A stretch of 64,000 bases of DNA. Source: Allacma fusca. Its lineage: Eukaryota; Arthropoda; Collembola; Symphypleona; Sminthuridae. Position numbers and translations under genes: made by a program. Positions 1-64,000 of the stretch are shown here, piece by piece. Position 1 is the first letter of the stretch. Each line of letters opens with the position of its first letter. The stretch is from contig OX359245.1 of the NCBI GenBank assembly GCA_947179485.1, positions 9,591,001 to 9,655,000 on the forward strand. The letters run 5' to 3'. Under the pieces are notes generated by a model. The model saw nothing but the letters and a program-made list of their open reading frames with translations, made no database searches and was not told the DNA's origin.

Positions 1-3000
1 AATCTTGTAATCGAATGCTAAATAAATACTGTAAATACTAAACATCAAATTTGAAGTTTGCATTAAGGAATTCCAATGAATGGAAATAACTCCATGAGGT
101 AAAGTCAGTTTGCGAATCCTCATTGGCAGGATATAAAACACAATTGGGACAAATTAAGCAAAACTAAACTCAAACACATATGTATGTGCTCATAGGATTT
201 TGTTAAGCCAGACTTGGTACTTCCTCTCAGAAATAACTGTCTGTCATTGAGGTTGTTGAAAAATTTTCAAAAATCAAATTCATGGACATTTTTCTTCAAA
301 GAATCGAAATTTATTTTTACCAAAATGTCACCTTTTTGTTGAGAAGAAATGATCTGAGTGATGGGCACCTTCAGGGTACGTGTGGTTATATATTCCTGTC
401 GTAGGTAAAGTTTGACGGGATATTCAAAAACATTGATTTTAAGACAAATATTCTCACAACCTGAACGGAGCTTCCAAGTGATTGTGGTTTTAGTTATAAA
501 AGCCAGATTGTGGATATTATTGTAAAAAATTGGAACAACGTTTGACGGGGATGTCCTCTCTCGGTCTTAAAGGATTCAATCAAAAGTAGTTTAATTGTTA
601 TACAATCTGAAGTGAAACCTGGGCTGAAATGTTAAATTTCGTGGCCAAATCATTTTGACGGGATAAATAAAAATAAACTCGAGAATAATATTTATGGAAT
701 CAATGTCGCCAAACAATTCCAAATGTGTAAATTGTAGGTAACAATAATAATTATTAAGCTTCAAGATATGCTTATCCTCCTGAGAACTCTGCGTATATGT
801 TCCTGTGAGATTTTTTTTTTTTGAGGTTTGGGAAAATAATGTTCAATATGAATCAAAAACTTTTTTTTTGATTCAGTTTTTAAACTGAAATTTTAAAATG
901 CTTCAAAAATATTTGATACAAATGCTTTGGGCAAATTTCCCTAAAATAGTCTTCAGAAATTACGCGTAGCAGTATCCGAAAAATATATTTGTGAACACGT
1001 TACCAACCATTTTTGTCAATCTTCAACATAAGAGTCCAAGTAGAACTCAAAATATATAAGGCAGCGTGAAAGACGCAATTTTACAAATTCCTTTTTCCAT
1101 TATTCATTTCTCATAGGTTAAATGCGTACTTTATTTGTCGCAAATTCTGATCGTTTTAAAAATTTGAATGTTTTCACCAGAGTGTACAACTAAATCTTTT
1201 TTGATTTCTTATTGACCTAGCTAATAATTTGAATTTCTGACAAACATCAACTGACCACCCTTCTCACCAGCAGGAAATTGTGGATATGAAAATTCTTAAA
1301 AGCCACCTCAAAACTCAAAGTTTTAACAAATCTGAATTTTTTAAATTTCTAATTAAAATGCCCTTCATTAAATTTTTTATACGATACTTATTTAATTTAA
1401 TTAGAATGTTCAGAGAGACCGTCATGATTTACCCCAACCCCACTAGCTCACATAAAGGAGTTAAACATAACTGAATCCCCCTATTTCGAGCAAATTTAAT
1501 CATCTGAGACAAACCCATCAGGGCTAATCGAAACAACTTGAAACTTTCGAAAAACCTCAATAACTTTTGAATGAGATTTTATTTGAAAGCTGCTTATGTG
1601 CCCTAGAAGTTAAAATAATGCTAACGAAAATATTGAAATTCTTATCGAAATTTCGGAGAGACATTCAAATTTCTGAATTTTTCACCCAAAACTTTGCAAA
1701 TTTATTTTGTCAAGAGATAGATATGTGATACTTGGTAGTTTCCCTCCGAAAAATTGTCTTTCAATGAAGTTGTTGAATGAATTTTAAAATCAAACTCATT
1801 TTTTTATCTTCAAAATAACGAGAAAGCACGATTTGGAAGCGTTTATCAAATTAAAAAAGCTGCAGAATATACTCATCCGGATGTCGCATCTCGGTTAATA
1901 ATTGTTCAATCAAAAGATGATCAATTGCTTTAAAATATGCCATCTGTCAAAAACAATTCGTAATCCTAGCGGAAGTCTGTAAAAGGTAGCCAAATTTGCT
2001 TTGACTAAAATGTCACTTTTTTGTGGAGAAGAAATTATGCTTTTTGAATTCTTCCTTGGATAAATAAAAGCATCTACGAGAATAATATTACGACATTATG
2101 AAAGAAAACCGACTTTACTAACCGTTTCTTGCCCATATGACCTAACATATCGGCATAGATCAATTTGGTGAATTTTAGAAAACCTAGACAAAAATTTGTT
2201 ATGAACTGGGGGATTCAAATACTGTATAAGAAACTCCCTTACGGGCGCTAGGCATGGTGGCAGAATATGGTCACACTGTACATTTGGTTAATATTGGTAA
2301 ACAATTAAAATTGGAAGTCAAAATCGGATTTCTAAATAGTTTTTTTGTATTAATTCGTTTTATTCTTCGAGATATTATGCCTCATCTATTTAAGTTTGAT
2401 TTAAACAAAAAGTCAGCTTCCCACTTCCGATTTGACAATATTGATCTATTTTCGGTAAAGTAAAAAACAAAGAATTGGTTTTAAAAAAGTCCTTTATTCG
2501 TAGTTACAATATGCAATTAAATTTTTAATTAAATTAATTTTTCCAAAACTCCCTTCCTATTTTAAAACGATATTTAAAATGAAATTCTCCAATTGAGATG
2601 GAAAACTTAATTTTATAATTCATTTTGTTTAATCTGAATTTACAGGGCGACCAGAGTCATTTGCCCCTTGAATATTTGGAATCAATTATGCAATTCATGA
2701 TCCGGTGATAATTTTCGGATATTATTACAATTGGGTACTTCAGAGGAGCTTTAATTCACCAAGTGCCATTAAAATATGTTCGATGGACAGTTATCACAAA
2801 AAGTTTAAACCCCAATTTAGCTTGCATACAAGACAATTTTCGTCTGGAAGATACACAGAGTGGCGTTCAAGTCAAATATTTTGTCATTAACACTTCGTGG
2901 ATTTTTAATACCTTTACACAATTTTAATCCTTGTAACAAGGGTCGCCTTTAGAATTTATGGTTTCTAACGGAGTTAAAAATTTCCCATTCAAATGTTTTA

Positions 3001-6000
3001 GAATAAATGATTATACGTCATTTAAATAATTCCTTGCCTGTATATGTAAATATGTACATGAAAAAGCGAACAAACATGAACTTGTCATAAATTTGTTACA
3101 AACATTTCATTTATTTCATGATCCATGTCCTACAACCCATTCTACCAATATTTTTCAATTTTTCTTCGGCATCTACAATACTTGATGATTTCGCTCATCA
3201 AATAACTCTTTGAATTTTCCGGGAACTAAATATTTAAAGTTACTGTCTTTCGCAAACTATAATTTTCAAAAGTTTAATTTTTTTAGAGAATCCGTTTAAG
3301 AGAATTTTCTTGAAAATCTAGTTTTGTGCAATATTTGAAAAAAAATTTTTTATAGAGATAATAATTTTGGTGTTGCATATAGGTGTAAACAACCGCGGTA
3401 ATATTTATAGAATTCAATATGAATTGAAACTGCTGGGATATTTATTTGAAATGGAGCGAAAGTCGTAATTTATTAAAATACAGTGTGACTTCGCTTTTCA
3501 TTTCTTTTACTTTAAAAAAATCAGTGTGACAACAGTATGGATAAATTCCAAATTACGGCAGAATTTGATTACCACAGTATATTTAAATTTGATTAAAACA
3601 AAAACCAAATTAATAATGTACGCATGTATGATGTAGTAAGCCAAAAAAAAGCTACAGTGGGGTCAGAGCACAACTAGCTCATTTCTGAAAAAGCAACTTA
3701 TAAAATAACAATCCAGTTTGTGATGTAAGATTCTTTTTCGGTGTGGTCTCAATTTTTAGGAAATTATGGTTTCTTCAGAACCGAAATGCTGTAATTAATT
3801 AAAAATTTCTTTGAACTGGTTACAGACGCTTAACACTGTTTAACAATATTAATCTTCCTGGTTTGGCTTCTAAGTCAATGCTCCGTTGTTAGAATAAATT
3901 GTAAAAACTTCCTATCAGTTGAGAGCCTTCGAGGCAGTAAATACCAGTTCTATCTATTTTTATCATTATTCTTAACCCAACATTTTTATGCTTTGTCCTA
4001 AATGATAACCTGATTTACATTTACCTCAATTATGACCCAAGCTAAAATGGTTACTTGTAAGCAAAAATAAACCGAAAATGATTCTTCTCTGATCTGAGAC
4101 TCGAATAGGACAACAACTCCTATCTGACTTAAATCATTTTTAATAATCTACTTAATCTAATATAACATTTTGTCGCACGTAATCCCGATTTGCTCCGTTT
4201 ATTGTTTGCCAAAAACTCACATTGGAATCACACAACCATTTACGACAAACCCTACTGCATGTAGTTTGAATATAAAAGTCTCCAAAGCTTAGACTTTACA
4301 CTGACACTATTCGTCAAAACGGATAGAATGGCGTGAAACCTTTTAACCGGTTTGAAGTTATTCGGCTTTATGTACCTCAAGATCAAAAAAATAAATACAA
4401 AATTTGCTAATTTTAAACTTCAAATCTTTTCTTTCTGCTCAATCCGTTTCCGAGTCAGGCGCCTACAGTAATTTAAAGATGTAAAAGGTTACTGTCCCAT
4501 CTAATAATAATGCAAATCTGACAGAAAAAAATGTTTTTTAGTTCCAATTAAAGGAAATATATTTTGGTCGGATTTTTATGGGAAGATGGGAAGATTCTTC
4601 CAAGGGAAAAATTATATCTGACAGGGAAAATCTCAAAGGGTAGGGTTTCATTTTTGCAAACAATGATTTTTAAATTTTTTGACCTTAAATTTGGCAGAGA
4701 TTTTTAAATTTGTTGACGTGTTTCAGGGGAATTTGTTATGTAGTACCCTAATTGTAAATCAAAAGGAGTTAGAAATTCCATTGTTAAATTGTATTTAAAA
4801 TTTTTGGTTTCAAATTTAATGCAAAATAAAAATTTGTGGAAGTATAATTTGTGGAAAAATGAATAGAGAAATGTCCAAGTCGGAAATATGTCTGGAGGAA
4901 ATTTTTAGGATATAAGTAATCACGTTTGGATAGGAATTTGAAAATCGAGAGTTTCATTAAATGTATACTTTTGATGGTTTAGCAAACTTTGAATACTATT
5001 TGACAGTCTTAAAGTCTCACAGGAAGTAAGATATAGTGAAAATAGTGGATAAAACTAAGCAACTACTGTAAGCTCTAAAAAGGAAGTATCTTTAGGTGTT
5101 TCCTTTTTTTCTGTACAGGCACGTATATTAATAGCGATTGAGCTAATCTAATAAGTAATAAGTCAAATTCCAGTTAACATATATTAGAGCGTTGTTTAAA
5201 AAAAATTATGAGAAATTCCCAAATTTGATGATTAAATTACATAAGCTAACCATTTCATTTTTTTTCATCCAAAACAATACTTTTCACTTGAAACACTTTC
5301 TGTATTCTCGTACGGTAGCAGTTTTCCAAAGAACAAAGGGACGAATTTCTAAAAACTGACGGGATTAGATTGTTATTTATTAGAAATTTTCGGGTAAAAA
5401 CTCGGGTTGCGTTTTTAGTGTCAGTAGGATAAATTCTTGGACCCAAACCGCCATGCAGGGGTCTTACTACATTACTGCAATATCGAGAGTGCGGACATAT
5501 TTTTTAATGCAGTCTATAGTGCTGTGGATTTACGTCGGTATTATTTTGCGAAAAGATGCCTAAGCGTAATCATACACTACCCGGTTCAAACTGGATTAAG
5601 GGAAGAGGGCATCAGTGTAACTTAAAGTCTCAATTCATATAACCCCGCCACTTTAGCTAATGAAAGTTTTCAAAATTATTACAATAATAATTATACAGCA
5701 GACGGTTTGCATCTACACTTTATAAAGCAGCGTTCAAGCTCTATCTTTTTAACAGCGTACCTTTCTGTGCAGCTGTTTACATGATTATCATTCAATTGTA
5801 ATGAGAAAGCAAATTGTCTTTATTTTCTTGAACATGGTCAGTGATTTTGTTTCCTTGCGAAGGACAGTTTTCAAATTTTAGATTACAATTTATGCACCCG
5901 ATAAAACATCCTCTCGCAATTGATAAGAAAACTCATTCCGGTCTGTAAAATTACCACATGAATTCCCTAAGTAATATTTCAAATGGCGTCTAAATTTAAC

Positions 6001-8940
6001 ATTTACCCTAACCTTTAGTTACCGGCGTTCATCATCTGAATCTCCATATTTTTTTCCAAATTTTTCTTTCAGTATTACAAACATAGACGAACAGATTACG
6101 TACATATTATATAACAACCCAAAAAAGAATTTAAATAGAAATTTACAAGCAATGTTTGAAAAATTTGGCAGGAACTCAAATTACCGTGTTGTAATAGTAC
6201 ATGATGTCACGAAAGGATTTAACCCTCCCTCCAGCACATATAAGGAGAAAGCGTAGAAAATATACAATTCTACAAGTTTTAGCAAATCGTTTCCCAGATT
6301 TTATTAAAAAATTCTCTTCTCGCTTACTCACAAATTATGGATGAAGGGGTTATAAGGAAATGGAACCGAACAATTGTAGATTTTTTTTGGGAAATGTCGA
6401 TTGAACAATTTTTAACTTTTGAAGTTTGCATTTTCCAAAAAATTCTAGCAAAAAGTCTTTGCTCCAAAACAATCCCATCTGCATCCAGTGTTTTTGACCG
6501 AGCGGGATGAAACAAATTTATCAAAACCTGGGAAAAAAATTGATAAATCATAAGTGAATTATAATTTTTCGACCATAAAAGTTGAAGCAGGGAGTATATG
6601 CGGTGTTTTTCTCGGAACGTCTGCATCAACATGGATAGTTGAGAGATTTTGTCCTATCCCAGGATAGCCCAAAAAAATCCGTACAAAATCTGCACAGAAT
6701 CCATACAAACGTTGCAACAAACCTTGTAAATAGGAACAAGTTCCGAATTTCCAAACTAATTATCCGAACAGTTAATTTTTAAGCATAGCGAAAATATCTG
6801 TTGAAATCATCCGTGTATTTATCAACTAGCGTCATGTACATGCATCCAAAATGCTTTCTTCAAATAAATTTTCAAAACGATTTCCCCCAAAATGTGCCAA
6901 TTTCCAAAATTGAACAATGCACTTGAACATAACGTACACAAAATGATTAACTGGCGTGATGTAATCAGACGAGCACAAAATGTTTTTCTATTGTTTTCCT
7001 ACTCAATCTTTTGGTGAAACGTACTGTCATTTGAATTTACCCATTATCACATTTGGTGGCCTCTTGAACCATTTCGAACAGATGTCACCGCAAATGTGGC
7101 ATGCCCCCTCGTTAACGCACAATTTGAATTATAGGTTTTCCCTTAACTCATGATTTCTTCTACAGAGGCAGGAGATACAATTTAATGTCACGTTGAATTC
7201 GCCTTTCAGAATTGGTTTGATTTAAAAATTATAGGTTGAGAACTCCACGGGAGAATTTCTGAAGGAAGAGCCTCAGGATTCTCGGGAACAATTTTGTATA
7301 TGAGTTTAAATAGGCCCTTCATATTTGAAGTAACAAACAAGTTTGAAGTTATCCTCGAAGCACTGTTTTTAATTGTCCAGTAATTAAAAACTTTGAGCAT
7401 ATAACGCAAAAATCATTTAATTCGTTGTTTCCATCTAAAATTTATACTTTTACATATTTTTAGTAAAATAGTGGAATTTTGTTCTGCTAGCACATAATAA
7501 TGCAAACTACCATTCTGAATTTATAAACTAATTATGGGGAAACAGAGCCTTCTAGTATATGTCGACTGGAGTAATTTATAAATTTTTAATTGTCCCATTT
7601 CGTGGCAATTCTTTATCAGATTTTGTTTTGGCATTCCAAATAAGGTTTGTATTTTAAATATTACTCGTTTTCTGTAACATAATTTTGACGCAAGGGCAGG
7701 GCTGGATACAAAAAATATTTAAAGAGGCGTGAAAGCTCAAATTGTAAAAAATACAAGTAATTGCTTACATTATTGTTCCGCGTATTTCAGTACTCACTGA
7801 ATTTTTAATCGGATTTTAAAATGGAATTTGACTTTAACATTGTAATTGCTAAACCGTCATTTTTCACTTGAAATGTGTAAAGAGAAATAAAAAATAATTG
7901 AGTTGGTTTTGTTTTGATTGTACAGTCTGACCACGCTCATCCGCCCCTTTTTAGCCCACATCAGGAATAAAATATTTGATTTTCCTTCTTTGTAGTGAAT
8001 TAAGTTTTTCCAGATTTTTTTCAGAACTTCCTTTACCTGGGTCAAGATTTGAGCTCACAGTTGTCAGGTATTTGAGACAAATAGGATTTTAAGAATTTTA
8101 ATTTCCTCATTTGTTTAATTCTCAACTGCCTCGTGACCTTTTCCAAAATCGGTGTTAACACCGGGCGGGGTAAAACTTACTGGTCATTAATGTCCAAGGT
8201 GCATGTAGCTCGAGCGCCGACAATATTATTAAACGTAGGAAGGGATTGATTTCTGGTAAAGTAAATAAGGCGGCGTCCGGGATCGGGGTCGGATGTTTGT
8301 GGGAAGTTGGGAATATTCTTCACACTGATAAATATATCTGCCAGCGAAAATTTCAAAAGTAAAGGATTGTTTTGAGAACAGGAATTTTAAATTTTTTTAG
8401 CTTGTTTCAGGAAAATTTGTTGTGAAAACAGGGATTTTTAGATTTGGTTACACTTATTTGACAGGGATTTGGCGCCTTGTTGGGATATTATTTTTGCCAA
8501 CAGGGATTTTTTAAATCGTTGAGGACCTCCCTGCAGTGACATAAGATTCAACAAGAAAATTCAGAAAGGATGTTCCTGGAAGATTTATATAGGAAAAACC
8601 AATCACTGCAGTGAGGTCGAATATCGAAGTGTTTAGCAAACCGTCAACCAGGCATGTGTGGTAAGTATCGACGAGAGTTAAACTTCAACGGTTTTTTCTT
8701 TGATGATTAAAAGCAAGTAATAATTTAGATATAATTATCATGAACTTTAAGTGTTTAAACAGAAACTAAATTTTCAACATGAGTGAAGAAGTAGCCGAGG
8801 TCATTAAAGAATTAAATCAAAGTTAAGATGTCTGAAGACAAGGCCATAAGACACTGAGCAAATCAGCGGTGTACAGCCATTTCCTTTACTGTGGTGAGAC
8901 TCATAAATTCACCTGTATTTTTAGTCCTTTTACTCAAACA
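1..8940 (+). repeat. Degenerate repeat field, first block
   Basis: No convincing gene is visible here; the short ORFs are AT-rich chance frames. The block consists of diverged copies of modules found across the window, all in + orientation. Module B (ACCAAAATGTCAC followed by TTGTNGAGAAGAAA) is at about 315-350 and 2001-2036. Module F (aligned with 19955-20290) is at about 2095-2290. The end of module E and the 'CTCCAATTGAGATGG ... ACAGGGCGACC' stretch run from 2380 to 2680. Module C-like sequence is at 6225-6380. Module I, with its ACAGGGATTTTTAAA-type subrepeats, is at 4565-4740 and 8300-8530. GGCGTG-box copies are near 1062, 2861, 4330, 5724, 5984, 6952, 7726 and 8272. Boundaries are approximate because identity was judged by eye. 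Confidence 0.6.
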
Positions 8941-8944
8941 GCTA

Positions 8945-9190
8945 TCAAGTGCTGAAAGACAACTGCGGGTTCATGTTCGGGTCGGGTTCACATCTTCAGG
9001 TATCAACTTCAGGTAATTTTTCAGGTACGAGTATTCTAGTTATATCCGACTAAAAATACCTGGCGAGTAAAGTATTTGCCAGGATCCGATTGCCCGAAAG
9101 TTCGGGTCGAAGAAATTTTTTACCTGAAATGTCAAGTACGGTTCGGGTTCATTGCGGATCCTGATTTTTTCCTACCTAAAAGCAGCTCTG
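8945..9190. mobile_element. Short word-rich element (TTCAGGTA / TTCGGGT)
   Basis: Within about 245 bases the words TTCAGGTA, TTCGGGT and CAGGTACGAG recur in degenerate form, unlike the AT-rich flanks. The ends carry AAGTGCTG on the left and, read inward from the right, CAGAGCTGC, which are weakly similar. This fits a decayed non-autonomous hAT-like element of the same style as the better preserved copies at 16357 and 40205. I could not find a convincing target-site duplication, so both the ends and the class are tentative. Confidence 0.35.
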
Positions 9191-12100
9191 CTAAGAATAT
9201 TCTATCTGCAGATATTTTAGCGCACAATCGAGCAGACCTTGGTAAATTTATCTACTCATATATCAAATATCCAAACAGAGTAACAAATTATTGAATGGCG
9301 TCCACGCTTGGCTAATGTAAAAACAGATTTTGAATCTGTTGAGTGTTGCGATTTGGGTTCAATGCTCTCCTTTTCTTAAACAAAATCAACTGGACGTTAT
9401 AGAATCTCTTGAACACCTTTAATTTCAAAGGACTTCCGTGCAGTCACATCTTTAACTTTACAATTGGAAATGAAAATGATGAATTAGCGCTTATAGCCAA
9501 ACCAAAAAATATTTAAGTTTCAAAAACTCTTACAGCTGGAGTCAAGGACGCGGGGGAATTTGATTTGGTTATTGTTTAAAGCGAGTTCGGTACGTGAAAT
9601 TAAAATCCTCATGTAAGACTATGAAATAATTTTGCAATAACTGTGTCTGCCACCAAAAATGAAAAAACATGAAATTTCTTTCAACGTTGTTCCGTGTATG
9701 CTAAAGGTTAAAGCAATTCTCAACGTATTTGCGACATAAGAAATTCTTACCCTGAAATCCCATAACTTTACTATAAATAGCAATCCGAACATTGTATGAA
9801 TCTCGGCAGGTGAATAAGTCAAATTTTAAAAAATCTAGAACTAAAATGACTAAATACTGGAGGAATCAAACATGACATGATTATTACTTGGGGTAGTGAA
9901 AGGAAATGAATTTGTACCGTGAATTTGAATTATTGTAATGTAAAAAATGCTCTAAAGCGGTATACATTTCAATATTGAAAAAGTACCTGTTTTCAAATTC
10001 GAAGCTTTCATGCTCCTTGAATTTCTTTTACTTGCAATGTTAATGAAGTGCAGAAGCTGTCCAGCCAAAGTTTGGAAAGATTAATCACAAAAGTTTTGTT
10101 TTAATCAAATTTATATACATAGTAAATAACTTTAGTTGTAATTTGGTATTTATCCCGAGCTTCCTCCGAAAATAATTGTCTAGAATGGAGACATGTTTAT
10201 GGATCCTCTGACACTCACTGTAAACGTACATTTTTTTTAAATAATGGCCTGTATGTTATGAATTTCTGTTCCACCTTTAGCTTTCCTTTAAGTACAGATT
10301 AAAAGCTGAACTGTAATTTATGTACCACTAAAATCGGTTGAAGTGCTAAAAACAATTGTTTTATATTTATTTTAATTTTTAGAACTTTGAACTCCATCTT
10401 ACCACAATCAATAAAATTCAACAGTGAATGAAAAAGTGTCAGGAAAATTCAAAATATAAATATTTATAAAAATAAAAGTATGTATACATATATATTTTGT
10501 GCAATAAAAAAATAATTACAAAATTCCACTATTATTTTAAAAATATTTCTGCATTCACAAAAACTTTTCGGCAATTCTTGTTCAGTAAACTTACGGATCA
10601 CGACCACATTTCTCAACGTACGAACACGAAGATAAAATGCTTTATTTTCAAAACAATTAAGCAGTTTAAGAAAAATCAAATTTTGCTTATACTTTTTTAG
10701 TCAAATTGTCCTCAAACCCTGATCCAGGTTAATGAAGTAAGTATGAAAAAATCTGTATCAGCATTTGCTACAATTGGGGGAATCAAACTACAAATTGGAA
10801 AATTATCAATTTTATAAGAGAAAATAGAGGATGACGGGATTATCGGGCATATTAGAAAAATCTGCATAATTTTTTATGCAAAAATCTGGCTTCACAATTA
10901 GTGTCAGTGGCATTTTGGCTATTTTAATTCGAGGGTAAATTGAGCGATTTTGCCGGAATCGTGGGATAAAACACAACAATTTGTACAAGTTGGGTATCGA
11001 TTTGAAAATCTATTTGCAATTTTAAAGAAAAAGTGTTTTCATTGTCGAAAATTTTCCTTACCATGGTTTCGTTTGTGTTTATGTCCCGACTCCCAACACT
11101 ATATTGATAAGAGTTATATAAGCTGCAAGTAATATATCTGCAAGTAACACAAAGAAAATAATATTTCTGATCGTAAATATTACTAGAAATGTTTTTTTAA
11201 GAGTGGTCGGTTCTATTACCACCTGTAGTGAACATTAAACTGATTTCCTAATCATTGTATCTGCAATATCTATGACATATTAACGTCAATTTCATTCTCA
11301 TCGCTGAATTGTACAAACGCTTCCAAATCTTGTAGTCTTGAATTCCCGGAATCTTTACGGATTTTTCTTTTAATATCCACTGCAGCTTTGCTTGCACTTG
11401 CATGTCTGCATTGTGCATTTAACTGTATGCCTTCTTTTAACGTTACTATACAAATTATAGTTTACATTATGCGTTCCAGAACTTTCCAGTGTAACCAGAT
11501 TTATCTTCCAGTCGTCCCATCGTTTTGGTTGCCATATAACTGGTAGTAAGACAAGATGACGATAAGCCACAGAAAATTAAAATAATACAAACAACTGTAT
11601 GCTCACACAAAGTTCAATATGCAGTGAGATGCGCTTTGACTTGCTACTACGTGCATTGAGAAACCGATACTTAACAAATTTTACAAATTTTAAAATTGGT
11701 GGCGGAAATAGAGAGTTCCGTGTGCATGGTTTATTTATGGCAATTTTTCCAAGGCAAAATATATTATACGCCAATTCTGCCAGAATGGCATAAAAAATCG
11801 TTTTCATCAAAATCATCAAAATTAATGAATACACCAGGACATAACGTTTACAAAATTATTTACTGGCGTGATTAACGAAAACATGTTTTAAAGATAACTT
11901 ATTTCATAGCATCTTTCCACACTCTAGTGCTAAAAATAGCTAGTATACTGCACTGGTCGGAGTTTTCTTCCCAAGGAAAAAATATTTCTTGCAGGGAAAA
12001 CGTTAAAGGGAAGGGATTCTGTTTAATAATAACTTTTTAAGATTCGTCGATCCGTTTTTTGGCAGGGGTTTTCAAATTTGTTGTCGTGTTTCTTGGAAAT

Positions 12101-13384
12101 TTGTTAAACGAACAGGAATTTTTAGATTGAATTACCTTATTTGACAGGGATTTGACGTTATGCAGGGAAATTATTTTTGCCGACAGGGATTTTGAAAATC
12201 GTTGACCTTTTCATCAGTGAAATTCAGAAGTTATCTACCTGCTAGTTTTATAAAATCCCATCCCCTGGTACACCCCATCATAAGAATTCTACAAAAACAT
12301 CTGCTTACTTGATTCACAGACCATCACAAAATCTTTTTCAACTGGCGTCCAACTCTATTTTGTGTCCTAACTTTCAGTTACTTGAATGTGCCATCAAAGT
12401 TGGTTTGAACCATTTTGTTTTGATATCACCACAAATGGTGTATGGTCTCCCGTGGTAAGTGCGTAATTTTAGTTTGATATTTCCCCGTAATTCTTGATTT
12501 CCTTCACATGGACGGAATCTGTTTTTTTCCGGCGACGTACTTGATGCGTCTCTGCGTTGAGAATTTTGGGAGTGAACTTTTAGCAAGTGGAAAAACGCTG
12601 AGAGAAATTCAGGTTCTGGAGCGAAACTGTGAACAACTCGATAAAGAAAGCGCTGCGTTGAGCACTTGTTCTAGACCTGGTGTTTGTTTCCGTTCCAATA
12701 GTATATATTGAGGGGAAAAATGCTATACTAACTTGTTGGGGATGCTCAGTAAGATAAAATCAAAATAAATACGCTTAAATTTTCAACTGAATTCGAAGTA
12801 GTGGGCTTAAAAAGGTTTATCCGAATGCGCATTTTCCAAATTACCTTGTTGAAAGAACTTGATATGCAAAACATCTCAATTCAATCAAAAACAAAAGAAA
12901 TGTAAAAACATCCTTCAGATCCAGAATCCGTTAGGATTTCTGACTTTGCTACACATCCCACAATCCTACAAAGTCAATCCAACGTTGTGTAATCCCTAAT
13001 TGATTTTGTTGTAAAATGTAAATAACGTCCTGTCTTAAATTAATAATTAGCCAATTTAATTACATAAATGTAGCAATGCATTAAGAAGTATTTGTGTTAT
13101 GACCAGAAATTCAGTCATATTTTGAATTTCAGCTGCTTATTCTAGTTACTTGTTCTTATAGGCTTCAAATTGTTAAAGGTTTGCAGTAAGTTAATTTTTG
13201 AGAACATCTGATATTCAAAACAAAAATCTCTCAATTCTTAAATTATTTATATTAAATATTTTACCAAGCAAACTTATATGCACGGTTTCTTCTGTCATTA
13301 CAATACGTTATAAATTAACAGTATATTGTATTTAAAACTAAAAGCCACATTCTAGGATCAATTTCAACTTCTACAATAATTGAT
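9191..13384 (+). repeat. Degenerate repeat field, second block
   Basis: This is AT-rich sequence with no gene I can support. Module I recurs at about 11965-12210 and is alignable by eye with 8300-8530 and 4565-4740; each copy holds several tandem-like versions of ACAGGGATTTTTAAATTTG. GGCGTG boxes lie near 9296, 11864 and 12343, the last followed by CCTAACTTTCAGTTACTTG. The stretch 12395-12505 resembles 7065-7165, sharing TTTGAACCATTT, the CACCACAAATG region and the CTTGATTTCCTTCACA end. The frame at 12508-12711 is open and less AT-rich, but it has no recognisable domain. Confidence 0.5.
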
Positions 13385-13625
13385 TCGTGTATCCGCAGAT
13401 AGGATCGGATATCCGCGGATAGGATCGGATAGCTCCTTTTTCTTATCCGATGGCTTCGGATAGGATAAATACGTCATCCGAATATTTACGGATAAGCTTC
13501 GGATAAGATTATCTTTAATCCGATGGAAGCGAATAGGATCGGATACGCTTCAGTTTTATTGGTAAAAATTCGGATCGGATAGGATACGGATAGGATAAGG
13601 GAATTATCCTATCCGTTGAGAACCT
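13385..13625. mobile_element. GGATA-word cluster, probable short TIR element
   Basis: About 240 bases are saturated with GGATA and its complement TATCC, as in GGATCGGATATCCGCGGATA, on both strands and at irregular spacing. This is not a regular satellite. The cluster abuts the next word-rich element at 13629. The right edge reads CTAAGGTTCTCAACGGATAG when viewed inward. I see no clear matching left terminus or target duplication. Its assignment to a hAT-like class rests on analogy with the other word-rich elements in this window. Confidence 0.35.
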
Positions 13626-13628
13626 TAG

Positions 13629-14018
13629 ATGAGACTGTAAAACTAGGAAAAAACCATGAGTGAACCCGAATCTGAATTTAATAGAGACGATGGAAATTGA
13701 AAATCTTAGATTCACCCGTTGGATTGGTTTTGCAACTTCATGCTACAAAGTTGCAAGATTCAAGTAATTACTTGAAATCCAAGTTCGGGTTCAAGTCAAT
13801 TCCAAGTTCGGTTCTCAAGTTTTTTGGAGCCGACATTCAAGTATCAGATCAAGTTCGGGTTTAGGAAAGATTACTTGCAAGATATGACTTGGTATGGCAA
13901 GTAATTCCTGGGACCCGAAACGCCAAGTTCGGGTACTGACAAATATCTACTTGAAAGTTCAAGTGCAGGTCAAGTTCAAGTTCGGATCCTCAAAATATTT
14001 GAACCGAACGCAGGTCTG
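13629..14018. mobile_element. CAAGTTCGGGT-word element, copy 1
   Basis: This is a roughly 390-bp element dense in CAAGTTCGGGTT and its variants. It is the reverse complement of 56036-56405: long matches include the stretches around AAGATATGACTTGGTATG and CAAATATCTACTTGAAAG. One end is well defined by both copies as CAGACCTGCGTTCGG (here on the minus strand, ending at 14018). That terminus fits the CAnnnnTG style of hAT ends. The other end is near a shared GTTTTACA..TCTCA stretch. It is too short to code for a transposase, so it is a non-autonomous element. Confidence 0.6.
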
Positions 14019-14061
14019 ATACACAACTTACTATGTACTACATTTAGAGAAATCTGGATAT

Positions 14062-14311
14062 AAAGTACCCGAGTAAAAGTACGGGTACGACACTAAGATA
14101 CCCCCGTATGGGTACAATTTTCGAATATTTTTCGGGTACGCGTACAATGCGGGTACAGGTACATGGTTTGAGATTGCATTGAGGGTACGAGTATGAAAAA
14201 TTTGTATCCAGATACTCGGGTATGGGTACGGGTATAGATAACAGTTATTTCAACACCCGCACTTCGGGTACTGATACGGGTACCAATTTTTCGTACCCTT
14301 GCCGAGTACTG
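14062..14311. mobile_element. GGGTAC-word element
   Basis: About 250 bases are dominated by GGGTACGGGTACA-like words on both strands. The ends are imperfect inverted repeats: AAGTACCCGAGTAAAAGTAC on the left and, read inward from the right, CAGTACTCGGCAAGGGTACG. No target duplication was found. It lies directly between the CAAGTTCGGGT element and the TIR element at 14355, so three or four insertions are stacked here. Confidence 0.45.
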
Positions 14312-14354
14312 GTTTTAATGCACTAATTATGAGTACAATTGAAAAAAATAGAAA

Positions 14355-16116
14355 GATCCCGAGTAGAAATGACTGGTCAGATTTACGTCTGAAAATGGGA
14401 ATCGACGTTAGTTGACGTTAAACTGACTAAGCTCAAATTGTTGGTCACAGATGCGATGTTCCATGAACGTCAATGAGACTATCACAAATATTATCGCAAT
14501 TCTCAACAAAAATACAACGTTCTTTTAACATCAGGACCTAACGTTAATCAATAAAACATTCACGACGTTTAGTTAACGCAAAATCCCCGCCAAATAACGA
14601 CAGCAACTATACCAATGGTTATATTTAATTACGTAAACTTGACGTAAATAATAGTGCCTCCTAGCAATTGCCTTCTGTAGACACATTACATACATACGTC
14701 AAGCCCAGTCGTTAATGCAACGTCAAATTTTGGTCAAACATGTAGTAAACTCGGCACATGCGTATTTACAAACTATGGCCGAGAGCGCTGTATAGTCCGA
14801 ACTTTAAATGACTTGGCTCTGATCTGTTACTTTCCTGTAACTTCTAACAGCCAATGATTACTTCTTTTCGTCAATTGTTTCAGGTAAGCAAAACAAATTA
14901 TTATTTTATATAAAAGTGTAAGTCGTGTGTATTATTTGAAGCAACGAGTTTTATGATAAGTTATTATTAGAATGTAAATACTAAATATGTTCCTGTTTAT
15001 CAAAGGTAAGTAATTTTTAAATGATTATGGTTAAGGAAGTATGTACTTGTAAGGCAACGCTTAATGTTAACTATTATTAATGTTGAAAGGTAGAAACCCC
15101 TAATATTTATTTGGAATAATTTTAAGGTTTCAATTTGTGACAATTTTCAACATTTTTAATATCTGATAGTGTGTCGCCAACACTATCAAGTATACCCCTA
15201 CCACATCAACAATCAACATTCTTTCCAGCAAATAGTTTCTAATGCAGAAGGACAAATAAACAATAAATAGTTTAATTGTGATTTATATGAATAATGTCCT
15301 CAAATATTATAATTAGTTGTAAGTTTTTAAAAGATGCAGGAGAGAGAAAGACTTTATTGACACTGCTTCTCAATAGAAGTAGCCCTTATGGACTCAGTAT
15401 ACTATTAACAATTTTCAATTAAGTAACTAATTAGTATAATTTATGACTTATAAAGATGATTATTACAAATTAATGCACTGTTCTTAAGAACTAAAGATAC
15501 TATTTCTTCAATAACTTTCATTGGTATCCTAAATCGTTTTAGGAATGTTACAAAAAAATTTGAAATTGTTCCTCGTGCCCCAATGTACAGTCCAATTGTT
15601 TCCACTTCTTTTAGATTGAATTTTGATTGAAAGTAGGGAATGCATTGATCATAAATGGATTTCTTTTCTTGTTGTGCTTTCTTTAAGTTGCAATTAAATC
15701 TAAAAGCGAAATATTTCTTATTTTCAGGTTTCATTTTGACGATCGGTGGGCAGAAATTGAGATTTGGAATCAGGAATAAGGACAAGAATGCTGCGGACAA
15801 CTTTGAATGATGACTTGTAGAGAAATATGAAATGCACTATTTAATTATTTTTTGGGATAGAATTTAATCAGTAAATTATATTTCAACCCCCGTGAACAGG
15901 GAGGTTAAATTGCGTTGCAATAACGATAGTATTTGGCGTAAACCAGACGTTATTTCTATAGTTATATTTTCGCAAGGTGGTGACGTTCAGCTGTCGTTGT
16001 CAAAGCGGACATATTGTATTCAGCTGGACGCCACAACTGGACTTTGTTCTGACCAATTGACGTTAATTTTTAACGTACTAATAACCGTGCACTGACCAAA
16101 ATTTCTACTCGGGATC
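14355..16116. mobile_element. 1.76-kb TIR element with ACGT-rich ends, copy 1
   Basis: Perfect 16-bp terminal inverted repeats GATCCCGAGTAGAAAT occur at 14355-14370 and, inverted, at 16101-16116, each followed inward by GGTCA. Both subterminal regions are rich in TGACGTTAA / AACGTC words. A paralogous unit at about 55978-56035 reads GAGTACAATTGAAAAAAC and then directly GAAGAGGATGTCCTA, without the element, so it serves as an empty site. A related element is at 43434-45057. No transposase is visible; a LINE 3' fragment lies inside (15333-15800). I cannot assign a superfamily, and the exact target duplication is unclear. Confidence 0.7.
15333..15800 (-). pseudogene. 3' end of a non-LTR retrotransposon (C-terminal endonuclease-like piece)
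   Basis: On the minus strand a 119-codon frame (15800 to 15441) contains, in order, PPIVKM, an LKKAQQEKKSIYDQ stretch, then IGLYIGARGTI and a C-terminal NHLY. This is the pattern I associate with the restriction-like endonuclease and C-terminal tail of some non-LTR polyproteins: an EK..Y helix, then a hydrophobic strand ending GARGTI. Downstream the strand carries AATAAAGTC about 80 bases after the stop and ends in a CT-rich tail near 15333. That fits a 5'-truncated insertion sitting inside the TIR element. The family call is from memory of the motif pattern and needs a profile search. Confidence 0.45.
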
Positions 16117-16356
16117 TTTTGAAAAGGATGTCCTATATCAGTCTCTTGAGATTTATTCAAAGGCAATTCTATGCCTGTACATACTAAAAGAAAACCTTCA
16201 GTGAACTTTTCATACCGTAGTGCAAACATTTTGGCGGGAAAATTAAAAGTAACTACAAGAATAATATTTGCAGAACCAGTGTCGCTAAAAATCAGTATTT
16301 GTAAATTGTCGATCCTAGTAATTTAGTTTCAACATTTGTCCGACTACAATCGCTTG
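16117..16356 (+). repeat. Repeat-unit segment between two insertions
   Basis: This stretch continues the array unit interrupted by the TIR element: AAAGGATGTCCTATATCAGTC, then GAATAATATTTGCAGAACC and TTTGTAAATTGTCGATCC. The same order is found at 56000-56600, where the unit lacks both insertions present here and instead has the word element at 56036. Confidence 0.6.
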
Positions 16357-17203
16357 CAGGGTTGGAGTATTCAAAAAATGGATACGATTCTGATTAAGAT
16401 TAACCCTAACGGATTCCAATCCCAATTGGAATTTATTTGATTCAAAAAATGAAAATTCCAATCCAATTTATTCGAATATTTTCTATGAATTCCAATATAA
16501 TTAAAATACTTTATTTATTAAATATTAAAAGTTTATTGGAGTTACTAGAATCCCGAAAAACATGGTGACATTTATACCCGAAAGTATCTAACTTCGGCAA
16601 TTATGAATGAAAAGAAGCCAGTGAATATGCCAGACCATTTTATAAAGGCATTACTGCTTAATCTACATAAGTACCATAAACGTATACCTATGACTTGTTG
16701 ATTCACTTTGTTTTTCAGGGATACTCTAGTAGTAAAAACGTGAGCTGCATGCTTTTTCCACTGACAAAATTATATCCCTTTTGATCAATTGAGAAAATTA
16801 CTTGCAAATGAATTCATTGCTTACAAATTGTAGCAAATTGATTTCCAGAAAAATTAGTATCGTTGATCTGCGTCATTTTATAGAGTCAAAAGTAATCATA
16901 AATTTTGTATTCCAATGAGTAGTTTAAAAACGTTATGTAATGGCTGACTGAAAACTTCTTTTAATGTTTGAATTTACGAGATAAACTTCAAAATGTCATT
17001 GTTTTTTCGGATATCTAAGCATTTGATACAGTATTCAAATACATTTTGAATACTAATTCGAATACAGATATTTCTTTTCGATTCAATATAGATTTACATA
17101 CTTGAAAAAATATATTTAAGAATACTAATTCCGACAAAAATACCAAAAAATATGAATGTACTACCGATTCCAATTCTAATTTCAAATCGAATGTCCAGCA
17201 CTG
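16357..17203. mobile_element. hAT-like non-autonomous element (GATTCCAATT words)
   Basis: The termini are CAGGGTTGGAGTATTC on the left and, read inward from the right, CAGTGCTGGACATTC. They are flanked by ATCGCTTG (16349-16356) and ATCACTTG (17204-17211), an 8-bp target duplication with one mismatch. An 8-bp duplication with CAGNGNTGGA ends is characteristic of the hAT superfamily. The interior is filled with GATTCCAATT / GAATTCC / CGAATAC words. The paralogous unit at 56580-56660 reads ..CTACAACCACTTGATACTG.. with no insertion and only one copy of the octamer, confirming the ends. No transposase ORF is present. Confidence 0.85.
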
Positions 17204-18864
17204 ATCACTTGATACTGTAGCAGCGTCCATAAATAATTTTTGGCCAGACCCAAGTTCCTCGCACATGCTTAATAGTATTTATGCAAACAATTCAATTTGC
17301 AAATTCCATTGTATTCTTTTTTTTCTGCAATTTGTACACACATATCATTGCCTTAAAGATAATAATGTTAGAACTCCTTTTTAAATACAATTGAGGTATT
17401 TCCTAGAATAATTCCACAAATTTAATATAATAAATATTAAAATATTTATTATTACTTTATTCTTTTGTTGGAAGTTTTACTCTTGAGAAATTGATTGCTC
17501 GAGATAATGTTTTTTCAAATAAGACTAACAAAGGGAAACTACTCCATATATTTTTCAGATATTTTGTGTATACAGAAAATTATCTATGGGCCAGCAATGA
17601 TCTTGAATTTTAAGTACCATTTTGAAACCCTCATCAACAATAAATTTTATTGTTGGAAAAGCAACATCACTGCTGAGAAATGAAAATTACGATGGTAAAA
17701 ATTTCCGGAATATATTTTATAAATTCAACGTCACTGGTTTATACAGCCCTCCAAGTGCACTCCTTCACACTGTATAAGTAACTTAGTGGCTTCATAGTAT
17801 TGAAAGGGAATCATCAGAAAATACATCCTGCGTGAAAAATATAGCAATCTGCACATCGAACGGAACCAGGCCTAACCTGATACAAGCACTCATTTAATTT
17901 TCTAAAATATTAACTTATAATTACTTCCATTGGGTAAACATATTTGGACAATCTCGTTGACTGCAATGTTAAATTCCTTTCCATTAAATAACACAAGTTT
18001 TTGTTTATGGAATTTCATTAAATAAAAATAAACCCATGAGGTAAGGTCAGATTCCTGATTATCATTGGCAAGATATAAAAAAATGGGGTCAAAGCAAGTA
18101 AAACTAAGCGCCAACACATGTGATCCTAGGATTTTCTTTATCAAATGTTGTTAAAATTATCTTTAAAACAAATTAATTTTAAAACAAAAGTAACAATCTT
18201 ATGGTGTTTTCTTAAGTTTTAAAAACTTGTAAATTTATTTTGGAGACTTCCAGGGTTAATGCCAGATATGATACAGATTCGATACGATATTATCACACAT
18301 AGTCCGTAATTTCAGGCAAAATATACAAACTGGCGTGGAAGTTCTGTTTTATAAACGGTACCTTTTGGGGCATCAATAATCAGGGTTTTTATTGAAAAAC
18401 GTTTAAAACCGTTTTTGGATTATAGTAAAACACAGGATGTTCCAGAAAAACCAAGCTAGTAAGTACATGATTCAGATTTCTTATTTAGAACCGTCTGTAA
18501 TTTCAGGTACTGTATTGTAATTACTACTAGTTGCCCCCAAGTGTTGACCAATTGCTTTTCAATTTTTAAAATTACAGATAGAGAAATTCCCGGGGTGAAG
18601 TTTCTGAACTCAGTTGTCAGAATTCACAACTCTGGAGGTTACTTCCAATGTTATAGAATGTGGATTTGTAATTTTTGTAGCAATAATTTTCAAATATAAT
18701 AATTTGTAATAATTGAGCAATATAGCTCAAACTAGTAAATTTATTTTAGTTACATTTATTGTGTAAAACATCATATCCAAGAATGTTACACTTAAGAGAG
18801 TTTCCATGGTGGGGCTCGTGTAAGAAAACTCGAGGTTTTTACATTTTGAAAAATGTTGAAAAAT
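17204..18864 (+). repeat. Degenerate repeat field with module G
   Basis: No gene is seen. The first 70 bases continue the unit shared with 56600-56670 (GTAGCAGCGTCCATAAATAA). A GGCGTG box is at 18331. Module G starts at about 18420 and aligns by eye with 24365-24690 and 31710-31990, sharing the TAAAACACA..GATGTTCCA, TTCTTATTTAGAA and CAAGTGTTGACCAATT stretches. Module G here is cut by the element at 18865. Confidence 0.5.
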
Positions 18865-19672
18865 GATGCAAACCATACTTGCAACCGTTCAGTTCATAAA
18901 GTGGTGAACTGAACTGAACTAGCCCTTATTCTTATTGTTTTTGAATGAACTTGAACGAACTAGCTAAATGCAAACTTTTGATTGAATGAATTTGAATTGA
19001 ACTCAGAAAAACTTATTTTGAATGTGAACGAACGTTCATCATACGTTCATGTAACGCAAATTGAACTGAATTGAACTTAAGAGTCAGGGTTTAAATATAA
19101 GTTCATATAATCATGATCACAAAACGAATATTATACATGTATTCCTAAATTGCATGATAAAAAATGTTAATTTTGTAATCTTAAGAGCTAGTCCCCATTT
19201 TTTGATTCTCCATTTCAATGACATTAAATTACAAATCAATCAAATTACTTACATGCAAACAGATTTTTACATTCAAGAACGAGTATTCAGCACATTTTAG
19301 TCGAAGTTGCATGAATTAAAAAGCCCAATAATTGTAAGCAGAGTTATATGATTTATTAATTTGGAAGCGCTTGGTTAATGTTAATGTAAATTATGTAAAT
19401 ATATCGTAATTGTCACGCTAATGACAGATAAAGTGAACTGAACTGAGCGACCGAAAAGTATATAATGAATTGAATTGAACTTTGAAAAAATACTGCAAAG
19501 ATGAATTGAACTGAAAGTAACGACTGGAAATTACGCAGTGAATTGAACTGAACTACGACAGGATTTTAACAAGGGGAACTGAACTTAACTGAATGACACG
19601 AAAAATTTTGGGACGTGAATCGAACTGAATTTGAACTTTGGACCAAAACTGCAAGTATGATGTAAACTAACA
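18865..19672. mobile_element. GAACTGAA-word element, hAT-like
   Basis: About 800 bp carry dozens of degenerate GAACTGAA / TTCAGTTC words on both strands. The inward-read right terminus starts CAGTGTTAGTTTACATCATA; the left end has the related AAACCATACTTGCA, and CATACTTGCA is shared by both. The insertion interrupts a segment whose uninterrupted paralog is at about 24890-25055: TTGAGCTT follows in both. The same word family recurs inside the element at 40205-40804. The left terminus is eroded and no target duplication is certain. Confidence 0.55.
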
Positions 19673-20395
19673 CTGGTTGAGCTTATATCACATTTTTAAA
19701 TTGCACTGTTTAAAAGTTTTGTCCCTACAGGGTTTTGGACAGACAATTTTATAATATTATTTCGCTCATAAAACGTGACTTGGCTACGACTATGGAAAAC
19801 GTTTTGGAGTACAAAGGGAAGCAAACATTTCGCTGACTCAATTGGCATTACGAAACTGTAAGGTGCTGCGTGGGTACTGAAATACTTCCTGAAATTGAAA
19901 GTCATATCCATAAAATCTCCCGACACAATCCTCTGAAGATGTAATCATAAAATGAATAAATCCACGTTATGAAAACAAACCGCCTTTGGTCGAAATTTCT
20001 TGCCCCTGTAACCTGAAATATCAACCCAGGTCAATCAAGTAAATTTTAGAAAACCTGGACAAGAACTTCCTACAAACTGGGAGATCAAATTTAATAGTTA
20101 ATCCCCTAAGGAGGCTAGAGATGGTGGCAGATTATTATGGTCACACTGTACTTACGGAAAATACCTGGAGTATGTAGTTGTTTACTGTATTTGGCTGGAT
20201 CTTGCTCATTTACTGTCGAATTCTTATGAGTGCCGTACGGTTAATCTCCAGCGTTTGTTGGGGTAATATTTGAAAACAAAATAAAATGGAAGACAAAAAG
20301 ATTTTTGAATGTCACTATTTGTTAGTTTTGATTGCATTTTTAATTGTTTCAGTTCAATGCAATATTGGTCCTTCTTTTCCATACTTTAAAAAAAT
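19673..20395 (+). repeat. Modules G(end)-F, copy paired with 25055-25640
   Basis: After the insertion the unit resumes: TTTCGCTCATAAAACGTGAC, CTTGGCTACGACTATGGAAA, then module F from about 19955 (GAATAAATCCACGTTATG, GGTCAATCAAGTAAATTTTA, CCTGGACAAGAACTTCC, CAGATTATTATGGTCACACT, TACCTGGAGTATGTAGTTG). The same order occurs at 25135-25640 with high similarity, and in more degenerate form at 2095-2290 and 49965-50175. No ORF is conserved between the copies, which argues against coding function. Confidence 0.65.
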
Positions 20396-21480
20396 TTGTA
20401 CATACCCCCACAATTTCTAGTACGAATTGAGGAACCAACTGTCCGGGGTGTAAATAATGGTTCTAGAGGGCCTCTAGCACATGTAAGGGAGGGTTGTGAG
20501 AAATATCCAGCTCCCCTAGAATTTAGCAATTGTGCAGGGTCTCAATAATGGTTTTGCCCCTCTAGCCCAAGTAAACATGGTAGTGGGAAGTGTCCAGCTA
20601 CCCCAAAATTTAGAAAATCTGTATCCAGATTTTTTAAAAATTTGTTTCATTTCACTAGCTCAAAAATTATGGATCCCGGGCTAAATTAAGTATAGCAACG
20701 CGCCAGGGTTGTTTTTGGAAGAGTTCTGGAAAGTTATAAATTTTTTACTCAAATTTTTAAATTTTCGAAACTCGTTCCGATTTTTAAGCACAGTCCGTAA
20801 ATAGAGGAGAGCCTGTTTGGGGAAATTCAACAGAAGGAGAAAAGATATACAAAACGACTTGATAAACTAATAAACGGATTCAAAAATAAGATTTTAAAAT
20901 AAAATTCGCTGTTGAGCGAATTTGAATCATTTAATTTTAAAATTTGTCACAAATGCATTGAAGTTTGGAAGAAATTTCCAATTTCGACGATAATAATTAT
21001 TTGCAGTTCATAAAATTTGCATTAAAGCTAAGCTAATTTTGAAAATAGATTATATCTGTGCAGATCTCGGGCTAAAATTCCTTTACAAAATAATCAAAGG
21101 GAACAAACACTACTCCACATTTAATCAATACTAAACTGACAATTTCCAATTTAAATACCATTTATTAATTTTTTGTATGCAGCACTTGTTATGTTTAATT
21201 GTAATGTACGGGAGACCCTCATTACTTGTTCCCAGTCCTTCTAGACCACGTAAGGGAGTTAAAATTATTTGATTGCTCCAGTTTGTAGCAAATTTAATTA
21301 CAGATTTTCTCAAATTCACTTCACTGACCGGGGTCAAATTGCAAGTGCACAGGGGTCAGGAAAATTAAAGTTTAAAATCGAGTTCTCTGTGGAGTGTGAG
21401 TTTCTTCATTCTTTTATCGTCCGGCTGTATTTGTTTTCGGAAAATGGCTTAACGTACTTTAATAGGAACTTTTTTTTCTG
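20396..21480 (+). repeat. Modules C and D
   Basis: Module C (20400-20775) contains TAGTACGAATTGAGGAACCA, two variants of AATAATGGTTTTGCCCCTCT, GAAATATCCAGCTCCCC and TTGTTTTTGGAAGAGTTCT. Relatives are at 42440-42700, 48575-48850 and 63605-63880. Module D (21005-21370) contains GCATTAAAGCTAAGCTAA, GTGCAGATCTCGGGCTAAAA, TTTTGTATGCAGCACTTG and CAGATTTTCTCAAATTCAC. Relatives are at 37305-37580, 52325-52720 and 62510-62790. All are + oriented. The ORFs here are not preserved between copies. Confidence 0.6.
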
Positions 21481-24364
21481 AGTTGGCATTTTGCTTAACT
21501 TTTAAATTGCATGCATCAACGTTGAATCTGTTTATAATTATTCTTACGTAACTTTGAATTTTAGATAAAATTGACAGTACACATTTTAATATTTATTTGA
21601 AATACAATTGAGGATCAATCCGTCGGGTGATAATTCTATCCCATTGTAAGAACATATTTTGATTCCGGTTTTCCATTTTTAATGAATTAATGATCTATCA
21701 ATGTAAACCACAACTGACGCAAGAGCATAGGCAAGCTTATTAAAATATATAAAGTGGCGTCCAAGTACTAATTTTAAAAAATCTTCTGTTTTGTAATTTT
21801 TATAATTATTCTTGTATTGAATCGCAGTGGGAAATTGTTTTTCTTTCAACCTCGGATGTGTTGTCGTCTTATGCCGGAATTTTCAAATAATTATAAAAGT
21901 CTTTAATTATTCATGTCGATTGGGATCCACAATTAAAAAACCAATTTCGGGGCCTCGAAATACTTGAAAAGATTAGACGAACTTTGGTCTCACAAGACAT
22001 ATCTCTTATTAGAGGTTCTCTTATTGAAAAAAGTATTTTAAGAAATTATTTTCCTTTCAACCTCCGATGTGATTATTGACCTTCTTACTCAAATATTGTA
22101 TTTTGCTATTTCACTTTTCAACTTACCCTACATAAATATCCGTAGTACAATCAACGTGCTTTACTGGAAATCACTAATAAGGTTATAATTTTCCTGACAG
22201 TGTCTTTCCTTTGTTTCGTATTTATCGCAACATTTTAGGATACTGTTAATACACCACAAATTTACAAAATCTGGATTAATGAAGCAACACTAGACCTAAA
22301 TATTATTTCAACTGGCGTGTAAATTTATCATGTTATGTATGCTAATTTTCAGTTTTAATTCAAAATTTTTCTTATGTTGCGAAGTTCAAATTTTTAACTT
22401 AAATTTTTGACTGAGAATTTCTGAAAAAATAGTAATTAAATTCTGGCAAGAATTTTGACGGCATTTTTTTAGAAGGAATCCTGGCGCGTGTCCTCCAACA
22501 CGACTCATTTTCTGATGATGGAATAATTAAATAACTGTTAAAAATCTCATTGGGACTGGTGTTTACAATTTTGAAAATGCTGATTTTAAAGGTTAGAAGT
22601 ACTTTTCAAAAACTTGAATAACTTTGTCCTCAAACCATGCGATTCGGCTAAAATTGTTTTTGGAAAATTATTTAATTGCTCTAGAAGCCAAATCTTTTCA
22701 ACGAGAATTTCCAATTCCTAGTTAAATTATTGGCGCGATATTCAAGTTTACGGATTTTTCGGCACAAATATAGACTGGTTTTCGCCAAGGTTAAATCAGC
22801 TGAGATTTTTCCCACCCCCCCGGACAACTGGTCTTAAAATAAGTCTTTAAATTAAAAATTTCGAATTCATGTTGATTGGTGCCAAATCTTAATGTTATTT
22901 CCCTACTATATTACATGTATAACACTCTGTATAATTCTAGAAGTACTTAGGATTGAATCAAGTTTAATACCTTTGTTTAAACCATCGTGGCAACCCAAAA
23001 TAAAATGTTAATTTTAATTTTCTGGTTTTCAACATTTTCAATTTATAACCATTAATTTCGTTCTGTCAATTCGAATCACTTCCTTGATTTTCTGATGCAC
23101 TTGCCGTAAAGGCGAGTGCTATACCTCGATTGAACCCCCTTAGCAATTCAGACTCAGATCTTTGTTTAGTTTAAGGGTTTTGAAATTTTAACCCGAAATA
23201 TAGAAACAAGTGTAAATTTTTATCTGTTTTTGACACGACATTCCTTTTGACTTGAAGTCGTCATCTGAGTTCTGGTCACCCCCTAATCAGGACTATATGC
23301 TCAAATATACACATTTTTCGATCAAAATGATGGAATTATCTGAGAATTGCCCCACTCAAGAAATGTTGTATTTGGATGTAGTTGTTGACTAAATTAAAAG
23401 ATTTCAAATTCATGTCAACTATTGTTCCAAATTTCGAAAAAAAACTTTTTTTGGCCACTGTACTGACTCACAACTGAATAATATTTTATCGACTTGCTAT
23501 ATCTCAATAATTAATTTATATCTCGTGGGAGAGCTGTGCCTTACAATCTAAAATAACGCCAACCGAAATACCTAAAGCCGGGTCGAAAATTTGGGGTGAA
23601 TTCAAAATCATTTGTTTTTCTCCCTAAATTGCAACATTTTCTTTTGTCAAGAAGGAATTATGTGAGAATTTTGAAAAAACACAGGGAAGCTGTTGTTTGA
23701 GAAACCACAGTACCAAAAATTATTTCGACCGAAACGTTGAAATCCTGGTGTCAATTTAAAAGGGGTAATCGAATTTACCGATTTGGTTTTACTAAAATGT
23801 CGTTTTTTTTTGTCGAGAAGAACTCATGCGAGAGATGGCGAACTATTAACTACCTCGGTTTTGATCATTGCACTAATTACCCAACTATTGAACTTTCCCG
23901 TTTCACCTCCTAATTTGTCCTATATCAAAAATCATGGAACAATCAAATGGGTTGAATAGAAAAGAACTCGGAAATCAGTGCTGCAGGACCTTTTCACTAT
24001 TTTCGATGTATAACAGGAGTAATCCCTCTTATTTATTTTACTTACAATATTTTACCTTCTCAAATTATCTTACCTTCTCTAAATAATACTTCAAGTGGCG
24101 TCAAAGTTTATCTAAAATCTATCAACTTCTAGTTTAAAGTCAGGATTTTTTATATTCTCCAAAGATCATATTTTATTTATGGGTTTTTACAATTTTGACT
24201 GAGAATTTGAGAAAAATCATAAAAATTTTGTAAGGTTTTTGACGTGACATAGTTCTTCACCTAGAAATAATTATCTGACACATGTGACCACTCTCAGAAA
24301 TATTAACCAGATGATGGAATAATTAATTAAAGTTTTAGTGAAAATTATTCAAATTCCGTTTTTA
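21481..24364 (+). repeat. Degenerate repeat field with module L and GGCGTG boxes
   Basis: No gene is seen. GGCGTG boxes are at 21755, 22313 and 24096. Module L (22313-22900) begins at the box and runs through GGTGTTTACAATTTTGAAAA, ACTTGAATAACTTTGTCCTC, GCTCTAGAAG and AATTCATGTTGATTGG. The best second copy is 54898-55470, also opening with a box. Module B is at 23786-23822, preceded by CGAAACGTTGAAATCCTGGT-type sequence. The phrase CTTTCAACCTCGGATGTG at 21845 recurs near 22055, 37120 and 59720. Confidence 0.55.
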
Positions 24365-25640
24365 AATTAAAGTAAAACAAACGATGCTCCAAAGAAAACC
24401 AAGATAATAAAGTATGTTGTTAAGATTTGTTATTTAGAATAGTCTGTTATAAATTTAAGGTACTCTATTTTACCCTTTACCCCCCAAGTGTTGACAAATT
24501 AATTTTAAATTTTTGAAACCAGAAAGAGATAAATTACTTGGGTGCAGAACTCACTGCCTTGCACGGGTGTTTCAATGCTGTGGAATTCAGATTTGATAGT
24601 TTTGTAGAATTCTATAGGAAAATATAGGGCAAATTAGTACCGAGATATTTAACTAACGTTGTGTAAAATATCATATCCAAGAATAACCATAGCTAGAGAT
24701 GACTGCTGTGTCGGAAATCAAAGTCGGCTAAAATCCTATTGTTGTTTTTATAATTGAACCCATGAGAAATATTGTAGGATTTTAATGAATTTACTGAAAG
24801 TGCAATTAAAAATTCCAACTAAATTTACACTTGTAAAAGTTGGAACAACTCGTACTATGGTCGCAAGAAACATTTGAGGCATGGCTATGTAGTAATTTTT
24901 AGTTTCTACATTTTTCTAAATTTGAAAAATTTTCAACATTACGCATTGAAAAGCTTCTATGTTGCTTGTGTCAGTAGTTTTTACTTCTACAAAAATTTTC
25001 AAATTTCAGAATCCGAGACCAAGTTGCACATTCGTGACGTCAAAAAACAATTATTGAGCTTGTTTTCAATTCTTAAATTGTGCCGCTCAAAAGTTTCGTC
25101 CTGTACAATGTTTCGAAAAGAGGCAATTTTCTAATAAAGACTGCTTCGCTCATAAAAACTTAACTTGGCTATCGCTATTGAAAACGTTTCGCAGGAACAA
25201 ATGAAAAAACATGCTGACAAAATTTACATCACGAACTGCAATCTTTCCTTAAAATGGACGCCTCCATCCTTACTCGATACAATCTTGTGGTGATGTGATC
25301 ATAAGATGAATAAATCACATTATGAAAACAAACCGAATTTGCTCGACGTTTCTTCCACTGTGACCTCAAATATCAACCCAGGTCAATTAAGTAAATTTCA
25401 GAAAACCTGGACAAGAACTTCCTACAAACTGGGGAGTCAAATATTTTAATAGTAAATCCTCTACGGAGGCTAGCGATTGTGGCAGATTATTATGGTCACA
25501 CTTTACTTATGGAAAATACCTGGAGTATGTAGTTGTTTACTACTATTTGGCTGGATCTAGCTCATTCACTGCCGAATTGTTATGAATCCCGTAGGATTTA
25601 TCTCCAAAGTTTGTTCGTGTAATATTTGAAAACAAAATAA
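24365..25640 (+). repeat. Modules G-F, most complete copy
   Basis: This copy of the G-F segment has no internal insertion. Its first half (24365-25010) aligns closely by eye with 31710-32310, including GTAAAAGTTGGAACAACTCG and AAAGCTTCTATGTTG. Its second half (25055-25640) aligns with 19673-20290. It is therefore the reference for reconstructing the unit and for reading the insertion at 18865-19672. The 86-codon frame at 24874-25134 is partly kept in the 32224 copy but differs by indels and is AT-rich with no domain. I treat it as chance. Confidence 0.65.
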
Positions 25641-26570
25641 AATGGAAGTCAAAAAAACGTTTTGCTTGTCCCTATTTGTCAGTTTTGATTGGATTTTTAA
25701 GTTTAAGTTCAAATTTTGAATACTATCCAATAATTTGATTTCAAGTTGTGAACCTTCAAATGTTAATGTTTTTTAAACAAATGTGATGATCAGAGTCACA
25801 AGAATTCAATAATCAGTGCATGCGTCCTTTGAAGCAGAAAATTAATTTCGGAGGAGGGAGGAGTTTTAAATGACGACGAAAATTATTTACCGTCTATATA
25901 AGTTTGATAACACAAAATTCCCGTTTTGCACAATTCAAATCTCAACTACAAAGTTTAAAGCTGTACATCGCAATAAATATTTCAAGTATGGCCTGTAAAC
26001 CAATCATTTATATCCGTAGGTCTCCGAAACTCTAGATTATAACAGAGGCTGTAAAATCTGAACAAGTGTTTTATAGTATTTAACACTACGTTTATTAATG
26101 ATAAAATTTGAAGTGGCGTGTAAGTCAATCGTTTATTTCAACTTTCAATAACTTGAAAAATTGGTTTCTTCTTGACCACACAATTTCTAAAGCGAATTAA
26201 GGTCTGCTCTCAGGGGTACAATTTGTAACGTAGAGACCTGCTGAATAGCTCCTCTGAAAGCCAATGGATGTTTCTACAAGCCCTCGTTTAAAGGTATTTG
26301 AAGGAAAATTCTGATTGGGAACAAAACATTTGTCTCTGCATCACGTTGTTGATGACTGTGACGGCAACTCTATGCCTATAAGTCAATGAAATATTTTTTG
26401 AAAATCTGGACAATATAGTTTTAAATGGGACAATCACATATTTTGCATCATCGTCTTTTATGTAGGTTTGGGTGGAAACAATGTTATGAAACACACCGTA
26501 TAAAATTTAAATGAATAAAGACATTTTCACTAATATTGTCCTATTGATGCAGCTTGCTAATATATGTGCT
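25641..26570 (+). repeat. Module E followed by a GGCGTG box
   Basis: Module E (25655-25935) runs CTTGTCCCTATTTGTC, AATGTTTTTTAAACAAATG, TCAGTGCATGCGTCCTTTG, AAGCAGAAAATTAATTTCGG, ATTTACCGTCTATATAAG. Relatives in the same orientation are at 46855-47125, 51480-51790, 58625-58895 and 61085-61290. A well-preserved box TGGCGTGTAAGTCAATCG at 26114 is followed by TTTATTTCAACTTTCAATAA. The rest has no recognisable content. Confidence 0.6.
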
Positions 26571-26610
26571 AATATAATATATATGTAAATATATATATTT
26601 ATATATATAT
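26571..26610. repeat. AT-rich microsatellite
   Basis: An interrupted (AT)n tract, seen directly in the sequence. Confidence 0.9.
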
Positions 26611-26639
26611 GGCACATTAATCAGCTTTTACGAATTTTT

Positions 26640-27000
26640 AGAATTTGTTCATAAATTTGAAAAGTTTTCTTAAGGGATATTACATGCAAAATTTTAAAGC
26701 AGACAGGGACCCTTATCTTTTAAAAAAAAATTCTTTCCGGTTTCAACCTGAAACGAGGCCGAGATGGCTCAAACCAAGTTTGCAAACATGCTTATATTGT
26801 GTTGTAAGGGATATTAATGAGCTTTTACGCATTTTTATTTTTTTCGTGAAATTTGAAAATGAAGTTTCATTATGCGATTTAACATAGGAAAATTTAGGTT
26901 GGACAGGGACATCATTATCGTTAAACTTCAATTTCGGACCGGGGACAAGTGCATAAAATATCCCACGGGGAGATGCTCTAACACGTACATATGTAAACAA
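26640..27000. repeat. Probable decayed relative of the 52.8-kb foldback
   Basis: The stretch has CCGAGATGGCTCAAACC and later TATGCGATTTAACATAGG..AAATTTAGG..GGACAGGGACATC. These parallel GGAGATGGCATCAAG and TATGGGATTTAACATG..AAAATTC in the foldback element at 52767-53227. The arms here are no longer obviously complementary. The homology is by eye and weak. Confidence 0.25.
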
Positions 27001-30000
27001 AATTGGAGTTTTAGAATGCCAATTTCTTCATTTTGGGAGAATCGAAGAAGGAAGGTTTTGTTTGTGTACATTTTTCATAGCAGATACAGTTGTAAAAATA
27101 TTTCATCTTACACTATTTGGATCAATATTCATATTGGAATTCGTTTGAGTACTGTTTGGTCATTTTAATTACGTAAAAGATACTGTCAGGATCAGACTTC
27201 ATTGTATAGCACATGTACAACCCACAAAAAATAAATTACTGGCGTGGAAGTTTGTGTACTTCAAAAAAAAATTCATTACAAAGTATCTTGCTCAATCCTC
27301 AATGAGCATAATCGTTTTTAACAGGTGTTTCTGCTATTTGAAGATATTGTTCCCTGCTCAATTGAAATTAATTGTAACAGAAGATGTATCATTGTAAGCT
27401 TTTGTGGCGCCTGAATTTTGAAAAACATTGAAACCTTATCCTCGTAATCATATATATCATTGTAAAGCACGATTTTATTCCTCCAAACTCAAAAGAAGAA
27501 GGATCTTCAAAAAAAATTATTACAGCATGATTACCCACATGTGCTCAACATTAAAACATTAGAATATCACCAGTCAACTATTACCGACAATTAATCAATC
27601 AATGACTCCCTGTTGGCAGATTGAAATCACATTTAACAAATTTTAAGTTTGTATAATAGTATTTCTTACTAAATCTTAAAATATATTCCTTTTTCAAAAC
27701 TTTGAAACAGTTTAAACTTTTTGGAAAGTGACAGGAAGGAATAAAACTGTGAAAATATAAAATCGGTTGACTTTGCATTGAAACGTTCAAAGGTGTTATT
27801 TGTTAAAGGGGGAAAACAATTTTAATTGAACGTCAGTCTAAAATCTAATCCCCAAAGCATTACTTTATTTCATCATCGAATCAAAATCCAACCAAATGGC
27901 CGTTCTAATGGTATACATATGCCAAAAGTAGTAGAATCATCAATGCAATTTTCAAACCGTGTAACAGGGGGACCATTCTGAGCAAATCAGTAGTAACTCG
28001 TCCTTGTTACCAGCGTAAGTAAAAAGAATAATCCCCGTTTTTTACTTACATTTCATGCTCATTGTGATACCCAAATACCCTATTATTTTTAGTGTCCCAT
28101 ATAAAAGCATTTACCATGTGCTGATTGGCTGATCTGATGCCGTCATCTTGGCACATAAATTACTACATTCGTACAAATATTCTAGACTACCGTTTTGTGT
28201 AATTATCGTGTAGACTTGGCTATGTAGCTATGTACTAGTATTTTATATGTTCAATATGTGTCCCCACCGTCGTCAAAATGTAATGGAAATTGATTTTTGT
28301 TTTCGGTGGAATTCAAAAATAGCACCAACAATTACAGATAATTACTAAAAAAGGCATACAATTTTAAGGAACCTACCCAGCAAGACACTTCACAAAGTTT
28401 CATATAAACTAAGTCAGCGTCCAACCCAAAAATCTTGATTAATTTAATTAACAATTAAGTTTTGCCACATGAAATATTTTTTGAATTGTAACTTTTAAAG
28501 TCGTTCAAATTCGTAGCATATATTAAACTGTAGGACAACAAACAAAATTGATTCATTGCGACCATTGTAAGTATATACATTTACATTAAAGTGTTAAAAA
28601 TAACAGGAGACTTAAATATTGAATTCCTTATGTGGGCTAGAAGATTTCAATAATTATCCAACGATGTCCGTGCTATATCAATATATTAAAACATTCTCAT
28701 AGTACAAGTATCCCCGTATATAGAATGAAGTGCTCAATCCTAAGATCCTAAGATTATACCACAGCTCCCTGAAACTTTCAACTAAAGCTTGCTATTTGCA
28801 ATTTGCTGCCAAATATAGCTATATACATTGATATTCGTTTTGACATCCATAAATTGTATTTTCGTCGTTCATTGGTGCAGTTTTGTTGTCATTACCTGAA
28901 CTATGTAAGAAATGGCTATTATTAAAACCCATTCCTAAAATGATGAGAATTGACCACAAAGTATTACTTATTCAAGACCCTTATTTTGTATCCTGAAAGC
29001 GTCCAATTTTTTGAATCATCCAAAACGCTATAATAATTGTAATAAATGGATTGCCTTGCATCCCTAATCGTTAGTCGAACCCCAAAGTTACCACTATACG
29101 CAACTTACGCTCTTACACGCAGTTAGAATTTAATCGTGGTGATTACATGATGAAACCCATGAAAACCAATTAATAACACCCGTTATAAATTCAACTAATA
29201 AAGTCTAAGCACATTGAAATCCACGTCGACCAAGGACACATAAAAAACTAAAACATATAATTGAATTATATTGTAAAATAATGACTGGCATAATAATTGC
29301 AACAAGGGCAGATTGTAAATATTATTCCACAAAATATATCCTCAGACGAACTGAGTTTAAGTGGATATAAGGCTTGATAATGACAAATACGGTATTTAAG
29401 TTACAACGGAAAGTAAGACTTAAATTGTATGTCTTAATGGGAATTTAGTAGGAATTTTATTGCAAGAGGAAACCGAAAAGAAACTAAACGGTTCCTTTTC
29501 GCCAACCTGTGTGCATATGCACCCCCCAAAATTTTGTTTCCTTCTATTTCAAAAATGTTCAGTATTTCACGCCATGAAATTTATCCTACTGGTAGCTCAA
29601 CAGGTGGTGTCGCAAGGTAGATGTTCTCACCTGTATATGGTTCACGTTAACTATGCATACTGACTGAAAATCTAACAAAAACCTGCACTAAAGAACGCGC
29701 TTTTTCTATTACTTCAGTACTTGTTCTTAGTTAAATGAGTGGGAAGATTGTGTGCTCTCATATGGGTAAAGGCATGCAACCTATTAAATTTACTGTATTC
29801 ACTCAAAATGTTATTACTTGAAAATTAGTGGGTCATTTCATAGAGATTTTTGATTCGATTGGAAAATATAACATCTCTCGGGCGTACTAGCTTATAATTG
29901 CACCAGGTTTTTCGGGATCGTGGTTAGAGGTCAGGGTGGGGACTTTAAAGAACTACATTGCTTCTCTTAACGACGGGTAATCAGAGCTTGACAGAACTGT

Positions 30001-31709
30001 CAAACATTCTTCTTGGACTCACTTTGAAGCCCTTTGGAACCATTTGCCATGTATATAACAGATTTTAAATAGAAATTTATTACAAAATAACAAAATAGAC
30101 TATTAGTTTCCTTTAGCTTGTAATTGTCAGTCAAGGAAATTCAAATGTTTAATACTCATACATGTAGCAAGAATGATGTTATCAAGACTGCACCGTTTTA
30201 CGTCCATTTTTGTAGCAAAAGTACCAACTCTTGACCTCTTGATTATTTTATCCAATTATTTTGGGTTTATATCTTGCAATTTGTTAAAAGTGCAACAATA
30301 TCCAAAAAATCAAAGTGAAGGAGTTTAAATTTTAGATAGAATGCCTCTATCACTTTTGAAGTTAAAAGTGGGACCTCTGAAACTTGCAAATATATTACTC
30401 TACCAGTATACACGAAGAATGATATTTGTAACAAAAAAGAAGTGTTTTTAAGTGGTGTGATTGCGTGAAATTTACAAATGCTAAAAGAATACGTTTATGC
30501 GCATTTCCAACAGTCGACAACCTCTGGGCACGTGCTCAGCAGTCAATGACTAAGTTACTGCGTGTCAAAGGCTAATTGTACTCGTGTATTTACTGAATTC
30601 TATGTTTCTACAGTTGATTAATTATTATATTATGAGTCTAGTGTTTGCATGTTGTATTTTGACGAAATTAAAAGTCAGTGCTCAATCAGCCTTGTTTGTC
30701 ATTTAGGAAATGATGTAGCTTTTATTTTATCCGTTATTTGTACTGTGTATATTTTTTATAGTGGAAAATTTATATTATTATTGGTCTCCTGAGAATTCGT
30801 TACCTCGATGTGTATTATTTCGACAAATGTGCAACATTTGCTGTCAAACAGATTAATACCTCGTAGCCCGTAAGAACTAGCTTGCAAATTTGTTTTGATT
30901 CTCTTATTTTCTTACGATGGATTTTCAGATTTTTCTGACTTATAAACCCTACCCTTATCTCTAATATTTTCTTACAGAAATTGATTTCAAAGCCTTTCTA
31001 AAAATATAGGGTATCTATTCAAAATAACCTCCCGGATTCCGTCTACGTGCACTAACATTTAAAGTTTAAAACCTATATTATGAAACGTTTTGTAAAACAT
31101 AGCATACGATTCCTTAGAGAAATGGGAGACCAATTATTCCTCACAAATTTTTTGTCCGTACAATTGTCCATTGCTAATGTCTGTTCTTAAGTTACGCGTT
31201 TAGCAGGTTATACTGCTTATTACAGACTACAGAAGTTACTAGAAAAAGAGTATTGTGAAACGGAAAACCGTTACACAAAAAACTTCCACTTCTTGAAAGT
31301 ATGTGAAACTTGTAATTCTCCATGTTCAATGCCATTTGAAATTTCCAGTTTTTAAGTTTAATCCAAATTAACTTCGCGCGAATAAAAACTGCAAAGGATT
31401 TTTCGGTCGGCAGTTGTGACTTAAAATAGGTACCCAAGGTATGAACAACATAGATTTGTTGGAATTTCGAAAATATACAGGGGTCACCAAAAAAAGGTTT
31501 ACATGTGAGTACGATTATTATAATAATTAAGAAATGTTAGTATGCCCAATAAATTTGCACACGAAAAATTATAAAAACGTTTGCCTAAACCTGTGGAATT
31601 AAACCCAGACGTTGACTGACGATGTCGCAGTATTCACCACTGTGCTACGTACCAAGTCTTACATAACAAATTAATGAGCCTATGCCCGGTAGCAATTTAG
31701 TTGAAGCAA
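27001..31709. other. Apparently low-copy AT-rich sequence, nothing recognisable
   Basis: One GGCGTG box is at 27240, and from about 27500 to 31700 I find almost none of the modules that fill the rest of the window. Base composition looks more even and word usage more varied. No ORF longer than about 80 codons and no convincing exon pair was found. The open frame at 29460-29663 starts with TTG and has no domain. The region may be intronic or intergenic unique DNA. Confidence 0.4.
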
Positions 31710-32554
31710 CGCTATGTTGTTCAAATTTGTTATTTAGAATAACCTGTAATAAATTTAAGGTACTCTATTTTATTCGTTGCCCCAAGTTGTTGACCAATTC
31801 CGTTTCAATTTTTGAAACCTACCTTAAACTAACCCTTAAATTGCCTGGGTGCAGAACACAGCCTTGCAGGTGTCTTCCAAAGCCGTGTTATCCAGATTTC
31901 ATAATTTTGTAGAAGTCTATAGGGAAATATAGCCCAAATAAGTCCCGAGATAATTTAACTAAAGTTGAGTATCCAAGAATAACTATAAGTAGATGACTGT
32001 TGTGTTGGAAATCAAAGGTGGTTCAAGCGCTAAAATCCGATTGTTGTTTTTATAATTGAACCCATGATGAATATTGTAGGATTTTATTGCATTTACTGAC
32101 GGTGTTATTAAATATTTCAACTAAATGTAAACTTGTGAAAGTTGGAACAACTCGTACAATGGTCGCAAAAAGCATTTCAGGTATGGCTGCGTAGTCATTT
32201 TTAGTTTCTGCATTTTTCTAATTTTGAAAAATTTTCGGTATTGCACATTGAAAAGCTTCTATGTTTGTGTCAGTCGTTTTTACTTCTTTAAAAATTTTCG
32301 AATTTCAACGGTAAAGCCTTTCCAGAGTTTTACAGAGCTAGTGTTGCCCCGTCGAAGTAGTACCCCTTCAGGGGTGCCCTTAATCATTGCGAAACGACGA
32401 TTTTTGACTTGTTTTACTTTTGCTATTCCGTTTTACCTGTTTGTCCATTTTAATTGGATTTGTTTTAGCCTCAAATATGGAGTATAACCGGTAAGTTTGA
32501 TTTTAAGCGGTGAAACTGAAGGTAATTTAAAAGAAATATGATGGCCAGAGCTAT
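31710..32554 (+). repeat. Module G copy 3 with module E remnant
   Basis: Positions 31710-32310 are alignable with 24365-25010, making this one of the youngest-looking duplications in the window. Shared landmarks are TTTGTTATTTAGAATA, GGTACTCTATTTTA, AATATTGTAGGATTTTA, TTGGAACAACTCGTAC and ATTGAAAAGCTTCTATG. From about 32400 it continues with a partial module E (GTTTTACTTTTGC..TTTGTCCATTTTAATTGGA). Confidence 0.65.
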
Positions 32555-32755
32555 GCAAAATACTTGGTCTTCGATAACAAAATACAATACCTGAAATAAA
32601 ATGAAAAAAATATAAAATACAAAGTAAAATACCTCAGGTTACGTTGGAAAAATACAAATAAACATACAATACATTGTAGGTAATTTAAAATACTCAAATA
32701 CAAAATACTGTGTTTTAAATAAAATTCTTTTCTTAAAATACTCACCTATATAATG
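32555..32755. mobile_element. AAAATAC-word cluster
   Basis: In about 200 bases the word AAAATAC (with AAATACAATACC variants) recurs about ten times on the + strand, at irregular spacing. This is the same style as the other word-rich elements. Possible ends are CAGAGCTATGCAAAATAC on the left and, inward from the right, GTGAGCATTATATAGGTGAG, which share little. Class uncertain. Confidence 0.35.
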
Positions 32756-32856
32756 CTCACTCTTTCCGGTTTCTAGAACACAAACAAATTTAAGAAGCAA
32801 TCTTTCAAAGCACAATTAGATAACTATTCACTTCAGAGACATAATAAGACATGTGT

Positions 32857-35800
32857 AGTATGTATGTATGTATATTTTTATTGATTTGAGCTAACGCTCC
32901 TTCAATATGTATAAGTACAAGTGTGATTGTTTACATTCTTTTTGAAATTTCCTCAAGAAAACGATAGATTAGTGTGGCAAAATCCTTATTAGTATTTTTA
33001 ATTAAGCTTTCCCAGAAAGTTTCAATGAAGGGATGATGCGAAGGATTGATATTGGATAGGCTTGCTGGTCTATAGTTGGAGAGCAAGTGGCATTCAAGGA
33101 AGAGATGACTCCAAGTGCTGCTAAACTGTGAACAGAAAATACATTTGTCCCGGCGTAGAGTGATCTCGTTGAAATGAATAAATATTGACCCCATTCTGAT
33201 TCGGGCTAAGATTCCTGCGATTCTTAACGGGGTAGGGGTTTTTGTATACTCTTCTGCATAGTCGTGGGTTTTGATTCGTTTGTATAAGGGGAAATGAGTC
33301 GATGCCATCATTTTGGCTACATCTTGAACTACTAATGATTGTTGATACTTGCTAACTATCTTAGGTATAGCAGCGCGTATTTCGTCCGGCGATTTGCAGT
33401 TCCATAAACCTTTAGGCAGAAAATCCTTGATTCTGAAATAGAGCAGTGAGCTCCAGTTGAAATTTTGAAGGTCCGTTTGTTCTTCCCACATGTCCTTGTA
33501 ACAGCAGAGAAGCAAATTGCTGGTATTTTTCTGAAGACATTTAGTCCATAATCTTAATGATCGCCGTATGATATCCACACTTATTCTTTTAAGTTTGAAA
33601 TCTAGGCTAAGAAAGAACCCAGGGGTGTTTACTGGGAGCTTTAGAAGCTTTTTCACAAAAAAGTTTTGGAGGTTGTCAATTTCTTCCAGGTGACGCAGTC
33701 CCCAGATTTCGGCGCCATAGGTCACCACGGAACGAACCATTGAGTTGAAAAGTGAGAAATGAGCTGTGCTTAGTGGAAGTTTGGCTTTTACTAATAGCGG
33801 CCATAGGGCTCCGATTGCTGCTTTACCTCTGCTTAGAAAGTCAATCAGTGTTCGATTAGGGGAGCCTGATTGAGAAAATAGGACACCCAAATATTTATAT
33901 TCATTAACGCACTCGAGTTTGCTCTTTCCCCAGAAAAATGTGTGTTTCTTGGGTTTACCACCTGGCCTTTGAAAAACTACGATTTGGGATTTAACCGAAT
34001 TGAGAGTTAATTTATTTTGAGCAAAGAATTTTTTAACAACGTCAATTTTTCTCTGAAGGCTTTCGGCGGAGAGGGCGAGGATTACAACGTCGTCGGCATA
34101 CAGAAGGGCATGCACATGCCTTTCCCCGATCTTAATTGGACTTGTAAAGGAACTGTCAAGTGATGCGATGATTCCATTAATGAAGATATTAAATAGAGTT
34201 GGGGAGAGACTCTCCCCCTGTAGAACACCAATATTAATTTTGAGCGGTTCAGTAAGGCCATCCTCTGTCTTAATGCGTGCTTTAGCTTGACCATATATTG
34301 CCCTGACACATTTTATAAACTTTGAACTTATTCCGGCGGAGGCCATTTTGGTCCAAAGTAGATTATGGGTTACACAATCAAATGCACCCGATAGGTCAAC
34401 GAAAAAGCAGAATAATTTGGAATTGAGTCTCAACTGTTTATGAATCAAAGATTGTAGTAGAAATATGTGATTAAGACATCCCATGGTTGGCTGATATGCA
34501 GCCTGCAAGTCCGTTATGAAATTTGTTTTCTCATTCCACTTGAGCAGCCTATAGTTAAGTATAGTGGTAAACAATTTCAGTTTAGTCATGACCAGTGAAA
34601 TGGGCCTATAATTTTTGGGGTTATCACAATCTCCTTTTTTGAAAAGTGGTGCTATGGTAACTTGAGCCCATTCAGGGGGAATCTCTCCAGAGAAATACAT
34701 TTTGTCAAACAAAGTCCGCAGTTGTTCAAGGCTGGCCACAGTGAAGGATTTCCAAATTTCATTAACAAAAGCATCGGCTCCAGGGGCTTTATTTTTCTTC
34801 AGATGGTTCACAGCCTTCGTGATTTCAGATAGACTGAAGGGTTGGTCGAGTTCGCCGTCAATATTATCGTTGCCCATTATGCAAGCGGTGACCGGACAAT
34901 TGATTTTGGATTGAAACATTTTCTCATAATAGACAGTCCATGTTTGCTTATCAATAGGGCAGGTAACTTTAGGTATGTAAGGACGGAGTTCACGAATCGC
35001 TTTCCAGAAGTCACAGCTCGTTCTGGTGTTAATAATTTTAGACACCATGTTGTCTAGATAATTTTTACGGCTATTTTTTAACTTATGCTTATACTGTTTT
35101 TTGGCAATAAAGTAATCATTAACATCTTGAGTTAGTTTGGTTGCCCTAAGTCTTCTTAATTTCCTCTTTAGCTCTCTTTTCAGAGAGAGGCATGTAGAGT
35201 CAAACCATTTCGCAGGTTTAATATATTTGCAAGGTTGTTTAATCATATCACATTTCACAAGTGCGTTGTTGATAGTTTTAGAGAGTAAATCATCCATCTC
35301 ATAAATAGAGGATTTATCCGAAAATAAAAGGTTTAGTTTGATTTCTGAACTGAAAGTATCTGCTTTTTCATCTGACCATTTTATTCTTTTACCAATCTCA
35401 CTGCTACTAGCATGGCTACGAATTGACAAAGTTATAGGCATATGATCGGAGTGAAAAGAGTCACTGATATTGAATTTTTCGAAATATTGAACAAGGGAGG
35501 TTGACGCAAAACATAAATCAATGGTACTTTTACCAGTTTTACTGACGAATGTATATTTTGAGGAAGATTCAAGACCACTAATACCATTAATGAGAACAAG
35601 ATTGTAGGATGTAGCAAGATTAAGTAATTTTTGGCCAAAAGGGTTTACTGTTTGGTCTTCCGAGTGCCTATGTGTTTGAGAACCCAAGGTTTGGAGACTG
35701 CCTACTCTTGAGTTGAAATCTCCCATCAGTATGATGTTGTAAGATAGCAGTTCAAGTTTTTCAATATGTGTAAACATCTCACTGAATTGACCTTTCTCAG

Positions 35801-36185
35801 ATATTGGGTTGATGTAGCAGAACAAAACTGCAAGATTTTTAATTTCATCAAGTTTTTTAAATGTGAGTATAATTAGCCAATTATTTTTAAAGTATAGTTC
35901 GAATTTAATGGCGTTGTGTATTGCTGCAAAAAGTCCACCTTTATGTCTGCCGTGCGACGCATCTTTTGTGGCGTTAACTACAAAAGTTGTGTGTGTATTA
36001 TCAAAATAGTTAATTGGAACCGTAGACCAGGTTTCACAGAAGCACATAATTATAGGTGATATATCTTTAATATCACTGAAGAAATCTATTGTTTTATTGG
36101 CTATCCCATGAACATTCCAGAATAAAATTTTGAGTGGTTTAGTTGGATTCACATTTTTAATGTCACTAAAGAAGTCCGTAGTTTT
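32857..36185 (-). mobile_element. Non-LTR retrotransposon (LINE), 5' part lost in the gap
   Basis: The element runs on the minus strand. Its 3' end is defined by a short untranslated region after the stop at 32931, an AATAAA signal (32877-32882) and a (TACA)n-type tail at 32857-32873. A tandem-tetranucleotide tail instead of poly(A) is usual in several LINE clades of the CR1/L2/I/Ingi kind; I cannot place it in one by eye. The reading frame is open to the gap edge at 36185, so any 5' UTR, first ORF and target duplication are not visible. Confidence 0.95.
32931..36185 (-). CDS. LINE polyprotein: apurinic-type endonuclease and reverse transcriptase
   Basis: The frame encodes over 1080 residues with no stop or frameshift. 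Numbering from the GTG codon at 36152, an endonuclease/exonuclease/phosphatase domain occupies about 8-245 (WNVHG at 12, CETW at 39, GDFNSRVG at 144, SDHMP at 235). The reverse transcriptase spans about 480-760 (KNYRPISL at 513, FVDLSGAFD at 584, GVLQGESLSPTLFN at 642, catalytic YADD at 685, YKYLGVLF at 753). Near the C-terminus a CxxC..H..C motif lies at 1004-1021. The product nicks the target and copies the element RNA in the nucleus. GTG at 36152 is not a credible eukaryotic start; codons reading KTTDFFSDIKN precede it and run into the gap. The intact frame suggests recent activity. Confidence 0.93.
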   Translation of the reverse strand, partial: KTTDFFSDIKNVNPTKPLKILFWNVHGIANKTIDFFSDIKDISPIIMCFCETWSTVPINYFDNTHTTFVVNATKDASHGRHKGGLFAAIHNAIKFELYFKNNWLIILTFKKLDEIKNLAVLFCYINPISEKGQFSEMFTHIEKLELLSYNIILMGDFNSRVGSLQTLGSQTHRHSEDQTVNPFGQKLLNLATSYNLVLINGISGLESSSKYTFVSKTGKSTIDLCFASTSLVQYFEKFNISDSFHSDHMPITLSIRSHASSSEIGKRIKWSDEKADTFSSEIKLNLLFSDKSSIYEMDDLLSKTINNALVKCDMIKQPCKYIKPAKWFDSTCLSLKRELKRKLRRLRATKLTQDVNDYFIAKKQYKHKLKNSRKNYLDNMVSKIINTRTSCDFWKAIRELRPYIPKVTCPIDKQTWTVYYEKMFQSKINCPVTACIMGNDNIDGELDQPFSLSEITKAVNHLKKNKAPGADAFVNEIWKSFTVASLEQLRTLFDKMYFSGEIPPEWAQVTIAPLFKKGDCDNPKNYRPISLVMTKLKLFTTILNYRLLKWNEKTNFITDLQAAYQPTMGCLNHIFLLQSLIHKQLRLNSKLFCFFVDLSGAFDCVTHNLLWTKMASAGISSKFIKCVRAIYGQAKARIKTEDGLTEPLKINIGVLQGESLSPTLFNIFINGIIASLDSSFTSPIKIGERHVHALLYADDVVILALSAESLQRKIDVVKKFFAQNKLTLNSVKSQIVVFQRPGGKPKKHTFFWGKSKLECVNEYKYLGVLFSQSGSPNRTLIDFLSRGKAAIGALWPLLVKAKLPLSTAHFSLFNSMVRSVVTYGAEIWGLRHLEEIDNLQNFFVKKLLKLPVNTPGFFLSLDFKLKRISVDIIRRSLRLWTKCLQKNTSNLLLCCYKDMWEEQTDLQNFNWSSLLYFRIKDFLPKGLWNCKSPDEIRAAIPKIVSKYQQSLVVQDVAKMMASTHFPLYKRIKTHDYAEEYTKTPTPLRIAGILARIRMGSIFIHFNEITLRRDKCIFCSQFSSTWSHLFLECHLLSNYRPASLSNINPSHHPFIETFWESLIKNTNKDFATLIYRFLEEISKRM

Positions 36186-36385
36186 NNNNNNNNNNNNNNN
36201 NNNNNNNNNNNNNNNNNNNNNNNNNNNNNNNNNNNNNNNNNNNNNNNNNNNNNNNNNNNNNNNNNNNNNNNNNNNNNNNNNNNNNNNNNNNNNNNNNNNN
36301 NNNNNNNNNNNNNNNNNNNNNNNNNNNNNNNNNNNNNNNNNNNNNNNNNNNNNNNNNNNNNNNNNNNNNNNNNNNNNNNNNNNNN
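36186..36385. other. Assembly gap (200 N)
   Basis: A run of exactly 200 N, probably an arbitrary size. The left edge is inside the LINE coding frame and the right edge is inside a Tc1-like transposase frame. The gap therefore hides the LINE 5' end and most of the Tc1 element. Confidence 1.
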
Positions 36386-36529
36386 TTTGAAAATTACTAT
36401 GTCAACAATAGGGACCAACCCCCGAAGATTAAACATGAGCTAATGCAAGCTCTACATGAAGAATGGGCAGCTAATACCATCTACCAATACCGAAAAGCTT
36501 GTGTATTCCGTTCCGAACTGTATTTCTGA
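36386..36529 (+). pseudogene. C-terminal fragment of a Tc1-like transposase
   Basis: Starting at the gap edge, 47 codons are open to TGA at 36527-36529. They contain NNRDQPP, then HELMQALHEEW, matching the conserved C-terminal part of Tc1-family DDE transposases (the polar linker and the 'L..AL..EW' helix after the last catalytic acid). The usual following IP..Y...(V/I)..M..R is replaced by a diverged tail (TIYQYRKACVFRSELYF), so the copy may be frameshifted near its end. The catalytic core is not visible because of the gap. Homology is recalled, not searched. Confidence 0.7.
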
Positions 36530-36808
36530 GCTTTTTAAAGCTAATGGAAGAGCTACTCGTCACTAAACATAAACAATCAATGAATCGAACAATCTTTTGT
36601 CCAAACGATTGTCGGTCTCATCACTCTTTCTCCAAAACTAAGAGCTAATGTTTCATTTTTATGCCAACGTTTGGCTATTTGGTAGAAGTAGAAAAGTGCA
36701 GACTTTCATTTAAAATTATTTACCATTGAGAAATATTTGAATGGTTGTTATGTTTGCCCTGGGTAAGAAAGTATGCCCTCTATCGAACAATCTTTTGTCA
36801 CCCGACTG
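36386..36808 (+). mobile_element. Right end of a Tc1/mariner-type transposon with IR/DR terminus
   Basis: The element ends in ..TTGTCACCCGACTG at 36808, followed by the TA target dinucleotide (36809-36810), so read inward it starts CAGTCGGGTGACAAAAG, as Tc1-like elements do. An 18-bp word ATCGAACAATCTTTTGTC occurs twice as an exact direct repeat (36584-36601 and 36782-36799), 198 bp apart. That is the two-site arrangement of IR/DR-type Tc1 elements. The left end would be in or beyond the gap; I find no matching left terminus elsewhere in the window. Confidence 0.75.
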
Positions 36809-37753
36809 TACATACGTAGATAATTTTAAATTGCAGATACGATTTTCAATATTTATTTCACAATTTATACGTACTTGCTGAACAATCTATGTCGTAATAA
36901 ATTACAACTGGTTGTAAAATAAATTTAATTCTTGTTTTTCCCAATTTTGATTTAATATTAGTCTACCCCAGCCGGAAACTTAACCCAAGCCATAGCTGAA
37001 AGAGTTAAGACAACATTTATGATGTTGAGGCAATGGAAAATTTTTCATTAGAATCATCGGCTTGTAACTTTTATTATTATTCTCAGATCAAATTGCAAAG
37101 GGAAATTGTTTTTTCCTTCAACATTGGATGTGATCAATAATCGCATTTGTTGTTTTCTAGCACACGTTTTACTTATTTGTCTTCATGTACAATCACTATT
37201 TATAATTTGTATTCTAATTACATTTCATCTTAACCTTTGCCACTAAATAAATGAATGCCTTAGCGCTTACAAATACCCGACCAGTAGTGAATCCCACGTT
37301 CACAAAATTTGCATTAAAGCTAATCTAATTATTTTACATTATTAAAGAAGTACATATCTGGGGCTAAAAATGTTTATGCAATTATGAAAGGGACCAGAGA
37401 CTAGATTAATGAATACTAAACCGACAATTTCCAATTTAAATAACCCCTTTCCCTCTCTTGCCCATATAAGGGATTCAAAATAATTGAATCCTCAAATTTA
37501 TAGCACATTTAGATCCCGAATATCTGAAATATACTTCGCTGACCTGGATCAAGATGGTAGGACACAGGTAGGGATTGTCGATTTGAAAATTCCATTGTAT
37601 ATTGGGCACCATGCCTGCATAAGATTATTGAATTGACATTTGTTTTTGTATAGAAGCAGTCATCTGATGTTGCCCCCCCACTCGCTCAGGATTGATTATC
37701 TGATGATGGAATAATTAGATAATTTAAAAACAATTATCCAGGTTTTCATTCGA
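36809..37753 (+). repeat. Repeat field with module D
   Basis: After the Tc1 end come CTTCAACATTGGATGTGATC (37118, as at 21845 and 22055) and module D at 37305-37580 (GCATTAAAGCTAATCTAA, GGACCAGAGACTAG, CTAAACCGACAATTTCCAA). A TCTGATGATGGAATAATTAG phrase at 37690 is shared with module L at 22515. No gene. Confidence 0.5.
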
Positions 37754-38101
37754 TTGTTGAAAATTTTGACAACACGGAATGGAGTGCATCATTTAGGGGA
37801 GGTCGTCTCTCCATTAAGACATTCTTGTGTTAATTTGCCTTCTTGTGCTTCTCGAAAATCGACGTACACTACAGTGCATGTGTATAAGCACATGCAAAGG
37901 CATAAAGTGGAAAGTAAAGCTAGTCTACAGCCGGATTTGTCGTTAAGAATACAGAAAACTAAAAAGAACCCCAATCAAGTTTCCTTTTTACAAATTTGCC
38001 AGTGTTTCCAAATATTTTTAGACGGATATGATCTTCCAGAAAAAATGAAACGGAATTATTCTGCCCTCTTCGACGATTTCCCACTTTCGTTCCGACACTG
38101 A
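37754..38101 (+). CDS. Unrecognised 115-codon open frame
   Basis: The frame opens with TTG and has no upstream ATG in frame, so a complete gene is unlikely. From about residue 35 codon use looks less AT-driven than in neighbouring sequence, and the tail (FLDGYDLPEKMKRNYSAL) reads like genuine protein. No catalytic motif, zinc finger or membrane segment is seen. It begins at a module boundary and ends just before a module that is inverted relative to the rest (ACCTATCAAATACCTACC near 38160 is the complement of the 53420 and 56800 versions). A fragment of a transposon-encoded or host protein is possible. Confidence 0.25.
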   Translation: MLKILTTRNGVHHLGEVVSPLRHSCVNLPSCASRKSTYTTVHVYKHMQRHKVESKASLQPDLSLRIQKTKKNPNQVSFLQICQCFQIFLDGYDLPEKMKRNYSALFDDFPLSFRH

Positions 38102-38744
38102 ATTTCTTTTAACGTTTTTTTATCCTGCAGGAGATTCCCCACAATTCTGGTTTTTAAAGGGACCTATCAAATACCTACCCTAAAATCCCTTACAATTTCG
38201 AATAAAAGCACCTTATTCGGGCTACCAGGGCAATCATACTGGGCTCCCTGTCTATTCAAATTAAATAAAATACTAAAACATACATGAATTAATAAACGGC
38301 ATATATATTGAAATATCTGGAAGCCTTATTTAGGGAATTCCGAGATTTTAAAAATTGAGGCTTCGATGCCACTTTAAATATTTTTCACATCCAGCGTAGT
38401 CGTATTGCTGGTAGATATTAAAATAATAATTAACAAAACAATTGACAAGCTCATTGAGAACAATAAATAGGATCTGAATAGCATTTAGTAAAAATTTTGA
38501 CATCCAAGTTTAAATACAATACTCTGGTGAACGCAATTTAATTAAAAATCTAATCAGAATTCAAGAAGTGTCAAATCAAGAACAAAAAACGAGAAATAAT
38601 TCAGTGACAGATGTCTTTTTTAATTGTGACTTCCAGGTTAGTAGTGTATTTCCATGCGGACTTATAGAAAATCCTTCATGGAGGGCTCCCCCATGGAGGG
38701 TTGAATAAAGATTTATATAAGCTGTGTGTGTGTGGAGTCCCGGA

Positions 38745-39280
38745 GTCTCCCCTCTTAAAAATGGTATACTATTAAGTGGCGCCCTTCCGTCATCTGGATA
38801 TGGAGGGTGGCACGCTTTATGATTTATTTTTATAATTATAATTAATTTTTGATGGGTGCATTTTTTGGGTATTTTATTGAGCTGAATCGTCTTAAAATTA
38901 AATTATCTTTCCAATGATATGCTATTTGACGTGGTTTGTACATGTTTTTGCGGAACCGTCTTACGAAATGCATTGCATATACATACGTTTTAATATAGAT
39001 TTATAAATAATTTTTAATGGGTGCATTTTTTGGGGTATTTCCTTGAGATGAATCGTCTTAAAATTAAATTAGCTATCCAATGATATATTAATTGGAATAT
39101 TTTTTTCGATCCGCCATAAGAGCCTTATTGTATATACATACGTTTTTGTATGAATTTGTAACAATTTTTGTAAGGATTTGTAGCAATCCTTATAAAAGTG
39201 TTGCAGTCTCCCCCTGTGACTATTTTTTATTATTAAGTGGTGCCCTCCCGCCATTGGTGTGGATAAGGAGGGCACCCTTA
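38745..39280. repeat. Nested local duplication with hairpins
   Basis: A 77/78-bp block at 38844-38920 is repeated at 39009-39086 (ATGGGTGCATTTTTTGG, TGAATCGTCTTAAAATTAAA) with few changes, 165 bp apart. Outside these lie a second pair, AGTCTCCCC..ATTAAGTGGCGCCCTTCC (38750-38790) and AGTCTCCCC..ATTAAGTGGTGCCCTCC (39207-39248). The right copy folds into a perfect 10-bp stem GGTGCCCTCC / GGAGGGCACC (39239-39276, 18-base loop); the left copy makes an imperfect one. It could be a small DNA transposon with duplicated ends. Unclassified. Confidence 0.6.
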
Positions 39281-39459
39281 ATGGTTCGAATGAATAATGT
39301 GTACGTGACATTTTCTCACATTAAAATTAATTGTTGAATCTTATCTAAGAAAGATTCGTTTGCGATGGAATTGTTAACGTTTGAAAAGGGTGTGTATTGT
39401 CCAGACTGTGAAGGAAGTCGGAGGGAAATTTTTGTTGGAAGAAATTGTTTTTATTAAGA

Positions 39460-40093
39460 ATGTCGGAAGGTAATGATATTTTTTGGAAAAAATATTAGTG
39501 AAAGAAGTTTTTGGGTTTGTAGACATGTGATAATTCATTAGTTAAAATGTAGTTTTAAGTACATTAATTAATATTACAGTGTGCAAATGGGTTGGAGGTT
39601 GCTGGGGTGGTGTGAATATAGGGGATAAATGGGCTCTTTTGATGGATGGAGACCAGTGCTGTGTTGTGGATGTGAACGCTATAGACGAACCTGTGGAAAA
39701 GGTTGGCTACAACCTTTCTGATTGTTCGGATTAGCCGTTACATCAATCGTCTGTGGGATTGATTGTTGTTGTGGTGTTGGGTAAGAGCATGTGTGTGCAT
39801 TTGAAGGATACACGTTGGTAGATTGTATATATGTTATGAAAAAATAAATGTACATATTGTTTAATTGATTAGGATTGATGATACTGGGAGCGGTCATTGG
39901 GATTCGGTGGTGGCGGAGGAGTTTCATCCGACGACTCTTACTCCCGAGAGTTCGTGGAGTTCCTGTCGGGCTTGATATGTGGGGACGGGACAATTGGGGG
40001 GTGGATGACAGTATTGTCTATGGTGGGGCAACCTTTGAGCGGGTGAGGTTGAGTTCCATTCCTGAAGAGAATGAGGAAGACACAATGCTGTAA
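39460..40093 (+). CDS. Predicted spliced gene: small Cys-rich single-pass membrane protein, in-frame TAG
   Basis: I infer three exons: 39460-39469 (ATGTCGGAAG|GTAATG), 39580-39780 (TATTACAG| ... |GTAAGAG) and 39873-40093 (AATTGATTAG| to TAA). The phases agree (1 and 1), giving 144 codons. Residues 2-54 are Cys-rich and acidic (GGCWGG, DGDQCC, NLSDC with an N-glycosylation site). About residues 60-85 form one hydrophobic span built across exons 2 and 3 (GLIVVVVLG then GLMILGAVIGI), followed by RWWRRSFIRR and an acidic end, PEENEEDTML. By the positive-inside rule the C-terminus is cytosolic. Codon 55 is TAG (39732-39734), between the Cys-rich part and the membrane span. An in-frame stop at 39409 supports the ATG. 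It may be a pseudogene, a readthrough gene, or contain a 33-base intron. No family recognised. Confidence 0.5.
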
Positions 40094-40204
40094 TTATTTG
40101 GAATTTATTTCCTTTGAGAGGTATCGACTGGCTGTTGTGTATTCTTGTAATGCAAAAATCTTAAATATCTGATATAAAAGAATACATAATGTAACAGTCG
40201 TGTA

Positions 40205-40804
40205 TAGTGGTCGGAACAATTATATTCAATTCAAAATTTACAATTCAATCCAGTTCGAATACTGAACTGAATTAAAATTGGGGTTTCAATTCGGTTCAGA
40301 AAAAACAAGTCAATTCAATTCAGTTCATTCTACTAACTGAACTGAATTGTAAACCATTTGGTTTCGCCGAGCATATTTACAAATAAATACTGCAAAGTGG
40401 CTAGGGTGGCGCTTCAGCCAAGGCCATCTCTCCTTACCCTTTTGGTAGTATTATGTGGACCTCCTTTAAAAGATACAAATTCAAAAGTTTGAAAAAATAA
40501 AGCTAGTAGTACTGACTGGTAAGTGTAAAAAATGCCATTGAAATCGGTGGAACAGTTTGTCGTTTTTTACGTACGAAAATGCATTTACGATTTCAACTTC
40601 AACCAATAACGAACTCTTCCAAGAGAGTGGTCTAAGAATTTGCACAGACAGTTTGCACAAAATTGGGTCGGAGAAATACGTTGGGACAAACAGTCCCAAG
40701 GATCCACGGACAACAGTATCTTATAAGGGGGCGGACGCCACCCTAAAAATATTAACACATTGAATTGTAAAATTGCAATTTAAACTGAATTGGTCCGACC
40801 ACTA
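40205..40804. mobile_element. hAT non-autonomous element with perfect 8-bp target duplication
   Basis: Termini TAGTGGTCGGA (40205-40215) and TCCGACCACTA (40794-40804) are perfect inverted repeats. They are flanked on both sides by GTCGTGTA (40197-40204 and 40805-40812), an exact 8-bp target duplication, as made by hAT transposases. The element is 600 bp long. The left third is filled with GAACTGAATTG words, like 18865-19672. A second inverted pair, TAGGGTGGCG (40402-40411) and CGCCACCCTA (40736-40745), lies inside and may be a nested element. No transposase is present. It sits about 110 bp after the stop of the membrane-protein gene and so may provide its 3' end (AATAAA near 40382 and 40494). 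Confidence 0.92.
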
Positions 40805-40885
40805 GTCGTGTATACAAATAAAACTATACTATTTGTGTTTACTATTTACGGTGTGAGTCGGGCGTTAAGGTCGTGATGTAAACAA

Positions 40886-42272
40886 ATGAACGATGATGGA
40901 CTCCTGCTAGAGATAGACATCGGGACAAGAGGCAGGGAAGAGGGAGACAAGAGGAAAGGAAACACTACAGCTGGATTGCTCACTTTTGATCCGATTCGAC
41001 ACCTATTTGCATCTTACATTGGAGTAAAAGTCATAAATTATGAAGCAGGGGCGTTAAAAGTTAACAAGATTATTCCGGTTAGTAAATTTTGAAACTTTGT
41101 TCGGAATCTTCTGATAGACCTGTTGCAAGAGTTCATTTGTGACCATAATGAAACTCAATGCAAGATAAATTATCAATTTTAAAGATACTTTGGTTTTAAG
41201 AGGATAGTTCTTTACGAGAGGTACAACTATTGGCCCTTACAAATCTCTTCTGATCAGATTGTCCCATACAGCACATCTTGTAAGATATTGTACAAAGTCA
41301 GTGGAAGTAGGTAAATGAACAGGACTGGAAGAACAAGTTCCAAGGTAAACCGACAAGATCTTGAACTTGCTCCCGCCAAAGTGGTTGGATGTACTTATGA
41401 CAGTAGGAGAGACGGCAACCCTGTGATAAGAAAACATGTGCTACCTTTTTTCCTAATGACTTACCACTAAAGACTAGAACCATACGTCAAAAGTGTCGTT
41501 ACTCATTGGAGTCATTACTCATGGTTGCAGTGAACTTGCAAGTACAACACTTGGCATTCGTATATCTCTCCTTGACAGACTGTGACAGTGGGAAAGTAAG
41601 AATAAATGGTGGGGGATATTTCAATCCAAGTAGTCCTTCTGATAGATTTTTCGTAAGTCCTTGCCTTCCTCAAAAAAATTCCAGTCCCATGGCCATGAAC
41701 AAAAGATGTTTATTGTGAGGGCTTAAGTCAAATAGAAGTTAATGGCTTGTGCCCTTTAATTTCGTCAGCAGTATTACAACAGAAGCATTTTCCATGGCAA
41801 CGCTATGTAGTCAATAAATAAAATGAATGCTGGATTAATATATTTAGCTCGATCATATACTACACTTGTTATTGCAAATAGCAATAGCTTTATTTAGGTT
41901 CGGTGGTTAGTTTTTAGGTTATGAGGTTTACGGTTAGGTTTACATTTCGGGAGTAATAAAAAGGGAAAGGAAACACTTTCAATTTACAGCGATTTATTTG
42001 TACACAATATGCTATCAAAATCACAAACAATTACAGATAATTTTAAAGTAGTTGTATAAAAACATTTAAAAATGATTAATGAGTCAGTCAGTCAATGGAG
42101 ATTTTTAATTGGCGAAATGAGAATACTCGTAGTTTCTTATTGACTTTTTTATGATTTGTGTGCAATGAATTAAGAATCAGAGTTGCTATAGCAACTGCAA
42201 TCTTAGTTGAAGTGTCTCTTGTTGTCGTACAACCAACTCATGCGACGGAGGAATAATCTCCAACTGCAGGAG
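40886..42272 (+). CDS. Possible multi-exon gene, unrecognised product
   Basis: ATG at 40886 (A at -3) opens 64 codons ending at ATTCCG|GTTAGT (40886-41077; the frame without splicing gives 68 residues). Further exon-like pieces with good borders and matching phases are 41258-41310 (TCTTCTGATCAG| ... GTAG|GTAAAT), 41404-41422 (TTATGACAG| to |GTGATA), 41473-41595 (CCACTAAAG| ... GGGAAA|GTAAGA) and 42207-42272 (CAATCTTAG| ... CAGGAG|GTAATA). The first exon begins MNDDGLLLEIDIG and includes LLTFDPIRHLFASYIGVKV; the 41473 exon holds VQHLAFVYLSLTDCDSGK. The 3' end is not seen; it may continue at 47502. Competing open frames exist in the middle exons, so only the first exon has moderate support. Confidence 0.3.
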
Positions 42273-42439
42273 GTAATATATCCGGAGGGATTATCATCGG
42301 AGGGATTATGTACGAAAGGGAAATGTCGTAGGGCTTATCTTCATACTCTGTTCAAAGAGGTTCAAGTTATAAAAATAGCATTAAGTTTTTTCATTATATC
42401 TAAAAATTTTCCCTTCAAATTCTTGAATACCCAGAATAC

Positions 42440-43433
42440 GGATTGTGGGACCAATTTCAGTGTAAATAATGGTTTTGCTCTTCTAGACCATGTAAGGGAC
42501 GGTGGTTGGAAAAATCAAGCTCCCCCAGAATTTAGTAAATCCGTGTTTAGAGTTTAGACAAATTTGTTTCATCTCACTAGCTCACAAATTAAGCGTCCAT
42601 GGTATAAGAAATCTGAGCTTCATGCGAGGGTTGTTTTTAGAAGAGTTCTTGAAAGTTATAAATTGTTTACTGATATTTAAATTTTTGTTTCAAAAACTCG
42701 TTTGTTGGACATTATATTGTCGTTAAGAAGAGGGATATTCCATCCTTTCATATGTTAAAAATAATCAATAATATTTTCCGTGGACGGCTTTGCAGTATTT
42801 CGTATTTATCACGAAATTGTAATATTATAAATATACAATTTTATGTAGGCCACTTATCGTAAGCTTGCTAAACGTCATATAAGATATTACAACCGACGTC
42901 TCAATCTATCATAAGCGTATATTAACTTTCAGTTGTAGGTAAAGGGTTTTACAAGTTCCAAAAATCATTTTTTATATTAATTTAAAAGTTTGTAAATTGT
43001 TGGCAGAATTTTTGAACACATCATACATTTTTACAAGATTTTTTGTATGAAATATTTTTCACCTAGCAAGAATAATTTATCACCTGGGACCACGACACAG
43101 AAATAATTATCTGATTAAACCGGAATAATAAGTAGTTTAAAACAAAATTATTCAGACTGACGTTTACAATTTTGAAAATACTGATTTTCATGGCTGAAGG
43201 TACTTTGAAGGAAGAATCATTTGGAACCTAGATACTTCCTCCGTTGAACTATATATTCGATTTGTCAATTTTTCGATCGATATTTAGCGATTTTTTAACC
43301 AAGAAAGAGTGATTTGATAATCGCTCTCTCAAGACAAATAGTCTTTGTATGAAATTGTTGGCTGGATTAATACATTTTAAATTCATGTCAACTGGTGTTT
43401 TAAGTTAAACAAAATAAAGTTTTGGGTGACTTT
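42440..43433 (+). repeat. Modules C and L, L interrupted by a TIR element
   Basis: Module C (42440-42700) has AATAATGGTTTTGCTCTTCTAG, CTCACTAGCTCACAAATTA, GGTTGTTTTTAGAAGAGTTC and CGTTTGTTGGACATTATATT (the last repeated at 58318). Module L starts near 42893 and is broken at 43433 after TTTTGGGTGACTT by the element at 43434. The paralog near 60230 reads GGATATTGGGTGACTTTAAA without interruption. Confidence 0.6.
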
Positions 43434-45057
43434 CCTGGTAGAAGAGCTTGGTAGCATAAATGTCATTTTCAGATCACGGACGTCTAAAGACGTTCCGGGA
43501 TCAAAATTAAATGGTAAAAGAATACTTTGACAGTACATGCAACGTTACAGCAACGTATTTTCTGGACGAAGGATTGCAGTAGTTACAGAAACGTTCTGCA
43601 AACGTCTGTACTTTACGTTCAGATTTGAGCCATTCAATTGCACTATTAATATGCTGTGTTAAAACAACTGATTATGGATAATTACTAGTGTGCAAATTAA
43701 ATTAGGTCTTGTAAAATTTGAAGAACTTTCGATACATACGAAAGTGTATTTGGTTTCACAAGTCTATTTTGAGGCGTCTGGAGCGTTGAAAAAAAATAGA
43801 TGAGTTAATGAGAAAGTTCAAAGATTTTGGAAAGGTTTTCACGGAGAAAACAGAAGGTGAACCGAGTCTTCCACTGCAAGATTGCCCTTTTGGATGTTCG
43901 AAAAATCTTTCTGTTGCAGGAAAATGCTCTGAAATTAATGGTATGGGAAATTAGTTGTTAGTTAACGTATTGGCCTTTAAATTGTATCTAATTGTTAGCC
44001 TGTCTCTATGAATGTATGTACGTAAATAACGATTGTATTTATGAATTCAGCCAGTCAAATGTTTGTATTCTTTTATTTTGGTAACTTGAGTGTCTAAAAC
44101 TGGATGTTATGCTACTGAGCGAATTATGGGGTCAATTTGCATCAATTTAGTAGCTTCGAAGCTCCATTTTAAAGGAGTTGTCAAGAAGGGTATTGCTCAC
44201 AAAATCGGAATTGAACAATTTCCTAGAAAGTTATGGTAATTAAGACTATGCTCGTAAATTTTTATTTACATAGTAGTTACTATTATCTTAAAACAGTCAT
44301 AATATATAGGTATTATAAATTCTAAATAAAAATGTTATCCTTATGTGCACATTATATTTTGGGATGCGTTCAGACGATTGAAGAAAATACTACATATAAA
44401 TTCATTGAGGGCTACATTAAAAATTGGATCAAGCACTCTAAACGCCGGTGAATTAACCCAGTTACGGCTTCAATCGCACATGTTTCGTAGGAAGAAAATT
44501 AATTTTGATGTGTGGCTTCTATGTATAATTCCAAGTGGTAGATTAATAAAAAAATGTTTACCCTCGCCCGAATTCAAAATGGAATTGTGAGCATTTTTGA
44601 AGGATTTTGATAATTATTTTTTACCCTGACCCTAAATTTTCTGTCTTGGCAGAACCAGGGTGTACCACCCCGTCCAACTACTTTTAATAATTACTTATTA
44701 TAACTGTATGCATTTATCACCTTATGCACAAATTAATCAATTGAATTATACTAAAAATATGTACTTAATCAATACTTATTTCCTACTGAACTACCTTTTC
44801 CACAATTTAAAACAAAAATGAACCAGACTATAGTCATAATGCAATAAATAATTCCTGTTTGCAATACGTTACAAATTGACGTCCGTGCAGCGTTTATTTT
44901 AGGCGTTTATTAAACGGTTCTCAAGCTGGTTGCCCTCACGTTAAAAAAGCGGACATTTGTTGCTCGCATGAACGTCCGTACGTGAAGTTGAGGTGACCAC
45001 TTGACGTCAATTTTTTGTAGCGTGCTGACGTCCAGGTTACCATAATTTCTACTAGGG
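43434..45057. mobile_element. TIR element with ACGT-rich ends, copy 2
   Basis: The left end CCTGGTAGAAGAGCTTGGTAG and the inward-read right end CCCTAGTAGAAATTATGGTA are imperfect inverted repeats of the same type as 14355-16116. Both flanks carry many ACGT words (GGACGTC, AACGTT, GACGTCA). After the element the unit resumes as TTAAGACTCAAAAACG, matching TTTAAACTCAAAAAATG at the uninterrupted paralog near 60240. The size (1.62 kb) is close to copy 1, but the interiors look different. No full transposase is seen; one short coding-like ORF is at 43808. Confidence 0.6.
43808..43954 (+). CDS. Short coding-like ORF inside the TIR element
   Basis: A 48-residue frame from ATG (43808) to TAG (43952-43954) reads MRKFKDFGKVFTEKTEGEPS and then a Cys-bearing DCPFGC..GKC part. 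A possible splice donor AATG|GTATGG is at 43941. It is more protein-like than its surroundings but matches no family I know. It could be an exon of the element's own gene or captured sequence. Confidence 0.25.
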   Translation: MRKFKDFGKVFTEKTEGEPSLPLQDCPFGCSKNLSVAGKCSEINGMGN

Positions 45058-46854
45058 TTAAGACTCAAAAACGTTTGAATGAGGTGCTTTGTCTTCTATG
45101 ATTGAAATACCATTGGAAAATTGGAAATTGAAAATGGGAAAAACCAGTAGAAAATATCCCAATCCTAGACTAAAATTTGACGGGCTATTCAATTTCATTA
45201 TTTTTTACCCAAAACTTCAATTAAAATAAAATTCAACATTTTGAAAAAAAAGCAGGTAAACGGTTGTGAATTTTGAAAAACCGCCTCATATTTTCATCTG
45301 GTAGTCACATCTCGGGTAGAAAAATGTGAAATTGCTTTGCCCCCAAAAATCGTTTTGACCGAAATTTCTTATTCCTAGTAATTTGGAAGGGTTAATGAAA
45401 TTCGCCGATTTGGGTTTTCAAAAATGACCCTTTTTTGTGGAGAAAGAATCAACGGTGAAATGGTCGCCAGGTGAGAGTCAGAAGCTCCCCTTCTTGAAAA
45501 TTAATATTTATTGCGAAACAACAAAAGCCATGTCGTAGTCAAATTTTAGCGGGATATTTAAAAAAATATTTCCACAATCTGAACACTGGCTGTTTTTTAG
45601 TTTTAAAAGCCTCATTTTCAGTGCCTTGTAAAAATTCAAAGAACTTCTGAGGGTATGCTGTTTCTCAGTCTTAATAACAACAATAAAGAAAAGGTCTATG
45701 TAAATAAAATTTGAATGATGTATTTACGGAAATCAAACCTTGATTCAAATAATTACTGATATCGTAGTGAAAACATTTTCGGGGGATAAATAAAAATGGT
45801 TATTCATATTCACTTATTCTTCGGAAATTCTTGTTACCAATTACGTATCTTGTTTTTGTGATTTCTGGGACTCGATTACTTGATCTACTTAATAGCTTTT
45901 CTGACGTACTTAAGGATACGGACTTGTTAATTGGATGATGTGGTAAAGCTGCAATTCTAAGCACTGGATTGTACTAGCTGTTAATGTTAAAATTTTTATG
46001 TACAGAGTAGCGATTATCATTCGCCTCTAAATAATTGCGGCCTTTTCCGAATCCGGCTTTCAACTTACATTTTACACGTAAAAAAAATAACAGGTAGTTC
46101 AGTCGGTGACCGGTAACAGGCACTGGACTTCAATTTATTTTTACATCATATTATCATCCGTGGTAAATTCTTACTTCTGTTTAACCCATAGTAAATATTT
46201 TATATTCCGTAAATTGGTTTTTTTAAACACATTATCTTGTGTGGCGTCAATGCTAACTTATTTTGGAAAAAACTAATTATGAAAATTTTAATACCGTATT
46301 TTATTTTATTATCCAGTTTATAGTAAAGATCAATTCTAAAATTATCATAGTTTACTTCACATATTTGAATCAATATATCAGGTCCCAGGGGCTTAAAACC
46401 TTGATTTTTTGAACCATTAGTCCTTTGACGAGGATACATTATCTCGGAATCAATGGGGTGGTTTAAAAGCAATTTAATTCCCGTACATACTGACATTAAA
46501 GCTTGACTGACATTAACGGAATGAAAACATTTTGACGGGAGAAATAAAAATAGCCAACCGGTCGCAGAAAATTTTTTTGCGAATGATTACGCATTCTATT
46601 TTTATAACATCAAGTACTTGATTACTTCGGAATTTTCGAAAGAATTTTATTAGCAAAGCTGTGTTTGAAAAAAATTTGCTTTTACAGATGCTCTTCATTT
46701 TTACATTTGCCTCCATAATTACGCTTAAAATAAATTACACACATAGAAACACATGACACACATTAAAATACACTCATTGTCATTTGGACGAGGGATTTAC
46801 ACAGAACTAGCGCTGTCCCATCGTAGTAGCAATCCCTGCTGTAGTACCATAAAT
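45058..46854 (+). repeat. Degenerate repeat field
   Basis: No gene is seen. Module B is at 45412-45448, preceded by TTTTGACCGAAATTTCTTATTC. The 'gggataaataaaaat' phrase found at 660 and 2045 recurs at 45782 and 46535. A GGCGTG box is at 46242. Three degenerate copies of the AACCTAGTTTTAAAAGCCTC kind of phrase (480, 45600, 60880) support a common unit. Confidence 0.5.
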
Positions 46855-47125
46855 TGATGATTTTTCACTTGTTTTACTTTCATACGTCGCTTGTCCTTAT
46901 TGTTCATTTTGATTATATTTGTTTCGAACTCAAATTTGGAGTATAACCAGTAATTCTGATTTGAAACTGTGAAACTGAAGACAATATTTGTGTTAACAAA
47001 TACGATGGTTATAATCAGAAGAATTGAGAAATCTGTGAACGAGTCCATTCAAAGGAGGACGATATTAAAAATTACCACAGAACGTAATTACCTATTTAAG
47101 TTTGCTTCAACAAAAAACCGGTTTC
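46855..47125 (+). repeat. Module E copy
   Basis: CTTGTTTTACTTTCATACG, TTGTCCTTATTGTTCATTTT, AATCAGAAGAATTGAGAAAT and CCTATTTAAGTTTGCTTC match the other module E copies in order and orientation. The next unit element expected after E is absent; sequence with exon-like signals follows instead. Confidence 0.55.
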
Positions 47126-47501
47126 CAACCTCGGGTAACTTGTAAACAATTGTCGTTGAATTTTGGATTGTCTTCCCAACTTTCATGCGTTCTTGAAAAA
47201 AGTAAAAAATAAACTATTCACATTTGTTCAACTGGGAATCTTATTATAAAATACGATCGTTGGTTATGAAATCATTTTGCACATCTTCTCTCCTGTAGTC
47301 AAAATTTCATAAATTGTCTCTCCTGTTATAACAAAATTCTTTGTTGGCTTAATAACTAAAAACATTAGTTTGCAAAACATAGCCAAAGCAATAGTTTAAA
47401 ATACTTTTGTAGCGTTCTAAAAAACAAATGCATGCTCTACCCATTTTAAATGAGCTGAATTTTCTCTGTCACAGAAATCCTAGGTTGATGTGTGTTTGCA
47501 G

Positions 47502-48186
47502 TGCCAGCTGTCATCTGTGTCATTTAATGGAATGGAATACCGTGGTGAGAATGAATCTGAAATTGAAAATTCAGTTATGTGTATTTAAGATATGTTTAAA
47601 CGCCACTTTATTATAGTTTGCGACTAGGAATTTCATTCAATGAGCAGGTGATTCGTCCCTTTGCAGTTTACGATGAATACGAAATTTATGAAAGTTTCTT
47701 TCCAGGGAGTGCAATGATCCCATCCAAAGTTGAAAGAAAAATAATATCCTGTTGCAGTTCAATAGGAGAACAACAGAGTTACAGAGTGGAAGAGTATTTT
47801 AATATAGTGTTCGGAGCACACATTCATATATTTGGTCTCAACTTAGTAGTGAGTATGGGTGTGCCCATTGACATCCCATGTTAACAAATGGGAAAAATCA
47901 ATGAAAACTGTTTTTTTACATAGAGTTTAAATGGTAACGTCATGTATGTACATACAGACTATAAAAATGTAATGTTAAAGATAGGAAGCGAAATATATGG
48001 TATATACATATGGAATGATGACTCAGGCCTGTAAGGCGACTAGGTAAAAAGATGTGTATTTACATTGAGTTTAAATGGGTGACATTATGTACATAATATG
48101 ACATTGATGTTGCCTGAAATGACAATTTCTGACTACGGCAGGCGAATTTAGACTCAAATCCAACTACTTTGAAAGCCAAGCAATGA
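47502..48186 (+). CDS. Predicted 3' part of a spliced gene, unrecognised product
   Basis: Three exons fit by border and phase: 47502-47544 (GTGTTTGCAG| ... CCGTG|GTGAGA, reading CQLSSVSFNGMEYR), 47667-47848 (TCCCTTTGCAG| ... TTAGTA|GTGAGT) and 48142-48186 (GACTACGGCAG| to TGA). Exon 2 codes for 60 residues including YDEYEIYESFFPGSA, a CCSS pair and FGAHIHIFGLNLV; the last exon adds ANLDSNPTTLKAKQ. The joined frame is free of stops. The 5' end is missing: an upstream stop in this frame at 47480 means exon 1 starts at an acceptor, in phase 0. That would fit the phase-0 donor at 42272. Intron 2 contains a roughly 40-base duplication (about 47925 and 48055). No domain recognised. Confidence 0.45.
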
Positions 48187-50280
48187 TTACTCCGTTATTA
48201 ACCCCAAACTTATCCAGAATAATCAAAGCTGGGGATGATATTGACAAAACTTTAATAGATTCCTAAAATTTCTTAAATATTTTTGAATATTGAATCGGAA
48301 TTGAAGTCTGAATCCGAAAACGTGGTCATATTTGTTGCTTTCTAGCACACGTTTTAGTTTTATTTCTATACATACATTTGCTAATTATAATTGTTGTAGT
48401 ACATAAATGTTACTCAAAGACTTATAACAATACGTCCGGCTTCAAAATTATTTTAAGCGGCGTGTAATTTGATCATTTTTCCCAACTTTTAATTGCCGAA
48501 ATTCAACTTCATTTTGGTCCAATTATTTTTGATACAGTAATAAAAACCTTGACCTATAAATACATTGTGGATATATATCACCCCCCACGATTTCCAATAT
48601 TAATTGAGGAACCAATTGTACAGTGAAGAGAATGTAGATGAGAAGTAGATAAGAATGTATATATTTACCTATTCTAGCCCAAGTAAGGAAATGTGGCGGG
48701 AAATATCCAGTTCCCGCTTCATTTTGCAAATCATTTCCCAGATTTTGTGTTCCAAAATTTATTTTATGGTATAAGTAAGTGGACCGGTAAGTCCGGGTAG
48801 TTTTTCGAAAGTTCTTGAAAGTTATAAATTCTTTATTCAAATTTTAAAATCTGATTCAAGACGCTTCAGACGCTCGTTTTTAAGAAATTTAATTATATTT
48901 CAGAAAAAATATTTTTCAGGAACATACATTCCATAAGAACTTCAAGCATGAACTGTAAAAACAGGAGCCACTTTGTGGAAATTCCACTGTAAGATCAAAA
49001 ATTTGCAAAAGGAATTGAAAACATTTAATAAGCATGTTTTGACAGAAAATCAAAAAAACAAATGCTGAGTGTGTGAGTCAAGCAAATTTGTGTGTTTCAA
49101 GCGTTTAAAAAACAGTGATGACAGTTCCAGAATTCCCGACCCTGGACCTATCATTGATTAAAGCATCACCAATTTTCAGAAGTTCGGAATGTCTTTCTAC
49201 TTTAGTGAGAAAAATATTTCCAGAAACTAAAACACCGGTTTTATTTACTTTAGGATACCCAAATTTGCAGCTTTAGTTCAAAATGTTCCAACTCCATACT
49301 TACTCCAAGCTTTGATTTGTAAATGAAAAAATATCTATCCTATAGAATCAAATACAAATAAAATCGGTATTCTCACATATCCTTTCAAATGACGCCTATT
49401 ACAGGATTAAAATCACGGTCCAGTGGATATACATACGTGTATAATATAACAACCCACACAAATTTTTAAATTCTGATATTTATTGGAAAACATTAAAATT
49501 CTGAATTTCGGGATGTGGTAAAAAAGTTTGTACAAGGGGACCACTTCAAAATTTGTGATTTCTAAAGAAGTTAAAAATTGATCATTCTAATGTTTTCAAA
49601 ACAAGTAATTAAACGACAGTCAAATAATTCCTTACCTGTACATGCAAGTTCGTTACACAAACAAAATAAAACTGTTTATGAATTCTTTCTTCTGAAATGT
49701 TTTTATTATGATCCGTGTCCTTCACCTCATTTTACCAATAGTTTTCCAATTTTTCTTTGGACCTACAATACTCGATTATTTGGAAGTGCATCATCAAAAA
49801 AGTTTTGGAATTGTCCAGGAACTAAACACACAAACTAACTTCTTTTTGCCAAACTATAATTTTCGAAAGTTTAAAACCTTATTAGGGAATCCGTATGAAT
49901 GAATCTTCTTCAATGTATAGTTTTTTGCAAATATTGCATTGAAGTCATAGCATTTGAAAAAACCGAATTTTCTTGATGTTCCTTAACCCTGTTACTAGGA
50001 AATAAATTTTTAAAAATTTGGAAACAAATTTGCTACAAACTGGGTGAACCAAATATTTTAAGACTAACTCCCTTACGGAGGTTAGAGGGCATGCGAAATG
50101 ATTACGGTCAAACTACACGTGCGGGAAAAACATGGGGTATATCAATTATGTCCTGTATATGCTAATTTACTATTACATTTTAGTTAATCTGGTAAGATTA
50201 AAGATATTTATTTTCGTAATGTTTGCAAAAAAAATTAAAATATGATTTACTACCATAGTTTTTTATTTAGCTAGTGTGAT
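48187..50280 (+). repeat. Repeat field: GGCGTG box, modules C and F
   Basis: A box is at 48459. Module C is at 48575-48850 (CCAATATTAATTGAGGAACC, CTAGCCCAAGTAAGG, GGAAATATCCAGTTCCC, TTCTTGAAAGTTATAAATTC). Module F is at 49965-50175 (GCTACAAACTGGGTGAACC, CTCCCTTACGGAGGTTAGAG, GATTACGGTCAAAC). The block 49440-49900 resembles 57110-57180 and 3100-3300 in places. No gene is supported. Confidence 0.55.
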
Positions 50281-51479
50281 TGTAGAAATTAAAAGCAAAC
50301 GGCTTACGAATCAAGCCCTGTCGTAGAGACTTGTTGTATGCCTAAATCGTGCGCGACTATATTAAAATCAGCGCTTTGAATAAATGGATATGTAGGGCTC
50401 GTTAATAATAAAGAGTGCTTGGCATGCCACCTTTTGGGTGTTGTGTGAAGCCATTGAACTATGAACGCGCGGAACTTTAAATAAACAGACTGAAAGTACC
50501 CTTTAATATTAAGGGTTATAAATCCGATAGAAAAAATAGTTTGAGTTCCAATTAAAGGAAATAATTTTTTGAAATAACTTTTTGTTCCTCTAAAAAAATG
50601 ACCATATTTATTTTTTACATTCTAACATATTGTTAAGTTATAATTGTGGTTGGGATTACTTAACTTGTAAAAATGAGCAGGTTCGTGTACGTAACGAAAA
50701 GAGTAAAATAAAGTATAATAAATAGGGGGAAATGTAGCAGGTAGAGAATACACTCCCTTGCTGTGAGGGATTTCGGGAGTTTAGTCTCTTGTAATATAAT
50801 GTAAAGTAAAATATTAACTGCGTATTGCCAATTATAGTAATATTTATTCAGTGTACAAAAAGAATGAGAGGAAGAGTGAGAGCTAGAGAAGGAGAGTGGA
50901 GTGGAGTCCGGCAGAGTAACAGTAAGTTACAATGGAGAAGATCCGAGCCAGACTCTCCGAGTGTGTGAAGGAGCTGGGTTTATATACTGTAGGGTTGGCT
51001 GTAAAACAGGAATTATCCAGTTCAAACTGGTTTCGTTTCCGTTACATTTACATTGTTACTCTTATTCGGAGCTAATACCAATGAGACTACAGAGTCCAAG
51101 CTTCTTAGATGAAACATCCTTTTTTAACCAATAGTTGAGCACGATACAATAGACAATAAGATTCTCTTTTCTTTACAAATGTAAGTAATATTCCTTACGT
51201 GTTACAGTTAACAGTAAGAGGCTTCATTGCTACTCTTTACATACAATGTAATATTTTTCTTAAAATACAAGTATGGCTTAACAATATATAGTAAATAAAT
51301 ACTTCGTATACTAGATTAAAGTTGAATCAAGAATTTCTTAAATTTATTTATTAATAAAAATTAATTTATATTTAATTTTTTTCCGAAGAAACACATGAGG
51401 TGTTTCTGTGATGGGAAACATAATTATTAGAAATAGCATGAAAGTCATAGTTTTTAAAATAAAGCACTCATTTGTTTTT
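50281..51479. other. Non-module segment, possible solo LTR
   Basis: This stretch is unlike the repeat field. From about 50733 it begins TGTAGCAGGTAGAG, contains a small hairpin (TCCCTTGCTGTGAGGGA), a purine-rich GAGAG tract at 50868-50905 and a TATATA-like box (TTTATATACTG, about 50985). It may end ..CTCTTTACATACA near 51248. TG..CA ends with a promoter-like box suggest a solo LTR. However, I find no second copy, no primer-binding site and no target duplication, so this stays a guess. The 77-codon frame at 50901 starts with a non-ATG codon and has no domain. Confidence 0.25.
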
Positions 51480-52766
51480 ACTTTACTTTCGCACTTCGCT
51501 TTTCTTATTTGTCTATTTTAAATAGATTCTAAATTTTTTCCGCTCTTTTCAATACTAGCCAGTAATTTTATTGGAAGTTGTGAACCTCAAGTTATGTTTT
51601 TTAAAACAATTTGATTATCAGAATCACACGAATTCAATAAACAGTAAACGCGTCCTTTCGAAGCAGAAATAAATTAATTCCGGCGGGAGAAATTCCAAAG
51701 TATGTACGACCGAAATTGTCTACAGTCTATTCAAGTTTGATTAAAAGAAAAGGCCAGTTTCCAAACTCTGGTTTGACAATAAATAAAGTAAAGTCAATAA
51801 TTTAAAAAACGTATTTCATAGCAAAATCAGTAAATTGAACTAAATGTTTAATTTAATTAATTCCAAACGTCCCTTACAATTTCTAAACGATATTTTAAAT
51901 GCTAAACAGACGGTCTCCAATGGAGATGACGATTATATACTTGATTTTGTTAATCTGAATGTTCCATAGTCCTTTGCCCCTAAATAATGATAATCATTTA
52001 ACGGCTTAAAATACAAACTGAATGATACTCTGTTGCTGAATCCAAATAATATTTTCAGTGGCGTGTAAATCAATCATTTATTTCAACTTTCACTTGCTGG
52101 CAAAATTCACCCGTCTGTTTCATATTTTGGTAAATTTGTCTAACCCCCATAATATCTTGTACAAATTGGGGAAAAAGTACAGGGTGTCAGTAATGGTTTT
52201 GCCCCTCCCGCTCACGAAATAAAGGTTGAACGAATTTTAATCATTTACTTTTACAATTTGTTACAAATACATTGGAATTTAGAAGAAATCCCAAATTTCG
52301 ACAATAATTTTATTATTGGTAATTCATAAGATTTCCATTGAAGCTAATCAAATTTCAAATAATATTAAAGCTGTGCAGATCTCAGGCTAAAAATGATGTA
52401 TATAATTATCAATGGGACCAGAGGATAGGTTTCAATTAATGAATACTAAACCAACAATTTAAATGCAATTCATTCATTTTTTGTATGCAGAATTTATTTT
52501 GTTTAATTTGAATGTACAAGGAGACAATCTTCACTTGCCCCTCTCCTCCTCCAACCCACGTAAGGGAGAAAATAATAACTGATTCCTCCAGTTTTTAACA
52601 AATTTATTTCCAGATTTTCTCAGTTGTACTTTACTGACCCTTTTTAAGTTGCTTGGACACAGGGATCAGCAAAAATGGAATTTAAAGTTGAATTCTCTTT
52701 AGACTGAATTTTTTCATTCTTTTAACTTCCCACAATACAGGGAATTTCCTATACAGTGGTTTCCTC
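51480..52766 (+). repeat. Modules E, box and D in order
   Basis: Module E (51480-51790) has TCGCACTTCGCTTTTC, GTAAACGCGTCCTTTCG and TCTATTCAAGTTTGATTAAA. It is followed by CAATGGAGATGACG (as at 2600), the box TGGCGTGTAAATCAATCA (52059) with TTTATTTCAACTTTCAC, a short module C start (52140-52215) and module D (52325-52720). This gives the best single view of the order E - box - C - D in the ancestral unit. Confidence 0.65.
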
Positions 52767-53227
52767 TTACAAGCAAAGTCTTCCGATGTGACCTTCAGAA
52801 TTAAATAAAAATTGGTGGAATTGTAGGCACTGCTAATAGTGTTCACACAAACCACAAACTTGATGCCATCTCCTCTGGGTTCGGGCAGTAGGACATCTGA
52901 AAGTTTGATTTTTTTTTAAAGTTTGACAGGGGGGATACGTGTTGATACATTTACATTGTTTTTCGAGCATGTGTGAACATTTGTTTGGATTTTGTTCGAG
53001 TTGCGAAAATGGATTTTTCTTATGGGATTTAACATGAAAAAATTCAAGGGAGGAAGGGCCCCCCCTGTCAAACTTTAAAAAAAAATCAAACTTTCAGATG
53101 TCCTACTGCCCGAACCCAGAGGAGATGGCATCAAGTTTGGGGTTTGTGTGAATACTATTAGTAGTGCCTACAATTCCACCAATTTTCATTTAATTCTGAA
53201 GGTCACGTCGGAAGACTTTGCTTGTTA
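52767..53227. mobile_element. Foldback element with about 169-bp arms
   Basis: Arms 52767-52935 and 53059-53227 are inverted copies, with about five mismatches in an 83-base stretch I compared. They are separated by a 123-base spacer. The outer ends are TTACAAGCAAAGTCTTCC and its complement with TAACAAGC. The inner arm ends are AGTTTGACAGGGGGG and complement. No ORF crosses the arms. As RNA, either strand would form a very long near-perfect hairpin. The similarity of the arms is much higher than between module copies, so the insertion is younger than the field. Confidence 0.85.
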
Positions 53228-54897
53228 GATGACATTCCCTTTATATTGGCAAGATTTAATTTCCACCACGATAATTATTACATCATATGGCATCCTTAAT
53301 ATCTTCCGGTAATTGCTATCCCTTGGGAATCACTATGTAGGAATTTCACTGTATTTTTTTCAGAGAACGGTTAACACCCTTTTATAGGAAATTTTATGGG
53401 AATTCAGAGCAGGTGTTTGATAGGTCCCTGCGTTGAAAATCCTGGGCATGAACCCCCATCATACTTAATCCAATCATGCTGAAGTGGGGCATTTAAGCAA
53501 TTGTTTTACAAAAATAGGCCAAAAATGTGATCTCGTTTCGGGAGCAAAATTCGGCCATGGAAATAAGATTTTGTGTCGATATAGAAAACTTTTAAGCGAT
53601 TTTTTTGTTTAACAAAATTTTATTTAAAAATGTGTACAACTCTCCTATTCCTTATATTCACCTTTGAGGGAAATACAAAGGACAAGTCTTTGCAGAAATA
53701 AGATACAATATTTGTTCCCTCTGTTGTCATTTCCATTAACATTTAGAATTTGAATTACATTTAACTTTATCAATGCTCAACCTTTTTAAAACTAAGTAAA
53801 AGTGCATTCATCGAATTATCTTTGTTTCATAGAAGAACCTTGTCGCAAACGATATTTCAAGTTAAGTCTAGGTAGTTACATCTAAAATATAATTTAGCTT
53901 TCAGTTGAAGGTTTAGATTTTCGCCTTCAAGATTAAATTTTCATTTTTATTTAGGGTTTTTTGAAATTTTGGCTAAGAAATTTGGGAGCGTAAACTTTGC
54001 GAAGGTTTTTGAGATAGCATAACTTTTTACCACCCTCAGGACTAATTATCTGACGACAGAATGTTTAAACAATTGTGAAAACTTTTAATTCATTCAAAAT
54101 GTCAAAAATACTGATTTTGAAGTACTTTGGAAGAAGTTGTAGAAAGTTGAAATAATGTCAACGCATATTTCAAAATCCTAGTCGAAATTTTGGCGGGATA
54201 TTCAAATTCCTCAATTTTTGGTCAAAATTTCAATACTTCATCGAAGGAGTCATCGACGGCTTGGCCCACTCGGAACACATTGTCGGTGATGATGTTGTTG
54301 AATAAATTCTATGATTTGATATTAATGTCAGCAGGTGTTCAAAAATTTGAAAAAGCAAATTTTAATGTAACGTGAGACTGTCGAAAAACAATTAATTTCT
54401 GCTTGCCAAAAATTCAAAATGGCAAAGGATGAAACCCAGAAGGAATTTTATCCGATTTGGTACTTCCCCTCAGAACAAATTGTCTTTCAATCAGGTTGTT
54501 AATTAAATTTTAAAAGTCAAATTCACGATAATTTGTTTTTAAATCCCGAAATCGTAGTTGGAATTTGGGATGGGTAATCGAATAAGACAATTTATTTTTA
54601 CCAAAATGTTACCTTTTTTGTCGAGAAGAAACTATCTGATATAGTCACCCTCATTTTGCGTGTCGTTAGTTGATAGCTAGTTTTTAATAAATTTAATAAT
54701 TATTGCAAAACTACCAAATTCATGTTTATAATTTCGACGCAATATTGAAAAAATATATGTTCGAACTTTGAAGATTTAAAGTACCTTCCAAATATCTTTG
54801 TGAATTGGGTCTCACTGTTCCTTCACACAACACTGGATTTCTGCTGCTCATGGATTTAATATATAAACTTTCACTTGTCCGAAAGAAAATTTCAAGT
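53228..54897 (+). repeat. Degenerate repeat field with module B
   Basis: TTTATAGGAAATTTTATGGGAATTC and GGTAGGTCCCTGCG-type sequence at 53375-53440 recur at 56755-56820 and, inverted, near 38150. CTTTCAGTTGAAGG at 53902 belongs to the post-box motif. Module B is at 54597-54632, preceded by AAATTCACG..GAATCG as at 290. No gene. Confidence 0.5.
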
Positions 54898-55977
54898 GGC
54901 GTGTACGTCTTTTATAATTTTTATATGCTCCGAAGATAACATTTGTATTTACGGGTTTGTAAAGTTTAACTGAGAATTTTGTAATAAATGTAAATTTTGG
55001 AAAGGTTTTTGACCCGACATATATATTTGCCTAGAGCGAATCATCTTAAACCTGCCCTCTCCCACAGAACTAATTATCTGATGATGTAAAAAGTAAATAA
55101 TTTTTTTGCAAATTTTATTAAGACTGGTGCTTAAAATTTTTAAATTAATGATTTTGAAGGTTGAATGTACTTTCCAAAACTTTGAATAACTTTGGCCTCA
55201 AACGATGCATTTCGGATAAAATATTAGTATTCGGAAAAGTATTTAAACGCTCTAGAAGATAAATCTTGTCAACAGGAATTTTCAAATCCTAGTCAAATTT
55301 GCCTAATTTTCAACCAAAATATCGGTATCGGGTATTGGACAAGATGAAATCAAATGAGATTACCGCTCTCTCAGTGCAAACGGTTTTTGAAGTTTTTAAA
55401 TATAAAATTTCAAATTCATGTTGACATGTGATCAAGATCTTAGCCTTTTTTTCTATCTCCCTACTATTTTTATATGTTTTGGCTAATGTATGAAATTCTA
55501 TATAATTCCAGAATTATACACACCCCCAATACCCACTCAGGATCGGAATGAATTATTGTGGGAGCTTTGGGACCTGGTCCAATGTCCAAACGAGACCAAA
55601 GGAGAAATATCGCCCTGGTTTTCGTGGTAAATAGAGATAATTTTTTTTCCACCGTTAAATCCCATAAGAAATTTTCATTTTCGAAAGTCGATGCTTTCTT
55701 TTTGCCAAATCTTTTTATTAGTTTACGGATTTTCAAAATTTAAACCGGGAATTTTTGAAAAAAACGTTAATTTGACCTGTCTTTTGCGGAAATTTTTTTC
55801 GCCCAGAAAAAATCATCTCAGTCCTGGTCTCCTCACTCAGGACTAATCGCCTTATGCCGGAATTTTTAAATCATTGCAAAAAGTTTAGTTCATGCCGATT
55901 TTGGTTCAAATTTTAAAAACCCAATGTTGAGGCCTCTAAGTTCTTTCGAAAAACTTGTATAACTTTGGGCTTTAGTT
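54898..55977 (+). repeat. Module L, second good copy
   Basis: The copy begins at the box TGGCGTGTACGTC and follows 22313-22900 phrase by phrase: AACTGAGAATTTTG, CTAATTATCTGATGATG, AAGACTGGTGC, TTTGAATAACTTTGGCCTC, GCTCTAGAAGATAAATCTTG, AAATTCATGTTGACATG. After 55470 a third, related passage (55800-55980) repeats the CTCAGGACTAATC..CTTATGCCGGAATTTTT phrase found at 21870. Nothing in it is conserved as protein. Confidence 0.6.
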
Positions 55978-56700
55978 TTAATTTTTGAGTACAATTGAAA
56001 AAACGTTGAAAATTTTTTTTGAAGAGGATGTCCTACAGACCTGCGTTCGGGTTAAGTATTTTAGTTGTCCGAACTTGAACTTGACCTGCACTTGAACTTT
56101 CAAGTAGATATTTGTCAGTATCCGAACTTGGCGTTTTGGGTCCCACGAATTACTTGTCATACCAAGTCATATCTTGCAAGAAATCTTTCCTAAATCCGAA
56201 CTTGATCTGATACTTGAATGTCGGGTCCATAAATCTTGAGAACCAAACTTGGAATTGACTTGAACCCGAACTTGGATTTCAAGTACTTGAACCTGGCAAC
56301 TTTTGTATTATGAAGTCGCAAAACCATTGCAAACGGTGGAAATAAGATTTTTAATTTCCGGCGTCTTTATTACAGGATTCGGATTTCCTAGTTTTACACT
56401 CTCACCGGACAATTTACTTCAACAGTTTTTCAAAAATTATGAAAAATTAGAAGAATAGTTTTAAGTTCTAAGATTTACAGAATAACAGTCACTCCAAATG
56501 AAAGTGAGAATAATATTTGCAGAACCAATGTCGCTAAAAAATTCAGTATTTGTAAATTGTCAATCCTTGTAATTTAGTTTCAAAATTTGCCCGGCTACAA
56601 CCACTTGATACTGTAGCAGCGTCCATAAATAATTTTTGGGCAGACCCAAGTTCCTGACACATGCTTTCGTTAGAGCATTCTTTAATTAGTTTTAATTACG
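55978..56700 (+). repeat. Unit paralogous to 14330-17290 (carries the empty sites)
   Basis: GAGTACAATTGAAAAAAC, GAAGAGGATGTCCTA, GAATAATATTTGCAGAACC, TTTGTAAATTGTCAATCC and CTACAACCACTTGATACTG occur here in the same order as around the two insertions at 14355 and 16357. The present unit lacks both insertions but has its own at 56036. It therefore gives target-site evidence for the two others. Confidence 0.75.
56036..56405. mobile_element. CAAGTTCGGGT-word element, copy 2 (inverted)
   Basis: Read on the + strand this is the complement of 13629-14018, starting CAGACCTGCGTTCGG and containing CCGAACTTGAACTTGACC and TCAAGTAGATATTTGTCAG. The left insertion point falls directly after GGATGTCCTA of the host unit. 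The far end near GTTTTACACTCTCA is shared with copy 1. Non-autonomous. Confidence 0.7.
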
Positions 56701-59700
56701 TACCAATAGAAAGTATTGTCAAAAAGTGTAGATTATTTGTTTTCGAAAATACTTAAGGCTTTTTATAGAAAATTGTAATGAATTCAAGGGAAGATATTTG
56801 GTAGGTCCTTGCGTTGTAAATCAGGGAAAGGATCCTCCAGCACAAGAAATAACGTTGAGGGAAAATCAGAGTTGGGAGTGAAAGTAATTGGAAAATTATT
56901 TTCCTATCATACTTGAATGTGGTCAGTAATGTCGTTTCCTTATAAACAATATTTAAAATTTCATTTTAAAGTGTTTAGTTGACGAAAACCGAAAGCAGCA
57001 TTTAAAGTTGCACTACAAATGATCCAACTTTACATATATACGCGTGATTCTCACGAATCCTATTTCAAATGACACGTATTGCAGATTAAAATCACGGACC
57101 AGACGATATACGTGCATTTAATAGAACAACCCACACTAATTTTTAAAACGGTTTTTATTGGAAAACACTCAAATTGTAATTTTTTGATATGGTAAAATAG
57201 AAATTCAAGGAATACTCAAGAGATGGCAGTTACATGTTCAGATTAGACATTTAAAATGCATTCGGGAATTGGAGACACCGTATTGAATGTGGTCACTGGT
57301 CCCTTTTCCTTCTTAACGATATTTACAACTTTATATTAAAATCTTTATTTGACAAGACACTAAAACAACTTAAAATAGCACTACAAATCCTTCAACTTCA
57401 CAAATAAAATCGTAATTCTCACATAGCATATTTGCAGGATTAAAATCACGGATATACATACGTGAACATAATAACCCGTAATAATTTTTAAAACTCAGGT
57501 TTTTATTGGAAAACATTAAAATTTTGATTTTCCGGATATGGTAAAAACAATTTAATTTACTGTGCAAGACAGAGTCACGTGTTCAGATTAGACATTTAAA
57601 ATGCATTTAAATTTTCAGATATTGTATTACGTAAGTTGTCTGACAATTTTTACCGATGGTTTCACAATTTTGAAAACCTCAAAGAATATACATATGCAGG
57701 ATCAAGTACAGGAATAGTAAAACCATCCTTCAGGACCGGATTAAGTTCGGGTTTCTGGCTTTGTTACACATTTTAAAATCCTGCAGAGTCGTTTCAACGT
57801 TATGAATGATTTATATTTGATTTTTGGCAAAGTGCAAGTGGCTATATGGCTCAAATTATTAATGGCATTATTTAATGCAAGGACTGTGCAAAACGACTTG
57901 AAAACAGATATTACATCATTTCAAATTAAAATTCTGAGTGAGCGAGTTTTAATCATTTCTTTTTCAAATTTGTCAAAAGTCCTTAAAGTTGGGAAGAAAT
58001 TCCCAATTTTGACAACAATTAAGTGTTAATCTTTAAATGTGTATGAATATGTAAAGTCGGGATAGGTCCCTATGTTCGAAAATGTGGAGGGGAAGCAGCA
58101 CAATATAGCGTTGAAAGAAAGTCAGTGTCGGGAGTGAAAGTGGGAAATCGTTGAAGAAGTAAAAATAATTTTATTCCATTTCATATCCAAGTTCTTCTTT
58201 TCGTGTCTAAAATATTTCGAAACACTGACTTGAAGTAAATTTGATTGGAACTCATTTGAGTTTGCTATGATCGTTTGATCAAATTTAAATATTTGTTTCA
58301 AAAAACTTCTGGCACTCGTTTGTTGGACATTATATTGTCGTTCAGAAGTAGGATATCCCAAGTTCTTTACATATGTTCAGAATTTTGGACAGTCCGTAAG
58401 AAGTGGAGTCCGTTTGGGGAAATTCAAATGCAGGAGCAATGATGTGCAAAGAACCTAAAAAGCTAAACAACGGTTTTTACAATAAAAATTTCAAATAAAA
58501 TTCTCGTTGTCAGTTGAACAAATTTGAGTCACTTAAAAACTTTTGAAACATTTTATTATCAAAGCTGCGTTTGGAAGCAATTTGTTATGACATCTGTTTT
58601 TCATTTATACTTATTCTGCAGGCTTTCGCTGTTCGCGTGTCCTTATTTGTTCCTTTTGGTTAAATTTTTTGTGCTAATATTTGGATTATAGCCAGTTATT
58701 TGGATTTAAATCTGTGAAACTGAAGTTAATGTTTTTTAAACAAATATAATGTTCATAATCAGAAGAATAGAAAAATCAGTGAACGCGTCCTTTCAAAGCA
58801 TAGAAATTTCAAATTGCGACCGCAATCATTTACCGCCTATTTAAGTGTGCTTAAAACAAAAAACCGGTTTCCAAGATCGGGTTTAATAACATTACCAGAA
58901 ACACTTTTGCACAACATTATCGAAAAAATTATTTTTAAAAAGTACATTTTTAATTTAGTGTTTTTTCCAACGTCACTTACAAGTTAAAAAAAAAATAGTG
59001 CAAAACATGGGTTCTCCAATTGAAACGATATTTATATAATTCATTTTCTTTAATTTTATTGTACACAACGACCATAGTCATTTCATGTTCATTGTAAATA
59101 TTGACACCCTAAAATCGCGAGAAGTACAAATTGCGGTACGCAGCCGCAATATCAGAGATAATATTAAAAGTGGCGTTCAAATTAATCAATTATTTCAACT
59201 TGTATTTAACTACTGACATTTATCCTCTGTCAGCGTCCTTTTGTTCCATAGTTTTTGATACAGTTTTAAAAATAGAAATATAATAATACGCATATCAACC
59301 CCAATACTAATCTCCAATACGAACTGGCATACGAATAGCAGCTTCAATTAGCATTAGAGAACTGGTCAATTCTCTCAATATTGATCTAATGGTGAGACGA
59401 CTTTCTGTGACGATTACGAGTGAGTTAAATACGGCTGTACAGTTGCCAAAGTTGAAATATAATTTCGGGAGCAAAAATTATGTATGAAAATAAACTGCTG
59501 TGCAGCTGAAGCCACATTTTTGGATTTTTTCTTAAAAACGGTATAATAAAAAATGTTCACAATTTTTCTTTCCCTATCTTCATGTTTAAGGGAAACCAAA
59601 ATCACAGGTATTTGTGGAAATGGATATAAATGTATACGAGGCGTCCAGGCGCTATCTTTAAATTGTCTTCTTTTTCTAACTTTCCTAATTATTTTCCATT

Positions 59701-59974
59701 AAATCGCTAATTATCCTCCTTTCAACCTCGGTTGTAATCGTTGGGCTCCTTACCCAACTGTTGTATTTTGCATTTTCACTTCTTAACGTATCTTACATAA
59801 AAATCCATAGAACAATCAACTGTGCTGAGTATGAAATCACTAACAAAATTAATATTCTACTTGAAGTTACTTTCTTTTATTTCATATTTATGAAAAATTT
59901 TTATTACCTTCTTAGGCATCTAATGATTCTTTACTTTACCAGTTCTATTTACACTTGGCACATATAATATCGCA
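56701..59974 (+). repeat. Degenerate repeat field with module E and box
   Basis: No gene is seen. TTTATTGGAAAACA..AAAATT..GATATGGTAAAA occurs twice (57150 and 57510), a local duplication of about 330 bp including ATTAAAATCACGGA and ATACATACGTG / ATACGTGCA, also seen at 49410-49520. CGTTTGTTGGACATTATATT lies at 58318. Module E is at 58625-58895, and boxes are at 59171 and 59640. Confidence 0.5.
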
Positions 59975-61300
59975 ACCGGGGTATAAATTTATCATAAGCG
60001 TTTCTTGACTTTCAGTTGTAGGTCAAGAAATTTGATAAATCCCGAAAATCAAATTTTAGTTTAATTTAGATGTTTTTAAATTACTGATTGAAAATTTTTG
60101 ACGTGAAATATTTTTTCGCCTAGAACGAATCATTTGATACCTGTGACTGCGTCGCAGAAAAAATTATTTGATGACGATAAAATAAATATTTAAAAAAAAT
60201 CATTCTGACCGTATAAAATTTCGAAAAACGGATATTGGGTGACTTTAAACTCAAAAAATGTCAATAACTGTTGAATGAGATGCTATGTTTTGATAATTGA
60301 TATCTCATGGAAAAGTGACTTACATGCCTTACAATCTAAAATATTGCCATACGAAATTTGCCAATTCTAGTAGAAAACTTGATGAAATATTCAATTTCAT
60401 TAAATTTTAAAAGTCAAGTTTCAATATTCTATTTCGTCAAGAAAGAATTATGTGAGACTTTTTAAAAACGTTGTCAAACAAAATTCAAAAATCAAATTCA
60501 TGGTCACTGGTCTTCAGAATTTTGAAAAAATACAGGGGAGCGGTTATAAATTTTGAAAAACCGCTGTACATTTTCACCTTGATATCAGGTGAAAAATTCT
60601 CCTTACAAAGAAATTTAATTGATTTTATCCCTAAAATAATTTTGACTGAAATTTCTTAATCCTAATAGAAATTTGGAAAAGGCAATGAAATGATTTTGAA
60701 TTTGATTGACATGATTTTTGGTTCTACCAAAATGCCACGTTTTTTGTTGAGAGTAAATCATCGGTGAGAAGGCCGCCCTGAGAGTGCTTGTGTTCAAGTA
60801 AAAGCTCATTTTCGAAGAAAATTGACAGATATTCAAAAACGTATTCCCAGAATCTGAACGTGTTAATTTTGTTATTTAGTTTTAAAAGCCTCATTTTTTA
60901 TAACACTATAAAACTATGATCACCCTCAGGGTAGATGTGTTTAGTTAAGTGCTAATTTTGTAAGCTTCAAGTAAAAGAATACAGACAAGCCTAACTGAAG
61001 TAATTCTAATAGAATAACTGTCATTGGAAGCTTTGGGGGTGCTCAAATTTTAAGCAAAAATCAGTAATTTTGATTTAAAGTTCTGAGCATGAAATGAACA
61101 ACAATGAACGTTTTTTAAACTAATTTGATGTTCATAATCAGAAGAATCCGAAAATCAGTGGACGCGTTCTTTTGAAGCAGAAAATTAGTTTTGCAGGAGG
61201 AATAAATTCCAAATTGGGACAGAAATTATTTACCAACTATTCAAGTTTGATTAAAACAAAAAGCCAACTTCCAGGCACTGGTTTGGCTGTAATAATTGAA
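59975..61300 (+). repeat. Module L/B/E copies
   Basis: The box position at 59975 has lost GGCGTG, but the sequence after it (TTGACTTTCAGTTGTAGGTC) matches 42915. Then follow GGGTGACTTTAAACTC (empty site for the 43434 insertion), TCTGACCGTATAAAATTTCG, module B at 60724-60756 and module E at 61085-61290 (GTGGACGCGTTCTTTTGAAG, AAATTATTTACCAACTATTC). Confidence 0.6.
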
Positions 61301-64000
61301 ATAATTTCGGTAAAACAAAAAATAAATTTTTTTCTAAAAGCAGTTTATTCTTACACAATCGCTATCGTCATTTTCCCCTAAATATAACATTTTGCTTAGC
61401 GTTAAAATATACCATTTTCTCAATTACCTTGCGATTCATGGTAAATAATATTTCAAGAGGCTTGTAAAGTCCCCATTTATTTCAACCTTCACTGAGGGGT
61501 ACTCAACCTCTCTGTCTCTTTGTTCAATTTGTTTCATTGGGTAATAAAAAAATGGACCTGGCAATTACTAAAATTTGGAAACAATTTTATTAATGCTATT
61601 TAAATTTTCAAAATAGGTAAAAGATCTGGTGCAGGTGCGGGGCTTAAATTGATATAGGATAGTCAAAGGATACAAGATTTCAAATCTTACCTGGTAGTCT
61701 CGCGTTTGATGATTTCTCATTTCCATCTTACCAAGTTAAATTTCCTTTATCACTGGTATTCATTTTTCCCTCATACACTATTTTGTGTGCTGAAATTTTT
61801 GACAAATACTAACGGGATATTTTTACTATTTAAAAAAAAATTATAATGCCAGCAAACAAGGAGTATATCGTCACTGAATAGGTAAAATACTACATTTGCG
61901 TATGCTTTTGTACACAACTCAGACCGTTCAGCGACGATATTTATTTAACTATATTTTACTGGAGCATGCTTATTTACTACACAATTTTAATTACACTGGT
62001 ATGGTTTGTGTCCGGAAATCATGTCAGGATTATTTGTAAAAAAATGATATCCTGATCGAATCATTGTCACCTGGCTGGTTCATGGCTTACGTAGCGCGAA
62101 AAATGAGCAAGGCTGTCTGAAAGTCACAATTAATAAAACATCCTTCCATAAATAATTTCTCATTTTTTTTATTGTATTTGACACTTCGCGAATTCTGATT
62201 GGATTTTAATTTAAAAGTTGTTCACCAGAATGACTAATTAGAACTTGAATGTCCCAACTTCTACAAAATGCTTTTCAGATGTTGCTTATTACTTTTAAAA
62301 AGTTTTAAGTTTGTATCGTCTGTCATTAGCTGTAGCAAATTTGTGACACTGTAGGATATGTGGAAACGAGAAATATTAGAAGTGGCGTAGAATTTAAATG
62401 CTTAAAAGCTCTGAATTCCCAGCATGGGATTACCAGATCATTCAGTGAAGTGGTTGACCTGAAATTCAGGTCCGGAAATTTTAACTCATTTTTAAAATTG
62501 GATTTTAAAAACTCAAACGACAATTTCCAATTTAAATGGCATTTTTTTGCATCTTTTTTGCAGCACGCATTTTGTTTAATTTAAATGTACAGGGTGGCCA
62601 TCATCATTTGCTCCTAGCCAGCATGAAGAAGTGAAAACTGGTTCATTCCCAAAGTTTGTAATAAATTAAAACTCAGATTTTCTCAAATTTACTCCACTCA
62701 CCTGGGTCTAAAATTCGGGTCACGGAGGTCAAGATTAATGAGGTTTATGGAATGCCAACTTCTTCATTGTGTGTATTCTTGGGAAATTTGTTTCAGAAAA
62801 TGTTTTAACGCTCTCTTTTAGGACATTTTAAGTGATTGCTTGGGAGGTGTGCATCATCACAACATTATTGTTTTGCAAGAAAACTTTTCAAAATAGCAAA
62901 TAACCATAAGACACATTCTTGGGTGCTCCAGCCAGAAATTTTCGGAGGAATTTAACTACAAACACTGCGTTTGTAAGCAGCTTATTTTGAAAGCTATAGG
63001 AAAGATGTTAAAATCATTGGTTACATGGTCAAATTTAATTTTATAGCACAATCTGATTAACATGCCATGTAAAAACTGAAAGTTAGTTATAGTCATAAGT
63101 ATCTACTGAAAAATAATAAGGATTGCCTAAATAAATATAGTTTATTTACTTTTCCAGCTTTACCGATTTCTCCATAGCTTTTTCAAATTTATTACATACA
63201 TACTTGCATGGCTTTGAATTTTAGGTAAACTATTAATTAAAGATTTTCAATATTTATTTCAAGTTTTAGTGAGTCAATTGGTATACATAAGGCAATTAAT
63301 TATTTATCTTTTACCAGTAAAACTTGCGCTATTTCACTTAAAGGCTACAATTCTCCTCCAATAATATATTTAAGTTGCAGATTTTGCACATTCAGGCAGT
63401 AATTTTTCTCCATTAATCTTTTTCCGAGAGGATTACACTAAAACAGTAATTAAATTTTTTTGAAGACCTGCATTTTAAACTTGATGACATTCCAACTATG
63501 TCATCAGTGATGATCAAAATGAGACTCAAAAAATTCAAATAACGAAATCTCAGTCATAATTTGATGGGATTTGCAAAATCATTAATTTGTCGAAAAAAAA
63601 TTTCAAAACTCTTCCCACAAAACCAATTGTTCGGGGAATCAAAAATTGATTACCCCCTCTAGACCATGCTAGGAAGTTTAGTGGGAAATATCTAATTTTC
63701 CCATGATTTAGCAAATTAGGATTTAAATTTGTTTGCAAAACTCAAAAATTATAGTTTTAGGGGTTAAAAAAGGTGAATTATGAGTCAGGGTCGTGTTTAG
63801 AAAAACTTTTGAAAAGTTACAAATTTTTTACAGAAATTTTAGAATTTGTTTCAAAAAACTTCTTTGACTCTTTTGTAGGAAATTTAACTGTAGTTTGGAA
63901 GTGAGATTTTTCAGTTCGTACGTTAAGAATTTTGGCAGAATTTTGTAAGAACAGGAGAGACGATTTATTTTTAAATTAATCAAAAAATGCATCCGAATTA
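61301..64000 (+). repeat. Degenerate repeat field to the window end
   Basis: A variant box GAGGCTTGTAAAG is at 61457 and a box at 62383. Module D is at 62510-62790 (GACAATTTCCAATTTAAATG, GCAGCACGCATTTTGTTTAA, TCAGATTTTCTCAAATTTAC). Module C is at 63605-63880 (ACCAATTGTTCGGGG, CCCCTCTAGACCATG, GGAAATATCTAATTTTCCC, GTTTAGAAAAACTTTTGAAA). No gene or RNA gene is recognised. Confidence 0.55.

Follow-up and report, generated by a model that had tools for sequence, protein, structure and literature searches.

The elements built from short repeated words in the window (the whole 64-kb stretch of DNA analysed) are best explained, with a probability that we put at roughly 0.7, as old non-autonomous cut-and-paste transposons with subterminal repeats of a known type, three of them, and probably more, belonging to the hAT superfamily. 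These three, at 40205, 18874 and 16357 (Table 1), are supported as non-autonomous hAT-type elements by their ends and duplications. Each element would mainly consist of the two end zones required by a hAT transposase, a zone comprising a short inverted end followed, on its inner side, by many degenerate copies of a motif bound by the N-terminal domain of the enzyme, which would be supplied in trans and mobilise the elements from there. The short elements would seem filled with words, probably because hardly anything besides the two end zones is left in them. Elements without recognisable ends presumably belong to the same superfamily.

Table 1. Features of the window. Copies: occurrences of the word, with the maximum of 300 simulations in brackets.
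Place	Positions	Strand	Feature	Word	Copies	Ends and remarks
8945	8950..9180	.	word array	TTCAGGTA / GTTCGGGT	TTCAGGTA 5 (2)	TSD+TIR 10; ends unestablished
13385	13385..13626	.	word array	GGATA/CGGATA	GGATA 17 (8)	TSD+TIR 12, n.s.; ends unestablished
13629	13631..14018	+	CAAGTTC(GGGT) element, copy A	CAAGTTC	CAAGTTC 11 (7); GTTCGGGT 8 (3)	TSD+TIR 10; inverted copy at 56036
14062	14064..14310	.	word array	GGGTAC	GGGTAC 10 (3)	TSD+TIR 12, n.s.; possible ends AGTACCCGAG/AGTACTCGGC, duplication GGATATAA/GGTTTTAA 6/8
	14350..16121	.	1.77-kb inverted-end element		 	AAAGATCCCGAG; TSD+TIR 16
16357	16357..17203	.	hAT-type non-autonomous element	ATTCCAAT	ATTCCAAT 13 (10)	CAGGGTTGGA / CAGTGCTGGA
18865	18874..19659	.	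probable hAT-type non-autonomous element	GAACTGAA	GAACTGAA 19 (6)	CATACTTGCA 10/10
32555	32547..32765	+	word array	AAAATAC	AAATAC 9 (3)	left edge is the end of host-repeat homology
	40197..40204	.	left TSD			GTCGTGTA; right copy 40805-40812
40205	40205..40804	.	hAT-type non-autonomous element	CAATTCA / GAACTGAA	GAACTGAA 10 (3)	TAGTGGTCGGA
56036	56036..56403	-	CAAGTTC(GGGT) element, copy B	CAAGTTC	CAAGTTC 11 (6)	TSD+TIR 12; opposite orientation to copy A
	56507..56666	+	paralogous host repeat, 16357 element absent (empty site, one target copy)			alignment

Word arrays in the window

The preliminary description had reported word arrays at nine places, and these were borne out at all nine: the word count at each place, with overlapping copies included and some long words shortened, exceeds the highest count in 300 order-1 Markov simulations of the element concerned. 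A scan of the whole window for 6-mers, with the threshold set at the highest score among 12 simulated windows, yielded six clusters above this control; seven of the nine places fall within them, and no cluster lies elsewhere in the window. The elements at 16357 and 40205 fell under the threshold. In viral contigs, the word patterns matched at 22 and 9 places, all 31 of which were inspected; since none held more than 5 GGATA or 3 CAAGTTC per 240 bp, these matches are taken as chance. A 24-base piece of the CAAGTTC element was unmatched in prokaryote genome contigs.

Ends, duplications and an empty site

Duplications and inverted ends were scored together (TSD+TIR) against 300 random boxes (median 10, 95% level 13, 99% level 15, maximum 18), the search boxes at the places being somewhat unlike the null boxes in size. 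The places had been described as non-autonomous hAT elements with TIRs, two of them with 8-bp duplications. This description stands for three of the nine (40205, 18865 and 16357), which have hAT-type ends and among which three duplications were found instead of two (8/8, 7/8 and 7/8), but it could not be extended to the other six (8945, 13385, 13629, 56036, 14062 and 32555), where neither ends nor duplications were recognisable and the best scores, from 10 to 12, lie within the null.

The element at 40205 combines the 8-bp duplication GTCGTGTA (8/8) with short inverted ends of the C/TA type (TAGTGGTCGG, 10/10), and its score of 20 exceeds the null maximum of 18; a nested stretch of 344 bp (40402-40745) lies inside it. 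At 16357, the 8-bp duplication ATCGCTTG/ATCACTTG (7/8) and CAG-type ends (8/10) give a score of 13, only the 95% level of the null, and this element has in addition an empty site, with 149 of 167 aligned columns identical through the junction. The element at 18874, a probable hAT-type non-autonomous element, has an 8-bp duplication (ATGCAAAC/ATGTAAAC, 7/8) and short inverted ends, though these differ from the strict hAT form; its score of 17 lies between the 99% level and the maximum of the null. Its right flank aligns with a paralog from 25035, where the left flank does not adjoin.

A strict hAT scan of the whole window returned two matches only, at 40205 and 16357, both of them word elements, although 4 of 20 simulations reach this number as well. 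With relaxed ends, ten matches were obtained, including 40205 and 18874, a number that is uninformative because it falls within the null (4 to 13). No transposase was detected among the nine reading frames scanned, eight of which are without a Pfam family, the ninth being a LINE.

An element absent from the preliminary description, at 14350-16121, is probably another insertion. Its inverted ends are comparatively long, the words ACGTCAA/ACGTTA lie close to them, and its junction is spanned by two paralogs (55983-56035 and 519-735), the left cover being short.

Places without recognisable ends

The two copies of the CAAGTTC element are 92% identical across 253 nt, and they agree more closely in the array than in the part to its left (236/254 versus 93/113 columns, P 0.005). 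At their shared boundaries, no convincing common duplication was found at lengths 2 to 11, 8 bp included; the top-ranked lines merely realign the inner sequence of the element itself. A search for a duplication at 32547-32765 found none.

These elements, together with those at 8945, 13385, 14062 and 32555, may instead be other DNA transposons with repeated transposase sites, for example of the P/Galileo, Mutator or foldback-like kinds, a possibility that we take seriously while considering it clearly the less probable one. It agrees with 8-bp duplications being not above chance at these places, with the repeated THAP sites of Galileo ends (PMC3688188), as far as the accessible text describes them, and with the longer inverted ends of the element at 14350, whose type is unassigned. 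However, duplications may be erased by age, and the CAAGTTC pair, the sole case tried at other duplication lengths, gave none that convinced.

Words, their position and their relation to transposases

The words differ among most elements, as had been proposed, but not among all: GAACTGAA/GAATTGAA is common to the elements at 18874 and 40205, yet their ends differ (CATACTTGCA versus TAGTGGTCGG), and GTTCGGGT is common to 8945 and 13631. One word per family is ruled out by this sharing, and because words recur in elements with different ends, a word, contrary to the preliminary description, does not identify one lost enzyme.

In the three hAT-type elements, a short motif is repeated inside the ends, as in the subterminal repeats of the Ac, Herves and Hermes type: 9 of 10 words at 40205, 10 of 12 at 18874 and all 7 at 16357 lie within 200 bp of an end. 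The concentration is weak at 18874 (7 of 12 words within 150 bp, P 0.13) and at 40205 (P 0.059 within 200 bp), where the nested stretch moreover inflates it. We consider it unlikely that, in each family, the word bound by that family's own transposase, now lost, multiplied until it dominated the element and would therefore stand for one enzyme. The diversity of words, the word density of the short elements along their whole length and the individual specificities of most hAT-derived domains assayed (PMC8097297, in its accessible part) speak for such an amplification; against it, the same word serves two elements with different ends, TTCGGGT is present in two elements, and the CAAGTTC words are kept no better than their spacers (93.7% versus 92.0%, P 0.63). 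A takeover is moreover not required, because the words of 40205, 18874 and 16357 concentrate in the two end zones.

Among 7-mers, CAATTCA ranks 1/501 at 40205 and 8/612 at 18874, and C(A/G)ATTCA occurs seven times in the former and seven times in the latter (786 bp), against at most two copies in any of 4,228 stretches of 600 bp drawn at random from outside the elements. In a comparison with published hAT motifs that was chosen after the words were seen, CAATTCA corresponds to seven of the eight bases of the Herves motif C(G/A)ATTCAT and includes the Kat1 repeat AATTCA; the eighth Herves base, T, is present in only 2 of the 14 C(A/G)ATTCA copies. Through this match, the core idea of hAT elements with a binding motif gains outside support, and the motif may be regarded as a putative transposase binding site; the earlier equation of word and binding motif is thereby strengthened for 40205 and 18874, but not for all places.

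Striking are the density of the words and the number of different words within one 64-kb window. We would only tentatively, and with considerable doubt, go on to propose that the genome carries a library of tiny elements made up almost entirely of degenerate docking sites, with each element serving one among many extinct transposases of hAT type, and that the arrays would record lost DNA-binding specificities even where the ends have decayed, the CAATTCA entry being Herves/Kat1-like. If the main explanation given at the outset holds, annotation could treat degenerate word arrays as hAT-type remnants, and the words would serve as predictions of transposase specificity, comparable with protein-binding-array data for hAT-derived domains (8-mer data set GEO GSE157085, named in PMC8097297).

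That the arrays are simple-sequence or satellite DNA decayed in place is very improbable: the words do run in direct orientation along most elements, and a true short tandem stretch exists at 13390-13431, but Tandem Repeats Finder detected no other regular head-to-tail array within the nine places, transposon ends mark three elements, one of which also has an empty site (which refutes a satellite origin for 40205 and 16357, and less strictly for 18874), and the CAAGTTC element stands at two separate positions in opposite orientations, so that the tandem-repeat result and the dispersed copies are grounds for rejecting this origin for the set as a whole.

Comparison with known systems

Some vertebrate hAT-like repeats bear repeated short words. 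In the open-licence literature we came across no account of an element filled with its own word, though wider print may hold one. The comparisons below draw on the accessible portions of the cited papers.

In Herves, a hAT element of Anopheles, C(G/A)ATTCAT is found subterminally at both ends and is critical and sufficient for transposase binding (PMC3143072); the top 7-mer of the element at 40205 is alike. Unlike the latter, Herves is autonomous, and the likeness is one of motif, with the eighth base rare here. The non-autonomous hAT element cut by Kat1 at MATa of Kluyveromyces has its ends 385 bp apart, with AATTCA/TGAATT repeated six times between them, or twelve times at 5/6 matches (PMC4763223). 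It thus resembles 40205 in being short and in repeating a hexamer of identical letters between its ends, but differs from the present elements in its yeast host, its domesticated enzyme and a far lower word density, and a stimulation of activity by the repeats is a speculation of its authors.

With maize Ac/Ds, especially Ds1, the present elements are comparable in being short and non-autonomous with 8-bp duplications; Ds1 shares only its ends and some AAACGG with the autonomous element, although only 17 of 331 Ds1 elements carry at least three copies of it (PMC3260210). Here, in contrast, AAACGG is nearly absent and not enriched, with 0 copies in nine elements and 1 in the copy at 56036. Hermes has many AAG(T/C) repeats in its end zones and requires about 220 bp per end (PMC10368747); the CAAGTTC copies likewise have an excess of AAGT (19 and 18 versus about 5 expected). 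Hermes is, however, autonomous, its distal repeats are unimportant in cells, about 70% of activity remained when putative left-end sites were mutated, and auxiliary transposases binding inside its ends were judged unlikely (PMC10368747). The mutation result and this judgement, like the scarcity of AAACGG in Ds1, weigh against the explanation favoured here.

Mar, a Drosophila hAT MITE of 610 bp, is like the present elements non-autonomous, with short CAG-type ends and 8-bp duplications, but the accessible text of its description mentions no word array (PMC3517528). Galileo also has in its ends repeated sites for the DNA-binding domain of its transposase, a suggested source of specificity, but belongs to the P superfamily and has very long inverted repeats (PMC3688188). 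Most hAT-derived domains assayed prefer CGG (PMC8097297), in line with a CGG density above the 95% level in 5 of 10 elements. That transposases bind subterminal repeats is already an established principle, of which the present elements would be an extreme form.

Dense Word Arrays

The window is AT-rich and crowded with old dispersed repeats, among which heavily diverged blocks (families D1, D3, D6, D14, D19, D20, and D2) recur in similar order; some of the word elements are located inside such blocks. Together with the LINE reading frame listed below, this marks the DNA as presumably eukaryotic. At all nine places where the preliminary description had reported dense arrays of short degenerate words (named here by start coordinate), one or more words occur more often than in any of 300 simulations that kept the composition of the element concerned, and the arrays are thus real. 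In a local 7-mer scan, 34 of 2,549 windows hold some 7-mer at least six times, compared with 18 such windows in 20 simulated sequences combined. In a scored 6-mer scan, six clusters exceed the top of 12 controls; together they account for seven of the nine places and fall nowhere else, 16357 and 40205 lying under the control threshold. Regular satellites, the tandem alternative raised in that description, can be dismissed, since Tandem Repeats Finder sees a single short array among these places. The words lie mainly on one strand at seven places, the exceptions being 8945 and 40205; the published account of Hermes has its repeats, counted from each tip, predominantly in antisense orientation on the left and in sense orientation on the right (PMC10368747), which we read as one strand along the element.

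Elements with Ends and Target-Site Duplications

Each place was searched for an 8-bp duplication combined with inverted ends, and the combined score was compared with 300 random boxes (median 10, 95% level 13, 99% level 15, maximum 18); all copy and insertion tests were run within the 64-kb window itself. The assignment to TIR elements holds for 40205, 18874 (probable), and 16357, and finds no support at 8945, 13385, 14062, and 32555, where scores of 10 to 12 fall within the null, or at the two copies of the CAAGTTC element (13631 and 56036), for which a convincing common duplication was not found.

Features located in the window, with inverted ends, duplications and combined scores
Position	Feature	Strand	Ends	Duplication	Score
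40205-40804	Word element		both TAGTGGTCGG	GTCGTGTA, both sides	20
18874-19659	Word element, probable		CATACTTGCA	ATGCAAAC/ATGTAAAC	17
16357-17203	Word element		CAGGGTTGGA/CAGTGCTGGA	ATCGCTTG/ATCACTTG	13 (95% null level only)
14350-16121	Previously unreported 1.77-kb element, ACGTCAA/ACGTTA words near ends		AAAGATCCCGAG		16
40402-40745	344-bp stretch nested mid-40205		TAGGGTGGCG, 10/10		
32931-36401	Long reading frame of a LINE with endonuclease and reverse transcriptase domains; sole interruption a 200-base N run (36186-36385)	minus			
52762-52934/53060-53232	Inverted repeat, 173-nt arms, 96% complementary, spacing 125 nt; foldback-like element or recent duplication				

When the whole window was scanned for hAT structure under strict settings, two matches came back, exactly 40205 and 16357; as 20 simulations gave 14 matches in total, with two matches reached in 4 of the 20 simulations, it is the overlap with word elements that is informative, not the match number. 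Among ten joined-flank tests, junction-crossing paralogs were obtained for two insertions. For 16357, the host-repeat paralog at 56507-56666 crosses the junction and has the target only once, with identity in 149 of 167 columns. For 14350-16121, target-repeat paralogs at 55983-56035 and 519-735 lack the element, with short cover on the left side; its 131-aa open frame (minus strand, 15441-15836) has no Pfam match. The right flank of 18874 carries on in a paralog from 25035, where the left flank was not found adjoining that match. The stretch nested in 40205, for which a clear 8-bp duplication was not found, is perhaps another transposon.

The CAAGTTC element is dispersed, its copies (253 bases at 92% identity) lying in opposite orientation at different host-repeat positions. 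The AAAATAC array (32555) starts about where host-repeat homology stops, which suggests an insertion; the search for an 8-bp duplication with inverted ends found no duplication there.

Word Position and Known Transposase Motifs

In the three elements with ends and duplications, most non-overlapping words are found no more than 200 bp from an end (9 of 10, P = 0.007; 10 of 12, P = 0.02; and 7 of 7, P = 0.06), a concentration inflated in 40205 by the nested stretch. CAATTCA is the commonest 7-mer of 40205 (rank 1 of 501) and ranks 8 of 612 in 18874. Both 40205 and 18874 (the latter 786 bp, longer than the control windows) contain seven copies of C(A/G)ATTCA, against at most two per window in 4,228 random 600-bp windows outside elements. 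Herves transposase is reported to bind C(G/A)ATTCAT (PMC3143072), the eighth base of which is present in only 2 of the 14 copies, and Kat1-cut ends have an AATTCA repeat between them (PMC4763223).

Five published motif types were compared, after the words had already been seen. Enrichment of the Ac motif AAACGG in word elements was sought and not found, and Hermes AAGT is clearly enriched in the CAAGTTC copies only. CGG density (250-bp windows) is above the 95% level in five of ten elements (8945, 13385, 13631, 14062, and 56036), two of which barely pass. In the published assays, most hAT-derived domains preferred CGG, two insect hAT proteins preferred AT-rich motifs, and four hAT proteins had motifs that agree with their own subterminal regions (PMC8097297).

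Proposed Mechanism and Relation to Known Systems

Most likely, the word elements are non-autonomous and reduced to two hAT end zones, each of which would comprise an inverted end and many degenerate putative docking sites, and they would be moved by an enzyme acting in trans. The zone sizes agree with the end lengths that published work found necessary (Tol2, 200 and 150 bp; Tag1, about 100; Ac, at least 200; Hermes, about 220; PMC10368747), so elements below about 400 bp appear filled. The takeover by word amplification proposed earlier is neither needed nor shown. Nor can a word alone name one lost enzyme, as had been suggested, since two elements with different ends have a word in common. 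A simple model in which more sites are better would sit poorly with published data: Hermes is reported to keep about 70% activity after mutation of putative left-end sites (PMC10368747), and three or more hexamers occur in only 17 of 331 Ds1 elements (PMC3260210).

The word elements are a case of a known kind. Ds1 is described as retaining of Ac just the ends and a few hexamers (PMC3260210), a hexamer recurs between the ends of the short Kat1 element (PMC4763223), and Galileo has THAP sites repeated in its ends (PMC3688188). The unusual feature here is how dense and how varied the words are within one window.
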